A DNA stretch of 64,000 bases. Source: Caldimonas thermodepolymerans. Lineage in GTDB: Bacteria > Pseudomonadota > Gammaproteobacteria > Burkholderiales > Burkholderiaceae_C. The DNA lies in the NCBI RefSeq assembly GCF_015476235.1, contig NZ_CP064338.1, positions 558,001 through 622,000 on the forward strand, read 5' to 3'. A program made the position numbers and the translations under genes. Below the pieces are notes generated by a model, which ran no database searches, was not told the origin of the DNA, and saw only the letters and a program-made list of their open reading frames with translations. Positions 1 to 64,000 of the stretch are shown here, in pieces (position 1 is the first letter of the stretch; every line of letters begins with the position of its first letter).

Positions 1-1422
1 CCCTACCAGGCGCCGCGCTCGACGCTGCCCAAGGGGCTGGACAACCTGACCTGGGACCAGTACCAGTCCATCCGCTTCCGCAAGGAGCGCGCGCTGTGGC
101 GCGACGACCAGCTGCGCTTCCAGGCGCAGTTCTTCCACCTGGGGCTGTTCTTCAAGTCGCCGGTGCGCATGTTCGAGGTGGTCGACGGCCAGGCGCAGGA
201 GATCGCCTACGACCCCGCGCTGTTCGACCATTCCGAAAGCGGCGTGCCGGCCGAGCGCCTGCCGCCGGACCTGGGCTTCGCGGGCTTCCGCATCAACTTC
301 CACACCGACCTGCAGCGCGACATCGCCGCCTTCCTGGGCGCGAGCTACTTCCGCGCGGTGGGCGGCGAGTGGCAGTACGGCCAGTCGGCGCGCGGGCTGG
401 CCATCGACACCGGCATGAACCGGCCGGAGGAGTTCCCGAACTTCGTCGCCTTCTGGCTCGAAAAACCCGCGCGCCAGTCCAGCACGCTGACGGTCTATGC
501 GCTGCTCGACTCGCCCAGCATCGCGGGGGCGTACCGCTTCGTGATCACGCCGGGCGACACGCAGGTGATGGACATCGACGCCGCGCTGTACCCGCGCAAG
601 GTGATCGAGCGCATCGGCATCGCGCCGTGCACCAGCATGTTCCAGTTCGGCGAGAACGACAAGCGCATGGCCAACGACTGGCGCCCGGAGATCCACGACA
701 CCGACGGCCTGCAGATGTGGACCGGCAACGGCGAGTGGATCTGGCGCCCGCTGACCAACCCGGCGCACCTGCGCTTCAACGCCTTCCAGGACAACAACCC
801 GCGCGGCTTCGGCCTGCTGCAGCGCGACCGCAACTTCGACCACTACCAGGATGACGGCGTGTTTTACGACAAGCGCCCGAGCCTGTGGGTCGAGCCCAAG
901 CACGGCTGGGGGCCGGGCTCGGTGCAGCTGGTCGAGATCCCCACCGTCGACGAGACCTTCGACAACATCGTCGCGTTCTGGAACCCGGCCGACAAGCCCC
1001 AGCCCGGGCAGGAGCTGCTGTTCGGCTATCGCCTCTACTGGGGGGCGCACCCGCCCGCGCGGCCGCCGCTGGCCGAATGCGTGGCCACGCGCACCGGCAT
1101 CGGCGGCATCGTCGGCCAGCCGCGCAAGTACTTCTCGTGGCGCTTCGCGGTGGACTTCGCCGGCGGCGACCTGTCGCTGATCGGCAAGGACGCCAAGGTC
1201 GAGCCCGTGATCTGGGCCTCGCGCGGGCAGATCGAGATCACGTCCGCGCGGCCGCTGCACGCCATCAACGGCTGGCGCGCGATGTTCGACCTGCGCCCGC
1301 TGGACGACAGCACCCGGCCGATCGACCTGCGGCTGTACCTGCAATGCGACGGCCAGCCGCTCACCGAGACCTGGCTGTACCAGTGGGACCCGCCGCCGCC
1401 TGCGGAGCGCAAGTTCCAGTGA
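1..1422 (+). CDS. Periplasmic glucan biosynthesis protein, OpgG/OpgD family (C-terminal part)
   Basis: The reading frame is open from the first base of the window and ends at TGA 1420-1422, so the start lies upstream; about 473 residues are visible. The family acts in the periplasm on the beta-glucan backbone of osmoregulated periplasmic glucans. Visible family hallmarks are DQYQSIRFR near the beginning, the NRPEEFPNFVAFW segment and the later DNNPRGFGLLQRDR stretch, followed by a C-terminal immunoglobulin-like domain ending in WDPPPPAERKFQ. The signal peptide, which would separate OpgG (Sec) from OpgD (Tat), is outside the window, so I leave the choice open. No partner opgH gene is visible. 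The following 85 bases hold nothing I can name before the CRISPR-like repeats. Confidence 0.9.
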   Translation, partial: PYQAPRSTLPKGLDNLTWDQYQSIRFRKERALWRDDQLRFQAQFFHLGLFFKSPVRMFEVVDGQAQEIAYDPALFDHSESGVPAERLPPDLGFAGFRINFHTDLQRDIAAFLGASYFRAVGGEWQYGQSARGLAIDTGMNRPEEFPNFVAFWLEKPARQSSTLTVYALLDSPSIAGAYRFVITPGDTQVMDIDAALYPRKVIERIGIAPCTSMFQFGENDKRMANDWRPEIHDTDGLQMWTGNGEWIWRPLTNPAHLRFNAFQDNNPRGFGLLQRDRNFDHYQDDGVFYDKRPSLWVEPKHGWGPGSVQLVEIPTVDETFDNIVAFWNPADKPQPGQELLFGYRLYWGAHPPARPPLAECVATRTGIGGIVGQPRKYFSWRFAVDFAGGDLSLIGKDAKVEPVIWASRGQIEITSARPLHAINGWRAMFDLRPLDDSTRPIDLRLYLQCDGQPLTETWLYQWDPPPPAERKFQ

Positions 1423-1507
1423 GGCGTCGGGCGGTGGCCGAGCAGCTCTCGACGAGGGCTGCTGCAGTGTTGCCTGCGATGGACCGAGTGCACCAGCCCC
1501 TCGTCAT

Positions 1508-1610
1508 GTCGTAGCTTCCTCTCTCACCCCGGATAGCTACACTCGGCAGGCGCTGGAGGTGCTCGACGGGGATGGTTGTAGCTTCCTCTCTCACCCCGGA
1601 TAGCTACACT
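1508..1610 (+). CRISPR. Two-repeat remnant of a type II-C-like CRISPR array
   Basis: A 36-bp unit occurs at 1508-1543 and again at 1575-1610, separated by a 31-bp unique spacer (1544-1574). The copies differ only at the third base (GTC versus GTT). Each unit starts GTYGTAGCTTCC and ends GATAGCTACACT, with GTAGC/GCTAC arms near the ends. From memory it matches the Neisseria type II-C repeat at about 27 of 36 positions. The GCTACACT end also resembles the GCTACAAT end that supplies a -10 element in Neisseria repeats. Only 20 bp follow the second repeat before an insertion sequence begins. No cas gene or tracrRNA-like anti-repeat is visible. Two copies alone cannot prove CRISPR origin. Confidence 0.6.
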
Positions 1611-1630
1611 CGAACCGCCCAGTGGGTGTA

Positions 1631-1646
1631 TGCGTAAGCTTCCCCG
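1631..1646 (+). repeat. Left terminal inverted repeat of the IS
   Basis: TGCGTAAGCTTCCCCG is a perfect 16-bp inverted match to 2814-2829. Similarity continues imperfectly inward (AAGTAGAACTT occurs in both ends). Confidence 0.85.
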
Positions 1647-1705
1647 ATCCGCAGACACCCCATAAGTAGAACTTTCTGGCATGTTTTCCCCAGCCAGGAG
1701 GTTCC

Positions 1706-1972
1706 ATGAAGAAGTCCCGTTTCACCGACACCCAGGTCGTCTCGATCCTCAAGCAGGCCGACGCCGGCGTGCCGGTCAAGGACATCTGCCGGCAGGCCGG
1801 CATCAGCGTTCCGACCTACTACAAGTGGAAGTCGAAGTACGGCGGCCTGGAGGCCTCCGAGCTGCGGCGTGTCAAGGACCTGGAAGCGGAGAACGCCAGG
1901 CTCAAGCGGATGTACGCCGAGCTGGCGCTCGACAACGCCGCGATGAAGGATCTGATCGCAAAAAAACTGTAG
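1706..1972 (+). CDS. IS3-family transposase OrfA (helix-turn-helix subunit)
   Basis: This 88-residue protein starts with MKKSRFTDTQ and has the IS3 OrfA arrangement: an N-terminal helix-turn-helix (about residues 8-45, including GVPVKDICRQAGIS and YYKWKSKYGG) and a leucine-rich coiled segment (about 50-85). It recognises the IS ends. A good ribosome site (AGGAGG) precedes the ATG. The frame ends ATC GCA AAA AAA CTG TAG. The run of seven A at 1960-1966 is the usual programmed -1 slippage site that joins OrfA to OrfB. OrfA itself is intact. Confidence 0.85.
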   Translation: MKKSRFTDTQVVSILKQADAGVPVKDICRQAGISVPTYYKWKSKYGGLEASELRRVKDLEAENARLKRMYAELALDNAAMKDLIAKKL

Positions 1973-2813
1973 GGCCGGAGCAGAAGCGCGAGGCCGTGCG
2001 GTACCTGGTCGAGGTGCACACGCGGCCCCTGAGCCGGTCCTGTGATTGCGTTGGGTTGTCGCGGGCAGCGTGGTACCAGCCGCCGGTGCACTGGACGGTA
2101 CGGGATGCCGAGATCATCGCGGCCCTGGCCGAGGTGGTCGAGAATCGCCCGAGCCGCGGCTTCTGGAAGTGTTGCAAGGTCCTGCGCCGTGCGCGTCGAA
2201 CCACAAGCGAATCTACCGAGTGTACAAGGCGATGAAGCTCGATCTGCGCCGCAAGGCCAAGCAGCGGCTGCCCAAGCGCGAACGCGTACCGCTCTACGTT
2301 CCCCTGCTGCCCGATGCCGTCTGGTCAGCGGATTTCATGGCCGACGCGCTGGCGTGTGGCCGCCGCTTCCGGACCTTCAACGTGGTCGACGACTTCAACC
2401 GCGAGGCGCTGCACATCGAGGTCGACACCTCGATCTCGTCCACGCGCCTGGTCCGCATCTTCGAGCAGCTCAAGCGCGACCACGGCCTGCCGCAGGTCCT
2501 GCGTACCGACAACGGCCCGGAGTTCCTGGGCGAGGCCTTCGTGCAGTGGGCCAAGCTCAACGGCATGGCCATCCGGTACATCCAGCCCGGCAAGCCCAAC
2601 CAGAACGCCTGCATCGAACGCTTCAATCGGACCTTCCGCGAGGAGGTCCTGGACCAGCCCCTGTTCACCCGCCTCGACGACGTGCGCGAGGCCGCGTACT
2701 GGTGGATGCTCGAGTACAACGAGGAGCGTCCCCACGATTCGCTCGGCGATCTGACCCCGGCCGAGTACCGCCAACGCGTCGCCGGAAGTTCTACTTTTGA
2801 AATGCCTGCTTGA
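1960..2813 (+). pseudogene. IS3-family transposase OrfB, frame-disrupted
   Basis: The -1 frame after the A7 site reads KKTVGPEQKREAVRYL and continues to about 2200, then loses homology (VLRRARRTTSE, stop at 2235). The DDE core resumes in the next -1 frame at NHKRIYRVYKAMK (from about 2201) and runs to TGA 2811-2813. The catalytic triad is visible in the second part: D of WSADFMAD, D of LRTDNGPEF and E of NACIERFNRTF. In relatives I expect an Arg-Arg-Trp-Asn-His run at the junction; here CGTCG is followed directly by AACCAC, which fits a 4-nt deletion. One frame error in addition to the programmed one should abolish transposase. Confidence 0.8.
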
Positions 2814-2829
2814 CGGGGAAGCTTACGCA
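2814..2829 (+). repeat. Right terminal inverted repeat of the IS
   Basis: CGGGGAAGCTTACGCA is the perfect complement of 1631-1646. It overlaps none of OrfB, whose stop is at 2811-2813. Confidence 0.85.
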
Positions 2830-2909
2830 ACGGTGGCGCTTCCTCCAGAGCATCGCTTCGACGCCTCAAACGCGGCCTTCGCGACCGCACGCAAGTCGAT
2901 CTTTTCTGA

Positions 2910-2927
2910 ACCAAGCGTTTGCTTGTC
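2910..2927. promoter_or_regulatory. Palindromic operator candidate 1 (TetR-type)
   Basis: ACCAAGCGTTTGCTTGTC contains perfect CAAGC/GCTTG arms around GTTT. It is closely related to the palindrome 123 bp downstream. Size and symmetry fit a TetR-family dimer; the TetR gene at 3988-4620 is the nearest candidate. Inference only. Confidence 0.5.
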
Positions 2928-3009
2928 ACGTTGCCCGGTGCGGGACAACCCTGAAAAGGATCCTCCTCGAGCCCTTTCATGAGGGAAATCCCCCTGTCCC
3001 GCGCCGCCA

Positions 3010-3019
3010 CTTGCGCCAA
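3010..3019 (-). promoter_or_regulatory. Reverse-strand copy of the TTGRCRCAAG motif
   Basis: On the minus strand this reads TTGGCGCAAG, preceded by CTAG, like the eight promoter copies elsewhere. Its 24-nt-downstream hexamer (minus strand ATTTCC) is a poor -10, so it may be an autoregulatory binding site for the adjacent araC gene, not a working promoter. Confidence 0.35.
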
Positions 3020-3032
3020 CACTAGCCAGCAA

Positions 3033-3050
3033 ACCAAACATTTGCTTGGT
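3033..3050. promoter_or_regulatory. Palindromic operator candidate 2 (TetR-type)
   Basis: ACCAAACATTTGCTTGGT has 7-bp arms with one mismatch and a 4-bp centre. It lies about 90 bp upstream of the araC start and matches the 2910-2927 site in ACCAA and GCTTG. The pair suggests cooperative or looping control of the araC-tetR operon. Confidence 0.55.
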
Positions 3051-3136
3051 CATCGCGCGCCGCGCGACGACGGCAAGGAGAAGGCGGCCATCGGGGTGCG
3101 CACCTCGCGAGCCGCCGGGTGGCAAGAGGAGACAGT

Positions 3137-3988
3137 GTGGAGATGAAGATCGCATCGCAGCAAGCCCGGTCCTTCGGCGCCGACGGCATGGTGCAGGGGC
3201 CGGCCTCGGGCAAGTTCATGCTCATCACCCCCGACCGCATCTGCTATGCGGGCCTGCTGGGGCGCCCGCTGACGCGGGAGTTCGGCGCACTGACGCTGTA
3301 CGTGTCGCTGGGCTCGCCGCTGAGCCTGAAGATCCGCGACGGCGCCTGGCAGAGCGGCGAGATGTTCGTCGTGCAGGCGGACACGCCGCACCAGGTCGCG
3401 ACGGTGGACCGCCGCATCGGCGTCTACATGATCGAGCCGGAGTCGGTGGACCTGGCGCAGCTGCCGCCCGAGCTGGGCTTCCTGGCCACCGAAGGGGGGG
3501 CGCAGCTGCACCATCCGGCGATCCGCGAGGCCTTCCTGGCGCTGGCCGGCGGCGACATGCACATCAACGCGGTGCGCACGCGGCTGGACGAGTTCATCCT
3601 GGGCGCGCGCATGCCGATGCGGCAGCTCGAGTGCCGCGTCGCGGCGGTGGTCAACCGCATCAAGCGCAACCCGTCGGACAGCGTCAATGCCGAGGACTAC
3701 GCGCAGCAGGTCGATCTATCATTCTCGCGCTTCCTGCACCTGTTCAAGGAAGAGGTCGGCACCACCTTCCGCCGCTTCCGCGCCTGGAAGCGCGCGCGCA
3801 ACTTCATGTGCTACGTGAACGCGAACCGCAACCTGACCGACATCGCGCTGGAAACCGGCTACCCGGATTCCTCGCACTTCAGCCACACGGTGCGCCGCTA
3901 CTGGGGGCTCACGCCCAAGGACATCATGGCCGGTTCGCGCACGCTGGCCGTCATCCACGACGCCAGCCTGGTGTCGACCGCGCACTGA
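3137..3988 (+). CDS. AraC-family transcriptional regulator
   Basis: A protein of about 283 residues. The N-terminal half is a small beta-rich sensor-like domain, and the C-terminal 100 residues carry the AraC double helix-turn-helix (AEDYAQQVDLSFSRFLHLFK, then NLTDIALETGYPDSSHFS and RRYWGLTPKDIM). I start at GTG 3137, in frame with ATG 3143, because AGGAG at 3126-3130 is well placed; a GTG at 3119 lacks such a site. Its stop overlaps the start of the tetR gene (TGATG). It sits at the edge of the catabolic island, and the repeated promoter motif overlapping the -35 region at eight places is the kind of site an AraC class II activator uses. That makes it the candidate island activator; its ligand is unknown. 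Confidence 0.85.
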   Translation: MEMKIASQQARSFGADGMVQGPASGKFMLITPDRICYAGLLGRPLTREFGALTLYVSLGSPLSLKIRDGAWQSGEMFVVQADTPHQVATVDRRIGVYMIEPESVDLAQLPPELGFLATEGGAQLHHPAIREAFLALAGGDMHINAVRTRLDEFILGARMPMRQLECRVAAVVNRIKRNPSDSVNAEDYAQQVDLSFSRFLHLFKEEVGTTFRRFRAWKRARNFMCYVNANRNLTDIALETGYPDSSHFSHTVRRYWGLTPKDIMAGSRTLAVIHDASLVSTAH

Positions 3989-4620
3989 TGCCGCCCCGCA
4001 CCGCCCCCGACGAAGCCCGCCTGGCCCGGCGCACCGCACGCGCGGAGCGCCGCGCGGCGGACCCGGCCGTGCCGCGCGAGCGCATCCTCAACGCGGCGGC
4101 GCGCCTGTTCCGCGTGCGTGGCTTCAACGGCACGCCGGTGCGCGACATCGCCGAGGAGGTCGGCATCCTCTCGGGCAGCCTGTTCCATCACTTCCAGTCC
4201 AAGGAAGAGATCCTGCTGGAGATCATGCGGGAGGCGGCCTACTCGGCCTGCCTGCAGGCCGAGAAGATCATGCAGGAGGAAAGCGACCCGCTGCGCCAGC
4301 TGCGCGCGCTGGTGCGGCTGGAGCTGGGGTTGATCGTGCACGAGCAGCGCGGCGACTACCACGCGGTGCTGTTCTTCGAGTGGCGCCATGCCTCGGAGAC
4401 CGCCAAGGCGGAACTGACCCGCCTGCGTGCGCGCTACACCGACTGCTGGCGGCGTGCCCTGCGCGACTGCGAGGCCGCAGGCCTGCTGCGCTGCGAGGCG
4501 CGCGCGGCGGGGCTGATCCTGCACGGCGCGCTGGGCGGGGCGATGACCTGGTTCCGCCCGCACGGCCACTACAGCGCCGAGGAGTTCGGCGACATCCTGC
4601 TGCGCCTGATCGTGGCCTGA
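3988..4620 (+). CDS. TetR-family transcriptional regulator
   Basis: A protein of 210 residues that overlaps the araC stop by one base, so the two are translationally coupled. After an Arg-rich N-terminus the TetR DNA-binding domain is clear: RERILNAAARLFRVRGFNGT, PVRDIAEEVGILSGSLFHHF and SKEEILLEIM (about residues 31-80). The rest is an all-helical ligand and dimer domain with no recognisable specificity. TetR regulators of this type often govern acyl-CoA catabolism and answer to acyl-CoA ligands; that is family knowledge, not proof here. The palindromes at 2910-2927 and 3033-3050 are plausible operators, which would give autoregulation of araC-tetR. Confidence 0.85.
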   Translation: MPPRTAPDEARLARRTARAERRAADPAVPRERILNAAARLFRVRGFNGTPVRDIAEEVGILSGSLFHHFQSKEEILLEIMREAAYSACLQAEKIMQEESDPLRQLRALVRLELGLIVHEQRGDYHAVLFFEWRHASETAKAELTRLRARYTDCWRRALRDCEAAGLLRCEARAAGLILHGALGGAMTWFRPHGHYSAEEFGDILLRLIVA

Positions 4621-4790
4621 ACGGCGTGCCCGGTCACCCCCGGCCTCGCGGTTTCGCGGCGCATTTCCTTCCCTTCACGTCCTGATCACCCGCGCGCCAT
4701 GGACGCAGTACGCGCCGGCATGCCCATCCCGCGTCGCGTGAAAGGCGCATGCCGGCGTCGCGTTGCAGGGCATGGCCCCACGCTAGCAGG

Positions 4791-4826
4791 TTGACGCAAG
4801 TGCGCGCGGGACCAACTTCCTATAGT
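4791..4826 (+). promoter_or_regulatory. Island promoter motif 1 (liv operon)
   Basis: TTGACGCAAG at 4791-4800, then the -10-like TATAGT at 4821-4826, with exactly 24 nt between TTGACG and TATAGT. TAGC lies just upstream, as in other copies. It precedes livH by 40 nt. Confidence 0.6.
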
Positions 4827-4866
4827 GCGGCAAGACCGGGCCCACAGACCCGGCGAGGAGACAACG

Positions 4867-5742
4867 GTGGTGGCACTGCAACTGGTGCTGTCCGGCACCG
4901 CGCTTGGCTGCATCTATGCACTGATCGCGCTGGGCTTCGTCCTGATCTACAAGGCGACCGAGACGGTCAACTTCGCCCAGGGCGAGCTGATGATGCTCGG
5001 TGCGTTCTGCGCGCTGGTGCTGATGAAGTTCGTCGGCCTGCCGTTCCTGCTCGCGGCGCTGGTGGCCGTGGTCGGCATGGCGTGCTTCGGCGCGCTGATG
5101 GAGCGCTGCGTGATCCGTCCCATCCTGGGGCAGCCGCAGTTCACGGTGGTGATGATGACCATCGGCGCCGGCTACGTGATGCGCGGGCTGATCACGATGA
5201 TCCCGGAGATCGGCACCGACACGCACGTGCTGCCTGCGCCGTATCGCGGCGAGGTGATCCGGATCGGCCCGGCGGTGCTGGGCGCCGAGCAGGTGGTGGT
5301 GATCGCCGTGACCGCGCTGCTGTGCGCCGCGCTGTACCTGTTCTTCAAGCACGGCAAGGTCGGCATCGCGATGCAGGCCGCCTCGCAGAACCAGCTGGCG
5401 GCGTACTACGTGGGCATCCCGGTGCAGCGCCTCAACGCGCTGGTGTGGGGGCTGTCGGCGGTGGTGGCCACGGTGGCCGGCCTGCTGCTCGCACCCATCA
5501 TGTTCGTGCACGCGAACATGGGCTTCATCGGCCTCAAGGCCTTCCCGGCGGCGGTGGTGGGCGGCTTCGGCAGCCTGCCGGGCGCGGTGGTCGGCGGCCT
5601 GATCATCGGGCTGGCGGAATCGTTCTCCGGCTTCTACCTGCCCGAAGGCTTCAAGGACATCGCCGCGTACATCGTGGTCCTCGTCATGCTCGTGATCATG
5701 CCCAACGGCCTGTTCGGAGAGAACCTGCGCAAGAAGGTGTAG
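4867..5742 (+). CDS. livH: Branched-chain amino acid-type ABC transporter permease LivH
   Basis: A 291-residue polytopic inner-membrane protein, first of the two permeases of a Liv-type (HAAT) ABC importer. It shows the family pattern GLTLIYKATETVNFAQGELM-like segment near residue 30 and GGFGSLPGAVVGGLIIGLAE near the C-terminus. The start is GTG 4867, six bases after GAGGAG; longer in-frame starts would run through the promoter at 4791-4826. LivM follows after four bases. With livM, livG, livF and livK it forms a full importer. The acyl-CoA synthetase inside the same operon suggests that the cargo is a carboxylic acid and not an amino acid. Confidence 0.9.
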   Translation: MVALQLVLSGTALGCIYALIALGFVLIYKATETVNFAQGELMMLGAFCALVLMKFVGLPFLLAALVAVVGMACFGALMERCVIRPILGQPQFTVVMMTIGAGYVMRGLITMIPEIGTDTHVLPAPYRGEVIRIGPAVLGAEQVVVIAVTALLCAALYLFFKHGKVGIAMQAASQNQLAAYYVGIPVQRLNALVWGLSAVVATVAGLLLAPIMFVHANMGFIGLKAFPAAVVGGFGSLPGAVVGGLIIGLAESFSGFYLPEGFKDIAAYIVVLVMLVIMPNGLFGENLRKKV

Positions 5743-5746
5743 CAGC

Positions 5747-6823
5747 GTGCGTTTCCTCTTCAAGACCGACTACCGCCAGGACCTGCGACTGGTCCGGCAC
5801 TCCGGCCAGGCCTTCTGGTACGGCCTGCTGATGGTGGCCCTGCTGGCCGCGCCGCTGGTGGCCGACCGCTACTGGCTCTCGCAGCTGTCGTTCATCCTGA
5901 TCTATGCGATCGCGGGCCTGGGCCTGATGACGCTGGCCGGCTTCACCGGGCTGCTGTCCATCGGGCACGCGGCCTTCCTCGGCGTGGGCGCGTACACGCA
6001 GGCGGTGCTGACGCAGGCAGGCGTGCCCTTCGTGCTCGCGCTGGCCGCCGCCGCCGGGCTGTCCGCCGCCGCGGGCGTGGTGGTGGGCCTGCCGGCGCTG
6101 CGCGTCAAGGGCATCTACCTCGCGATCGCGACGCTGGCCTTCGGCTTCATCGCCGAGGAAGCGATGGTGCGCTGGGAGGACGTCACCGGCGGCAACAACG
6201 GCCTGCTGGTCAAGCCCGCACGCATCCTCGGCATGGACTTCAGTTCCGAGCAGAGCTTCTACTACCTCGCGCTGGTGATCTGCGTGCTGGTCACGCTGGG
6301 CGTGCTGCACCTGCTGCGCAGCAAGACCGGGCGCGCTTTCGTGGCGATCCGCGACTCGGAGGTCTCGGCGCAGAGCATGGGCATCCACCTCGCGTACTAC
6401 AAGACGCTGTCGTTCGCCTTCTCGGCGGCGGTGGTGGGCATCGCCGGGGCGCTGTACGCGCACAAGCTGCGCTTCATCTCGCCGGAGCAGTTCGGCATCC
6501 TGCAGTCGGTCGACCTGCTGCTGCTGGTGGTGGTGGGCGGCCTCGGCTCGGTGCACGGGGCCTTCCTCGGCGCGATCTTCATCATCGCGATGCCGCAGGT
6601 GATCGTGTTCCTCAAGGACCTGCTGCCCGGCAGCCTGGGCAGCGCCTCGGGCCTGCAGGCGGTGATCTACGGCCTGGTGCTGATGGCCTTCGTGATGTTC
6701 GAGCCCACGGGGCTGTACGGGCGCTGGCTGAAGATCCGCACCTGGCTGGACCTGTTCCCCTTCTACCGCCGCGGCATGTTCCGCCGGCAGAAATCCTTCC
6801 AACGGTCGGAGCGGCTCAAATGA
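5747..6823 (+). CDS. livM: Branched-chain amino acid-type ABC transporter permease LivM
   Basis: A 358-residue second permease with about nine hydrophobic segments. Family landmarks include GLMTLAGFTGLLSIGHAAFL (about residues 60-80), KTGRAFVAIRDSEVSAQSMG and VVGGLGSVHGAFLGA. The start is GTG 5747, four bases after the livH stop. Its TGA overlaps the ATG of livG (ATGA), so translation is coupled. The long N-terminus (FKTDYRQDLRLVRHSGQAFW) is charged and cytoplasmic. The charged C-terminal tail is slightly longer than usual (RRGMFRRQKSFQRSERLK). Confidence 0.9.
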   Translation: MRFLFKTDYRQDLRLVRHSGQAFWYGLLMVALLAAPLVADRYWLSQLSFILIYAIAGLGLMTLAGFTGLLSIGHAAFLGVGAYTQAVLTQAGVPFVLALAAAAGLSAAAGVVVGLPALRVKGIYLAIATLAFGFIAEEAMVRWEDVTGGNNGLLVKPARILGMDFSSEQSFYYLALVICVLVTLGVLHLLRSKTGRAFVAIRDSEVSAQSMGIHLAYYKTLSFAFSAAVVGIAGALYAHKLRFISPEQFGILQSVDLLLLVVVGGLGSVHGAFLGAIFIIAMPQVIVFLKDLLPGSLGSASGLQAVIYGLVLMAFVMFEPTGLYGRWLKIRTWLDLFPFYRRGMFRRQKSFQRSERLK

Positions 6824-7632
6824 GCGAGATCGCGATGCCGGAGATCCTGCTGTCCGTCAAGGACCTGTCCATGCACTTCGGCGGCGTGCGCGCCGTCAAC
6901 GGGGTGAGCTTCGACGTGCGCCGCGGCGAGGTGTTCACGCTGATCGGACCCAACGGCGCCGGCAAGACCACGGTGTTCAACCTGATCAGCCGCATCTACA
7001 CGCCGACCACCGGGCGCATCGTGTTCCGCGGGCGCGAGATCCACGCCGTGCCGCCGCACGCGATCGCGAAGCTGGGCATTGCGCGCACCTTCCAGAACAT
7101 CGAGCTGTTCGAACACGCCACCGTGCTGCAGAACCTGCTGATCGGCTACCACGCGCACTGCGAGTCGGGCTTCTGGAGCAACCTGCTGGCCACCCCGCGC
7201 TCGCGCCGCGCCGAGCTGGCCGCGCGCCGCAAGGCCGAGGAGGTGATCGACCTGCTCGACCTGCAGGTGTACCGCGACGCCATCGTCGCAGGCCTGCCCT
7301 ACGGCGTGCGCAAGGTGGTCGAGCTGGCCCGCGCGCTGTGCTCGCAGCCGGAGCTGCTGCTGCTCGACGAACCCTCGTCGGGCCTGAACACCGAAGAGAC
7401 CGAGGACATGGCCTGGTGGATCCGCGACATCCGCCGCCAGCTCGGCATCACGGTGCTGATGGTCGAGCACGACATGACCCTGGTGTCGCGCGTCTCGGAC
7501 CGGGTGCTGGCGATGAACCAGGGCGAGGTGCTGGCGCTGGGCAGCGCCGCCGAGGTGCAGCGCCACCCGGGCGTGGTCGAGGCCTACCTGGGCAGCTTCG
7601 ACGACGTCTCCAACCTGCGGAGGGCGGCATGA
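6820..7632 (+). CDS. livG: ABC transporter ATP-binding protein LivG
   Basis: A 270-residue ATPase of the Liv importer. Walker A GPNGAGKT is at residues 43-50. The signature region is the LivG variant LPYGVRKVVELARAL, followed by Walker B LLLLDEPSSGLN and the switch histidine in MVEHDMTLVSRVSD. It overlaps livM by four bases and livF by four bases, so the ATPases are coupled to the permeases. It should form a heterodimer with LivF on the cytoplasmic face. Confidence 0.92.
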   Translation: MSEIAMPEILLSVKDLSMHFGGVRAVNGVSFDVRRGEVFTLIGPNGAGKTTVFNLISRIYTPTTGRIVFRGREIHAVPPHAIAKLGIARTFQNIELFEHATVLQNLLIGYHAHCESGFWSNLLATPRSRRAELAARRKAEEVIDLLDLQVYRDAIVAGLPYGVRKVVELARALCSQPELLLLDEPSSGLNTEETEDMAWWIRDIRRQLGITVLMVEHDMTLVSRVSDRVLAMNQGEVLALGSAAEVQRHPGVVEAYLGSFDDVSNLRRAA

Positions 7633-8414
7633 GCACGCGCGAGGAACGGGCCGTCCTGCGGCTGGCCAACGTCGAGAGCTCCTACGGGCAGGTCAAGGCG
7701 ATCCGCGGCATCAGCCTCGGCGTCGCGCGCGGCGAGGTGGTCACGGTGCTGGGCTCCAACGGCGCGGGCAAGACCACCATCCTGAAGACCATCTCGGGCA
7801 TCCTGGACCCGGACAAGGGCGAGATCCTGTACGACGGCCGCTCCATCGTGGGCGAGGACCCGTCGGTGATCGTGCGGCGCGGCATCAGCCACGTGCCGGA
7901 AGGGCGCGAGGTGTTCCCGCTGCTGTCGGTGCGCGACAACCTGCTGATGGGCGCCTACACGCGCAGCGACCGCGACGCCGTGGCGCGCGACCTGGAGATG
8001 GTCTACGGCTACTTCCCCATCCTCAAGGAACGCGCGCAGCAGAACGCCGGGCTGCTGTCGGGCGGCCAGCAGCAGATGCTGGCGATCTCGCGCGCGCTGA
8101 TGGCCGACCCGCAGATCGTGCTGCTCGACGAGCCCAGCCTGGGCCTGAGCCCCAAGCTGACCAAGGAGATCTTCGAGATCGTCGTGCGCATCAACCGCGA
8201 GCGCGGCACGACCATCCTGGTCGTGGAGCAGAACGCCAACATGGCGCTCAATGCTGCCGATTACGGCTACGTGCTGGAGAACGGCCGCATCGTCATGGAG
8301 GATACCTGTGCGGCGCTGCGCGAGAAGGACGACATCAAGGAGTTCTACCTCGGCATGAAGGATGCCGGCGTGCGCGGCGAGCGACGCTGGAAGAAAAAGA
8401 AGAACTGGCGCTAG
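7629..8414 (+). CDS. livF: ABC transporter ATP-binding protein LivF
   Basis: A 261-residue second ATPase. Walker A GSNGAGKT is at residues 42-49, the signature is LLSGGQQQMLAISRAL, and Walker B is VLLDEPSLGLSP. ATG 7629 overlaps the livG stop. The C-terminus is extended by a basic tail (GERRWKKKKNW), which is unusual for LivF but does not disturb the ATPase. It works with LivG to drive import. Confidence 0.92.
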   Translation: MSTREERAVLRLANVESSYGQVKAIRGISLGVARGEVVTVLGSNGAGKTTILKTISGILDPDKGEILYDGRSIVGEDPSVIVRRGISHVPEGREVFPLLSVRDNLLMGAYTRSDRDAVARDLEMVYGYFPILKERAQQNAGLLSGGQQQMLAISRALMADPQIVLLDEPSLGLSPKLTKEIFEIVVRINRERGTTILVVEQNANMALNAADYGYVLENGRIVMEDTCAALREKDDIKEFYLGMKDAGVRGERRWKKKKNWR

Positions 8415-8432
8415 CGCGATGCAGGAGTGCGC

Positions 8433-10268
8433 ATGAACGGATCGCAGGGACACGTCGAGCGGGCGCAGACCATCGCCCAGCTGTTCTGGCAGCTGGCCGG
8501 GGCACGCGGCGACGCCGTGATGATGCGGCAGAAGGAACTCGGCATCTGGCAGTCGTACAGCTGGAACGCGGTGCGCGAGACGGTGAGCGACATCGCCGCC
8601 GGCCTGATCGAGCTCGGCCTGCAGCCGGGCGAGGTGATCTCCATCCTCTCGAACACGCGGCGCGAGTGGCTGTGGGCCGACCTGGGCGGGCTGGCCGCGG
8701 GCGCCGTGGTCAGCGGCGTCTACCCGACCGACTCGGCCTCGCAGCTGGAGTACCTGTGCGACGACTCGCGCAGCGTCTACCTGTTCGTCGAAGACGAGGA
8801 GCAGCTGGACAAGTACCTCACGGTGCGCGAGCGCCTGCCCGGCATGCGCCGCGTCATCGTGTTCGACATGAAGGGCCTGGAGGACTTCGAGGACCCGCAG
8901 GTGATGAGCCTGGACCGGCTGTGCGAGCTGGGCCGCGCGCGCCGCCAGCGCCACCCGGACGAGGTGGCGCAGCGCCTGCAGTCGCGCGGCCGCGAGGACC
9001 TGGCGATCCTGGTCTACACCTCCGGCACCACCGGCCGCCCGAAGGGTGCGATGCTCTCGAATGCCAACCTGCTGGCGGCGATCGGCGCGCTGGACCGCTT
9101 CCTGCCGCGCCTGCACGACGCGGAGCGGGTCAGCTTCCTGCCGATGTGCCACGTCTCGGAGCGCATCATCGGCACCTACTATGCGATGCTGGGCGGCGCG
9201 CGCATGAACTTCGTCGAGCGGCCGGAGACGGTGTTCGAGAACATCCAGGAGATCCAGCCGCACCTGTTCGGCGGCGTGCCGCGCATCTGGGAGAAGCTCT
9301 ACTCGCGCGTCACCACCGCAGTCAGCGAGGCGGCGCCGTTCCAGCAGTGGGCCTACCGCAAGGCGATTGCCTGGGGCATGGCGGCGGCGCGCCACCGCGA
9401 GCGCGGCGAGCCGGTGCCCTGGCCGGTGCGCGCGCGCGCCTGGCTGGCGCACGTGCTGGTGCTCGACAACGTGCGCCGCATGATGGGGCTGCACCGCACC
9501 CGCGTGGCGATCACCGGGGCCGCGCCGATCTCGCCCGACCTGCTGCGCTGGTACCTGGCGCTGGGCATCGAGCTGGACGAGCTGTGGGGCATGTCCGAAC
9601 TGGCGGGTGCGGCGGCCTGCAACCCGCCGGGGCGTGCGCGCATCGGCAGCGTCGGCGTCCCGATGCCGGACATGGAGCTGCGCATCTCCCCCGAGGGCGA
9701 GCTGCAGGTGCGCGGGCCGCAGGTGTTCATGGGCTACCTCAACCTGCCGGACAAGACCGCCGAGACCTTCGACGACGGCTGGCTCAGGACCGGCGACGTG
9801 GGCCGCTGCGACCCGGACGGCTACTTCTACATCACCGACCGGATGAAGGACATCATCATCACGGCCGGGGGCAAGAACATCACGCCGTCGGAGTGGGAGA
9901 ACCAGCTCAAGTTCAGCCCCTACGTCACCGACGCCGTGGTCATCGGCGACAAGCGGCCCTACCTGACCTGCTTGGTGATGATCGACCAGGAGAACGTCGA
10001 GCGCTGGGCGCAGGAACGCAACATCCCGTTTAGCGACTTCCGCTCGCTGACGCGCAACCCCGAGGTGATCCGCCTGATCGGCGAGGAGATCGAGAAGGTC
10101 AACCAGGAATTCGCGCGCGTCGAGCAGATCAAGCAGTTCCGGCTGATCGAGCAGCGCCTGACCGCCGAGGACGAGGAGATGACGCCGACGATGAAGCTCA
10201 AGCGCAAGCTGGTCAGCCAGAAGTACGCCGAGCTGATCGAGTCCATGTATGCCGCCAAGGCGGCCTGA
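8433..10268 (+). CDS. Long-chain-type acyl-CoA synthetase (AMP-forming)
   Basis: A 611-residue adenylate-forming enzyme that activates a carboxylic acid to its CoA thioester. The AMP-binding motif YTSGTTGRPKG is at residues 195-205; the later [11 protein letters not shown] and ITDRMKDIIITAGGKNI are the hinge and C-terminal domain motifs. The roughly 600-residue length and the long middle domain (FGGVPRIWEKLYSR) put it with long-chain synthetases (FadD15/bubblegum-like). ATG 8433 has GGAG six bases upstream. Placed between the ABC ATPases and the binding protein, it probably traps the imported acid as CoA ester. Exact substrate unknown. Confidence 0.88.
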   Translation: MNGSQGHVERAQTIAQLFWQLAGARGDAVMMRQKELGIWQSYSWNAVRETVSDIAAGLIELGLQPGEVISILSNTRREWLWADLGGLAAGAVVSGVYPTDSASQLEYLCDDSRSVYLFVEDEEQLDKYLTVRERLPGMRRVIVFDMKGLEDFEDPQVMSLDRLCELGRARRQRHPDEVAQRLQSRGREDLAILVYTSGTTGRPKGAMLSNANLLAAIGALDRFLPRLHDAERVSFLPMCHVSERIIGTYYAMLGGARMNFVERPETVFENIQEIQPHLFGGVPRIWEKLYSRVTTAVSEAAPFQQWAYRKAIAWGMAAARHRERGEPVPWPVRARAWLAHVLVLDNVRRMMGLHRTRVAITGAAPISPDLLRWYLALGIELDELWGMSELAGAAACNPPGRARIGSVGVPMPDMELRISPEGELQVRGPQVFMGYLNLPDKTAETFDDGWLRTGDVGRCDPDGYFYITDRMKDIIITAGGKNITPSEWENQLKFSPYVTDAVVIGDKRPYLTCLVMIDQENVERWAQERNIPFSDFRSLTRNPEVIRLIGEEIEKVNQEFARVEQIKQFRLIEQRLTAEDEEMTPTMKLKRKLVSQKYAELIESMYAAKAA

Positions 10269-10301
10269 CCCCCCTTCACCACGACCACAGGAGACAACCG
10301 G

Positions 10302-11468
10302 ATGAGCATCAAGGCATATGCAGCAGCGGCGGCCTTGTCCATCGCCAGCCTGGCCGCCTCGGCCACGCAGGGCGTGACCGACAAGGAGATCGTCCTCGGC
10401 GTGATCACCGACCTCTCGGGCCCGATCGCGCTGTACGGCAAGGAAGCCCGCAACGCCTTCCTGATGAAGGCCGACGAGATCAATGCCAAGGGCGGCATCA
10501 ACGGCCGCAAGATCAAGCTCATCATCGAGGACAACGCCTACGACCCGAAGCGGGCATTGATGGCGGCGCAGAAGCTGGTGGTGCGCGACCAGGTGTTCGC
10601 GGTGCTGGGGCACCTGGGCACGGCCACCGCGCTGGCCGCGCAGCCGATCCTGCTGGAGAACAAGGTCTACAACTTCCTGCCGCAGGCGGCCTCGAAGGAA
10701 CTGTACGACCCGCCCAGCCCCTACAAGATCGGGCTGGCACCCTCGTACCACTCGATGGCGCGTGCCTCGCTGGCCCACCTGCTGAGCAAGAAGAAGTACG
10801 AGCGCATCGGCATCCTGTACCAGGACGACGAGATGGGCCAGGACGTGCTGCGCGGCATGGAGGACTACCTGAAGTCCATCAACCGCTCGCTGGTCGAGAA
10901 GACCTCGTACAAGCGCGGCGCCACCGACTTCTCGTCGCAGATGGCCAAGCTGCGTGCGGCCAACTGTGACCTGGTCCTGCTGGGCACCACGCTGCGCGAG
11001 GCGGTCGGCGCGGTGCTGGAAGCGCGCAAGCTGGGCTTCAATCCGGAGTTCCTCGCCTCGGCGGCCAGCTACTCCAACCAGGTGCCGGCGCTGGGCGGCA
11101 AGGCGATGGACGGCCTGTACGCCGCGACCTTCACGCCGATCCCGTACGCGGATGACCCGAACCCGGCGGTGCGCGCGTACTACGAGGCGTACAAGAAGCG
11201 CTTCAACGAGGACCCGGGCCTGTACTCGATGTACTCGAACTACACGCTCGACGTGTTCGCCAAGGTGGCGGAGAAGGTCGGTCCCAACCTCACCACCGAG
11301 GCCTTCAACCAGGCGCTCAAGACGGTCAAGCTCCAGCCCGACGAGCTGGGCAACCCGGGCTTCGACGTGAGCGACAACCACCGCCTGGCGGTGCGCAAGA
11401 TCCGCCTGGTGCAGATCGTGGACGGCAAGTGGCGCGTCGTCAGCGACTGGCTGGACACGAAAGAGTGA
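10302..11468 (+). CDS. livK: ABC transporter substrate-binding protein (LivK-type)
   Basis: A 388-residue periplasmic receptor. The signal peptide is about residues 1-22 (MSIKAYAAAAALSIASLAAS), and the mature part starts TQGVTDKEIVLGVITDLSGP, a standard type 1 periplasmic-binding fold opening. Other family segments are GGINGRKIKLIIEDNAYDP and the two-lobe hinge region. AGGAGA precedes the ATG. The SDR gene starts two bases after its stop. As last transport gene of the operon it should deliver ligand to LivHM; the pocket cannot be assigned from sequence. Confidence 0.9.
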   Translation: MSIKAYAAAAALSIASLAASATQGVTDKEIVLGVITDLSGPIALYGKEARNAFLMKADEINAKGGINGRKIKLIIEDNAYDPKRALMAAQKLVVRDQVFAVLGHLGTATALAAQPILLENKVYNFLPQAASKELYDPPSPYKIGLAPSYHSMARASLAHLLSKKKYERIGILYQDDEMGQDVLRGMEDYLKSINRSLVEKTSYKRGATDFSSQMAKLRAANCDLVLLGTTLREAVGAVLEARKLGFNPEFLASAASYSNQVPALGGKAMDGLYAATFTPIPYADDPNPAVRAYYEAYKKRFNEDPGLYSMYSNYTLDVFAKVAEKVGPNLTTEAFNQALKTVKLQPDELGNPGFDVSDNHRLAVRKIRLVQIVDGKWRVVSDWLDTKE

Positions 11469-11470
11469 CC

Positions 11471-12262
11471 ATGAGCCATGACCCGGCACCGCGGCTGCCC
11501 TGGGCAGCGCTGTTCGGGCTGCAGGGGCGCACGGCGCTGATCGCCGGCGCCTCCAGCGGCATCGGACGACACATCGCAGGGGTCTACGCCGCCGCCGGCG
11601 CGCAGGTCGTGCTGGCGGCGCGCCGCATGGACCGCCTCGCCGAGGCCGTGGCGCAGCTGCGCGGTCAGGGCCATGCGGCCCACGGCGTGGCGCTGGACGT
11701 GACCCGCGGCGAGACCATCGCCGCCGCGTTCGATGCGGCCGAGCAGGTGGCCGGCGCGCCGGTCGACATCCTCTACAACAACGCCGGCATCATCTACAGC
11801 AAGCCGTTCATCGAGCAGGACGAGGCCGAGATCGCGCGCGTGTTCGACACCAACCTCAAGGGCGCCATGCTGGTGGCCCAGGAGGCGGCACGCCGCATGG
11901 TGCGGCGCCGCAGCGGGGTGATCATCAACATCGCCTCCTCGGCCGGGCTGCGCGCCGGCGGCACGCTGTCGAGCTACTGCGCCTCCAAGGCGGCGCTGGT
12001 GCACCTGACCCACGTGATGGCGCTGGAGCTGGCCAGCAAGGGCATCCGCGTCAACGCGATCTGCCCCGGCAACATCGCCACCGACATGCAGGAGGCGCTC
12101 AAGCCCTTCGAGGAGACGCTCGTCAAGCGCACGCCGATGCGCCGCTTCGGGCAGCCCGACGACCTGGACGGCGTCTCGCTGCTGCTGGCAGCCGATGCCG
12201 GCCGCTACATCACCGGCGCGGCGATCCCGGTCGACGGCGGACAGGTGCTGACCTGGATGTGA
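11471..12262 (+). CDS. Short-chain dehydrogenase/reductase (SDR)
   Basis: A 263-residue classical SDR. The nucleotide-binding GASSGIG motif is at residues 26-32, followed by NNAG, and the catalytic part is SSxxGLRAG...YCASK with the usual Tyr-xxx-Lys. The C-terminal PVDGG motif is present. It starts two bases after livK, so it is the last gene of the liv operon. The enzyme oxidises or reduces a hydroxy/keto group, perhaps of the imported compound; the substrate cannot be told. A strong hairpin terminator follows at 12278-12311. Confidence 0.85.
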   Translation: MSHDPAPRLPWAALFGLQGRTALIAGASSGIGRHIAGVYAAAGAQVVLAARRMDRLAEAVAQLRGQGHAAHGVALDVTRGETIAAAFDAAEQVAGAPVDILYNNAGIIYSKPFIEQDEAEIARVFDTNLKGAMLVAQEAARRMVRRRSGVIINIASSAGLRAGGTLSSYCASKAALVHLTHVMALELASKGIRVNAICPGNIATDMQEALKPFEETLVKRTPMRRFGQPDDLDGVSLLLAADAGRYITGAAIPVDGGQVLTWM

Positions 12263-12277
12263 CCGGTACGGCGCCAA

Positions 12278-12311
12278 ATGAAGAAAGGGGGCTGCGGCCC
12301 CCATTCTTCAT
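12278..12311. terminator. Bidirectional hairpin terminator
   Basis: Two 15-nt arms (12278-12292 and 12297-12311) pair with one mismatch around a TGCG loop. The stem is GC-rich at the top with A/T-rich flanks on both strands, so it can stop both the SDR transcript and the convergent EamA transcript. Confidence 0.8.
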
Positions 12312-12330
12312 GGCGTTGCGGCATCCGCCG

Positions 12331-13248
12331 TCAGGCGGGCCGCGCACCACCGGAGCGGGTGCCCAGCCGCGTGCCGGCCAATACCAGGCCCAGGCCGACC
12401 AGGTGCCACAGCGTGAGTGATTCGCCGAGGAACAGCACCGACACCAGCACCGAGAACACCGGCATCCAGTACAGCCAGACCGAGGCGCGGCTCATCCCGA
12501 TGCGCCCGATCGCGACGTTCCACATCAGGCCGCCGATGCCGGTGGACACCACGCCCGAGAGCACCGCGACCCACCACCACAGCGGGTCGGGCGACAGGCG
12601 CGGCGCAGCGCCGGTGGCCCAGGCCTGCGCGCTGCCGTGCAGCAGCAGGCAGGCCGCGCCGACCGCGTGGACGAACAGGCTGATGCGCAGCGCGTCGATG
12701 CCGCGCGCCAGGCGCTGCACCAGCACCGCGCCGAAGGTGAACGACAGCACCGCAAGCAGCACCAGCAGGTCGCCGACGCCGGCCTCGGCCAGCTCGGCCG
12801 CCGGGCGGTGCAGGATCACCAGCGCGACGCCGGCCAGGCCCAGCATGGCGCCCGCGAGGCGCCGGCCACCGAGGCGCTCGCCGAGCAGCAGCAGCGCGAC
12901 CAGGCCCGACAGCAGCGGGTTGAGCGCGGTGATCAGCGAGGCGTTGGTGGCGCTGCTGCGCGCGATGCCGACGGCCAGCAGCCACTGGTTGATGTAGACC
13001 ATCAGGATGCCGCAGGCGGTGAGCGCGCACAGCTGGCGGAGGTTGAGTGCCCAGCCGGACGGGCGGGCATGCAGCACCAGCAGCGCCTGCGGCAGGCAGG
13101 CCACGCCCATGCGCAGGCCGGACAGCCACAGCGGGTCGAAGTGCGTCGACAGCAGCTTGATGACGGGCAGGCTGGTGCCCCACAGCACGGTGGTGGCAAG
13201 CAGCAGCCAACGGACGTCGGTGCGCGGTGACGTGGCGGTCGTGTCGAT
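12331..13248 (-). CDS. EamA/DMT-family transporter
   Basis: About 305 residues with ten hydrophobic segments and two EamA repeats, an inner-membrane drug/metabolite exporter type. Markers are VLWGTSLPVIKLL in the first helix, NASLITALNPLLSGLVALLL at the end of repeat 1 and VLVSVLFLGESLTLWHLVG in repeat 2. The only standard start, GTG 13188, would cut the first helix. The frame continues upstream and shows AGGAG eight bases before an ATC at 13248-13246, giving an N-terminus IDTTATSPRTDVRWLLLATT. I propose an AUC start. The shared island motif with -10 CATCAT lies just upstream, so the exporter is probably co-regulated with the catabolic genes. Confidence 0.8.
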   Translation of the reverse strand: MDTTATSPRTDVRWLLLATTVLWGTSLPVIKLLSTHFDPLWLSGLRMGVACLPQALLVLHARPSGWALNLRQLCALTACGILMVYINQWLLAVGIARSSATNASLITALNPLLSGLVALLLLGERLGGRRLAGAMLGLAGVALVILHRPAAELAEAGVGDLLVLLAVLSFTFGAVLVQRLARGIDALRISLFVHAVGAACLLLHGSAQAWATGAAPRLSPDPLWWWVAVLSGVVSTGIGGLMWNVAIGRIGMSRASVWLYWMPVFSVLVSVLFLGESLTLWHLVGLGLVLAGTRLGTRSGGARPA

Positions 13249-13270
13249 GGCCGTCTCTCCTGACGCCGCG

Positions 13271-13306
13271 ATGATGCCCGCGCGCCCGGGCGGGCGCTTG
13301 TGTCAA
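13271..13306 (-). promoter_or_regulatory. Island promoter motif (EamA transporter)
   Basis: On the minus strand TTGACACAAG starts at 13306, with the hexamer CATCAT at 13276-13271 and 24 nt between them. It faces away from the motif at 13332, and the two copies are 25 bp apart in a divergent layout. Confidence 0.5.
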
Positions 13307-13331
13307 CTGGCCGCGGCGCCGCAGCAGCCAC

Positions 13332-13367
13332 TTGACGCAAGCCTCGCCGGGGCTCGGCTGGTAGCTT
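13332..13367 (+). promoter_or_regulatory. Island promoter motif 2 (beta-oxidation operon)
   Basis: AGCCAC precedes TTGACGCAAG (13332-13341). The -10-like TAGCTT is at 13362-13367 after the constant 24 nt. The FadB-like gene starts 33 nt later. Confidence 0.6.
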
Positions 13368-13399
13368 GAGGCCTTCTTCCGACAGTTGCACAGGACCCC

Positions 13400-15529
<2,130 letters not shown>

Positions 15530-15548
15530 ATCACCACCGGAGCATTCC

Positions 15549-16733
15549 ATGAGAGAAGCAGTCATCGTTTCCACCGCGCGCACCCCGATCGGCCGGGCCT
15601 TCCGCGGCGCCCTCAACAACATCAAGTCGCCGACCATGACCGCGCACGCGATCCGCCACGCGGTGCAGCGCGCGGGCGTGGACGGCGCGGAGATCGACGA
15701 CGTCGTGATCGGCACCGTGCTGTCGGCCGGCACCGCCGGCGGCAACCTGGCGCGCAACGCGGCGCTGGCGGCCGGGCTGCCGATGACGGTGGCGGCGCAG
15801 ACCATCGACCGCCAGTGCTCTTCGGGCTTGATGGCGATCGCGATCGCGGCCAAGCAGATCATGGTCGACGGCATGCAGGTCACGGTGGCCGGCGGCCAGG
15901 ACAACATCTCCGCGGTGCAGAACCGCTACATGGCCTGGACCGCCGAGGACGCGGACCCGAACGTCATCGCCGCTGCGCCGCACGCCTACATGCCGATGCT
16001 GCAGACGGCCGAGTACGTCTCGAAGAAGTACGGCATCACCCGCGAGGCGCAGGACATCTACTCGGCCGAGTCGCAGCGCCGCACCGCGCTGGCACAGCAG
16101 CAGGGCCTGTTCGACGCCGAGATCGTGCCGGTCACGGCGACGATGGCGGTGGTCGACAAGGACACCAAGGAAGTCAGCTACAAGGAAGTGACGCTTTCGC
16201 GCGACGAGGGCAACCGACCCGAGACCACGGTCGAGACGCTGGCGGGCCTGAAGCCCGTGATCGAAGGCGGCGTGGTGACGGCCGGCAACGCCAGCCAGCT
16301 GTCCGACGGCGCCTCGGCCTGCGTGCTGATGGAGCGCAAGCTGGCCGAGCAGCGCGGGCTGCAGCCGCTGGGCATCTACCGCGGCATCGCGGTCGCCGGC
16401 TGCGAGCCGGAGGAAATGGGCATCGGCCCGGTCTACGCGATCCCCAAGCTGCTCAAGCAGCACGGCCTGAAGGTCGACGACATCGGCTTGTGGGAGCTCA
16501 ACGAGGCGTTCGCCTGCCAGGTGCTGTACTGCCGCGACAAGCTGGGCATCGATCCGGAGAAGTACAACGTCAACGGCGGCAGCATCTCGATCGGCCACCC
16601 GTACGGCATGACCGGATCGCGCCTGGTGGGCCACGCGCTGATCGAGGGCAAGCGGCGCGGCGTGCGCTACGTCGTGATCTCGATGTGCGTGGGCGGCGGC
16701 ATGGGGGCGGCCGGGCTGTTCGAGGTGGTCTGA
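15549..16733 (+). CDS. Acetyl-CoA C-acyltransferase (thiolase)
   Basis: A 394-residue thiolase that cleaves 3-ketoacyl-CoA with CoA. The nucleophile is C90 in DRQCSSGLM, the general base is H350 in [12 protein letters not shown], and the second cysteine is C380 in [10 protein letters not shown]. Length and motifs fit thiolase I/II degradative enzymes. Its TGA overlaps the ATG of the next gene (TGATG), which couples it to the acyl-CoA dehydrogenase. It is the partner of the FadB-like protein upstream. Confidence 0.93.
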
Positions 16734-18568
16734 TGGAATCGCTGCTGCTGTCGCGCCGCGACCTGGAGTTCATGCTGTTCGAGTGGCTGCAGGTGCAGTC
16801 GCTTGCCGAACGCGAGCGCTACGCAGACCACTCGCGCGAGACGTTGTCGGCGGCGCTGGACACCTACGAGGCCATCGCGCGCGACTTCTTCGCACCCCAC
16901 AACAAGAAGAACGACCAGCATGAGCCGCAGTTCGACGGCGAGCGCGTGACCGTGATCCCCGAGGTGAAGGCCGCGCTGCGGGCCTTCTCCGAGGCGGGGC
17001 TGATGGCCGCGCGCCAGGACTACGAGCTGGGCGGCATGCAGCTGCCGTTCGCGGTCGAGCGTGCGGGCGTGGCCTACGCGATGGCGGCCAACCTGGCGAC
17101 CAGCGGCTTCGCGTTCCTGACCATCGCCAATGCCGAGCTGCTGCTGACCTACGGCACGCCCGAGCAGGTCGACCGCTACGTGCGGCCGATGATGCAGGGG
17201 CGCTTCTTCGGCACGATGTGCCTGTCCGAGCCGCAGGCCGGTTCGTCGCTCGGCGACATCCGCACGCGCGCCGAGCCGCGCCCGGACGGCACCTACCGCC
17301 TGTTCGGCAACAAGATGTGGATCTCGGGCGGCGAGCACGAGGTGTCCGAGAACATCGTCCACCTGGTGCTGGCCAAGATCCCCAACCCGGACGGCAGCCT
17401 GCCGCCCGGCGTGCAGGGCATCTCGCTGTTCCTGGTGCCGCGCCGGCTGGTGCAGCCCGACGGCTCGCTCGGCGAGCGCAACGACGTGGTGCTCGCCGGC
17501 CTGAACCACAAGATGGGCTACCGCGGCCTGCCCAACTGCCTGCTCAACTTCGGCGAGGGCAGGCACACGCCGCAGGGCGAGCCGGGGGCGCTGGGCTACC
17601 TGGTGGGCGAGGCGGGCAAGGGGCTCGCCTGCATGTTCAAGATGATGAACGAGGCGCGCATCGCGGTGGGCCTGTCGGCCGCGGTGCTCGGCTACACCGG
17701 CTACCTGCATGCGCTGGACTACGCGCGCAACCGCCCGCAGGGGCGGCTGCCCGGGCAGAAGGACCCGACCCAGCCGCAGGTGCCGATCGTGCGCCACCCC
17801 GACGTCAAGCGCATGCTGCTGACCCAGAAGGCCTATGCCGAGGGCGGGCTGGCGCTGGCGCTGTACAGCGCGCGGCTGATCGACGAGCAGCACAGCGCGC
17901 CGGACGCCCAGGCGCGCATCGATGCCGAGCGCCTGCTGGACCTGCTGACGCCGGTGACCAAGAGCTGGCCCTCGCAGTGGTGCCTGGAGGCGAACTCGCT
18001 GGCGATCCAGGTGCACGGCGGCTACGGCTACACGCGCGAATACAACGTCGAGCAGTTCTACCGCGACAACCGGCTCAACCCGATCCACGAGGGCACGCAC
18101 GGCATCCAGGCGCTGGACCTGCTGGGGCGCAAGCTGCGCCTGCATGACGGCGCCTCGCTGGCGCTGCTCGACGCGCGCGTGCGCGACACCATCGCCCGTG
18201 CCCGCGCCGGCGGTGATGCGGCGCTGGCCGCGCACGCGCAGGCGCTGGAGGACATCTGGGGGCACCTGGGCGAGACGACCACGCGCCTGCTGGCCGTGCC
18301 CGATGCCGATGCGCGCCTGGCCAACGCCGGTCCCTGCCTCGAGGCCTTCGGCCACGTGGTGATGGCCTGGATCTGGCTGGAGCAGGGCATCGCCGCCGCG
18401 CAAGGGCTCGCGAGCGCGGACGACGAGCGCTCGCAGCACTTCTACCGCGGCAAGCTGCAGGCCTGCCGCTACTTCTTCCACTGGGAGCTGCCGCGCGTGC
18501 CCGGCTGGCTGGCGGTGCTCGACCCGGTGGACCTGACGTGCGCCGAGATGCAGGACGAGTGGTTCTGA
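16733..18568 (+). CDS. Acyl-CoA dehydrogenase with C-terminal extension
   Basis: A 611-residue flavoprotein, longer than the usual 380-400. The extra parts are an N-terminal segment (about 50 residues) and a C-terminal helical domain (after about residue 465) typical of the large FadE-like proteobacterial group. FAD/substrate loops include MCLSEPQAGSSLGDIRTRA and NKMWISGGEHE. The catalytic glutamate is probably E453 in IHEGTHGIQ. It performs the first dehydrogenation of the acyl chain, passing electrons to ETF. It overlaps the thiolase gene by one base and is followed by an acyl-CoA synthetase after 28 nt. Confidence 0.9.
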   Translation: MESLLLSRRDLEFMLFEWLQVQSLAERERYADHSRETLSAALDTYEAIARDFFAPHNKKNDQHEPQFDGERVTVIPEVKAALRAFSEAGLMAARQDYELGGMQLPFAVERAGVAYAMAANLATSGFAFLTIANAELLLTYGTPEQVDRYVRPMMQGRFFGTMCLSEPQAGSSLGDIRTRAEPRPDGTYRLFGNKMWISGGEHEVSENIVHLVLAKIPNPDGSLPPGVQGISLFLVPRRLVQPDGSLGERNDVVLAGLNHKMGYRGLPNCLLNFGEGRHTPQGEPGALGYLVGEAGKGLACMFKMMNEARIAVGLSAAVLGYTGYLHALDYARNRPQGRLPGQKDPTQPQVPIVRHPDVKRMLLTQKAYAEGGLALALYSARLIDEQHSAPDAQARIDAERLLDLLTPVTKSWPSQWCLEANSLAIQVHGGYGYTREYNVEQFYRDNRLNPIHEGTHGIQALDLLGRKLRLHDGASLALLDARVRDTIARARAGGDAALAAHAQALEDIWGHLGETTTRLLAVPDADARLANAGPCLEAFGHVVMAWIWLEQGIAAAQGLASADDERSQHFYRGKLQACRYFFHWELPRVPGWLAVLDPVDLTCAEMQDEWF

Positions 18569-18596
18569 CGACGGCACGTTCCCGAGGAGACCGCCC

Positions 18597-20168
18597 ATGC
18601 GCGACCTGACGCTCAGCGCCGCGATCCGCCGCCAGGGTCGCGACCGGCCGCAGGCCATCGCCTGCATCGACCCGCAACGCACGTGGACCTTCGGCGACAT
18701 CGACCGGGAATCCAGCCGGGTCGCCCAGGGACTGAAGTCGCTCGGCGTGGGGCCGGGCGACCGGGTGGCCTGCCTCAGCAAGCACGCGGCGCCGTCCATC
18801 GTGCTGGTGCTGGCCGCGTGCAAGATCGGGGCGGTCGGCATGCCGATCAACTGGCGCCTGGCCGCGCCGGAGATCGAGTACGTGCTCAACAACGGCGAGG
18901 CGAAGTTCCTGATGGTCGACCGCGCCTTCCAGGAGACGGTGGGGCGCGCCGTGGTGCCCAGCCTGCGCCACGTGGTGTCGACCGAGGAGGGGGCGCCGCT
19001 GGAGAGCTTCGCCACCTGGCGTGCGCGTTTCCAGCCTCAGGACCCGGGCCACGAGGCCGACCCGCAGGACACCGCGGTGCAGCTGTTCTCGTCCGGCACC
19101 ACCGGGCTGCCCAAGGGCATCGAGCTCACGCACGCCAACCTGACGCTGATGAACGAGCTGTATGCCGAGGACATGGGCTACGACGGCAGCCGCTCGGTGT
19201 TCCTCAACGCGCTGCCGTTCTTCCACATCGCGGGCATCAACAGCACGCTGATGCCGCTGATCGAAGGCGGCATGAATGTGCTGGTGCCGGAGTTCGATCC
19301 GGCGCACGTCATCTCCATCATCGGCGAGCGGCGCATCACGCACACCTTCGTCGTGCCGGCGATGATGCTTTTCATGCTGCAGTCGCCGGCTGCGCAGCGG
19401 GGCGACTTCTCCACGCTGCAGGTGATCGCCTACGGCGGCTCCCCGGTGGCCGAGCAGGTGCTGATCGACGCGCAGCGCACCTTCGGCTGCCAGCTGGTGC
19501 AGATCTACGGGATGACCGAGTCGGCCGGCACGCTCACCGCGCTGCGCGCCGAGGACCATGACCCGGGCGGCCCGCGCGCGCACCTGCTGCGTTCGGCCGG
19601 GCGGCCGATCCGCAGCGTCGAGATGCGCATCGTCGATCCGTCCAGCGGCGCCGACGTGAAGGAAGGCGAGGTCGGCGAGATCTGGGTGCGCTCGTTGCAC
19701 AACATGAAGGGTTACTGGCGCAACCCCCAGGCCACGGCCGAGGTGTTCCCGCTCGGGCGCGACGAGCACGGCGGCTGGATGCGCACCGGCGATGCGGGCT
19801 ACATGAAGGAGGGCTACCTCTACATCCACGACCGGATCAAGGACATGATCATCTCCGGCGGCGAGAACATCTACCCGGCCGAGGTCGAGAACGCGCTGGC
19901 CTTCCACCCCGCGGTCGCGGAATGCGCCGTGATCGGCGTGCCCGACCCGACCTGGGGTGAGGCGGTCAAGGCCTGCGTGGTGCTCAAGCCGGGCGCCTCG
20001 GCCACGGCGGAGGAGATCATCCGCTTCACGCGCGAACGGCTCGCGCACTACAAGTGCCCGAAGTCGGTGGACTTCTACGAATCCCTGCCGCGCAACCCGT
20101 CGGGCAAGCTGCTCAAGCGCGTGCTGCGCGAGCCCTACTGGAAGGCGGTCGACCGCCAGGTCAGCTGA
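18597..20168 (+). CDS. Acyl-CoA synthetase (AMP-forming), medium-size type
   Basis: A 523-residue adenylate-forming ligase. The phosphate loop FSSGTTGLPKG is at residues 164-174. Other motifs are IYGMTESAGT, GWMRTGDAGY and IKDMIISGGENIYPAEVEN, and the catalytic C-terminal lysine is in NPSGKLLKR. It activates a medium-chain, branched or aromatic acid; substrate unknown. GAGGAG precedes ATG 18597. It closes the operon that begins at 13400; a hairpin lies about 20 nt after its stop. Confidence 0.88.
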   Translation: MRDLTLSAAIRRQGRDRPQAIACIDPQRTWTFGDIDRESSRVAQGLKSLGVGPGDRVACLSKHAAPSIVLVLAACKIGAVGMPINWRLAAPEIEYVLNNGEAKFLMVDRAFQETVGRAVVPSLRHVVSTEEGAPLESFATWRARFQPQDPGHEADPQDTAVQLFSSGTTGLPKGIELTHANLTLMNELYAEDMGYDGSRSVFLNALPFFHIAGINSTLMPLIEGGMNVLVPEFDPAHVISIIGERRITHTFVVPAMMLFMLQSPAAQRGDFSTLQVIAYGGSPVAEQVLIDAQRTFGCQLVQIYGMTESAGTLTALRAEDHDPGGPRAHLLRSAGRPIRSVEMRIVDPSSGADVKEGEVGEIWVRSLHNMKGYWRNPQATAEVFPLGRDEHGGWMRTGDAGYMKEGYLYIHDRIKDMIISGGENIYPAEVENALAFHPAVAECAVIGVPDPTWGEAVKACVVLKPGASATAEEIIRFTRERLAHYKCPKSVDFYESLPRNPSGKLLKRVLREPYWKAVDRQVS

Positions 20169-20190
20169 GGCCGCGTTCTCATCCGATGCG

Positions 20191-20212
20191 AGGCGCCCCC
20201 CGGCGGGCGCCT
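20191..20212 (+). terminator. Hairpin, probable terminator
   Basis: AGGCGCCC (20191-20198) pairs perfectly with GGGCGCCT (20205-20212) around a 6-nt loop. It is followed by TTGCTGTTG, a T-rich but imperfect tail. It lies between two operons read in the same direction. Confidence 0.5.
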
Positions 20213-20337
20213 TGCTGTTGGTCATCGGGGGCAACCCGGGGCCTGTCACCGTGGCCGTGACGTGCGTCCGCACGGGACCGTCAGGACTTACCCGAGCCGC
20301 ATCCGTGCGTGCCTGCACGGGCCCGGGCCATAGCACG

Positions 20338-20373
20338 TTTACACAAGACACCTCCGGGCAAGGCCCGTACGCT
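20338..20373 (+). promoter_or_regulatory. Island promoter motif 3 (synthetase-TRAP operon)
   Basis: TAGCACG precedes TTTACACAAGA (20338-20348). TACGCT is at 20368-20373, again 24 nt from the first hexamer. The acyl-CoA synthetase at 20445 follows. Confidence 0.58.
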
Positions 20374-20444
20374 GGCCTCACAACAAGAGATCCCGCCGCA
20401 GTGCAGGACTCGCGCAGCGGGACAGGACCGTAGGAGACAGACAG

Positions 20445-21998
20445 ATGGCCATCCGACCCCCGATCTCACCCGGACAGTGGATCAACTCCCGCGCGGAACT
20501 GTTGCCGATGCGGCCCGCGCTGACCTTCCAGGGCACGACCTGGACCTACCGCGAACTCGTCGAGCAGATCGACCGGCTGGCCGGCGCGCTGCATGCGCAG
20601 GGGGTCCGCCAGGGCGACCGCGTGGGCTTCCTGGCGTTCAACCACTCGATGTTCCTGGTCGCGCTGTTCGCGACCTCGAAGCTCGGCGCCATCTACGTGC
20701 CGCTCAACTTCCGCCTCACCGGGGCAGAGCTGGAGTTCATCATCAACGACGCCGGCGTGCACACGCTGATCGTCGGCCCCGACCACCAGTCGGTGCTCGA
20801 GCCGGTGCGCGGCGCGCTGAAGTGCCAGCGCTTCTTCGGCTTCGGCGGCCACAGCGAGACCTGGCCCGACATCGCGCGCGAGATGGAGCGTGCCACGCCG
20901 GTGCACGCGGCCGCCGAGATGGACCCGGACGACGTGGCCATCCTGATCTACACCTCCGGCACCACCGGCCGACCCAAGGGCTCGATGATGACGGTGGGCA
21001 ACATCTGGGCGACGATGGTCAACGAGATGCTGATGGTGGACGTGCTGAGCACCGACACCCTGCTGACCTACGCCCCGCTGTTCCACGTCGGCGGCCTCAA
21101 CGTGCTGACGATGACCACCATCCTCAAGGGGGCCCACGTCGTCCTGCACCAGAGCTTCGACCCGGGCCAGGTGATCGCCGACATCGCCCGCTACAAGGTC
21201 ACGCTCGCGTTCGCGGTGCCGGCCATGCTGCTGTTCATCAGCCAGCACCCGGACTTCGAGAAGGCCGACACGTCGACGCTGCGCTCGGTGTCGGTCGGCG
21301 GCGCCCCGTGCCCCGAGCCGCTGCTCAAGCTCTACAACGGCCGCGGCATCGCGGTGAACCAGGGCTACGGGCTGACCGAGACCTGCGCGATGGCGTCCTT
21401 CCTGACGCCAGAGTGGTGCTGGCAGAAGATGGGCTCGGTCGGCAAGCCGCCGCCGCTGACCCAGCTGCGCGTCATCGACGCGACCGGCGAGGTGATCACG
21501 CAGCCGCACGCACGCGGCGAGATCTGCGTGCGCGGCCTGAACGTCACGCGCGGCTACTGGAACCGGCCGGACGCCACGCGCGACGCGCTGTCGGAAGACG
21601 GCTGGCTGCGCACCGGCGATGTCGGCTACTTCGACGAGGACGGCTTCTACTACATCTGCGACCGGGTCAAGGACATGGTGATCACTGGCGGGGAGAACGT
21701 CTACCCCGCCGAGGTCGAGAGCGTGCTGTACGAGCATCCATCGATCGCCGAGGTGGCCGTGATCGGCGAGCCGGACGAGAAGTGGGGCGAGGCGGTGACC
21801 GCGGTGGTGGCGCTCAAGCCGGGCACGACGCTGACGCTGGAGCAGCTGCAGGAGCACGCCAGCCAGAAGCTCGCGCGCTACAAGATCCCGCGCCGCATGC
21901 ACATCGTGCCGGCGCTGCCGCGCAACCCGACCGGCAAGGTCCTCAAGTACGTGCTGCGTGACCGGTTCGCGAAGTCTGCGGGCGGGGAAAAGCAATGA
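20445..21998 (+). CDS. Acyl-CoA synthetase (AMP-forming)
   Basis: A 517-residue adenylate-forming ligase. The phosphate loop YTSGTTGRPKG is at residues 169-179; [26 protein letters not shown] and VKDMVITGGENVYPAEVES follow, with the catalytic lysine in NPTGKVLKYV. It resembles the fatty/aromatic acid ligases that accompany TRAP transporters. Its stop overlaps the DctQ start (ATGATG), so activation and uptake are coupled at translation. First gene of the longest operon of the window. Confidence 0.88.
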   Translation: MAIRPPISPGQWINSRAELLPMRPALTFQGTTWTYRELVEQIDRLAGALHAQGVRQGDRVGFLAFNHSMFLVALFATSKLGAIYVPLNFRLTGAELEFIINDAGVHTLIVGPDHQSVLEPVRGALKCQRFFGFGGHSETWPDIAREMERATPVHAAAEMDPDDVAILIYTSGTTGRPKGSMMTVGNIWATMVNEMLMVDVLSTDTLLTYAPLFHVGGLNVLTMTTILKGAHVVLHQSFDPGQVIADIARYKVTLAFAVPAMLLFISQHPDFEKADTSTLRSVSVGGAPCPEPLLKLYNGRGIAVNQGYGLTETCAMASFLTPEWCWQKMGSVGKPPPLTQLRVIDATGEVITQPHARGEICVRGLNVTRGYWNRPDATRDALSEDGWLRTGDVGYFDEDGFYYICDRVKDMVITGGENVYPAEVESVLYEHPSIAEVAVIGEPDEKWGEAVTAVVALKPGTTLTLEQLQEHASQKLARYKIPRRMHIVPALPRNPTGKVLKYVLRDRFAKSAGGEKQ

Positions 21999-22543
21999 TG
22001 CAGGCCATCGGACGACTGCTGTCGCGCATCACGGACTTCGCCACCGTGCTCGGTGCGCTCGGGATCGCGCTGATGATGCTGCACATCACGCTGGACGTGG
22101 TGCTGCGCTTCGGCTTCGACTACCCGCTGCCGGGCACGATCTCCATCGTCTCGTACTACTACATGGTGATCGCCGCCTTCGTGCCGCTCGCCTTCGCCGA
22201 GCAGAAGGGGGCGCACATCGCGGTGGAGGTGCTCACCGAGCGTTTCCCGCCGTGGATCCAGAAGCACCTGGCCGGCTGGTCCTACCTGATCTCGGCGGTG
22301 GCCTTCGGGCTGCTGACCGTGCGCACCTGGGGCGAGGCGGTGTCGAAGATGCACATCGGCGCGTCGGTGGTGCAGGGCGAGACCAGCATCCCGCTGTGGC
22401 AGAGCTACTTCTTCCTGCCGGTCGGCTTCGGCCTGATGCTGCTGATCGTCGCGCACAAGTTCGTGGCCTACCTGCTGTCCGCCGAGACCGGCCTGGACAC
22501 GGAGCGCGCGAACCCGGACGACAACGAAGCCGAGGCGGACTGA
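21995..22543 (+). CDS. dctQ: TRAP transporter small permease (DctQ)
   Basis: A 182-residue membrane protein with four hydrophobic helices. Family marks are TLDVVLRFGFDYPLPGTISI and the AFVPLAFAEQKGAHIAVEVL segment. It forms the small subunit of a sodium-coupled TRAP importer with the DctM protein 11 bases downstream. ATG 21995 overlaps the previous stop. The acidic C-terminal tail (ERANPDDNEAEAD) is cytoplasmic. Confidence 0.9.
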   Translation: MMQAIGRLLSRITDFATVLGALGIALMMLHITLDVVLRFGFDYPLPGTISIVSYYYMVIAAFVPLAFAEQKGAHIAVEVLTERFPPWIQKHLAGWSYLISAVAFGLLTVRTWGEAVSKMHIGASVVQGETSIPLWQSYFFLPVGFGLMLLIVAHKFVAYLLSAETGLDTERANPDDNEAEAD

Positions 22544-22554
22544 GAGGCTGAACC

Positions 22555-23868
22555 ATGGAACATGAAGTGCAGGTCGGCCTCCTCGGCCTGGCCATCCTCG
22601 TCGTGCTCATCCTGCTGCGGGTGCCGATCGGCATCTCGCTGATCGTCGTGTCGTTCGGCGGCCTGTGGGTGCTGATGGGCTGGGACGTCGCCTGGGGGGC
22701 GCTGGGCGTGATGCCGTACCAGTTCGCCTCCAGCTGGGTGCTCAGCTCGATCCCGATGTTCCTGCTGATGGGCTACGTCTGCTACCACGCCAAGCTGACC
22801 GTGGGGCTGTTCCGCGCCGCGCGCCTGTGGCTGGCGGGCATCCCGGGCGGGCTGGCGATCGCGGCGGTGCTCGGCTGCTCCGGGTTTGCGGCCGTGTGCG
22901 GCTCGTCGCTGGCGTGCTCGGCGGCGATGGGGCGCATCGCGGTGCCCGAGATGATGCGCGCCCGCTACGACGCGGAACTCGCCACCGGCACGGTGGCCAT
23001 CGCCGGCACGATCGGCGCGCTGATCCCGCCGTCGATCATCATGATCCTGTACGGCATCGTCGCCGAGGTGCCGGTCACCAAGCTGTTCCTGGGCGGCGTG
23101 TCCGCCGGCCTGCTGACTGCGCTGGGCTACATCCTGGTGATCCTGATCCGCGTGAAGCTCAAGCCGGAGCTGGCGCCCAGCGTGAAGGAACGCGTGCCGC
23201 TGGCCGAGAAGCTCGCCGCGCTGAAGGAGACCTGGCCGGTGGTGCTGATCATGATCGGCATCTTCGGCGGCATGTTCACCGGTGTCTTCACGGCCACCGA
23301 GGCCGGCGCGATCGGCGCGTTCCTGTCGTGCGTCGTCGCGATGGTCCGCCGCGTGATGACCTGGAAGGTGTTCAAGGACGCGATCCTCGAGACGCTGATG
23401 ACCACCGGCGCGCTGATGATCATCGCGGTCGGGGCGACGCTGCTGGTGCGCTTCCTGGCGATCTCGGGCGCGGGCGAGTACGTGTCCGAGCTGATCATCG
23501 ACCAGAACGCGAGCCAGTGGATGATCATGCTGTCCATCGTGCTGGTCTACGTGCTGCTCGGCATGTTCCTCGAGCCGATCGGCGCGATGCTGCTGACCCT
23601 GCCCATCGTGCTGCCGATCATCGGGGCCTCGGGCCTGAGCCTGGTGTGGTTCGGCGTGATCCTCACCAAGCTGCTCGAGATCGGCATGGTGACGCCGCCC
23701 ATCGGCATGAACGTGTTCGTCATCAAGGGCGTGGTCGGCAAGCTGGTGTCGACGGCGGCGATCTTCCGCGGCATCGCCTGGTTCCTGGCGATGGACTTCC
23801 TCGTCCTGTTCTTCATGCTGGCCTATCCCGACTTCATCCTCTGGCTGCCGGAGGCCATGTCCCGCTGA
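22555..23868 (+). CDS. dctM: TRAP transporter large permease (DctM)
   Basis: A 437-residue polytopic protein with about twelve hydrophobic segments, the transport channel of the TRAP system. Clear family motifs include SSIPMFLLMGYVCYHA, the small-residue ion-site loop SGFAAVCGSSLACSAAMG, GTIGALIPPSIIMILYG and EIGMVTPPIGMNVFVI. It pairs with DctQ and with the two periplasmic receptors downstream. Substrates of the family are carboxylates, which fits the surrounding ligases. Confidence 0.93.
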   Translation: MEHEVQVGLLGLAILVVLILLRVPIGISLIVVSFGGLWVLMGWDVAWGALGVMPYQFASSWVLSSIPMFLLMGYVCYHAKLTVGLFRAARLWLAGIPGGLAIAAVLGCSGFAAVCGSSLACSAAMGRIAVPEMMRARYDAELATGTVAIAGTIGALIPPSIIMILYGIVAEVPVTKLFLGGVSAGLLTALGYILVILIRVKLKPELAPSVKERVPLAEKLAALKETWPVVLIMIGIFGGMFTGVFTATEAGAIGAFLSCVVAMVRRVMTWKVFKDAILETLMTTGALMIIAVGATLLVRFLAISGAGEYVSELIIDQNASQWMIMLSIVLVYVLLGMFLEPIGAMLLTLPIVLPIIGASGLSLVWFGVILTKLLEIGMVTPPIGMNVFVIKGVVGKLVSTAAIFRGIAWFLAMDFLVLFFMLAYPDFILWLPEAMSR

Positions 23869-23917
23869 GCGGCGCCGACCGCGCGCCGCACCCTGATCGA
23901 AACCCGAAGGAGGCAAG

Positions 23918-25075
23918 ATGCAGTTTCCCAAGACGATGTCCCGCTGGATCGCCGCCGCGGTGGTGTGCGCGACGGCCGCAATCGCCGCCCCGGCGGTGGC
24001 CAAGCAGTTCAAGTACGCGATCGGCTTCCCGCCCGGCTCGTACAACGTCGAGATGGCCGAGGACTACGCCAAGCGCGTGAAGAAGTACACCGACGGCCGC
24101 CACTCGGTGCGCGTGTTCCCGATGACGTTGCTCAACATGGCCGAGACCTCGGCGGGCCTGCGCGACGGCATCGCCGACATCGGCTTCCTGCTGACGCCCT
24201 ACTTCCCGGCCGAATACCCGCATTCGAACCTGCCCAACGAAGCGTCGATGATGCTGCGCCTGCTGGGCAACGAGGTGCAGGGCAAGGAGGCGCTGGCCTT
24301 CGTCGGGGCGCTGACCGAGTTCACCTTCTTCAACTGCCCCGAGTGCCACCAGGAGTTCGCCAGGCAGAACCAGGTCTACACCGGGCACATCGGCGGCTCG
24401 TCCTACGGCCTGGTGTGCAACAAGCCGGTGCGCTCGATCGAGGAGCTCAAGGGCAAGCGGCTGCGCGCCGGGGCGGCCAACTGGTCGCGCTGGGCCACTG
24501 CGGTGGGCGCCAGCCCGATCACGATGAGCGCCAACGAGATGCGCGAAGCGCTGTCGCAGGGCGTGGTCGACTGCATCATCCTGTCGGCCCCGGAGATCCA
24601 CAACTTCGGCCTGATGGACACGATCTCCGACATCACGATGGCGGTGCCCGGCGGCGTGTTCAGCACCGCGGCCTTCAACATGAACGTCAAGGTCTGGCGC
24701 TCGCTGAGCGTCGAGGACCGCCGCGCCTTCCTGCGCGCCGCGGCCGAAGGCGGCGCCTACACGCCGTGGATCTACCAGCAGAAGGAGCAGGCCATCCTCG
24801 AAGAGGCGAAGAAGAAGGGCGTGCGCCTGCACGAGGCCGACGCTGCGCTCGTGAAGAAGACGCAGGAGTTCATCGAGCAGGACATGAACACCATCGCGAA
24901 GTACTTCGCCGACAAGCACAGCGTCAAGCGCGGCGAGGAAATGATCAGGACGTTCCGGCCCATCCTCGAGAAGTGGGTCAAGCTGGTCCAGAACGTGAAG
25001 ACCCAGGACGACCTGGGCGCCCTGTACTGGAACGAGATCTATTCCAAGGTGGACGTGACCAGGCACGGCATGTGA
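23918..25075 (+). CDS. dctP: TRAP transporter substrate-binding protein DctP, copy 1
   Basis: A 385-residue periplasmic receptor with a signal peptide (about residues 1-28, ending APAVA before KQFKYAIG). The DctP fold is shown by the conserved Arg region KGKRLRAGAANWSRWATAVG, where the Arg normally binds the ligand carboxylate. An AAGGAGG ribosome site precedes ATG 23918. The next gene but one element encodes a close homologue of the same length. A pair of cysteines (NCPECHQEF) present in both copies is unusual for DctP. Confidence 0.9.
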   Translation: MQFPKTMSRWIAAAVVCATAAIAAPAVAKQFKYAIGFPPGSYNVEMAEDYAKRVKKYTDGRHSVRVFPMTLLNMAETSAGLRDGIADIGFLLTPYFPAEYPHSNLPNEASMMLRLLGNEVQGKEALAFVGALTEFTFFNCPECHQEFARQNQVYTGHIGGSSYGLVCNKPVRSIEELKGKRLRAGAANWSRWATAVGASPITMSANEMREALSQGVVDCIILSAPEIHNFGLMDTISDITMAVPGGVFSTAAFNMNVKVWRSLSVEDRRAFLRAAAEGGAYTPWIYQQKEQAILEEAKKKGVRLHEADAALVKKTQEFIEQDMNTIAKYFADKHSVKRGEEMIRTFRPILEKWVKLVQNVKTQDDLGALYWNEIYSKVDVTRHGM

Positions 25076-25113
25076 GGCCGCGGGCGGCACCGCGCCGCCC
25101 GGAAAGGCAGGAG

Positions 25114-25140
25114 GCCGTCGCCGCATGGTGCGGTGACGGC
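25114..25140 (+). other. Intercistronic hairpin between the two dctP genes
   Basis: GCCGTCGCCGCA (25114-25125) can pair with TGCGGTGACGGC (25129-25140) as a 12-bp stem with one G-U pair and a TGG loop. No T-run follows. It could stabilise the upstream mRNA or partly attenuate transcription into copy 2. Confidence 0.5.
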
Positions 25141-25172
25141 GTGATGGCAACGCAAATCGACGGAGGAGACGG

Positions 25173-26330
25173 ATGAAGTCGATGCAACGCTTTTCCCGGG
25201 TGGTGGCGCTGGCTGCCGTGTTGGGCCTGGCTGCCGCCAGCGGCGCGGCCGTGGCGAAGCAGTTCAAGTACGCGATCGGGCAGCCGCCCGGCTCGTACAA
25301 CGTGGACATGGGGCAGCGCTACGCCGAGCGCGTGAAGAAGTACACCGAGGGTCGCCACACGGTGCGCGTGTTCCCGATGACGCTGCTCAACATGGCCGAG
25401 ACCTCGGCCGGCGTGCGCGACGGCATCGCCGACATCGGCTTCCTGCTGACACCTTACTTCCCGGCCGAGTACCCGCACACCAACCTGATCAGCGAGGCGT
25501 CGATGATGCTGCGCCTGATGGGCGAGGAGGCGCGCGGCAAGGAGGCGTCGGCGTTCGTCGGCGCGATCACCGAGTTCATCTTCTTCAACTGCCCCGAGTG
25601 CCACCAGGAGTTCGCCAGGCAGAACCAGGTCTACACCGGCCACATCGGGGGCTCCACCTACGGCCTGATCTGCACCAAGCCGGTCAAGTCGCTGGACGAC
25701 CTCAAGGGCAAGCGGGTGCGCTCGGGGGCGGCCAACTGGTCGCGCTGGGCCACGACGGTCGGCGCCACGCCGATCACGATGAGCGCCAACGAGATGCGCG
25801 AGGCGCTGTCGCAGGGCGTGGTCGACTGCGCGCTGCTGTCCACGCCGGAGATCCACAACTTCGGCCTGGAAGACGTCGTCAAGGACATCAACATGGACGT
25901 GCCGGGCGGCCTCTACACCACCGCCGGCTTCAACATGAACGTCAACGCCTGGCGCAGCCTGAGCGCACAGGACCGCCGCGCGTTCCTGCGTGCCTCGGCC
26001 GAGGGCGGAGCCTACACGCCCTGGATCTACCAGGAGAAGGAAGCCGAGGCGATCGAGGCGGCCAAGAAGCGCGGCGTGCGCATGCACACCGCCGACCCCG
26101 AGCTGCTCAAGAAGACCCAGGCCTTCATCGAGCAGGACATGGAGACCATCGCCAAGTACTTCGCCGAGAAGCACGGCGTCAAGCGCGGCCGCGAGATGAT
26201 CGCCACGTTCCGCCCGATCCTCGAGAAGTGGGTCAAGCTGGTGCAGCCGGTCAAGAGCGTCGACGAGCTGGGGGACCTCTACTGGAAGGAGATCTATTCC
26301 AAGGTCGACGTCGAGAAGCTCGGCCAGTGA
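25173..26330 (+). CDS. dctP: TRAP transporter substrate-binding protein DctP, copy 2
   Basis: Also 385 residues, with its own signal peptide (about 1-26). It aligns with copy 1 along its whole length without visible gaps, sharing KQFKYAIG.PPGSYNV, FPMTLLNMAETSAG and the NCPECHQEFARQNQVYTGHI segment; I estimate about three quarters identity. Differences cluster in short stretches (for example SAPEIHNFGLMDTISDI versus STPEIHNFGLEDVVKDI). It arose by tandem duplication. Two receptors for one permease suggest a wider or tunable substrate range, but both could bind the same ligand. Confidence 0.9.
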   Translation: MKSMQRFSRVVALAAVLGLAAASGAAVAKQFKYAIGQPPGSYNVDMGQRYAERVKKYTEGRHTVRVFPMTLLNMAETSAGVRDGIADIGFLLTPYFPAEYPHTNLISEASMMLRLMGEEARGKEASAFVGAITEFIFFNCPECHQEFARQNQVYTGHIGGSTYGLICTKPVKSLDDLKGKRVRSGAANWSRWATTVGATPITMSANEMREALSQGVVDCALLSTPEIHNFGLEDVVKDINMDVPGGLYTTAGFNMNVNAWRSLSAQDRRAFLRASAEGGAYTPWIYQEKEAEAIEAAKKRGVRMHTADPELLKKTQAFIEQDMETIAKYFAEKHGVKRGREMIATFRPILEKWVKLVQPVKSVDELGDLYWKEIYSKVDVEKLGQ

Positions 26331-26389
26331 GCACGTCCGCCCCGGGGCGCGGCCTGCCGCACCCCGGGGCCACCGACCGGAGGTCAGGC

Positions 26390-27697
26390 ATGGCACGGCA
26401 GTACACCGACGCGCAGCTGAAGGAGATGGCGCGTCCGTTCGAATCGCACGCCCTGGACGCGCTGGCGGCGGGCGACATCCCGCGCGTGCGCGCGCTGATG
26501 CGCGAGATGGCACAGGGGCCGGCGGGGCTGGATGCCCTGTCGGGCCACACGCTGGCGCGCAAGGTGGGCAAGCTGCGGCAGGACTTCGGCGAGGAGCGCA
26601 CGCGCGAGGCGCTGCGCCGCATCGGCCGCCAGCTGATGCGCACCTGGGCGCGCGACCTGCAGGCCGGCGACGAGAAGGGTGCGATCACCGCGGTGATCGA
26701 GGTCTACAAGCACCAGGTCGGCGCGCAGCTCCAGCCGTCGGAAACCGACGACGAGGTGGTGGTCGACCTGTTGCCCTGCGGCAGCGGCGGACGGCTGGAA
26801 CGCCAGGGCGTGACGGCCAAGCACCCGAGGTGGTACGCCGGCTGGAGCGACGGCGTGCCGAGCTACTGCCAGCTGTGCAAGGCCTACCAGGACGGCCTGA
26901 ACGAGCAGGTCGGCTACCCGGCCTGGACCACCGAGAAGGGCCCGGACGGCACCTGCCGCATGCGCTTTCGCAAGCAGCAGCCCGGCACGCGCCTGTTCGA
27001 GCCCGGGGAGCTGGACGAGGCGGCGCGCACCCGGCTGCAGCGCGCCGAGGCCGCGCTCGAGGCCGGCGACCTCGAGCAGGTCGCCGCATTGCTCGACGGC
27101 CAGCGCAAGGACTGGATGCCGTGGCACGACTTCGGCATCGTGTGCCTCGAGTACTTCTACAACGTCGCGCTGGAGCTGGGTGGTCCGGACTACCTGGACG
27201 AGCTGCTGGCGCAGACCTACGAGCCCGCCTTCGTCGCCGGCTTCCCGCGCTACGACGCGATGAGCGACGACGAGCTGGTGCGCGAGATCGCGCGCACCTG
27301 GAACTACCACTGCGCCGACTTCAAGATCCAGGAAGAGGACGACCGCTTCGTGTTCGTGCTCGATCCCTGCGGCAGCGGCGGGCGGCTGCTGCGCGGCCAG
27401 GTCTGGCGCGACATGTTCCATTACGGCGAGCCGCTGTCGCAGAAGATGCCGCAGCCGCACCCGATCAACTTCCAGCGGCATGACGCGCCGACCTACTGCA
27501 CGCATTGCGCGGCCTCCAACCGCGCGCAGTTCAAGGGCGGCCCGCTGTTCTTCGTGATCGACGGCCATGCCCAGATGCAGCCCGGGCAGCCGTGCCGCCA
27601 GTTTTCCTACAAGAAGGCCGCCGCCCGGCGCTGTGATCCCGCGCTGCCGGCGCAGGTCGGCCTGTCCCCGACCCCATCCCCGGAAGGTACGTCATGA
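26390..27697 (+). CDS. Unrecognised protein with two Cys4 (metal-binding?) repeats
   Basis: I do not recognise this 435-residue soluble protein. No signal peptide or membrane segment is seen. It contains a duplicated module. Repeat 1: LLPCGSGGRL with C130, then YCQLC with C160 and C163, then TCRMRF with C189. Repeat 2: LDPCGSGGRLLR with C327, then YCTHC with C370 and C373, then PCRQFSYKK with C402. Four cysteines per repeat in a fixed order suggest a zinc or iron-sulfur site in each half. A helical N-terminal region (1-115) and a helical linker (205-310) surround them. It lies 59 bases after dctP copy 2 and overlaps the next SDR start, so it belongs to this catabolic operon. A role as enzyme, reductase component or adaptor is open. 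Confidence 0.8.
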   Translation: MARQYTDAQLKEMARPFESHALDALAAGDIPRVRALMREMAQGPAGLDALSGHTLARKVGKLRQDFGEERTREALRRIGRQLMRTWARDLQAGDEKGAITAVIEVYKHQVGAQLQPSETDDEVVVDLLPCGSGGRLERQGVTAKHPRWYAGWSDGVPSYCQLCKAYQDGLNEQVGYPAWTTEKGPDGTCRMRFRKQQPGTRLFEPGELDEAARTRLQRAEAALEAGDLEQVAALLDGQRKDWMPWHDFGIVCLEYFYNVALELGGPDYLDELLAQTYEPAFVAGFPRYDAMSDDELVREIARTWNYHCADFKIQEEDDRFVFVLDPCGSGGRLLRGQVWRDMFHYGEPLSQKMPQPHPINFQRHDAPTYCTHCAASNRAQFKGGPLFFVIDGHAQMQPGQPCRQFSYKKAAARRCDPALPAQVGLSPTPSPEGTS

Positions 27698-28464
27698 CCC
27701 AGAAAAAGAATCCCTTCGACCTGAGCGGCAAGGTCGCGCTCGTCACCGGCTCCACCATGGGCATCGGCGAGGGCACCGCGCGCGTGCTGGCCGAGCAGGG
27801 TGCCCAGGTGATCATCAGCAGCCGCAAGCAGGACCAATGCGACGCGGTCGCCACGGCCTTCCGCGAGCAGGGCCTCAAGGCCGACGGCAAGGCCTGCCAC
27901 ATCGGCCGCATGGACGACATCGCGGCCATGTACGCGTACATCCGCGAGCGCTACGGGCGGCTGGACATCCTGGTCAACAACGCGGTGCTGAGCCCCTGGC
28001 GCACCATCGAGGACACCGACGTCGGCCTGTTCGACAAGACCGTGGAGGTGTCGCTGCGCGGGTACTGGTTCATGTCGGCCGAGGCGGCCAAGCTGATGAA
28101 GACCCACGGTGGCGGCAGTATCGTCAACATCGCCTCGGTCGCGGCGCTGCACCCGGACCGCATGCTGAGCCTGTACTCCACGCTCAAGACCGCGCTGATC
28201 GGCATGAGCCGTTCGTTCGCGTACGAGTACGGCCACGAGGGCATCCGCGCCAACACCATCCTGCCCGGCGTGTTCCCGACCAAGCTGGCCGACGCCTTCG
28301 ACGAGAAGGCGCGCCGCAAGATCCTGGACAAGACCGTGCTCGGCCGCTTCGGCAAGGTGGAGGAGATCGGCTACGCCGTGACCTACCTGTGCTCCGACGC
28401 CGGTGCCTACGTGACCGGGGCCAACCTGGTCGTCGACGGTGGCATGACCATCGGGCTGATGTGA
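27694..28464 (+). CDS. Short-chain dehydrogenase/reductase (SDR)
   Basis: A 256-residue classical SDR. The cofactor motif GSTMGIG is at residues 19-25; NNAV replaces the usual NNAG; the active-site region is NIASVAALHPDRMLSLYSTLK with Tyr-xxx-Lys. The C-terminus has VVDGGMTIGLM. The ATG overlaps the stop of the Cys4 protein (ATGA), and another SDR begins one base after its stop. It is likely a hydroxyacyl/ketoacyl oxidoreductase or alcohol dehydrogenase of the operon's pathway; substrate unknown. Confidence 0.87.
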   Translation: MTQKKNPFDLSGKVALVTGSTMGIGEGTARVLAEQGAQVIISSRKQDQCDAVATAFREQGLKADGKACHIGRMDDIAAMYAYIRERYGRLDILVNNAVLSPWRTIEDTDVGLFDKTVEVSLRGYWFMSAEAAKLMKTHGGGSIVNIASVAALHPDRMLSLYSTLKTALIGMSRSFAYEYGHEGIRANTILPGVFPTKLADAFDEKARRKILDKTVLGRFGKVEEIGYAVTYLCSDAGAYVTGANLVVDGGMTIGLM

Positions 28465-28465
28465 C

Positions 28466-29290
28466 ATGGGCGCGCGCCTGCAAGGCAAGGTCGCCCTGGT
28501 GACCGGGGCGGGCGGCGGCATCGGCCGCAGCATCGCGCAGCGGCTGGCCGCCGAGGGCGCGGCGCTGGTGCTGCTGGACCTGCACGACGACGCGATGGGC
28601 GAGCTGGCCGAGGCGCTGCGCCGTGGCGGCACGCCGGTGTCCACGCACTGCGCCGATGTCGCCGACGCGCAGCAGGTGCGCGCGGCGGTCGAGGCGGCCC
28701 GCGCAGCGCTCGGGCCGGTCGACTGCCTGGTCAACAACGCCGGGCTCACCGCGGTGATCGCGCCACTGGAGCGCATGGGCGACGAGGACTGGGCGCGCGA
28801 GCTGGCGGTCAACCTGACCGGGCCGTTCCACCTGATCCGGGCCGTGCTGCCGGACATGGTGGCGCGCCGCTGGGGGCGCATCGTGAACATCTCGTCGGCC
28901 GCGGCACGCGGCGGGCTGTTCCGGCAGGCGGGCTACTCGGCGTCCAAGTCGGGCCTGCTGGGGCTGACGCGCAACGTGACGCTGGAGTACGCCGCACAGG
29001 GCATCACCTGCAACGCCATCCTGCCCGGCCTGATCGCCACCCCGACCGTCGAGAAGCTGCCGCCGCCCGTCTTCGACTACGCGATGAGCACGACGCCGGC
29101 GCGCCGCCCCGGCCGCACCGAGGAAGTCGCCGCACTGGTGGCGTTCCTGTGCTCCGACGAGGCGGCTTACCTCAACGGGGCCGAGATCGACATCGACGGT
29201 GGCTCGCGCCTGTGCCCCGCCGTGCTGGGCAGCACGCGCGAGGTTGCCGAGCGGCTCGCGCTCGCCCAAGGACAACACCGAACCGCATGA
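28466..29290 (+). CDS. Short-chain dehydrogenase/reductase (FabG-like SDR)
   Basis: A 274-residue SDR with GAGGGIG at residues 14-20, NNAG, NISSAAARGG and the YSASK catalytic pair, close in style to 3-oxoacyl reductases. The C-terminal 20 residues extend beyond the usual end. It follows the previous SDR by one base and overlaps the MaoC-type gene by four (ATGA). The two tandem SDRs are only distantly alike, so this is not a recent duplication. They may act on successive hydroxyl steps or different stereoisomers. Confidence 0.87.
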   Translation: MGARLQGKVALVTGAGGGIGRSIAQRLAAEGAALVLLDLHDDAMGELAEALRRGGTPVSTHCADVADAQQVRAAVEAARAALGPVDCLVNNAGLTAVIAPLERMGDEDWARELAVNLTGPFHLIRAVLPDMVARRWGRIVNISSAAARGGLFRQAGYSASKSGLLGLTRNVTLEYAAQGITCNAILPGLIATPTVEKLPPPVFDYAMSTTPARRPGRTEEVAALVAFLCSDEAAYLNGAEIDIDGGSRLCPAVLGSTREVAERLALAQGQHRTA

Positions 29291-30147
29291 GTGACATCGA
29301 CCTGGCTTCCCTGCTCACCTGGATCGGCCGCAGCGAGCGCGCCGAGGAGGTGCTGAGCCCGGTGCCGGCGCAATGCCTGGCCGCCACCCTCAGCCTGCCG
29401 GAGGCGCTGCATCCCCGAGGGCACCTGCCGCTGCCGTGGCACTGGCTGCATTTCCCCGACCTCACGCCCACCGACCGGCTCGGCGACGACGGCGCCCCGC
29501 GCGAGCAGGCCCTGCTGCCGCCGGTGCCGCTGGAGCAGGTGATGTGGGCGGGCGCCTCGCTCGAATCCCGCCGGCCGCTGCGCACCGGCGTGGCGACGCA
29601 GCGCGAGTCGACGCTGGCCGACCTGTCGGTCAAGCAGGGCCGCCGCGGCACCATGGTGTTCGTCACCACCGAGCACCGCTATGCGCAGGAAGGCGCGCTG
29701 GCGCTGGTCGAGCGCGTCAACCTGGTGTTCCTCGGGGCGGCCAACGGCAGCACCCGCGAGACGCCGGCGCCTGCAGCCGCCCGCCGGCGCGAGTGGCTGG
29801 TGAACGAGGTGGTGCTGTTCCGCTACTCGGCGCTGACCTTCAACCCGCACCGCATCCACTACGACCTGCCGTACGCGACCCAGGCCGGCGGCTACCCGGG
29901 GCTGGTGGTGCACGGGCCGCTGCAGGCCACGCTGCTGGCCGAGACCTTCCGTGCCTGGCACCCGGACCGCACGGTGCGCCGCGCCGAGTTCCGCGCCCGA
30001 GCTCCGCTGTTCCTCGGCACGCCGGTGGTGGTCGAGGCCGAGCCGCTGCAGGGCGACACCTGCCGGCTGTGGACGCGCTCCAGCGGCGGCGGGGTCGCGA
30101 TGGAGTGCGCCATCACCAGCGACCCCGCGGCGGAGGCGCGCGCATGA
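29287..30147 (+). CDS. MaoC-type hydratase, 3-methylfumaryl/mesaconyl-CoA hydratase-like
   Basis: A 286-residue double hot-dog protein. The N-terminal half is a degenerate FAS1-like dehydratase domain; the C-terminal half has the hydratase core FRYSALTFNPHRIHYDLPYA followed by YPGLVVHGPLQATLL, which carries the catalytic Asp/His type residues. The nearest families known to me are 3-methylfumaryl-CoA hydratase, mesaconyl-C4-CoA hydratase and mammalian HTD2. It adds or removes water from an enoyl-CoA in the cytoplasm. Start and stop overlap neighbours (ATGA), so it is tightly coupled within the operon. Confidence 0.82.
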   Translation: MSDIDLASLLTWIGRSERAEEVLSPVPAQCLAATLSLPEALHPRGHLPLPWHWLHFPDLTPTDRLGDDGAPREQALLPPVPLEQVMWAGASLESRRPLRTGVATQRESTLADLSVKQGRRGTMVFVTTEHRYAQEGALALVERVNLVFLGAANGSTRETPAPAAARRREWLVNEVVLFRYSALTFNPHRIHYDLPYATQAGGYPGLVVHGPLQATLLAETFRAWHPDRTVRRAEFRARAPLFLGTPVVVEAEPLQGDTCRLWTRSSGGGVAMECAITSDPAAEARA

Positions 30148-31145
30148 CCGACCTGGAGCAGATCGCGCAAGGGCTGCTGGCCGCGGTGCGCCGGGGCCTG
30201 CCCGACGCGCGCGAGATCGCCGGCCTGCGCGCGCTGCCGGGTGGCGCCAGCCAGGAGACCTGGGCCTTCGACGCGGTGACGGGCGAGGCGCGCGTGCCGT
30301 TGATCCTGCGCCGCTCGCCGCCGGGATCGCGCCTGCCGGCCGAGGCCATCGGGCTGGAGAACGAGGCCGCGTTGCTGCAGGAGGTGCGCGCCCACGACGT
30401 GCCGGTGCCCTACGTGCTGTCGGTGCTGCGCGAGGACGACGGCATCGGGCGCGGCTACGTGATGGAGCGGGTGGCAGGCGAGGCGAACTCGCGCCGCATC
30501 CTGCGCGACGAGCGCTACGCGCAGGCGCGCGAGCAGCTCGCGTTCCAGTGCGGACAGGCGCTGGCGCGCTTCCACCGCGTCGCGCTGGACCGGCTGCCCG
30601 CGCTGCGCCGCGGGCAGGCGCGCGAGGAGGTGGCCTACTACCGCCGGCGCCACGCCACGGTCGGCACGCCGCGCCCGGTGTTCGAGCTGGCGTTCCAGTG
30701 GCTGGAGCGCCACCTGCCCGAGACGCCGGTGGCCGATGCGCTGGTGCACGGCGACTTCCGCAACGGGAACATCCTGGTCGACGAGCAGGGCCTGCGCGCG
30801 ATCCTGGACTGGGAGATCGCGCACTTCGGCGACCCGATGGAAGACCTCGGCTGGATGTGCGTGAACTCGTGGCGCTACGGGCGCGAGCTGCCGGTCGGCG
30901 GCTTCGGCACGCGCGAGCAGCTGTTCGCCGGCTACGAGGCCGCGGGCGGGACGGTCGACCCGCAGCGCGTGCGTTTCTGGGAGGTGTTCGGCACGCTCAA
31001 GTGGGGCGTGATCTGCGAGGGCATGGCCGAGTCCTACCAGAGCGGCGACGTGCGCACCGTCGAGCGTGCCGCGGTGGGCCGGCGTGCCTCCGAAGCCGAG
31101 ATCGACCTGCTGGTGCTGCTGCAGGAGGACTGCCGCCATGCGTGA
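30144..31145 (+). CDS. APH-family phosphotransferase, LvaA-like (4-hydroxyacyl-CoA kinase candidate)
   Basis: A 333-residue kinase-fold protein of the aminoglycoside phosphotransferase family. The catalytic loop is VHGDFRNGNILVD with HGD at residues 202-204, and the metal site is LDWEIAHFGDP. It is not expected to be a resistance gene: it sits next to a DUF6285 gene and near acyl-CoA synthetase, SDR and acyl-CoA dehydrogenase genes. This matches the Pseudomonas putida levulinate set, where LvaA with LvaB phosphorylates 4-hydroxyvaleryl-CoA. The stop overlaps the next start by eight bases. Substrate assignment is inference from neighbourhood. Confidence 0.8.
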   Translation: MTDLEQIAQGLLAAVRRGLPDAREIAGLRALPGGASQETWAFDAVTGEARVPLILRRSPPGSRLPAEAIGLENEAALLQEVRAHDVPVPYVLSVLREDDGIGRGYVMERVAGEANSRRILRDERYAQAREQLAFQCGQALARFHRVALDRLPALRRGQAREEVAYYRRRHATVGTPRPVFELAFQWLERHLPETPVADALVHGDFRNGNILVDEQGLRAILDWEIAHFGDPMEDLGWMCVNSWRYGRELPVGGFGTREQLFAGYEAAGGTVDPQRVRFWEVFGTLKWGVICEGMAESYQSGDVRTVERAAVGRRASEAEIDLLVLLQEDCRHA

Positions 31146-31524
31146 ACAACCCCGGGCCGCCGAGCTGATCCAGGCGGTGGCCGATTTCCTGCGCGACGAC
31201 GCGCTGCCGCGCCTGGACGGGCTGACGGCCTTCCACATGCGCGTCGCGGTCTCGGTGCTCGAGATCGTGCGCCGCGAGCTCGAGCTGGGCCCGGCCGCCG
31301 ACGCGCGCGAGCAGGCGCGCCTGGCCGCGCTGCTGGGCCACGACGGCGACCTGGAGCGCCTCAACGAGGAGCTGTGCGCGCGCATCGCCGACGGCACCTA
31401 CACGCCGCAGCACGAGGCGCTGATGCAGCACCTGACGGCCACGGTGCTGGACAAGCTGGCGGTCGACCAGCCGGGCTACGCGACCTTCCGGCGCCTGCAG
31501 GGCGGCACCTCGCCGCCGGGCTGA
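31138..31524 (+). CDS. DUF6285 protein, LvaB-like kinase partner
   Basis: A 128-residue, mostly helical protein without cysteine clusters or membrane segments. Recognisable stretches are AAELIQAVADFLRDDALPRL and GLTAFHMRVAVSVLEIVRRE, typical of the small DUF6285 family found beside APH-type kinases. In the levulinate pathway the small LvaB protein is needed for LvaA activity. It overlaps the kinase gene by eight bases, which supports a protein complex. About 115 bases without visible signals separate it from the next synthetase. Confidence 0.78.
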   Translation: MREQPRAAELIQAVADFLRDDALPRLDGLTAFHMRVAVSVLEIVRRELELGPAADAREQARLAALLGHDGDLERLNEELCARIADGTYTPQHEALMQHLTATVLDKLAVDQPGYATFRRLQGGTSPPG

Positions 31525-31639
31525 GGCCCGCGGCCGGCACGGAAGACGCATTCATGGGACAGTGCGGTCGTGGGGAGGGCGGCGATGCGCCTGCCACCGG
31601 TTCCCACCCACCGAAAGAGGAAGAGAAGAAGGAGACAAC

Positions 31640-33307
31640 ATGCCTGTCGTGAACGGAGTTTCACACTGGGTCCCCCCCGCCGAGGAACATGCCCTCGTGC
31701 GGGACATGACGGTCGGCCAGCTGCTCGACGAGGCGGTCGAGCGCGGCCCGCAGCGCGAGGCGCTGGTCTATTGCGCGTACGAGGACCGCGGCCTGTCGGT
31801 GCGCTGGACCTACGAGGAGTTCCGCGCGCGCAGCCTGCAGGTGGCGCGTGCGCTGATCGCCGCCGGCATCGGGCACGGCGAGCGCGTCGCGGTGTGGGCC
31901 ACCAACGTGCCCGAGTGGCTGCTGCTGGAGTTCGGCGCGGCCTACTGCGGCGTGGTGCTGGTGCCGATCAACCCGCTGTTGCGCACCCATGAGGTGGCCT
32001 ACGTGCTGCGCACTGCCGGCGCGAGCGCCTGCTTCCTGCAGCCGGAGAACCGCGGCAGCTCGCTGTGGGACATGCTGGACGAGGCCGCGCGCGACATCCC
32101 GACGCTGCGACTGCGCGTGGCGATCGGCCAGGCGCCGGACGACAAGGGCCTGGGCTGGGACGACTGGCTGGCGCGCGGCGCCGGCGTCGACGACGCGACG
32201 CTGCAGGCCCGGCGCGAGGCCGTTACGCCCGACGACACGGTGCAGATCCAGTTCACCTCCGGCACCACCGGCTTCCCGAAGGGCGCGGTGCTGCGCCACC
32301 GCGGCGTGGTCAACGACGGGCGCCTGTTCGCGCGCCGCGCGGCGCTGCGCGAGGGCAGCCGCTACGTGAACCCGATGCCGCTGTTCCATTGCGGCGGCTG
32401 CGTGATCGCGACGCTGGGCGCCGTGGCCACCTGCAGCACGCACTACCCGATCGTCACCTTCGAGGCCGACCGGGTCGCGCGCACCATTGCCGGCGAGCGC
32501 GCCAACGGCTTCTCGGGCGTGCCGACCATGCTGATCGCGGTGGAGGAAGCCGCCGACCGCGAGGGGCTGGACCTGTCGTCGCTGGAGTGCATCGCCACCG
32601 GCGGCTCGACCGTGCCGCCGGAGCTGCTCAAGCACTGGAACCGCCGCTACGGCGCGCGCTTCACGATCACCTACGGGCTGACCGAGGCCTCGCCCATCAT
32701 CACGCAGAGCTCGCCCAACGATCCGGACGACCTGCAGATGGGCAGCTGCGGCCAGCCGCTGCCGGCGGTCGAAGTGGACGTGGTCGGGCCGGACGGCAAG
32801 CCGGTGCCGATCGGCGAGGAAGGCGAGGTGCGCACGCGCGGCTGGCTGACGATGAAGGGCTACTTCGGCAACGACCAGGCCACCCGCGAGACGCTGAGCG
32901 ACGACGGCTGGCTGCGCACCGGCGACCTCGGTCGCATGGACGCCAACGGCTACCTGTGGATCAGCGGGCGCGCCAAGGACATGATCATCCGCGGCGGCGA
33001 GAACATCTACCCGCGCGAGATCGAGGAGGTGCTGATGACGCTGGACGAGGTGGTCGACGCCAGCGTGATCGGCGTGCCTGACCCCCGCTACGGCGAGGAG
33101 GTGTGCGCCTACGTGCGCCTCAAGCCCGGCGCCACGCTCGACGCCGAGTCGCTGCGCGAGCGGCTCAAGGACCGCATGGCCCGCTACAAGATCCCGAAGT
33201 ACGTGCGCGTGGTGCCGCAGTTCCCGCTCACGCCCTCGGGCAAGGTGCAGAAGTTCCGCCTGCGCGAGATGTACGCCCGCGAGGACCAGGCCGAACGCAC
33301 TGCCTGA
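31640..33307 (+). CDS. Acyl-CoA synthetase (AMP-forming), LvaE-like position
   Basis: A 555-residue adenylate-forming ligase. The phosphate loop [11 protein letters not shown] is at residues 205-215; [43 protein letters not shown] and the C-terminal lysine in TPSGKVQKF are in place. I begin at ATG 31640, after AAGGAGA; upstream in-frame codons look non-coding. It belongs to the group of short/branched-chain synthetases of 540-560 residues. Lying between the kinase pair and the SDR/dehydrogenase genes, it plays the same positional role as LvaE. Confidence 0.88.
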
Positions 33308-33326
33308 GGGACGTTTCCCTCCCGCC

Positions 33327-33351
33327 GGCCCCGGAGCGGATCCCCGGGGCC
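33327..33351 (+). other. Intergenic GC hairpin
   Basis: GGCCCCGG and CCGGGGCC form an 8-bp stem with a 9-nt loop after the synthetase stop. No T-run follows, so it is at best an attenuator or mRNA-stabilising structure. Confidence 0.3.
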
Positions 33352-33408
33352 GTCCGGCACCGGCGCGCCGCCTGCGCGGCCGCCGGCGCCCAACCGACAG
33401 GAGTCGTC

Positions 33409-34176
33409 ATGAAGCTCAAGGACAAGGTGGCCGTCATCACCGGCGGCGGCAACGGCATCGGCGCGGCGATGGCGCGGCGCTTCGCGCGCGACGGCGCACG
33501 CGCGCTGGTGCTCGCGGACCTGGACGGCGATGCCGCGCGTCGGGTGGCCGGGGAGATCGGCCCCGTCGCCACCGGCGTGCAGGTCGACGTCTCGCGCGAG
33601 GACCAGGTCGCCGCACTGGTGCAGGACACCATCGCGCGGCACGGGTGCATCGACCTGTTCGCCTCGAACGCGGGGGTGTCGATCAGCAAGGGGCTGGAGA
33701 CCACCGACGCCGAGTGGGAGCTGGCCTGGTCGGTAAACCTGATGGCGCACGTCTACGCGGCGCGCGCGGTGGTGCCGCACATGCTCGAGCGCGGCGAAGG
33801 CTACCTGCTGCAGACCGCCTCGGCGGCCGGGCTGCTGTCGATCTCGGACGCCTCGTACGCGGTCACCAAGCACGGCGCGGTGGCGTTCGCCGAGTGGCTG
33901 TCGATCACCTACGGCAACCGCGGCATCAAGGTCAGCTGCTTCTGCCCGATGGGCGTGCGCACCAACATGCTGCTGAACTCGGTCGGCGAGGTCGACCAGC
34001 AGACGCTGCTGCAGGGCGCCGTGGCGCCCGAGGACGCCGCCGACGCGATCGCCGCCGGCCTCGACGAGGAACGCTTCCTGATCCTCACGCACCTCGAGGT
34101 GCTCGAGTACATCCGTCGCAAGACGGGCGATTACGACCGTTGGCTGCGTGGCATGCGGCGTTACCAGAACCGTTGA
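33409..34176 (+). CDS. Short-chain dehydrogenase/reductase, LvaD-like position
   Basis: A 255-residue SDR with GGGNGIG at residues 12-18, [16 protein letters not shown] and YAVTK as catalytic pair. The C-terminal part lacks the usual PVDGG motif and ends with an [19 protein letters not shown] helix, as in a subgroup that works with acyl-CoA dehydrogenases. It starts after an AGGAG site and the dehydrogenase gene follows 11 bases after its stop. In the levulinate scheme this position is the 4-keto reductase; here that is only inference. Confidence 0.83.
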
Positions 34177-34187
34177 GGAGCCCGACC

Positions 34188-35399
34188 ATGGATTTCCAGC
34201 ACAGCCCGAAAGTCCTCGCCCTGCAGGAGCGCCTCGAGCGCTTCATGGAGGAGCACATCTACCCCGCCGAGCGCACCTACTACGAGCAGGTGTTCTCCGG
34301 CGACCGCTACGCCACCGTGCCGCTGCTCGAGGAGCTCAAGCCCAAGGCGCGCGCCGCCGGCCTGTGGAACCTGTTCCTGCCCGGGCCGCACGGCGGCGGC
34401 CTGACCAACCTGGAGTACGCGCCGCTGGCCGAGGTCATGGGCCGGGTCGAATGGGCGTCCGAGGTGTTCAACTGCTCGGCGCCGGACACCGGCAACATGG
34501 AGATCCTGGAGCTCTACGGCTCGCCCGAGCAGAAGAAGCAGTGGCTGGAGCCGCTGCTGGCCGGCGAGATCCGCTCGGCGTTCTCGATGACCGAGCCGGA
34601 GGTCGCCTCCAGCGACGCGACCAACATCCAGTGCGAGATCCGGCGCGACGGCGACGAGTACGTCATCAACGGCCGCAAGTGGTTCACCTCGGGCGCGCTC
34701 AACGAGCGCTGCAAGCTGCTCATCGTGATGGGCAAGACCGACCCGCACCACCCCGACAAGCACAAGCAGCAGTCGATGATCCTGGTGCCGAAGGACACCC
34801 CGGGGGTGAAGATCGTGCGCGACATCACCGCCTTCGGCTACGACGATGCCCCGCTCGGTCACCCGGAGATCGTCTACGAGGACGTGCGCGTGCCGGCCTC
34901 CAACATCCTGCTCGGCGAAGGGCGAGGCTTCGAGATCGCGCAGGGCCGCCTCGGCCCGGGCCGCATCCACCACTGCATGCGCCTGATCGGCGCCGCGCAG
35001 CGCGCGCTGGAGCTGATGTGCGAGCGCGCCGAGTCGCGCACCGCGTTCGGGCGCAAGCTGTCCGAGCACGGCACCGTGCGCGAGGACATCGCCCGATCGT
35101 ATTGCGAGATCGAGCAGGCGCGCCTGCTGACGCTCAAGGCAGCCGACAAGATGGACCGCGAGGGCAACAAGGCCGCGCGCGACCTGATCGCCGCGGCGAA
35201 GATCGTCGTGCCGAGCATGGCCGCGCGCGTGATCGACCGGGCCATCCAGGTGCACGGCGGCAAGGGCGTGTCGCAGGACACCTTCCTCGCCAAGGCCTAC
35301 GTCTACGCCCGCTACATCCGCATCGGCGACGGGCCGGACCAGGTGCACCTGGCGGCGCTGGCCAAGCAGGTGCTGCAGCAGCGCGGGGGGCAGCGATGA
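34188..35399 (+). CDS. Acyl-CoA dehydrogenase, ACAD11/LvaC-like
   Basis: A 403-residue acyl-CoA dehydrogenase of the ACAD10/11 subgroup. Family marks are [58 protein letters not shown] and [16 protein letters not shown]. At the position of the usual catalytic Glu in EGT, it has D381 in DGPDQVH. In the lva pathway LvaC removes phosphate from the 4-phosphoacyl-CoA to give the enoyl-CoA, and mammalian ACAD10/11 join such a domain to a kinase. Together with the kinase gene at 30144 this indicates 4-hydroxyacid use. A paralogue lies at 53870. Confidence 0.87.
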
Positions 35400-36370
35400 A
35401 GGCGGTGCTGTGCAGGCAGTACGGGCCACCCGGCACGCTGGTGTTCGAGGAAGTGCCCGACCCGCAGCCCGGGCCGGGCCAGGTGCTGATCGACGTGCGT
35501 GCCGCGGGGGTGAACTTCCCGGACACGCTGATCATCGAGAACAAATACCAGCTCAAGCCGGCGCTGCCGTTCTCGCCGGGCGCCGAGGTGGCCGGCACGG
35601 TGGCCGCGGTGGGCGAGGGCGTGCAGGGCTTGCGTCCCGGCGACCGCGTGGTCGCGATCCCCGGCTACGGCGGCTATGCCGAGAAGGTGCTGGCGCCGCA
35701 GGCCGACGTGTTCCCGCTGCCCGAAGGCATCGGCTTCGAGGACGCGGCCGCGTTCCTGATCGCCTACGGCACCACCCACTACGCGCTGCAGGAGCGCGCC
35801 GCGATCCGGCCGGGCGAGACGCTGCTGGTGCTGGGCGCGGCCGGCGGCACCGGGCTGTCGGCGGTCGAACTGGGCAAGCTGCTGGGCGCGCGCGTGATCG
35901 CGGCGGCCTCCAGCGACGAGAAGCTTGCGCTGTGCCGCGAGCACGGCGCCGACGAGGTCATCAACTACAGCCACGAGGACCTGCGCCAGCGCCTGAAGGA
36001 GCTCACCGGCGGCCGCGGCGTGGACGTGATCTACGACCCGGTCGGCGGCCCCTACAGCGAGCCGGCGCTGCGCAGCATGGCCTGGAACGGGCGCTTCCTG
36101 GTGATCGGCTTCACCGCGGGCGAGATCCCGAAGATCGCGCTCAACCTCACGCTGCTCAAGGGCTGCGCCATCGTCGGCGTGTGGTGGGGCGGCTTCCTGC
36201 GCGCCGAGCCGCAGCGTGCCGCGGCCCTGACGCGCGAGCTGGTGGAGTGGTTCCGCTGCGGCAAGGTGCGGCCCTACGTCTCGAAGCGCTACTCGCTGGC
36301 GCAGGCGGCGCAGGCGCTGGAGGACGTCGCGCAGCGCCGCGTCACCGGCAAGATGGTGCTGGTGCCCTGA
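35396..36370 (+). CDS. NADPH:quinone oxidoreductase family (zinc-free MDR) protein
   Basis: A 324-residue medium-chain reductase. It shows the family opening [20 protein letters not shown], the [15 protein letters not shown] turn, the cofactor motif [20 protein letters not shown] and [10 protein letters not shown]. Zinc ligands are absent, placing it with quinone or enoyl reductases. The ATG overlaps the acyl-CoA dehydrogenase stop by four bases. It is the last gene of the operon started at 20445 and may reduce an enoyl/enone intermediate. No hairpin terminator is evident after it. Confidence 0.87.
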
Positions 36371-36386
36371 GCTGTCGCGCGGCGCT

Positions 36387-37391
36387 TCAGCCGGTGCGTG
36401 CCGGCCCGAAGCGCCGTGCGATCCACTCGTGCAGCAGGCGGTTGACCGCCTCGGGTCGCTCCTGCTGCGTCCAGTGCCCGCAGTCGGGCACCAGCGCGCG
36501 TTCCAGGTCGGGCACGATGGCCTCCATGCCGCGCGTCGTGGCCGGCGGCAGGAAGTGGTCGTCGGCGGCCGAGACCATCAGCGCCGGCACCGCGACATGG
36601 TCCGGCGTGCCGGCGGTGTCCAGCCAGTTGCGGTGCAGGTTGCGGTACCAGTTCAGCGGCCCGGTGAACCCGGTGCGCTCGTAGGCGCGCACGTACACCT
36701 CCAGCTCGTCGGGCGCGAGGAAGGGCTCGCCCTGCAGGCGCGGCTCGTGGCCGAACAGCTCGGGCGGCAGCGCCCGCAGCGCCGCCGGCAGCTGCGCGAA
36801 GTCCTGCTGCGAGAGCCCGGGGCGGCGCATCAGGCCCTCGAACGTCGCGCGCACGTCGGCGCCGAGCAGGCGCTCGGCCTCGCCCGGCACCTGGAAGCGC
36901 ACCATGTAGTGATCCGGGCCGCGCGTGCGGCGCATGGTCTCGACCAGGTCGGTTTCGGTGCGGCGCGTGTAGGGCGTGTTGAGCGAGACGATGCCCAGCA
37001 CCCGGTCGGCATGGTCGCGTGCCAGCGTCCAGGCCAGCGCGCCGCCGAAGTCGTGGCCCACCAGCACCGCGCGCTGCACCCCGAAGGCGTCGAGCACGCC
37101 GGTCACGTCGCGCGCCAGCTGCGCCATGCGGTAGTCCTCCAGCTCGCCGTGCGGCCCGGTGCGCCCGTAGCCGCGCAGGTCCGGCGCCGCGACGCCGTAG
37201 CCGAGCGCGGCCAGCGCGCGCAGCTGGTGGCGCCAGGAGTAGGCCAGTTCCGGAAAGCCGTGCAGGAACAGCACGCGCAGGCGCTGCGGGTCGGCGAAGT
37301 GCTGCTCGTACACCGCCACCGGGATGCCGTTGGCCTGCACCTGCGTGCACGGCGGCATGTCGGTGGCGAGGCGGTCCGTGGGCGTCGTCAT
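36387..37391 (-). CDS. Alpha/beta hydrolase, epoxide hydrolase-like
   Basis: A 334-residue alpha/beta-hydrolase. The oxyanion motif HGFP is at residues 44-47, the nucleophile is D114 in VGHDFGGALAW, and the histidine is in CGHWTQQERPEAVN near the end. Asp as nucleophile together with HGFP fits epoxide hydrolases or haloalkane dehalogenases, not esterases. I take ATG 37391 because CAGGAG precedes it; the ATG 30 bases upstream has none. It is transcribed toward the preceding operon and stops 16 bases from its end. Its place suggests detoxifying epoxides formed in the degraded compounds. Confidence 0.85.
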   Translation of the reverse strand: MTTPTDRLATDMPPCTQVQANGIPVAVYEQHFADPQRLRVLFLHGFPELAYSWRHQLRALAALGYGVAAPDLRGYGRTGPHGELEDYRMAQLARDVTGVLDAFGVQRAVLVGHDFGGALAWTLARDHADRVLGIVSLNTPYTRRTETDLVETMRRTRGPDHYMVRFQVPGEAERLLGADVRATFEGLMRRPGLSQQDFAQLPAALRALPPELFGHEPRLQGEPFLAPDELEVYVRAYERTGFTGPLNWYRNLHRNWLDTAGTPDHVAVPALMVSAADDHFLPPATTRGMEAIVPDLERALVPDCGHWTQQERPEAVNRLLHEWIARRFGPARTG

Positions 37392-37469
37392 GCCGGGCTC
37401 CTGCGCCCCGGGGCGGGGCATGCGGGCATTCTAGGCAGGGCCGCAGGCGCGGCGTGCGCCGCCAGCCAA

Positions 37470-37505
37470 TTGGCACAAGACAGCCCCGGGCCGCGGGGGT
37501 AGCTT
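37470..37505 (+). promoter_or_regulatory. Island promoter motif 4 (hydratase/TIGR03084 operon)
   Basis: CAGCCAA precedes TTGGCACAAGA (37470-37480). TAGCTT is at 37500-37505, spaced by 24 nt. The hydratase gene starts 25 nt downstream. Confidence 0.58.
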
Positions 37506-37529
37506 CGGATCCCGACCAAGGAGGCTGCG

Positions 37530-38306
37530 GTGAGCGATCCGATCAAGCTGGAGCTGCAGGACGGTGTGGCCGTCCTGACCCTCAACCGTCCCGATGCCGG
37601 CAACGCGCTCGACGCGGCCACCGGCCAGGCGCTGGCCGAGGCCGTCGAGACGGTGGCAGGCGACGGCCGGGTGCGCGCGCTGGTGCTGACCGGTGCGGGC
37701 CGGATCTTCTGCGTGGGTGGCGACATCGCCGAGATGCGCGAGCGCGCCGAGTCGCTCGCGGGGCTGATGGAGCAGGCCCTGCCGCGCCTGCACCGCGCGA
37801 TGGCGCGCATCGCGGCGCTGCGCTGCCCGGTGATCACCGCGGTCAACGGGCCGGTGGGCGGCGGCGGCATCGGGCTGGCGCTGTGCGGCGACTTCGTACT
37901 GGCGGCCGCGTCGATGAAGCTGCGCGGCGGCTACAGCGCGATCGGCCTGTCGCCCGACCTCGGTGCGTCCTGGCACCTGGTGCGCCGCGCCGGTGCCGCC
38001 CAGGCCAAGCGCATCCTGTTCCTGAACCAGCCCGTCGACGCGGCGGAATGCCTGCGCCTGGGCCTGGTCGACGCGGTGCATCCGGACGAGGAGCTGCACG
38101 GGCGGGCGCTGGCGCTGGCGCGCGAGCTGGCCGCCGGCGCGACCGGCTCGCTGGGGCGCATCCGCGACCTGGTCGACGGCATCGGCGGGCGCACCTTCGT
38201 GCAGCACCTGGACCTCGAGGCGCGCTACATGATCGAAAGCGCCGCCGGCGCCGAGGCGCGCGAAGGCGTGCGTGCCTTCATGGAAAAGCGCGCGCCGAGG
38301 TTCTGA
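37530..38306 (+). CDS. Enoyl-CoA hydratase/isomerase family protein, PaaG-like active site
   Basis: A 258-residue crotonase. The oxyanion segments FCVGGDIAEM and NGPVGGGGIGLAL are present, but both glutamates of true hydratases are replaced (Gly in GGIGLAL; no PEV motif). An aspartate, D143 in GLSPDLGASW, stands where PaaG-type isomerases have theirs. It may therefore isomerise a double bond or epoxide-derived CoA ester and not hydrate. The start is GTG 37530 after AAGGAGG. It is the first gene behind promoter motif 4. Confidence 0.85.
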   Translation: MSDPIKLELQDGVAVLTLNRPDAGNALDAATGQALAEAVETVAGDGRVRALVLTGAGRIFCVGGDIAEMRERAESLAGLMEQALPRLHRAMARIAALRCPVITAVNGPVGGGGIGLALCGDFVLAAASMKLRGGYSAIGLSPDLGASWHLVRRAGAAQAKRILFLNQPVDAAECLRLGLVDAVHPDEELHGRALALARELAAGATGSLGRIRDLVDGIGGRTFVQHLDLEARYMIESAAGAEAREGVRAFMEKRAPRF

Positions 38307-38349
38307 GCCGCGCTTCCCCCACCCGACAAGAGCAACGAGAGGAACCGAG

Positions 38350-39150
38350 ATGCACGACCTCTGCGCCGACCTGCGGGCCGAATACGACGCGCTCGCCGCG
38401 CTGTGCGAGACGCTGACGCCCGGGCAATGGCAGCACCCGTCCCGCTTCTACGGCTGGACGCCGTGGGACGAGATCGCCCACCTGTGCTTCTTCGACGAGA
38501 CCGGCCTGCTGGCCGCCACCGACGCCGACGCGTTCGCCGCGAACACCCGCGAGCTGATGGCGCAGATGGCGGCCGGGCGCGAGGCCAGCCAGATCGCGCG
38601 CGAGCGCTTCGGCCACCTGGACGGCGCCGGCCTGCTGGCGCTCTGGCGCGCGCGCTACGCGAAGCTGGTCCACGTGCTCGCGGCGCGCGACCCCAAGGAC
38701 CGCCTGCCCTGGTACGGCCCGACGATGAGCGCGCGCTCCTTCGCGACCGCGCGCCTGATGGAGACCTGGGCGCACGGGCAGGACGTGTACGACGTGGTCG
38801 CCGTGCGCCGCACCAACTCCGCGCGCCTGCGCCACATCGCCCACCTGGGCGTGACCACCTTCGGCTGGACCTTCGTCAACCGCAAGCTGCCGGTGCCCGA
38901 GGTGGCACCCTGGGTCGAGCTGCGTGCACCCGACGGCAGCCTGTGGACCTGGGGCGAGCCCTCGGCGACCGACTACGTGCGCGGCAGCGCGGAGGACTTC
39001 TGCCTCGTCGTCACGCAGCGCCGCAACGTGCGCGACACCGCGCTCGAGTATGCCGGCGCCGGTGCCACCGCCTGGCTGCCCATCGCGCAGTGCTTCGCCG
39101 GCCCGCCGGCCGACCCGCCGGCACCCGGCGTGCGCGTCGTCGCGTACTGA
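38350..39150 (+). CDS. TIGR03084 family DinB-like metal-binding protein
   Basis: A 266-residue protein of the DinB/mycothiol maleylpyruvate isomerase superfamily. It has the LCETLTPGQWQHPSRFYGWT opening, an HLCFFDETGL segment with a histidine, and RLMETWAHGQDVYD, which together supply the three-histidine metal site typical of the fold. The C-terminal half is the TIGR03084 extension. Function is unknown; homologues sit in acyl-CoA catabolic clusters of actinobacteria and proteobacteria. It follows the hydratase/isomerase gene by 43 bases. Confidence 0.78.
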   Translation: MHDLCADLRAEYDALAALCETLTPGQWQHPSRFYGWTPWDEIAHLCFFDETGLLAATDADAFAANTRELMAQMAAGREASQIARERFGHLDGAGLLALWRARYAKLVHVLAARDPKDRLPWYGPTMSARSFATARLMETWAHGQDVYDVVAVRRTNSARLRHIAHLGVTTFGWTFVNRKLPVPEVAPWVELRAPDGSLWTWGEPSATDYVRGSAEDFCLVVTQRRNVRDTALEYAGAGATAWLPIAQCFAGPPADPPAPGVRVVAY

Positions 39151-39165
39151 CACGGCGGACGCCGC

Positions 39166-40062
39166 ATGGCCGCGGTCGCCGCTGCGCCGGTCCTGCCCGA
39201 GGGCGAGCCGCTGGCGCCCGGGCACGCCGCGGCAATCGAGGCCGCACTGGCGCCGCGCCGGGCGCAGCTGGGGCGGGCGTGCCTGTCGGACTACGCGTTC
39301 TCCAACCTCTACCTGTTCCGCGCCGCGCACGCCTACCGCTACCTGCCCGGCCCGTGGCCGTGCGTGGCGGGCCTCACCTACGACGGCACGCGCCACCTGC
39401 TGCCGCTGTTCGACCTGGCTGCCGCGCCCGACGAGGTGCTGCGCGGGCTGCTCGCGCAGGCGGACTGCTTCTTCCCGGTCGATGCGGCCACGGCGCGCGC
39501 GCTGCAGGCGCGGCCGGTGCAGATCGAGGCCTGCGAGGCCGATGCCGACTACCTCTACCCGGCGGACAACTTCCGCCACTACCGCGGCGAGCTGCTGCGC
39601 AAGAAGCGCCAGCTGATGCAGCAGCTGCTGCGCCGCCACGAGGTCACCAGCGAGCCGCTCGCGGCCACGGGACGCGCCGCGGCGCAGGCACTGCTGCGCA
39701 CCTGGATGCAGGACAAGGGCAAGGCGCAGGGCGAGGCCGACGAGGCGCCCTGCCTGGAGGCGCTGGAGCTGCTCGACCGCTTCGGCCTCGAAGGGCGCCT
39801 GTACTTCGCGGACGGCGCGCCTGCGGGTTTTCTGATCGCGCAGCGCCTCAACGACGAGGTCGCGGTGATGCGCTTTGCCAAGGGCAGCGACGCCTACAAG
39901 GGCATCTACCAGTACATGTTCCACGACCACGCGATGCGCCATCCGGAGCTGGCGTGGCTCAACTTCGAGCAGGACCTGGGCTTGCCCAACTTCCGCCAGA
40001 CCAAGCGCTCGTACGCGCCGGCGGCGCTGCTGACGAAGTACCGCGTGAGGTGCAGGGCCTGA
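39166..40062 (+). CDS. DUF2156 (LPG synthase C-terminal-like) acyltransferase-fold protein
   Basis: A 298-residue soluble protein with the GNAT-like double fold of DUF2156. Visible family pattern: SDYAFSNLYLFR near residue 45, YLYPADNFRHYRGELLRKKR near 125, and the C-terminal LNFEQDLGLPNFRQTKRSYAP. The fold is shared with the tRNA-dependent lysyltransferase domain of MprF, but the membrane domain is missing, so the activity is not known. It starts 15 bases after the TIGR03084 gene. It has no evident link to acyl-CoA degradation, which makes its place in the operon interesting. Confidence 0.75.
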   Translation: MAAVAAAPVLPEGEPLAPGHAAAIEAALAPRRAQLGRACLSDYAFSNLYLFRAAHAYRYLPGPWPCVAGLTYDGTRHLLPLFDLAAAPDEVLRGLLAQADCFFPVDAATARALQARPVQIEACEADADYLYPADNFRHYRGELLRKKRQLMQQLLRRHEVTSEPLAATGRAAAQALLRTWMQDKGKAQGEADEAPCLEALELLDRFGLEGRLYFADGAPAGFLIAQRLNDEVAVMRFAKGSDAYKGIYQYMFHDHAMRHPELAWLNFEQDLGLPNFRQTKRSYAPAALLTKYRVRCRA

Positions 40063-40074
40063 GGCACCAGCCAC

Positions 40075-40110
40075 TTTACGCAAGACGCGGCCGGTAGCGC
40101 TCGGTAGCCT
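40075..40110 (+). promoter_or_regulatory. Island promoter motif 5 (atu-like operon)
   Basis: AGCCAC precedes TTTACGCAAGA (40075-40085). TAGCCT is at 40105-40110 after the constant 24 nt. The carboxylase gene starts at 40176. Confidence 0.6.
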
Positions 40111-40175
40111 TCCCTTCACGATCGCAGCCCCAACGGCCCTGCAGACGACGTCGGACACATCGACCACCAAACAAC

Positions 40176-41798
40176 ATGGCAATCATCGAAACCAACATTT
40201 CGACGAGCAGCGAGAGCTTCCAGGCCAACCGTGCCGGCATGCTCTCGCTGATCGAGCGCGTGCGTGCGCTGGAAGAGCGGACCCGGCGTGCTTCGGCGGC
40301 GTCCAAGCCCCGCTTCGAGAAGCGCGGCCAGCTGCTGCCGCGCGAGCGTCTGGCCCTGCTGCTCGACCCGGGGGCCCCCTTCCTGGAACTGTCGACGCTG
40401 GCCGGCTACCGCCTGGACGTCGACGACCCCGACAAGAGCGTGCCCGGCGGCGGCCTGATCGCCGGCATCGGCTACGTCTCCGGCGTGCGCTGCATGGTGT
40501 GCGCCTCCGACTCGGGCATCGACGCCGGGGCGCTGCAGCCGCGCGGCCTGGACAAGCAGCTGCGCGTGCAGGAGCTGGCGCTGGAGAACAAGCTGCCCTA
40601 CGTGCAGCTGGTGGAAAGCGCCGGCGCCAACCTGATGGCCTACCGCGTCGAGGACTTCGTGCGCGGCGGCAACCTGTTCCGCAACCTGGCGCGCCTGTCG
40701 GCCGCGGGCCTGCCGGTGATCACGGTGACGCACGGCTCGTCCACCGCGGGCGGCGCCTACCAGACCGGCCTGTCGGACTACATCATCCTGGTGCGCGGCC
40801 GCTCGCGCGCCTTCCTCGCCGGCCCGCCGCTGCTCAAGGCCGCCACCGGCGAGATCGCCACCGAGGAGGAACTCGGCGGTGCCGAGATGCACACCAGCAT
40901 CTCGGGCCTGGGCGACTACCTGGCCGAGGACGACCGCGACGCGCTGCGCATCGCGCGCGACATCATGGCCAAGCTCGAGTGGAACCGCGGCACCAGCCTC
41001 GAGGCCCCGCGCCCGGTCAAGCCGCCGCGCTACGACCGCGAGGAGCTGCTCGGCATCATGCCGATGGACCACAAGCACCCGGTCGACATGAAGGAGGTGA
41101 TCGCGCGCATCGTCGACGACTCCGACTTCCTCGAGTTCGGCGCGCGCTACGGCTCCGCGACGGTGTGCGGCAACGCGATGCTCGACGGCTACCCGGTGGG
41201 CATCATCACCAACAACGGCCCGATCGACCCGGCCGGCGCGGCCAAGGCGACGCACTTCATCCAGGCCTGCTGCCAGGCCAACGTGCCGATCCTGTACCTG
41301 AACAACACGACCGGCTTCATGGTCGGCCGCCACTACGAGGAGCTGGGCATCATCAAGCACGGCTCCAAGATGATCCAGGCGGTCACCAACGCCACCGTGC
41401 CGCAGATCACCCTCTACTGCGGCGCCTCGTTCGGCGCCGGCAACTACGGCATGTGCGGCCGCGGCTTCCACCCGCGCTTCTGCTTCTCGTGGCCGAACGC
41501 CAAGACGGCGGTGATGGGCGGCGAGCAGGCCGCGCAGACCATGGCCATCGTCACCGAGGCGGCGATGAAGCGCAAGGGCGCCGAGGTCGACCGCGAGCAG
41601 CTCGCCAAGCTGCAGCGCCGCATCGTCGACAACTTCGACCGCCAGATGGACGTGTTCACGACCAGCGCGCTGCTGCTCGACGACGGCGTGATCGACCCGC
41701 GCGACACCCGCGCGGTGCTGTCCTACGTGCTGTCGATCTGCCGCGAGGCCGAGGCCCGCAAGGTGCGCCCGATCCAGTTCGGCGTCGCCCGCCCCTGA
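40176..41798 (+). CDS. Biotin-dependent acyl-CoA carboxylase, carboxyltransferase (beta) subunit, AtuC/LiuB-like
   Basis: A 540-residue carboxyltransferase with both crotonase-type halves. The acyl-CoA oxyanion segment is VTHGSSTAGGAYQTGLSDY, the second half has GIITNNGPIDPAGAAKATHF and CGASFGAGNYGMCGRGFHPR. It moves carbon dioxide from biotin to the gamma carbon of a beta-methyl enoyl-CoA. Geranyl-CoA (AtuC) and methylcrotonyl-CoA (LiuB) carboxylases are the two nearest groups; the HGSSTAGGAY form and the neighbouring AtuA gene favour an Atu-type enzyme. The alpha subunit gene lies at 43003. Confidence 0.87.
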   Translation: MAIIETNISTSSESFQANRAGMLSLIERVRALEERTRRASAASKPRFEKRGQLLPRERLALLLDPGAPFLELSTLAGYRLDVDDPDKSVPGGGLIAGIGYVSGVRCMVCASDSGIDAGALQPRGLDKQLRVQELALENKLPYVQLVESAGANLMAYRVEDFVRGGNLFRNLARLSAAGLPVITVTHGSSTAGGAYQTGLSDYIILVRGRSRAFLAGPPLLKAATGEIATEEELGGAEMHTSISGLGDYLAEDDRDALRIARDIMAKLEWNRGTSLEAPRPVKPPRYDREELLGIMPMDHKHPVDMKEVIARIVDDSDFLEFGARYGSATVCGNAMLDGYPVGIITNNGPIDPAGAAKATHFIQACCQANVPILYLNNTTGFMVGRHYEELGIIKHGSKMIQAVTNATVPQITLYCGASFGAGNYGMCGRGFHPRFCFSWPNAKTAVMGGEQAAQTMAIVTEAAMKRKGAEVDREQLAKLQRRIVDNFDRQMDVFTTSALLLDDGVIDPRDTRAVLSYVLSICREAEARKVRPIQFGVARP

Positions 41799-41816
41799 AC
41801 CAACGGAGTAGACCAG

Positions 41817-42971
41817 ATGCAGCTGACCCCTGAACACGAGGAAATGCGGCGCACCATCAAGCGCTTCATCGCCGAGGAGATCAACCCCTACGTCGACGAA
41901 TGGGAAGAGGCCGAGATCTTCCCGGCGCACGAGCTGTTCCGCAAGATGGGCAAGCTGGGCCTGCTGGGCCTGAACAAGCCGGAGCAGTTCGGCGGGCTGG
42001 GCCTGGACCACTCCTACGCGGCGGTGCTCGCCGAGACGCTGGGCGAGGTCAACTGCTGCGGCGTGCCGATGGCCATCGGCGTGCAGACCGACATGGCCAC
42101 CCCGGCGCTGGCCGAGCGCGGCTCCGACGAGCTGCGCCGGGAATTCCTCGCGCCGGCCATCTCGGGCGAGATGGTGGCCTGCCTGGGCGTCTCGGAGGTC
42201 GGCAGCGGCTCGGACGTTGCCTCGATCAAGACCACCGCGCGCAAGGACGGTGGCGACTACGTCATCAACGGCGGCAAGATGTGGACCACCAACGGCACGC
42301 AGGCGGACTTCTGCGTGGTGCTGGCCAACACCTCGGACGGCCCGGTGCACAAGAACAAGTCGCTGATCGTCGTGCCGATGAAGACCAAGGGCGTGTCGGT
42401 CGCGAAGAAGATCCGCAAGATCGGCATGAACGCCTCGGACACCGCGCAGCTGTACTTCGACGAGGTGCGGGTGCCGCAGCGCTACCGCATCGGCGAGGAA
42501 GGCATGGGCTTCATCTACCAGATGGAGCAGTTCCAGATCGAGCGCCTGTGGGGCGCGCTCAACGCCGGTGGCACGCTGCTGCGCTGCATCGACGAGACCA
42601 TCGAGTACGTGCGCCAGCGCAAGGCCTTCGGCAAGGCGCTGGTGGACAACCAGTGGATCCACTACAAGCTGGCCGAGCTCAAGACCGAGGTCGAGTCGCT
42701 GCGCGCGCTGACCTGGCGCGGCGTGGAGATGGTGGTCAACGGCGAGAACGCGACCGAAGTCGCCTCGATGGCCAAACTCAAGGCCGGGCGCCTGATGCGC
42801 ATGGTGCCGGACGGCTGCCTGCAGTTCTGGGGCGGCATGGGCTTCGTCTGGGAAAGCCCGGTGTCGCGCATCTTCCGCGACGGCCGCCTGACGTCGATCG
42901 GCGGCGGCGCCGACGAGGTGATGCTGCAGATCATCTCGAAGTACATGGGCATCTTCCCGAAGGCGCAGTAA
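41817..42971 (+). CDS. Acyl-CoA dehydrogenase, AtuD-like (citronellyl/branched-chain)
   Basis: A 384-residue acyl-CoA dehydrogenase of normal length. Markers are LTPEHEEMRRTIKRFIAEEI at the start, the flavin loop ACLGVSEVGSGSDVASIKT, GGKMWTTNGTQADF and IERLWGALNAGG; the C-terminal end has GGGADEVMLQIISKYMG. Placed between the beta and alpha carboxylase subunits, it should make the cis/trans-2-enoyl-CoA that the carboxylase uses, as AtuD does for citronellyl-CoA. Substrate specificity is inferred from context. Confidence 0.87.
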   Translation: MQLTPEHEEMRRTIKRFIAEEINPYVDEWEEAEIFPAHELFRKMGKLGLLGLNKPEQFGGLGLDHSYAAVLAETLGEVNCCGVPMAIGVQTDMATPALAERGSDELRREFLAPAISGEMVACLGVSEVGSGSDVASIKTTARKDGGDYVINGGKMWTTNGTQADFCVVLANTSDGPVHKNKSLIVVPMKTKGVSVAKKIRKIGMNASDTAQLYFDEVRVPQRYRIGEEGMGFIYQMEQFQIERLWGALNAGGTLLRCIDETIEYVRQRKAFGKALVDNQWIHYKLAELKTEVESLRALTWRGVEMVVNGENATEVASMAKLKAGRLMRMVPDGCLQFWGGMGFVWESPVSRIFRDGRLTSIGGGADEVMLQIISKYMGIFPKAQ

Positions 42972-43002
42972 GCACGGCACGCCACCCATCGGCAGTCAAT
43001 CC

Positions 43003-44994
<1,992 letters not shown>

Positions 44995-45045
44995 GCCGCC
45001 GGGTGCCGTCCCGGCCTGACGTACGAACATCAGACAGGAGTTCCC

Positions 45046-45819
45046 ATGACCGCCGCCGTCCTCCACGAGAAGAGGTCGTCCACGTTCTGGATCACGATCA
45101 ACCGGCCCGACAAGCGCAACGCGATCAACCAGGAGGTGATCGACGGCATCCGCGCGGGCTACCGCGCCGCGCATGCCGACCCCGAGGTCCGTGCGATCGT
45201 GCTGACCGGTGCCGGTGACAAGGCCTTCTGCGCCGGCGGCGACCTGCAGCCGGGCAAGGGCTTCGCGTTCGACTACGCCAAGCCCAGCGTCGACTACGCC
45301 GACCTGCTGCGCGAGGCGCAGAACGCCACGCTGCCCACCATCGCGCGCGTCAACGGCACCTGCATGGCCGGCGGCATGGGCCTGCTGTGCATGGTGGACA
45401 TGGCGGTGGCGGCCGACCACGTGCTGTTCGGCCTGCCCGAGGTCAAGGTGGGCGTGTTCCCGATGCAGGTGCTGAGCCTGCTGCAGCACATGGTGCCGCA
45501 GCGCGTGCTGCGCGAGTGGTGCATCACCGGCGAGCCGTTCGACGCGCACGCGGCGCTGCAGCACGGGCTGCTCAACGACGTCGTGCCGGCCGCCGAGCTG
45601 GACGCGAAGACCGACTGGCTGGTGCAGCGCATCGTCGACAAGTCGCCCACCGCGATCCGCCGCGGCAAGTACGCGATGCGCGCGATGGCCGCGATGTCCT
45701 TCGACCAGGGCATCGCCTACACCGAAAGCCAGATCGCGCTGCTGGCGCTGACCGAGGACGCGAAGGAAGGCCTCGCGGCCTTCAACGAGAAGCGCAAGCC
45801 GGTGTGGACCGGGCGTTGA
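45046..45819 (+). CDS. Enoyl-CoA hydratase family protein, AtuE/LiuC-like position
   Basis: A 257-residue crotonase. The oxyanion segments are KAFCAGGDLQPG and GTCMAGGMGLLCMVD. Of the two hydratase glutamates the second is present (E132 in GLPEVKVGVFPM), while the first position is glycine (G112). This may shift it from standard hydration. In the terpenoid and leucine routes the gene beside the carboxylase hydrates isohexenylglutaconyl- or methylglutaconyl-CoA. It starts after AGGAG and ends 19 bases before the AtuA gene. Confidence 0.85.
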   Translation: MTAAVLHEKRSSTFWITINRPDKRNAINQEVIDGIRAGYRAAHADPEVRAIVLTGAGDKAFCAGGDLQPGKGFAFDYAKPSVDYADLLREAQNATLPTIARVNGTCMAGGMGLLCMVDMAVAADHVLFGLPEVKVGVFPMQVLSLLQHMVPQRVLREWCITGEPFDAHAALQHGLLNDVVPAAELDAKTDWLVQRIVDKSPTAIRRGKYAMRAMAAMSFDQGIAYTESQIALLALTEDAKEGLAAFNEKRKPVWTGR

Positions 45820-45838
45820 GGCAGAGGAGGAACCACCC

Positions 45839-47629
45839 ATGTCCAGCAACAAGGTCGTGCGCATCGGCGGGGGATCCGGCTTCTGGGGCGACAGCTCGGT
45901 CGCCGCGGCGCAGCTGGTGCACGGCGCGCCCATCGACTACCTGGTGTTCGACTACCTGGCCGAGCTGACCATGGCCATCCTGGCCTCGGCGCGCAACAAG
46001 AAGCCCGAGCTCGGCTACGCGACCGACTTCGTCGACGTCGCGATGAGGAGCGTGCTGCGCGAGGTGGCGCAGAAGGGCATCAAGGTCATCAGCAACGCCG
46101 GCGGCATCAACCCGCGCGGCTGCGCCGAGGCGCTGGGCCGGCTGGCCGAGGAAATGGGCGTGTCGCTGAAGATCGCGGTGGTCGAAGGCGACGACGTCAG
46201 CGCACTGATCCCGGCGCTGCGCGAGCGCGGTCAGACCGACATGTTCACCGGCGGGCCGCTGCCCGAGCGCATCCTGAGCGCCAACGCCTACCTGGGCGCG
46301 CTGCCGGTCGCCGCGGCGCTGGCCGAGGGGGCGGACGTCGTGATCACCGGGCGCTGCGTCGACAGCGCGGTGACGCTGGGCGCGCTGATCCACGAGTTCG
46401 GCTGGAAGCCGCAGGACTACGACCGGCTCGCCGCCGGCAGCCTGGCCGGGCACATCATCGAGTGCGGCTGCCAGGCCACCGGCGGGCTGCACACCGACTG
46501 GGAGGCCATCCCCGACTGGGCCCGCATCGGCTACCCGGTGCTCGAGTGCGAGGCCGACGGCAGCTTCGTCGTCACCAAGCCGCAGGGCACCGGCGGGCGG
46601 GTGCTGGCCGCCGCCGTGGCCGAGCAGATGCTCTACGAGATCGGCGACCCGGGCGCCTACGTGCTGCCGGACGTGGTGTGCGACTTCCGCGAGGTGCGCA
46701 TCGAGCAGGCGGGCGAGGACCGCGTGCGCGTCAGCGGCGCGCGCGGCCTGCCGCCGACCGGCACCTACAAGGTCTCGGCCACCTACATGGACGGCTACCG
46801 CAGCGCCGGCTCGCTCGTCATCATCGGCATCGACGCGGCCGCCAAGGCGCGCCGCACCGGCGAGGCGATCCTGGAGCGCACCCGCGGCATCTTCAGGCAG
46901 CTGGGCCTGCCCGACTACAGCGCCGCCTACGTGGAGGTGATCGGCGCCGAGACCACCTACGGCCCGCATGCGCGCACCGCGCATTCGCGCGAGGTGATGA
47001 TGCGCGTGGCGGTCAACCACAGCTCCAGGCAGGCGCTGGAGATCTTCGCCCGCGAGATCGCCCCGGCCGGGACCTCCTGGTCGCCGGGCACCACCGGACC
47101 CAACCTGGCGCGGCCGACGCCGTCGCCGCTGATCAAGCAGTTCGCCTTCACGCTGCCCAAGAGCGAGGTCTCGATCCGCGTGCACGTGGACGGGCGCGAG
47201 GTGCCGGTGGACGTGCCGGTGGCGGGCGCGCCGCTGCAAGCCACCCCGCCGGATGCGGTCGGGGCGCCCGCCGCGGCCGCCGGCACACGCGAGGTGCCGC
47301 TGCTGCGCCTGGCCTGGGCGCGCAGCGGCGACAAGGGCAACATCTCCAACATCGGCGTGATCGCGCGCAAGCCGCAGTACTTCGAGGTGATCCAGCGCGA
47401 GCTGACGCCCGAGCGGGTGAAGCGCTACTTCGCGCACCTGGTGCGCGGCGACGTGGTGCGCTACACGCTGCCGGGCATCCAGGCGGTGAACTTCATGCTC
47501 TACGACGCGCTGGACGGCGGCGGCACCGCCTCGATGCGCATGGACCCGCTGGGCAAGGGCATGGGGCAGATGCTGCTGGACATGCCGGTGCCGGTGCCCG
47601 AGGCGCTGGCGCGCGAGCTGGAGGGCTGA
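45839..47629 (+). CDS. atuA: AtuA-family protein (DUF1446, acyclic terpene utilisation)
   Basis: A 596-residue cytoplasmic protein of the AtuA family. The start VRIGGGSGFWGDSSVAAAQL, the YLVFDYLAELTMAILA stretch, ISNAGGINPRGCAEAL and DVVITGRCVDSAVTLG are the classical DUF1446 motifs; the C-terminal 110 residues form the attached AtuA-like ferredoxin-fold-type domain (LAWARSGDKGNISNIGVIAR). The protein is needed for citronellol/geraniol growth in Pseudomonas, yet its reaction is not settled. AGGAGG is close to the ATG. It overlaps nothing, but only three bases separate its stop from the next SDR. Confidence 0.85.
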   Translation: MSSNKVVRIGGGSGFWGDSSVAAAQLVHGAPIDYLVFDYLAELTMAILASARNKKPELGYATDFVDVAMRSVLREVAQKGIKVISNAGGINPRGCAEALGRLAEEMGVSLKIAVVEGDDVSALIPALRERGQTDMFTGGPLPERILSANAYLGALPVAAALAEGADVVITGRCVDSAVTLGALIHEFGWKPQDYDRLAAGSLAGHIIECGCQATGGLHTDWEAIPDWARIGYPVLECEADGSFVVTKPQGTGGRVLAAAVAEQMLYEIGDPGAYVLPDVVCDFREVRIEQAGEDRVRVSGARGLPPTGTYKVSATYMDGYRSAGSLVIIGIDAAAKARRTGEAILERTRGIFRQLGLPDYSAAYVEVIGAETTYGPHARTAHSREVMMRVAVNHSSRQALEIFAREIAPAGTSWSPGTTGPNLARPTPSPLIKQFAFTLPKSEVSIRVHVDGREVPVDVPVAGAPLQATPPDAVGAPAAAAGTREVPLLRLAWARSGDKGNISNIGVIARKPQYFEVIQRELTPERVKRYFAHLVRGDVVRYTLPGIQAVNFMLYDALDGGGTASMRMDPLGKGMGQMLLDMPVPVPEALARELEG

Positions 47630-47632
47630 GCG

Positions 47633-48454
47633 ATGGGCACGCTGGCCGGCAAGACCCTGTTCATCACCGGGGCGAGCCGCGGCATCGGCAAGGCAATCGC
47701 GCTGCGCGCCGCGCAGGACGGCGCCAGCATCGTGATCGCTGCCAAGACGGCCGAGCCCGACCCGCGCCTGCCCGGCACCATCTACACCGCCGCCGAGGAG
47801 ATCGAGCGCGCCGGCGGGCGGGCCCTGCCGCTGGTGGTCGACGTGCGCGACGACGAGCAGGTGCAGGCGGCGGTGCAGCAGGCAGCGGCGCACTTCGGCG
47901 GCATCGACATCCTGGTCAACAATGCCAGCGCGATCAGCCTCACCGGCGTCGCCGCGACGCCGATGAAGCGCTACGACCTGATGATGGACATCAACATGCG
48001 CGGCACCTTCGCGTGCACGCAGGCCTGCCTGCCGTACCTGCAGCGCGCGGCCAACCCGCACGTGCTGGTGCTGTCGCCGCCCATCGACCTCGATCCGAAA
48101 TGGCTGGGCCCGCACGCCGCCTACACCGCCTCCAAGTACGGCATGAGCCTGCTCGCGCTGGGCATGGCCGAGGAGTTCCGCCGGTTCGGCATCGCCGTCA
48201 ACGGGCTGTGGCCGCGCACGCTGATCGCGACCTCGGCGTTGAACGTCGCGGCGCCCGGCGAGGCGGCGCAGGCACGCACGCCGCAGGTCATGGCCGATGC
48301 CGCCTACGTGATCCTCACCTCCGACAGCCGGCAGCGTACCGGCCGCCTGCACCTGGATGAACAGGTGCTGCGCGAGGCCGGCGTCACCGACTTCGGCCGC
48401 TACTGCGCGACCCCCGGCGTCGAGCCGAAGATCGACCTGTTCGTGACCCCGTAA
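47633..48454 (+). CDS. Short-chain dehydrogenase, AtuB/HSDL2-like
   Basis: A 273-residue SDR. The cofactor motif GASRGIG is at residues 13-19, followed by the subgroup hallmark IAAKTAEPDPRLPGTIYTAA, which I know from citronellol-catabolism dehydrogenases and human HSDL2. NNASAISLTG, SPPIDLDPKWLG and YTASK make the active site; the serine before YxxxK is in an SPP context, not the usual SSxxG. It follows atuA by three bases. The probable task is oxidising a hydroxy group of the terpenoid-like substrate. Confidence 0.85.
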   Translation: MGTLAGKTLFITGASRGIGKAIALRAAQDGASIVIAAKTAEPDPRLPGTIYTAAEEIERAGGRALPLVVDVRDDEQVQAAVQQAAAHFGGIDILVNNASAISLTGVAATPMKRYDLMMDINMRGTFACTQACLPYLQRAANPHVLVLSPPIDLDPKWLGPHAAYTASKYGMSLLALGMAEEFRRFGIAVNGLWPRTLIATSALNVAAPGEAAQARTPQVMADAAYVILTSDSRQRTGRLHLDEQVLREAGVTDFGRYCATPGVEPKIDLFVTP

Positions 48455-48463
48455 GGAGCTGCC

Positions 48464-51065
<2,602 letters not shown>

Positions 51066-51078
51066 GCGCCGCGCCCGC

Positions 51079-51096
51079 CTGCGGAGAAGTCCGCAG
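51079..51096 (+). terminator. Weak hairpin after the FadH-like gene
   Basis: CTGCGGA and TCCGCAG form a 7-bp stem with a GAAG loop, 14 bases after the stop. There is no T-run, so termination is uncertain. Confidence 0.35.
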
Positions 51097-51150
51097 CGTG
51101 CCCGTGCGGCCGGCGCGGTATCGTGCGCGTCGACACACCAAGGAGCATCC

Positions 51151-51963
51151 ATGGAGCTGGAAACCATCGCCGTCCGCCAGGAGGGCCATGTCGCCTACCT
51201 CGACCTGAACCGCCCGGACAAGGCCAACGCGATCAACGAACGCATGTGGCAGGAGCTGCGCCAGGCCATGCAGTGGGTCGACCGCACCGACGCCGTGCGG
51301 GTGGCCGTGCTGGGGGGCGCGGGACGCCACTTCTGCGCCGGCATCGACCTGTCGATGCTGCACGCGCTGCAGCGCTACGCGGGCATGGAGTGCCGCGGCC
51401 GCGCGGCCGAGCGGCTGCGCCTGATGATCCTGGACCTGCAGGACACGGTGACCTCGATCGAGCGCTGCCGCAAGCCGGTGATCGCGCGCATCCACGGCGC
51501 CTGCGTGGGCGGAGGCATCGACGTCAGCAGCGCCTGCGACATGCGCTACTGCAGCAGCGACGCCTACTTCTCGGTCAAGGAGGTCGACGTGGGGCTGACC
51601 GCCGACGTCGGCACGCTGCAGCGCCTGCCCCGGCTGATCGGCGAGGGCATGGCGCGCGAGCTGGCCTACACCGCGCGCCGCTTCGACGCCGACGAGGCCG
51701 CGCGCATCGGCCTGGTCAACCGGGTGTACGGCTCGCAGGACGAGCTGGTGGCCGGCGTGCGCGCGATCGCCGGGGAGATCGCCTCGAAGGCGCCGCTGGC
51801 GGTGCGCGGCACCAAGGAGATGATCACCTACGTGCGAGACCACTCGGTGGCCGACGGACTCAACTACATCGCCACCTGGAATGCCGGGATGCTGGTGTCC
51901 AGCGACCTCGAGGAGGCCCTGGCCGCGGTCAAGGAAAAGCGGCCGGCGAAGTTCCTCGACTGA
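51151..51963 (+). CDS. Delta3,5-delta2,4-dienoyl-CoA isomerase (ECH1-like)
   Basis: A 270-residue crotonase. The three acidic residues of mammalian dienoyl-CoA isomerase are all present with the right spacing: D124 in GGGID, E144 in SVKEVDVG and D152 in TADVGTLQRLP. HFCAGIDLSML gives the first oxyanion segment. The enzyme moves two double bonds so that the FadH-like reductase upstream can act; both are needed for odd-position unsaturation. The ATG has AAGGAG seven bases upstream. A possible own promoter is not clear. Confidence 0.88.
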   Translation: MELETIAVRQEGHVAYLDLNRPDKANAINERMWQELRQAMQWVDRTDAVRVAVLGGAGRHFCAGIDLSMLHALQRYAGMECRGRAAERLRLMILDLQDTVTSIERCRKPVIARIHGACVGGGIDVSSACDMRYCSSDAYFSVKEVDVGLTADVGTLQRLPRLIGEGMARELAYTARRFDADEAARIGLVNRVYGSQDELVAGVRAIAGEIASKAPLAVRGTKEMITYVRDHSVADGLNYIATWNAGMLVSSDLEEALAAVKEKRPAKFLD

Positions 51964-51984
51964 GGCCGGGCGCCGGCGCGGCCT

Positions 51985-52593
51985 TCAGCGCCGCGTCAGC
52001 GGCACCACCAGCTCGCGCACCGGGCCGCTAGCCAGCGCCGGGTAGGGCGGCTTGGGCCAGGCCCAGCGGTCGCCCGGGAACAGCGCGCGCATCGCGTGGA
52101 TGTCGCAGTGGTAGGGCGGCCCCTTGATGAAGCCCTGCGCGGATTCCTCCGCGCGCGCCTGCACGAACAGCGCGAGCAGCCGCCCGCCCGGTTGGATCCA
52201 GGCGTGCAGCTGCTGCGCATAGCGCTGCCAGTGGTCCGGGTGCAGCGCGCACAGGCAGGTCTGCTCGTAGACCACGTCCACCGGCGCGTCCGGCTGCCAC
52301 TCCAGCACGTCGGCCTGCACCAGCGGGGCCTGCAGCCCCTGCCGCTCCAGCAGCGCGCGGCACGCCTCGATGGCCGCCGGCGCGTAGTCGATGCCCGTGA
52401 CCGGCACGCCGCGCCCGGCCAGCAGTGCCACTTCCCAGCCGCGCCCGCAGCCCGGCACCAGCACGCGGTGCTGCGGGCCGACCAGGCCCTCGTCCAGCCA
52501 CTGCTGCAGCTGCGGGTTGGGGCCGCCCCGGTCCCAGGGCGTGGTGCCGGTCGCGAAGCGCTCCTGCCAGAAGCCCACGTCGGGTCCTGCCAT
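51985..52593 (-). CDS. Thiopurine S-methyltransferase-like SAM methyltransferase
   Basis: A 202-residue SAM methyltransferase of the TPMT family. It opens WQERFATGTTPWDRGGPNPQ, has the SAM motif VLVPGCGRGWEVALLA (about residue 45-60), GIDYAPAAIEA and YEQTCLCALHP. In bacteria such enzymes methylate thiols or metalloids (tellurite, selenite); natural substrates are uncertain. It is read opposite to its neighbours and starts 195 bases from the divergent kinase gene. A minus-strand island motif lies upstream, so it may belong to the same regulon. Confidence 0.83.
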   Translation of the reverse strand: MAGPDVGFWQERFATGTTPWDRGGPNPQLQQWLDEGLVGPQHRVLVPGCGRGWEVALLAGRGVPVTGIDYAPAAIEACRALLERQGLQAPLVQADVLEWQPDAPVDVVYEQTCLCALHPDHWQRYAQQLHAWIQPGGRLLALFVQARAEESAQGFIKGPPYHCDIHAMRALFPGDRWAWPKPPYPALASGPVRELVVPLTRR

Positions 52594-52631
52594 CGGTCGT
52601 CTCCTGTGGTTCGGTTCGTGCGTCGACCTGC

Positions 52632-52667
52632 ATCATGCCCGGCTTCGCGCCGGCTGTCTTGCGCCAG
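52632..52667 (-). promoter_or_regulatory. Island promoter motif (methyltransferase gene)
   Basis: On the minus strand CTGGCGCAAGAC starts at 52667, with CATGAT at 52637-52632 and 24 nt between them. A second copy, TTGACGCAA (minus, 52697-52689), lies exactly 30 bp further upstream. Confidence 0.5.
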
Positions 52668-52688
52668 CCTGCCGGGGCCGCCCGCGGT

Positions 52689-52697
52689 TTGCGTCAA
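52689..52697 (-). promoter_or_regulatory. Second motif copy in the divergent control region
   Basis: Plus strand TTGCGTCAA, that is TTGACGCAA on the minus strand, inside the near-palindrome GGTTTGCGTCAACC. It has no -10 hexamer at the 24-nt distance on its own strand. It may serve activation of the kinase gene at 52789, whose best -10 candidate is TACAGT at 52733-52738. Confidence 0.35.
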
Positions 52698-52788
52698 CCT
52701 GCTGTATCGGCGGCGGTGCCCGGCCTCGTGCCTACAGTCGTCCACGAGACAACGTGGAGGACGAACGCCCCATGCAAAGGAGTAGGGC

Positions 52789-53847
52789 ATGAGCGCCAGC
52801 ACGGCGCAGACCGCCGGCCTGCCGCCGGGTTTCGACGTCGGGCGGCTGGAGCAGTACCTGCACGCCCACGTGGAGGGCTACGCGGGTCCGCTGCAGGTGC
52901 AGCGCTTCCCGGACGGCCAGTCCAACCCCACCTACCTGCTCGCCACCCCCACGCGGCGCTACGTGCTGCGCAAGAAGCCGCACGGCCAGCTGCTGCCCTC
53001 GGCGCATGCGGTCGAGCGCGAGTACCGCGTGATCCGCGCGCTGCACGGCCGCGGCGTGCCGGTGGCGCGGCCGTACTGCCTGTGCGAGGACGACGCGGTG
53101 GTCGGCACGCCGTTCTACGTGATGGAGTACGTGCACGGGCGCGTGCTGTGGGACCCGACCCTGCCCGGCATGCAGCCGGCCGAGCGCACCGCGCTCTACG
53201 ACGAGATCAACCGCGTGGTCGCGGCGCTGCACGCGATCGACCCGGCGTCGGTGGGGCTGGCCGACTACGGGCGCCCCGGCAACTACTTCGAGCGGCAGAT
53301 CGCGCGCTGGACCAGGCAGTACCGCGCCTCGGAGACCGAGCCGATCCCGGCGATGGACGCGCTGATCGAGTGGCTGCCGCAACACATCCCGGCCGTCGAG
53401 GAAAACGCGATCGTGCACGGTGACCTGCGGCTGGACAACCTGATCTTCCATCCGACCGAGCCGAGGATCCTCGCGGTGCTCGACTGGGAGCTGTCCACGC
53501 TGGGCCACCCGCTGGCGGACTTCGCCTACCACATGCTGACCTGGCGGCTGTCGGCCGACGAGTTCCGCGGCATGCGCGGCGCGGACCTGGCGGCGCTGGG
53601 CATCCCCGACGAGCGCACCTACCTCGACCTGTACTGCCGGCGCACCGGACGCGCTCCGGTGCCGGCGCACGAATGGGATTTCTACCTCGCCTACAGCATG
53701 TTCCGCCTCGCGGCCATCCTGCAAGGCATCCTCAAGCGCGCCTACGACGGCAACGCCTCCAGCGCGCACGCCCTGGAGACCGGGCGCCGCGCCCGCCCCA
53801 TCGCCGAAGCCGGCTGGCGCCAGGCCCAGGCCGCAGTGACCCGCTGA
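52789..53847 (+). CDS. APH-family phosphotransferase (ACAD10/11 kinase-like)
   Basis: A 352-residue kinase-fold protein. The catalytic loop [14 protein letters not shown] and the metal motif [17 protein letters not shown] are typical of the acyl-CoA-associated APH group, as is the early [12 protein letters not shown] segment. The acyl-CoA dehydrogenase of the ACAD11 type follows after 22 bases; in mammals the same two domains are fused in ACAD10/11. No DUF6285 partner gene is present here, unlike at 30144. It probably phosphorylates the hydroxyl of a 4-hydroxyacyl-CoA. Start ATG 52789 follows AAAGGAG. Confidence 0.83.
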
Positions 53848-53869
53848 CACCCCACCGACAGGAACTGCC

Positions 53870-55078
53870 ATGGATCTGTTCACGCTCTCGCCCAAAGTCC
53901 AGGACCTGAAGGCACGCCTGCTGGCCTTCATGGACCAGCATGTCTACCCGAACGAGGAACGCTACTTCCGCGAGTCCGCCGAGCACGGCCCGTGGGGCGT
54001 GCAGCCGGTCGTCGAGGAGCTGAAGGCGCTGGCGCGCGAGCAGGGGCTGTGGAACCTGTTCCTGCCCGACTCCGAACACGGCGCGGGCCTGAGCAACCTC
54101 GAGTACGCGCCGCTGTGCGAGATCATGGGCCGCTCGCTGCTGGCGCCCGAGGTGTTCAACTGCTCGGCGCCCGACACCGGCAACATGGAGGTGCTGGCGC
54201 GCTACGGCACCGAGGAGCAGAAGCGCCAGTGGCTGGTGCCGCTGCTCGACGGCCGCATCCGCAGCGCCTTCGCGATGACCGAGCCGGCGGTGGCTTCCAG
54301 CGACGCGACCAACATCCAGGCCTCGATCCGACGCGAGGGCGACGAGTACGTGATCGACGGCCACAAGTGGTTCACCACCGGCGCCACCGACCCGCGCTGC
54401 AAGATCATCATCTTCATGGGCAAGACCAACCCGGATCACCCGGACAAGCACAAGCAGCAGTCCATGATCCTCGTGCCCAAGGACACCCCGGGCGTCAAGG
54501 TGATCCGGCCGCTGCCGGTGTTCGGCTTCGCCGGCGTGCCCGACCGCGCCGCCGAGGTGGTGTTCGAGAACGTGCGCGTGCCGGCGTCGAACATCCTGCT
54601 CGGCGAGGGGCGCGGCTTCGAGATCGCGCAGGGCCGCCTCGGCCCGGGCCGCATCCACCACTGCATGCGCCTGATCGGCCTGGCCGAGCGCGCGCTCGAG
54701 AAGATGTGCCGCCGCACCAAGGAGCGCGTCGCGTTCGGCAAGCCGGTGGCCGAGCAGACCGTGACGCTGGAGCGCATCGCCGAGGCGCGCATCATGATCG
54801 ACCAGTGCCGCCTGCTGACGATGCACGCGGCGCACATGATGGACACGGTGGGCAACAAGGCGGCCAAGGCGCAGATCGCGATGATCAAGGTCGCCGCGCC
54901 GAACATGGCGGCCAAGGTGGTCGACTGGGCGATCCAGGCGCACGGCGGCGGCGGCGTCACGAACGACTTCGGGCTGGCGGTGGCCTACGCGACCGCGCGC
55001 CTGCTGCGCCTGGCCGACGGGCCGGACGAGGTGCACCGCAACCAGATCGGCAAGCTGGAGCTGCGCAAGTACGCGTAG
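53870..55078 (+). CDS. Acyl-CoA dehydrogenase, ACAD11-like (paralogue of 34188)
   Basis: A 402-residue acyl-CoA dehydrogenase. It shares long blocks with the protein at 34188 ([57 protein letters not shown]) and likewise has D383 in DGPDEVH where ordinary dehydrogenases have the Glu of EGT. With the kinase gene it repeats the phosphorylation/elimination pair. It differs in the segment after residue 220 ([17 protein letters not shown]), so the acyl part of the substrate may differ. The stop lies just before promoter motif 6. Confidence 0.87.
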
Positions 55079-55082
55079 CCGG

Positions 55083-55118
55083 TTGGCGCAAGACTGCGCC
55101 GCCGCAGCCTCCTACGCT
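55083..55118 (+). promoter_or_regulatory. Island promoter motif 6 (dehydrogenase/synthetase operon)
   Basis: TAGCCGG precedes TTGGCGCAAGA (55083-55093). TACGCT is at 55113-55118, again 24 nt from TTGGCG. The start at 55146 lies 27 nt downstream. Confidence 0.6.
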
Positions 55119-55145
55119 CGATCCAGGACTTCCGACCACACTGCC

Positions 55146-56330
55146 ATGACTGACAACCTGCTGCTGTCCGCCGCGCGCAACTCCAACTACTACACCCCGG
55201 AGCACGAACAGTTCCGCGACACGGTGCGCGACTTCGTCGCGCGCGAGATCACGCCCCACGTCAACGCCTGGGACGAGGCGGGCGAATTCCCCCGCGAGCT
55301 GTACCGCAAGGCCGCCGAGGTGGGGCTGCTCGGCGTCGGCTACCCGGAGGAATATGGCGGCACGCCGGCCGACGTGTTCTACCAGCTGATCATCCCCGAG
55401 GAGGTCGCGCGCGCCGGCTGCGGCGGCGTCAGCGCCTCGCTGTTCTCGCACACCATCGGCACGCCGCCGATCCTGCACGCGGGCAGCGACGAGCTCAAGG
55501 CGCGCGTCCTGCCCGACATCCTGGCCGGGCGCAAGATCTCGGCGCTGTGCATCACCGAGCCGGGCGGCGGCTCCGACGTGGCCAGCCTGCGCACCACCGC
55601 GGTCCGCGACGGCGACCACTACGTCGTCAACGGCGAGAAGACCTTCATCACCTCGGGCATGCGCGCCGACTGGTTCACCGTCGCGGTGCGCACCAACCCC
55701 GAGGTCAAGGGCGCCGGCGGCGTGTCGCTGCTGCTGATCCCGGGCGACACGCCGGGCATCACGCGCACCAAGCTCGACAAGATGGGCTGGTGGGCCTCCG
55801 ACACCGCGCACCTGCGGTTCGAGAACGTGCGCGTGCCGGTCGGCCACCTGCTCGGCGTCGAGAACGAGGGCTTCCGCATCATCATGCGCAACTTCAACAG
55901 CGAGCGCCTGTTCATGGCCGCCGGCGCCTACGGCTTCGCTAAGGTGTGCTTCGCCGACGCGCTGGACTGGGCGCGCGAGCGCAAGACCTTCGGCCTGCCG
56001 CTGGTCGAGCGCCAGGTGATCCGCCACAAGCTGGTGGACATGGCGATGAAGATCGAGTCGGTGCGCTGCATGATCGAGGACCTCGCCTGGCGCGTGCAGC
56101 AGAAGTTCGGCGACCCGCGCCTGCTGGTCGCGCAGACCGCGATGCTCAAGAACCTCGCGATGCAGACCATGCAGTTCTGCGCCGACGAAGCGGTGCAGAT
56201 CCTGGGCGGCATGGGTTTCATGCGCGGTACCCGTCCCGAGCGCATCTACCGCGAGGTCAAGGTCAACATGATCGGCGGCGGCTCGGTCGAGATCATGAAG
56301 GACCTGGCGGCCAAGCAGCTGCAGCTGTGA
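55146..56330 (+). CDS. Acyl-CoA dehydrogenase
   Basis: A 394-residue acyl-CoA dehydrogenase with NYYTPEHEQFRDTVRDFVAR at the start, CITEPGGGSDVASLRTTA and GEKTFITSGMRADW as flavin/substrate loops and GFMRGTRPERIYREVKVNMI near the end. I begin at ATG 55146. An in-frame ATG at 55083 would place the whole promoter motif inside the coding region and adds a segment (MAQDCAAAASYARS) unlike the family. It is most like isovaleryl-/long-branched acyl dehydrogenases, without firm substrate. The synthetase follows after 102 bases. Confidence 0.87.
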   Translation: MTDNLLLSAARNSNYYTPEHEQFRDTVRDFVAREITPHVNAWDEAGEFPRELYRKAAEVGLLGVGYPEEYGGTPADVFYQLIIPEEVARAGCGGVSASLFSHTIGTPPILHAGSDELKARVLPDILAGRKISALCITEPGGGSDVASLRTTAVRDGDHYVVNGEKTFITSGMRADWFTVAVRTNPEVKGAGGVSLLLIPGDTPGITRTKLDKMGWWASDTAHLRFENVRVPVGHLLGVENEGFRIIMRNFNSERLFMAAGAYGFAKVCFADALDWARERKTFGLPLVERQVIRHKLVDMAMKIESVRCMIEDLAWRVQQKFGDPRLLVAQTAMLKNLAMQTMQFCADEAVQILGGMGFMRGTRPERIYREVKVNMIGGGSVEIMKDLAAKQLQL

Positions 56331-56432
56331 ACGGCCGGCACGCCGCCCCGGCGGCGTCCTGACCCCCGGGCGGGACCGCGCCCCGCATCCCCTGTTCCGT
56401 CACCCCATCCGGTTTCCCGTGGAGTGCCATCC

Positions 56433-58097
56433 ATGCTGCAAGAACGCATCCAACGCCACGACTGGTACCACCGCACCATCCCGCAGCTGTTCGCCGAGAC
56501 CTGCGCGGCGCTGCCGGACAAGCCCGCGATCGTCTTCGAGGGGCGCACGACGAGTTTCGGCGCGCTGCAGGCCGAGGTCGACCGGGTGTCCCAGGCGCTG
56601 CTGGACCTGGGCATCCGCAAGGGCGACGTGGTCACGACCCTGCCGAGCCCGACGCCGGAGTTCGCGGTGCTGTACTTCGCGACGCTGCAGGTCGGGGCGG
56701 TGGTCAACCCGCTGAACCTGCTGTGGGGCACGCTGGAGTTCTCCGGCGTGCTGCCGCGCAACGCGCCCGCCGTGATCGTCACGGTCGACCAGTACGGTGG
56801 CCGCGACTACCTGCAGCTGCTGCGCGAGTCGCTGCCGGACCTGCAGTTCCACGGCGCGGGCAAGGTGTCCTCGGCCAGCGTGCCGTCGCTGCGCCAGCTC
56901 GTGTGCGTCAGCCGCGAGGGGCGGCGCCACGAGGGCGTGCTGGACTTCGACGACTGGGTGGCCGCGGTGCGCGAGGTGGATGCCGGTCGCATCGCGCAGC
57001 TGCGCGACGAAGGCCACGCGACCGACATCCAGTTCATCTGCCAGACCTCGGGCACGACCGGGCTGTCCAAGAGCGCGCTGTGGGACCACCGCCCGCCGCT
57101 GGCCACGGTGAACTTCGCGGCCAAGGCGCTGGCCTACACCGAGGACGAGCGCTACATCAACCTCTCGCCCTTCTATCACAACAGCGGCATCTTCGCGCTC
57201 AACCTGAACCTGGTGCTGGCCGGCACCACGCTGTACCTGATGGAGGCGTTCCGCCCCGCGCCGGCGCTGGACCTGATCGACCGCGAGGGCATCACCGCGA
57301 CCTTCGGCTTCGAGGCGCACTGGCAGGGCCTGCGCCGCGTTCCGGGCTTCGAGCAGAAGCGCTTCACGGTGCGCAAGGCGCTGCTGGCCGGCGAGCCGAC
57401 CACCATCGACCTGGTGCGCAGCATGTGCCCGCCGGGCGCGGTGATCAACAGCCTGTACGCGCAGACCGAAAACGGCCCGCTGATCTCGCTGTCCGAGCAC
57501 GACTGCGTCGACGCGCGCATCAACCGCTCCACCCACGGCCGGCCGCTGCCCGGCGTGGAGGTCGTGATCAAGGACATCGACACCGGCGAGCGCGTGCCGC
57601 AGGGCCAGGCCGGCGAGATCTGCTACCGCAGCCCGTACATGTTCCGCGGCTACCTCGGCCAGCCGGACGAGACGCGCCAGGCCTACGATGCCGAGGGCTA
57701 CTTCCACAGCGGCGACTACGGCAACTTCGACAACGGCTACATCACCTACCTCGGCCGGCTCGGCGGGGTGGTCAAGTCCGGCGGCGAGAACGTCTCGACC
57801 ACGCGCGTCTCGACGCTGCTGCTGGAGGTGTTCGCCGACCGCTTCGAGGACGTCAAGACCGTCGGCATCCCGGACGAGTACTGGGGCGCGCGCGTGGTCA
57901 GCCTGGTGCGCACCCGCGACGGCGCCCCGCTGGCCGACGACGCCGCGCTGCGCGAGGCCTGCAAGGGCAAGATGGCGGCCTACGAGATCCCGCGCAACTT
58001 CCTCGCCTGGGAAGGCGAGTGGCCGGTCTCGCCCGAAGGCAAGATCAACTTCAAGGCCCTGCAGGCCTGGGCGCAGGAGCAGCTGGCCAGGACGTGA
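56433..58097 (+). CDS. Acyl-CoA synthetase-like AMP-binding protein with altered phosphate loop
   Basis: A 554-residue adenylate-forming protein. The phosphate loop is TSGTTGLSKSALWDH at residues 205-219: the usual PKG is SKS, so the last glycine is lost. Other motifs are NSLYAQTENGPL in place of the common YGxTE, YFHSGDYGNFDNGYI and VVKSGGENVSTTRVS, and the C-terminal lysine in SPEGKINFK is kept. The changes define a subgroup and not a dead copy, since the frame is intact. ATG 56433 has GGAG eight bases upstream; a GTG at 56424 is possible. A perfect hairpin terminator follows. Confidence 0.84.
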   Translation: MLQERIQRHDWYHRTIPQLFAETCAALPDKPAIVFEGRTTSFGALQAEVDRVSQALLDLGIRKGDVVTTLPSPTPEFAVLYFATLQVGAVVNPLNLLWGTLEFSGVLPRNAPAVIVTVDQYGGRDYLQLLRESLPDLQFHGAGKVSSASVPSLRQLVCVSREGRRHEGVLDFDDWVAAVREVDAGRIAQLRDEGHATDIQFICQTSGTTGLSKSALWDHRPPLATVNFAAKALAYTEDERYINLSPFYHNSGIFALNLNLVLAGTTLYLMEAFRPAPALDLIDREGITATFGFEAHWQGLRRVPGFEQKRFTVRKALLAGEPTTIDLVRSMCPPGAVINSLYAQTENGPLISLSEHDCVDARINRSTHGRPLPGVEVVIKDIDTGERVPQGQAGEICYRSPYMFRGYLGQPDETRQAYDAEGYFHSGDYGNFDNGYITYLGRLGGVVKSGGENVSTTRVSTLLLEVFADRFEDVKTVGIPDEYWGARVVSLVRTRDGAPLADDAALREACKGKMAAYEIPRNFLAWEGEWPVSPEGKINFKALQAWAQEQLART

Positions 58098-58098
58098 G

Positions 58099-58125
58099 GC
58101 ATGCCGGGCGCCATGCCCGGCATGC
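58099..58125. terminator. Perfect bidirectional hairpin terminator
   Basis: GCATGCCGGGC (58099-58109) and GCCCGGCATGC (58115-58125) pair over 11 bp with a 5-nt loop. It fills the whole gap between the convergent synthetase and icmF genes, whose stops lie one and two bases away. Confidence 0.8.
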
Positions 58126-58127
58126 GC

Positions 58128-61100
58128 TCACATGTTGCGCCGGTACTGCCCGCCCACCTCGAACAGCGCGGCGGTGATCTGGCCCAGCGAGCAGACCCGC
58201 ACCGCGTCCATCAGCACCTCGAACACGTTGCGGTTCTCGATCACGGCCTGCTTCAGGCGCGCGAGCATCGCCGGCGCCTCGGCGGCGTGGCGGGCGTGGA
58301 AGTCCTGCAGGCGCTTGAGCTGCGACTGCTTCTCCTCCTCGGTCGAGCGCGCCAGCTCGAGCGATTCGGGGATCGGGTCGCCGTGCGGGTTGCGGAAGGT
58401 GTTGACGCCGATGATGGGCAGCTCGCCGGTGTGCTTCAGCGTCTCGTAGTGCAGGCTTTCTTCCTGGATCTTGCTGCGCTGGTAGCCGGTCTCCATCGCG
58501 CCCAGCACGCCGCCGCGCTCGGCGATGCGCTCGAACTCGGCCAGCACCGCCTCCTCGACCAGCTCGGTCAGCTCGTCGATGATGAAGGCGCCCTGGTTGG
58601 GGTTCTCGTTCTTCGCCAGGCCCCACTCGCGGTTGATGATCAGCTGGATGGCCATCGCGCGCCGCACCGATTCCTCGGTCGGCGTCGTGATCGCCTCGTC
58701 ATAGGCGTTGGTGTGCAGCGAGTTGCAGTTGTCGTAGATCGCGATCAGCGCCTGCAGCGTGGTGCGGATGTCGTTGAACGCGATTTCCTGCGCGTGCAGC
58801 GAGCGGCCGGAGGTCTGGATGTGGTACTTGAGCTTCTGGCTGCGCTCGTTGGCGCCGTACTTCTCCTTCATCGCCACCGCCCAGATGCGGCGCGCCACGC
58901 GCCCGAGCACGGTGTACTCGGGGTCCATGCCGTTGCTGAAGAAGAAGCTCAGGTTCGGCGCGAAGTCGTCCACGTGCATCCCGCGCGCCAGGTACGCCTC
59001 GACGTAGGTGAAGCCGTTGGCCAGCGTGAAGGCCAGCTGCGAGATCGGGTTCGCGCCGGCCTCGGCGATGTGGTAGCCGGAGATCGACACCGAGTAGAAG
59101 TTGCGCACGTTGTGATGGACGAAGTACTCCTGGATGTCTCCCATCACCTTCAGCGAGAACTCGGTCGAGAACAGGCACGTGTTCTGGCCCTGGTCCTCCT
59201 TGAGGATGTCGGCCTGCACCGTGCCGCGCACGTTCTGCAGCACCCAGGCCCGGATCTTCTGCGCCTCGTCGTCGGTCGGCTCGCGGCCGTTGTCGGCCTT
59301 GAACTTCTCGATCTGCTGGTCGATCGCGGTGTTCATGAACATCGCGAGGATGGTCGGCGCCGGGCCGTTGATCGTCATCGACACCGAGGTGGACGGGTCG
59401 CACAGGTCGAAGCCCGAGTACAGCACCTTCATGTCGTCGAGCGTGGCGATGCTCACGCCCGAGTTGCCGACCTTGCCGTAGATGTCCGGGCGCAGGTCCG
59501 GGTCGTGGCCGTACAGCGTCACCGAGTCGAACGCGGTGGACAGCCGCTTGGCCGGCATGCCGTCGGACAGCAGCTTGAAGCGGCGGTTGGTGCGGAACGG
59601 GTCGCCCTCGCCGGCGAACATGCGGGTCGGGTCCTCGTTCTCGCGCTTGAAGGCGAACACGCCGGCGGTGTAGGGGAAGGAGCCGGGCACGTTCTCCAGC
59701 ATCAGCCACTGGAGCAGCTCGCCGTGGTCCTCGTACTTCGGCAGTACCACCTTGCGGATCTTGCTGCCAGACAGCGTGGTGTGGGTCAGCCGCGTGCGGA
59801 CCTCCCGGTCGCGGATCTTCACGACGTACTCGTCGCCGGCGTAGGCCTTCTGCATGTCGGGCCACTGGGCGAGCAGCTTGCGCGCCTGGGCCTCGAGCTG
59901 CGCCTCGCGCTCGTCGGCGGCGCGCAGCAGGTGCTCGACCGGTGCCTGCGGGTCCTGCTCGCGCAGCATGCGGGCGGACTCGCGCAGCTGCTGCACCTCG
60001 CGCGCGAGCTTGGCCTGGCGCCGCACGCGCGCCTTGTAGCCACGCACGGTCTCGGCGATCTCGGCCAGGTAGCGCGTGCGCTGCGGCGGCACGATGGGCG
60101 TCTGGTGGGTGCTGTGGCGGGTCGAGACGCGCGGCAGGCGGCCTTCCTGCACGGGCAGGCCCAGCGACTGCAGGCGCGGCAGCAGCGCCTGGTACAGCGC
60201 CGTGACGCCGTCGTCGTTGAAGCGGCTGGCCATGGTGCCGAACACCGGCATCTGCTCCGGCGGCGTCGTGAAGGCCTCGCGGTTGCGCTGCACCTGCTTG
60301 GCGACGTCGCGCAGCGCGTCCAGCGCGCCCTTGCGGTCGAACTTGTTGATCGCGACGAACTCGGCGAAGTCCAGCATGTCGATCTTCTCGAGCTGGCTGG
60401 CCGCGCCGAACTCCGGCGTCATTACGTACATCGGCACGTCCACGTGCGGCACGATGGCGGCATCGCCCTGGCCGATGCCCGAGGTCTCCACGATCACCAG
60501 GTCGAAGCCGGCCACCTTGCAGGCGGCGATCACGTCGGGCAGGGCCTGGCTGATCTCGCTGCCGAAGTCGCGCGTGGCCAGGCTGCGCATGTACACGCGC
60601 GGGCCCTGCTGCCACGGGCCGATCGCGTTCATGCGGATGCGGTCGCCCAGCAGCGCGCCGCCGCTCTTGCGGCGCGAGGGGTCGATGCTGATGACCGCGA
60701 TGCGCAGGCGGTCGTCCTGGTCCAGGCGCAGGCGCCGCACCAGTTCGTCGGTGAGGCTGGACTTGCCGGCGCCGCCCGTGCCGGTGATGCCGAGCACCGG
60801 CACCTTCAGCGCGGCGGCCTGCTCGCGCAGGGCCTGCACCAGCGCCGGGTCGGCGCTGCCGTTCTCCAGCGCCGTGATCAGTTGCGCGAGCGCACGCCAG
60901 GCGGCCTCGCCGTGGCCCTGGATCGCCTCGACGCGTCGCGGCGCATGTTCGCTCAGGTCGCGGTCGCAGCGCATCAGCATCTCGCCGATCATCCCCTGCA
61001 GGCCCATGCGCTGGCCGTCCTCGGGACTGTAGATGCGGGTGACGCCGTAGGCCTGCAGCTCGCGGATCTCGGCCGGCACGATCACGCCGCCACCGCCGCC

Positions 61101-61412
61101 GAACACCTGGATGTGCTCGCCGCCGCGGCGCCGCAGCAGGTCCACCATGTACTTGAAGTACTCGACGTGCCCGCCCTGGTAGGAACTGATCGCGATGCCG
61201 TGCGCGTCTTCCTGCAGCGCGGCCGTGACCACCTCGTCGACCGAGCGGTTGTGGCCCAGGTGGATGACCTCGGCACCCATGCTCTGCAGCAGGCGGCGCA
61301 TGATGTTGATCGAGGCGTCGTGCCCGTCGAACAGCGAGGCCGCGGTGACGAAGCGCACCTTGTGCTTCGGGCGGTACTCGGCGAGGGCCTTGACTTCGGA
61401 CAGGTCGGTCAT
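58128..61412 (-). CDS. icmF: Fused isobutyryl-CoA mutase (IcmF)
   Basis: A 1094-residue B12 enzyme with three parts. The N-terminal cobalamin domain (about 1-150) has DGHDAS with H31 as cobalt ligand, [11 protein letters not shown] and a GGGGG run. The middle G-protein chaperone (about 200-410) has the P-loop GTGGAGKSS at 211-219, [10 protein letters not shown] and NKFDRKG. The C-terminal mutase barrel fills the rest ([21 protein letters not shown]). It interconverts isobutyryl- and n-butyryl-CoA, and relatives also take isovaleryl/pivalyl-CoA. The middle domain loads and repairs the cofactor. Upstream lies a strong palindrome (61481-61496) that may bind its regulator. Confidence 0.93.
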
Positions 61413-61480
61413 CGGGCGGTCTCCTGGTGTCCTGGGGGAAAGGGCGCGAGGCCTGTCTGCTGGACGTGACGTTCAGGGAA

Positions 61481-61503
61481 TTGACGTTTACGTCAACGTC
61501 AAT
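61481..61503. promoter_or_regulatory. Palindromic operator upstream of icmF
   Basis: TTGACGTTTACGTCAA (61481-61496) has perfect 7-bp arms around a 2-bp centre, and CGTCAAT repeats a half-site at 61497-61503. It lies about 70-90 bases before the icmF start. The spacing and TTGACGT half-sites resemble those of MerR-type LiuR operators of branched-chain catabolism; this parallel is from memory. Confidence 0.55.
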
Positions 61504-61618
61504 CATGCCATAGGGCCCCGGCGCTGACGAGGCGGAAGACCCCGTATCCGCCTGGCACGGCACGTGCCAAGGGAGCTGGGAGGCGACCGCGACCCGCCGT
61601 CGCTCCAGGACGCTGCCG

Positions 61619-61879
61619 ATGCATCCCTTGCCTGCCCATCGCGAACCCCCGCTCGGTCCCGGCGTGCCACCGCCCGACCCGGCCGAACCGCCCGAACCCG
61701 CGCCGCTGGATGCGCCGCCCGGGCCGGACCGCGACCACCCGGTGCTGTGGCGCAGGGCGCGGCGGCGCTTCGGTGCGGGCAATGCCTGGGTCTACAGGCT
61801 GCACCGCACCGGTGCCGGCGCGGTGCGCGGGCCGGTGGGCAGCTGGAACCCGCTGGCGCGCGGGCGCCTCGGCAACTGA
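61619..61879 (+). CDS. Small proline-rich hypothetical protein
   Basis: A possible 86-residue protein, rich in Pro (PPLGPGVPPPDPAEPPEPAP) in the first half and Arg-rich in the second (WRRARRRFGAGNAW). No domain is recognised. The ribosome site is weak, and other frames here are also open, as is common at this GC level. It ends 11 bases before the better supported small cysteine-rich gene. The divergent gap to icmF (61413-61618) holds only the operator. Confidence 0.35.
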   Translation: MHPLPAHREPPLGPGVPPPDPAEPPEPAPLDAPPGPDRDHPVLWRRARRRFGAGNAWVYRLHRTGAGAVRGPVGSWNPLARGRLGN

Positions 61880-61890
61880 GGGGAGTCGCC

Positions 61891-62148
61891 ATGGCCAGGT
61901 GCGAGACCTGCGGCAACGACTATCACCTGTCCTTCGACGTGGTGATGGCCGGACGCCGCCATACCTTCGACAGCTTCGAATGCGCGATCCACAAGCTCGC
62001 CCCGGTGTGCAGCCACTGCGGCTGCCGCATCGTCGGGCACGGGATCGAATCGGTGTCCGGCTTCTTCTGCTGCGCCCACTGCGCGAGCGAGGCCGGCGTC
62101 AGCGGCGCGGTGGACAACACCCGCGCGGGGGAGGGCGCCGGTCCCTGA
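61891..62148 (+). CDS. Small cysteine-rich (zinc ribbon-like) protein
   Basis: An 85-residue protein with paired cysteines: C4 and C7, C31, C40, C43 and C45, C60, C61 and C64, plus H24, H34, H42, H50 and H63. The pattern CETCGNDY ... [20 protein letters not shown] ... FFCCAHC resembles small bacterial metal-binding proteins with treble-clef or metallothionein-like sites. GGGGAG precedes ATG 61891. Function unknown; it may store or sense zinc. The C-terminal 20 residues are disordered. Confidence 0.7.
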
Positions 62149-62227
62149 GCGCCACGGCTGCAAGACCGGTGCGGCGTGCGCGCGCCAGCGCGCGCCGGCG
62201 GGCGAGTTTCGGGATAATGGCCCGAAC

Positions 62228-63004
62228 ATGTTTCTCGCCATCGACATCGGTAACACGCGTCTGAAATGGGCGCAGTTCGAGGCAGCCCATCCCGGCGCGC
62301 GGATGGTGGCGCATGGCGCGGCGTTCCTCGAGACCATCGACCAGCTCGCCGATGGCGAGTGGAAGCACCTGGCGGTGCCCACCAGCGTGCTCGGCTGCTG
62401 CGTGGCCGGCGAGGCGGTGCGTCACCGGGTCGAGGAGCAGCTCGAGCTGTGGGACGTGCACCCGAGCTGGGTGATTGCCAGCGCCCAGGAAGCCGGCGTG
62501 CTCAACGGCTATGACCATCCGGCGCGGCTGGGCGCCGACCGGTGGGTGGCGATGATCGGGGCGCGCTGGCACGTCCTCAACGAAGGCCCGCCGCGCCCGA
62601 CGCTGGTGGTGATGGTGGGTACCGCCGTCACGGTCGACGCGGTCGATGCGCAGGGCAAGTTCCTCGGCGGCCTGATCCTGCCCGGGCACGGCATCATGCT
62701 GCGCGCCCTGGAAAGCGGCACCGCCGGGCTGCACGTGCCCACCGGCGAGGTGCGCGACTTCCCCACCAACACCAGCGATGCACTGACCAGCGGCGGCACC
62801 TACGCGATCGCCGGCGCGATCGAGCGCATGTACCGCAGCCTGGAGCAGCGCTGCGGCGCCGAGCCGGTGTGCCTGCTGACCGGCGGGGCCGGCTGGAAGA
62901 TGGCGCCGTACCTGACGGTGCCGTTCCGGCTGGTCGAGTCGCTGATCTTCGACGGCCTGCTGCGCATCGCGGAGCAGCGCGCCATCGAGCGGGTGCGGCG
63001 CTGA
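62228..63004 (+). CDS. coaX: Type III pantothenate kinase
   Basis: A 258-residue kinase for the first step of CoA synthesis. The family motifs are [12 protein letters not shown] (residues 4-15, phosphate loop), GADRW for pantothenate binding, [14 protein letters not shown] with the catalytic Asp, and [12 protein letters not shown]. It uses ATP and a monovalent cation and is not inhibited by CoA. ATG 62228 follows directly on GATAATGGCCCG. A CoA-synthesis gene at the edge of an acyl-CoA island is probably coincidence. In many relatives it follows birA, which is not the case here. Confidence 0.93.
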
Positions 63005-63050
63005 GGGGGTTGCCCGCAGAAGGTGCGGCGGTTGCGGATAATCCGCAGCC

Positions 63051-64000
63051 ATGAACATCCTGATCCTCGGCGCCGGACGCGTCGGCGAGAGCGTCGCCGA
63101 AAGCCTGGTGTCCGAGCGCAACGACATCACGGTGATCGACACCGACCCGCGGCGCGTGCGCGAGCTGCAGGACCGCATGGACCTGCGCGGCGTGGTGGGC
63201 AACGGCATCCAGCCTTCGGTCCTGCAGGAAGCGGGCGCCCAGGACGCGGACATGCTGATCGCCTGCGCCCCGCTGGACGAGACCAACCTGGTCACCTGCA
63301 AGATCGCGCACGACGTCTTCGGCATCCCGAAGACCATCGCGCGGGTGCGCTCGCCCGAGTTCGTCGACGGCTCGCCGCTGATGGGCCGCACCGGCTTCGC
63401 GGTGGACCGGGTGATCTGCCCGGAAGCCTCGCTGACCCGCTACATCCGCAAGCTGATCGAGTACCCCGAGGCGCTGCAGGTGCTGGAGTTCGCCGACGGG
63501 CTGGTCAGCCTGATCGCGGTGCGCGCGATCTCCGGCGGCCCGCTGGTGCGGCACACGATCTCGGAGCTGCCGAGCCTGGTGCCCGACGTCGAGATGCGCA
63601 TCGTCTCGATCTACCGGCGCGAGGCCGAGGGGCCGGACCGGCAGATCGTCTGCGAGGGTTCGACGCGCATCGAGCCGGGCGACGAGGTGTTCGTGCTGGC
63701 CGACACCCGCCACATCCGCACGGTGCTGGAATCGCTGCGGCGCCGCGAGCGCCCGGTGCGGCGCCTGATGATCGCCGGCGGCGGGCGGGTCGGCCTGCGC
63801 CTGGCGCGCCTGCTGCAGAAGGACTACCGCGTCAAGCTGATCGAGCAGGACCCGCTGCGCTGCGAATACCTCGCCTCGCAGCTGTCGGCCGACACGCTGG
63901 TGCTGCGCGGCGACTCCACCGACGAGGAGCTGCTGGTCGAGGAGAACGTCCAGGACATGGACCTGTTCCTCGCGCTGACCAACGACGACGAGGACAACAT
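63051..64000 (+). CDS. trkA: Trk potassium transport NAD-binding protein TrkA (N-terminal part)
   Basis: The frame begins at ATG 63051 and runs off the window; about 316 residues are visible of the usual 455-460. The first RCK unit opens MNILILGAGRVGESVAESL with the NAD motif GAGRVG, followed by VIDTDPRRVRELQDRMDLRG. A TrkA-C domain comes next, and the second RCK unit starts RRLMIAGGGRVGLRLARLLQ near residue 238. TrkA is the peripheral regulator of the TrkH potassium channel. This gene is part of the conserved chromosome, not of the catabolic island. Confidence 0.93.
   Translation, partial: MNILILGAGRVGESVAESLVSERNDITVIDTDPRRVRELQDRMDLRGVVGNGIQPSVLQEAGAQDADMLIACAPLDETNLVTCKIAHDVFGIPKTIARVRSPEFVDGSPLMGRTGFAVDRVICPEASLTRYIRKLIEYPEALQVLEFADGLVSLIAVRAISGGPLVRHTISELPSLVPDVEMRIVSIYRREAEGPDRQIVCEGSTRIEPGDEVFVLADTRHIRTVLESLRRRERPVRRLMIAGGGRVGLRLARLLQKDYRVKLIEQDPLRCEYLASQLSADTLVLRGDSTDEELLVEENVQDMDLFLALTNDDEDN

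Follow-up and report, generated by a model that had tools for sequence, protein, structure and literature searches.

A bipartite promoter box that appears to place eight transcription units of a probable terpene-acid breakdown island under one AraC-type switch

Eight promoters in a 64,000-nucleotide stretch of Caldimonas thermodepolymerans DNA (contig NZ_CP064338.1, positions 558,001 to 622,000; here called the window) carry the same two motifs at the same distance, which raises the question of what reads them. An earlier note, made by eye, had listed eight hexamer pairs separated by exactly 24 nt, and all eight were recovered where it had placed them. Counted from the end of the upstream 10-mer, the gap to the YANNNT hexamer is 20 nt. 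The exact pattern TTKRCRCAAG-N20-YANNNT fits seven of the eight sites, the remaining one (52667, minus strand) starting with C. With YTKRCRCAAG as the 10-mer, the window contains eight pairs at gap 20, two at gap 12, and none at any other gap between 10 and 31. The description of an upstream AGC followed by three or four bases was correct in part. The distance is always three bases, and the triplet is AGC in six of the eight sites and GGC in the two minus-strand sites, which also have the poorer -10 hexamers. AC follows the 10-mer directly in five of the eight.

In its exact form, the pattern is restricted to this island. The genome-wide search proposed in the earlier note returned seven matches in 3,858,501 bases, all seven inside the 64-kb window (1.7% of the genome), and none for the backwards control. 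When two mismatches are allowed, the pattern is lost among chance matches (190 against 155 for the control). A weight matrix built only from sites in relatives ranks the eight sites and one additional box at 52704 as the first nine of the window, with scores from 12.7 to 31.6, the highest belonging to the box at 40068-40086. Likewise, the top seven genome matches of a relatives-only model, among the 150 of 2350 first-look candidates that were scored, are all in the window (E 1.5e-5 to 0.16). The additional box, missing from the earlier note, is a weak match to this model (52704-52673, E 0.16 for the window). Together with the box at 52674, it makes up the one clear window promoter with a second box, both scoring below 17.

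Table 1. The regulator gene and the nine boxes, in window coordinates
Feature	Position	Strand	-10 hexamer	Context
araC, AraC/XylS-family regulator, 283 aa	3137..3988	+		Pfam HTH_18 and HTH_AraC; in-frame GTG also at 3119
Box	4784-4802	+	TATAGT 4821-4826	Ahead of livH, branched-chain-type ABC transporter genes; likely GTG start 4867
Box, divergent	13313-13295	-	CATCAT 13276-13271	Ahead of EamA transporter gene 12331-13188
Box	13325-13343	+	TAGCTT 13362-13367	Ahead of fadJ-like gene (13400) and thiolase
Box	20331-20349	+	TACGCT 20368-20373	Ahead of acyl-CoA synthetase gene (20445) and TRAP transporter genes
Box	37463-37481	+	TAGCTT 37500-37505	Ahead of enoyl-CoA hydratase gene (37530)
Box	40068-40086	+	TAGCCT 40105-40110	Ahead of atuC-like carboxyltransferase gene (40176) and genes to ~51963
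Box	52674-52656	-	CATGAT 52637-52632	Ahead of TPMT-like methyltransferase gene 51985-52593
Ninth box, tandem, CAGCAGGTTGACGCAAACC	52704-52686	-		30 bp upstream of the 52674 box; matrix score 16.1
Box	55076-55094	+	TACGCT 55113-55118	Ahead of acyl-CoA dehydrogenase gene, likely ATG 55146

The element is conserved in relatives, as a comparison of 79 loci picked by AraC similarity, some of them from close relatives, makes clear. Allowing one mismatch, AGCN3TTKRCRCAAG-N20-YANNNT has 65 sites in 39 of the 79 loci; the reversed pattern has none, and 30 scrambled cores have at most one each. At other gaps there are 24 sites for gap 21, and 4, 0, 1, 0 and 7 for gaps 17, 18, 19, 22 and 23. The TANNNT hexamer was outside the core query; of the 103 distinct core matches, 59 have it at gap 20 and 19 at gap 21, none or one has it at any other gap from 8 to 39, and 25 lack it at gaps 19-21. 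The extended element is thus a 19-bp asymmetric box, YAGCCAS-TTKRCRCAAG-AC (about 24.5 bits), located 20 (in relatives also 21) nt ahead of TANNNT, the AC being two more bases conserved in relatives. It covers about -49 to -31, of which YAGC-N7-CRCAAG takes up about -49 to -33, and lies partly over a weak -35 element, AAGACN, with a spacer of 17 bp (in relatives also 18) to the TANNNT -10. The layout, bipartite with about seven bases between the blocks and placed over a sigma70-type -35, looks like that of a class II AraC/XylS site.

The matrix was made from 77 sites at 47 of the 79 loci; these are the ones, out of 106 core matches, with TANNNT at gap 20 or 21, after removal of duplicates. Because the loci had been selected by AraC similarity, neither the matrix nor the counts from the 79 loci are evidence independent of AraC, as the window and 200-genome tests are. 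A box above 17 is present in 15 of the 32 loci that gave the matrix no site, and a matrix trained on 23 loci finds one in 36 of the other 56. The real matrix finds 151 sites, the reversed matrix 4, and eight column-permuted matrices 0 to 5 each; one scrambled control, used for the box consensus, did not have exactly the original letters. For 80 of the 106 core matches, the start of a gene homologous to one in the window lies within 400 nt (araC in 19 cases, atuC-like genes in 16, acyl-CoA synthetases in 13, atuA in 9, and others), and only 4 of the 106 fall within a same-strand gene that has a window homolog. Many AraC-bearing relatives appear to have the same box ahead of similar genes. Against this, eighteen of the 79 loci lack a box above 17 in the fetched DNA. 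One of these, L096, when taken as G175:C8, has boxes about 14 and 23 kb away.

Does the box follow the AraC gene from genome to genome? Among 200 family genomes, the strict motif has 14 sites, all in seven of the ten AraC-bearing genomes, and none in the 190 others, a labelling based on at most 12 scored candidates per genome, so that a few AraC-negative labels could be wrong. With one mismatch allowed, the motif is found in 10 of 10 genomes with and in 22 of 190 without AraC. The flanks of atuC-like genes with at least 73% identity, tested for 30 of 61 carboxylase matches, give the same picture in a small contrast: within 1.5 kb, a box above 16 is present in nine of nine AraC-bearing genomes, and nothing above 8.7 in the three AraC-lacking ones, which may differ by more than AraC. 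In the stretch read of G162, labelled AraC-negative, no atuA-like match was seen. The co-occurrence extends to unlinked genes, since in three genomes (G071, G122 and G011) araC and atuC are on separate contigs and the boxes are still present. As a marker elsewhere, the short pattern TTKRCRCAAG-N20-YANNNT of the earlier note does not serve. It has at least one match in 108 of the 200 family genomes, the own genome included, and only the extended box is specific in other genomes.

The protein encoded at 3137-3988 belongs to the AraC/XylS family by its C-terminal domain with two helix-turn-helix motifs (HTH_18, E 2.6e-14; HTH_AraC, E 7e-10, each above the Pfam cut-off), and is the sole helix-turn-helix match in the 60 window ORFs scanned with Pfam. 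Its N-terminal part, where most family members carry a domain for effector binding and dimerisation, has no Pfam match, and the protein has no NCBIfam match above cut-off. In an AlphaFold2 model (mean pLDDT 76.3), the N-terminal part is beta-rich and the C-terminal part helical. Foldseek matches are to cupins and to complete AraC-type regulators, ToxT and Rns among them (TM about 0.4-0.5); since they are weak, the structure does not reveal the ligand. This protein is the likely reader of the boxes, as judged from co-occurrence and from the absence of the box in the three AraC-less genomes with related genes. The earlier note's choice of it, and of a class II box over the -35, appears well supported by these comparisons. 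The further copy suggested at 3010-3019 for control of araC itself is not a box: it lies on the minus strand, consists of the 10-mer only, without AGC or a -10 at gap 20, and has a matrix score of -10.1. The best score ahead of araC in the window is 2.9, which is no box; in relatives, araC is the first gene downstream of the 19 boxes counted above.

The genes behind the boxes point to the breakdown of acyclic-terpene or branched acyl-CoA, to judge from their domains. AtuA (E 8e-151), Carboxyl_trans, biotin carboxylase with carrier domain, acyl-CoA dehydrogenase and ECH matches follow in a row in 40176-47629 (Pfam), a set with two-subunit biotin carboxylase that corresponds to the genes of the acyclic terpene utilization (atu) pathway. 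We take the genes there to carry the letters atuC, D, F, E and B, by analogy with the Pseudomonas cluster. The region is probably a gene island for the breakdown of terpene-like acids, with eight transcription units that appear to be under a common switch.

Very probably, the repeated element combines operator and promoter for a single local regulon, and the AraC protein would bind its box to activate the eight units in class II manner. The two helix-turn-helix motifs would contact YAGC and CRCAAG, seven bases apart, and the bound protein would recruit sigma70 RNA polymerase. The trigger is probably an isoprenoid or branched-chain acid, or its acyl-CoA, sensed by the N-terminal domain. Uptake, CoA activation and breakdown of isoprenoid or branched-chain acids would be turned on together. 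The promoter favours activation over repression, as AAGACN at -35 and a box-to-minus-10 distance held at 20 or 21 are what is expected for activation.

Other explanations have to be weighed against this one. The short pattern's frequency in family genomes might suggest chance or shared composition in a window of 70% GC, but the counts for genome, matrix and controls refute such an origin: seven of seven real matches lie in a small fraction of the genome that gives no control match, the matrix from relatives alone recovers the sites, and the reversed and scrambled controls fail. Its probability is negligible. An alternative sigma factor, reading TTKRCRCAAG as a -35 and YANNNT as a -10 element across a long spacer, would explain the rigid gap of 20 in all eight window sites. 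It is nevertheless highly improbable, and not needed, in view of a conserved part of 19 bp and about 24.5 bits that starts at about -49, the additional use of gap 21 in relatives, an occurrence that tracks the AraC gene, and the AraC-type plan YAGC-N7-CRCAAG (half-sites as given in excerpts of PMC4514859).

Another island-borne regulator could read the box, with AraC merely co-occurring, and with AraC as the basis for choosing the 79 loci, linkage by itself could have carried such a protein along. We consider this unlikely, given that the 60 scanned window ORFs include no further helix-turn-helix protein, that after the AraC cluster (75 of 79 loci) the commonest clusters with window homologs are enzymes and transporters, and that boxes remain even when araC sits on a contig other than that of the atu-type genes. 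Several clusters of the 79 loci that have no window homolog look like shadow frames. There is a slim chance that AraC binds the box and mainly represses, or needs a co-regulator. A box over the -35 could block polymerase, and the known Pseudomonas atu regulator, AtuR, is described as a repressor in the available text of PMC9973270; the -35 match in the consensus and the fixed distance to the -10 speak against it. Activation by AraC remains our preferred reading, and a promoter pattern found by eye has held up under genome-wide and cross-genome tests. For the breakdown of acyclic terpenes and branched acids outside Pseudomonas, this supplies a regulator, a binding site and a regulon that can be tested directly, and a portable 19-bp box at fixed promoter distance would lend itself to use as a sensor part for terpenoid acids.

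In the open-licence literature, as far as its texts were accessible, no description of this AraC regulator or box was found, which does not imply absence from print, and for atu-type genes only the TetR repressor AtuR/RdmA was found described as regulator. AtuR of the Pseudomonas atu cluster and its near relative RdmA share with the present system the control of atu-type genes, and differ in protein family, DNA site and predicted logic, which is the opposite. According to the accessible part of PMC9973270, AtuR is a TetR-family repressor acting on two 13-bp inverted repeats, AGCAAGCGCTTGG and CCAAGCGCTTGCT. The box described here differs from AGCAAGCGCTTGG, and the 60 window ORFs scanned with Pfam contain no TetR regulator match. 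In Thauera linaloolentis 47Lol (locus L039), araC has a box on either side, and next come an SDR gene and atuA. Transposon insertions in a T. linaloolentis TetR gene 38% identical to AtuR are mentioned in the portion of PMC4847356 consulted, which calls its role unclear; this TetR protein may be another regulator there. It seems somewhat more likely than not that an unnamed AraC-type activator, in betaproteobacteria and some members of the gamma- and alphaproteobacteria, acts as the principal regulator of atu-type isoprenoid breakdown in organisms other than Pseudomonas, T. linaloolentis included, with single-box positive control in place of AtuR.

Closer in kind are activators of the AraC family itself. 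The GliR protein (PA3027) of P. aeruginosa is an AraC-type activator with one preferred site over the -35. Its motifs are YYGGCGHTDTYSGMC and GGAYAWCGCCG and its targets glycerolipid metabolism genes, and AraC/MarA-type activators have a site overlapping the -35 (both from extracts of PMC8151288). According to the section of PMC4514859 consulted, AraC regulators that are dimers act on two sites in succession. Two consecutive direct-repeat sites per promoter, as in dimeric AraC/XylS regulators of carbon metabolism, were not the rule here: among 154 distinct boxes above 17, only 3 same-strand companions scored above 8 (within 90 bp on the upstream and 60 bp on the downstream side), and a weak second half-site may lie under this threshold.

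For E. coli AraC, relatedness by sequence is detectable in the DNA-binding domain only (2k9s, E 4e-10). Its araI site overlaps the -35, as the box does here. In both systems the box is bipartite and asymmetric, seven bases separate the contact blocks, and the TAGC of E. coli AraC (half-sites as cited in the passages seen of PMC4514859) resembles the first block, YAGC. The present system differs in its second block, CRCAAG, in having usually one box per promoter, and in targets that would serve isoprenoid or branched acyl-CoA metabolism.

The eight hexamer pairs that the earlier note had placed at operon heads are all present with the claimed 24-nt spacing. In the window, a gap of 20 nt between 10-mer and -10 hexamer holds 8 YTKRCRCAAG plus YANNNT pairs, and among the remaining gaps of 10-31 nt only a gap of 12 occurs, twice. 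The proposed genome-wide search pointed the same way. In the 3,858,501 bases of the single contig (window, bases 558001-622000), TTKRCRCAAG-N20-YANNNT has 7 exact matches, 7/7 inside the window (chance of this within 64 kb about 3e-13, assuming even spread), and its backwards control has 0. With up to two mismatches, the pattern is swamped (190 genomic matches versus 155 for the control). As a specific marker across genomes it was rejected, since it was found in 108 of 200 family genomes.

The full form of the element emerges from 79 distinct loci, retained out of 451 relatives in public genomes with a related AraC gene as the sole selection criterion. AGCNNNTTKRCRCAAG with at most one mismatch has 106 matches in 57 of these loci, against 7 for the reversed core and 9 for one roughly scrambled core. 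Positions left free in the query are conserved upstream (C/T ahead of AGC, 0.90; then C, 0.70, and A, 0.75; C/G, 0.80), past the 10-mer (A, 0.63; C, 0.76) and, after 20 nt, as T-A-N-N-N-T (0.62, 0.71, 0.64). Among 103 distinct core matches, 59 have TANNNT at gap 20 and 19 have it at gap 21, and any other gap from 8 to 39 has 0 or 1; 25 matches lack it at gaps 19-21. The element thus reads YAGCCAS-TTKRCRCAAG-AC-N18(19)-TANNNT. The AGC prefix noticed earlier is found in 6/8 window sites, with GGC in the other 2/8, but its offset from the 10-mer is always three bases, not three or four. If the -10 is taken as -12 to -7, the box spans -49 to -31, with AAGACN at -35 and a spacer of 17 or 18 bp. The TTGACR hexamer is therefore not the -35, which explains the over-long 24-nt spacer of the earlier note.

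A 19-column matrix derived from 77 sites of relatives (47 loci), no window site included, recovers at ranks 1-9 in the window (31.6 to 12.7 bits) the eight known sites and a tandem box; rank 10 scores 8.0. As 20 column-permuted matrices reach a maximum of 17.6 there, the two weakest boxes (16.1 and 12.7) are not distinct by score alone; they nonetheless occupy promoter positions. A sequence-only model built on 59 promoters of relatives was run against the whole genome, with scores for 150 of the 2350 first-look candidates. Among those scored, the window holds the top seven (E 1.5e-5 to 0.16); the eighth lies outside it (E 0.17), and the 52674 site comes eleventh. The copy at 3010-3019, suggested earlier for araC self-control, scores -10.1 with the matrix and is discarded. 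The tandem box precedes the promoter box of the methyltransferase gene by 30 bp, forms with it the sole clear tandem pair in the window, and may also serve the divergent gene at 52789.

Box-bearing units and neighbouring features of the window
Feature	Position (strand)	Box	Basis
Branched-chain-type ABC transporter genes, acyl-CoA synthetase		upstream	Pfam
fadJ-like/thiolase unit		upstream	Pfam
EamA transporter gene	12331-13188 (-)	upstream	Pfam
Acyl-CoA synthetase, TRAP transporter genes		upstream	Pfam
Enoyl-CoA hydratase unit		upstream	Pfam
atuC-D-F-E-A-like genes, SDR, DUF2889, old-yellow-enzyme-type reductase		upstream	Pfam
TPMT-like methyltransferase gene		upstream	Pfam
Acyl-CoA dehydrogenase gene		upstream	Pfam
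AraC regulator gene	3137-3988 (+)
DctP-type TRAP binding-protein genes	23918-25075, 25173-26330 (+)
Tandem box	52704-52686 (-)
Fused isobutyryl-CoA mutase IcmF gene, at island's end	58128-61412 (-)	none among top matrix matches of window	NCBIfam, above cut-off

Operon limits were inferred from gene order, and the atu letters C-D-F-E-A follow those of the Pseudomonas cluster. Predicted start codons come about 18-76 nt downstream of the inferred transcript starts (livH counted with the later GTG). The first ATG/GTG/TTG start of the EamA gene, GTG 13188, is apparently internal; an in-frame ATC just past an upstream AGGAGA would lengthen the N-terminus and is a possible rare start codon. The adjacent DctP-type genes have similar N-termini and are likely a tandem duplication.

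In relatives, a gene with a window homolog begins within 400 nt of 80/106 core matches, counting such genes only; 4/106 lie within such a gene on the same strand. The matches precede araC (19), atuC-like genes (16), atuA (9), fadJ (4), dehydrogenases (8), acyl-CoA synthetases (13, in two groups, part only about 30% identical) and others. In Thauera linaloolentis 47Lol (L039), araC is flanked by two boxes, and an SDR gene and atuA come next. T. linaloolentis also has a TetR gene with 38% identity to AtuR, which turned up among transposon mutants of the species (PMC4847356), so that control there may be joint. araC accompanies a boxed atuC-like gene group in Pseudoduganella (L036), Alloalcanivorax (L055, Gammaproteobacteria) and Sphingosinicella (L080, Alphaproteobacteria; TANNNT missing at gaps 20/21). 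At the thresholds applied, AraC, the strict motif (AGCN3TTKRCRCAAG-N20-TANNNT) and an atuC-like gene are all missing from the same-genus genome G129; the genus as a whole therefore does not share the island.

AraC is present in 10/200 family genomes (E up to 1e-40; its absence judged from no more than 12 candidates scored in each genome). The 14 strict-motif sites are confined to 7 of these 10 and occur in 0/190 of the genomes without AraC (Fisher p 5e-11); with one mismatch, the motif occurs in 10/10 versus 22/190 (p 3e-9). An atuC-like gene of at least 73% identity is found in 12 genomes, 9 of them with AraC. All 9 carry a box scoring above 16 in its 1.5-kb flank, about 50-140 bases from the start in 8 and about 1.3 kb upstream in G011. 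The three without AraC (G098, G046, G162) have no box above 16 in this flank (best 8.7), and no box above 14 or araC match in 20 kb around the gene. At 18 less similar carboxylase loci, including one of the AraC-bearing genome G132, no box exceeds 12.0.

Simple linkage could produce such co-occurrence. In G071, G122 and G011, araC and atuC lie on separate contigs, each at least 40 kb from a contig end, and boxes stand at the heads of atuC-, atuA- or acyl-CoA-dehydrogenase-like genes. The 20-kb stretches of these genomes contain no araC match (that of G011 adjoins atuC and does not cover it). Boxes are thus retained though araC sits on another contig, and linkage is not the explanation. On the other side, 18/79 AraC loci have no box above 17 in the fetched DNA. 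L062, L070, L079, L083 and other Variovorax loci have AraC relatives and no box within the fetched flanks; their targets may lie farther away, or the box may be altered. A stretch of about 31 kb in G044 (contig C11) holds three related araC genes (L020, L028, L031) with box-like sites close by, which suggests paralogs using a common box.

This tracking of box and AraC, also across contigs, favours the AraC protein singled out earlier as the predicted reader. Its two recognition-helix stretches, SFSRFLHLFK and PDSTHFSHSIR in the consensus, are mostly kept in 13 relatives that share 39-50% identity with the window protein, in agreement with a conserved DNA site. The structural model of the protein has moderate confidence, and even its top matches in the PDB are weak. 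Second boxes in same-strand direct repeat are scarce (3 companions per 154 boxes), and the remaining companions are mostly on the opposite strand, as with divergent promoters. Positive control of the target units, through predicted AraC binding to a single box, is the best reading of the sequences; a putative inducer is deduced solely from the target genes. The earlier class II activator reading fits the predicted overlap of the box end with the -35, which is where two papers place the sites of class II activators of the AraC family (PMC8470410, PMC8151288). Written as YAGC-N7-CRCAAG, the present box has the same plan as the E. coli AraC site.
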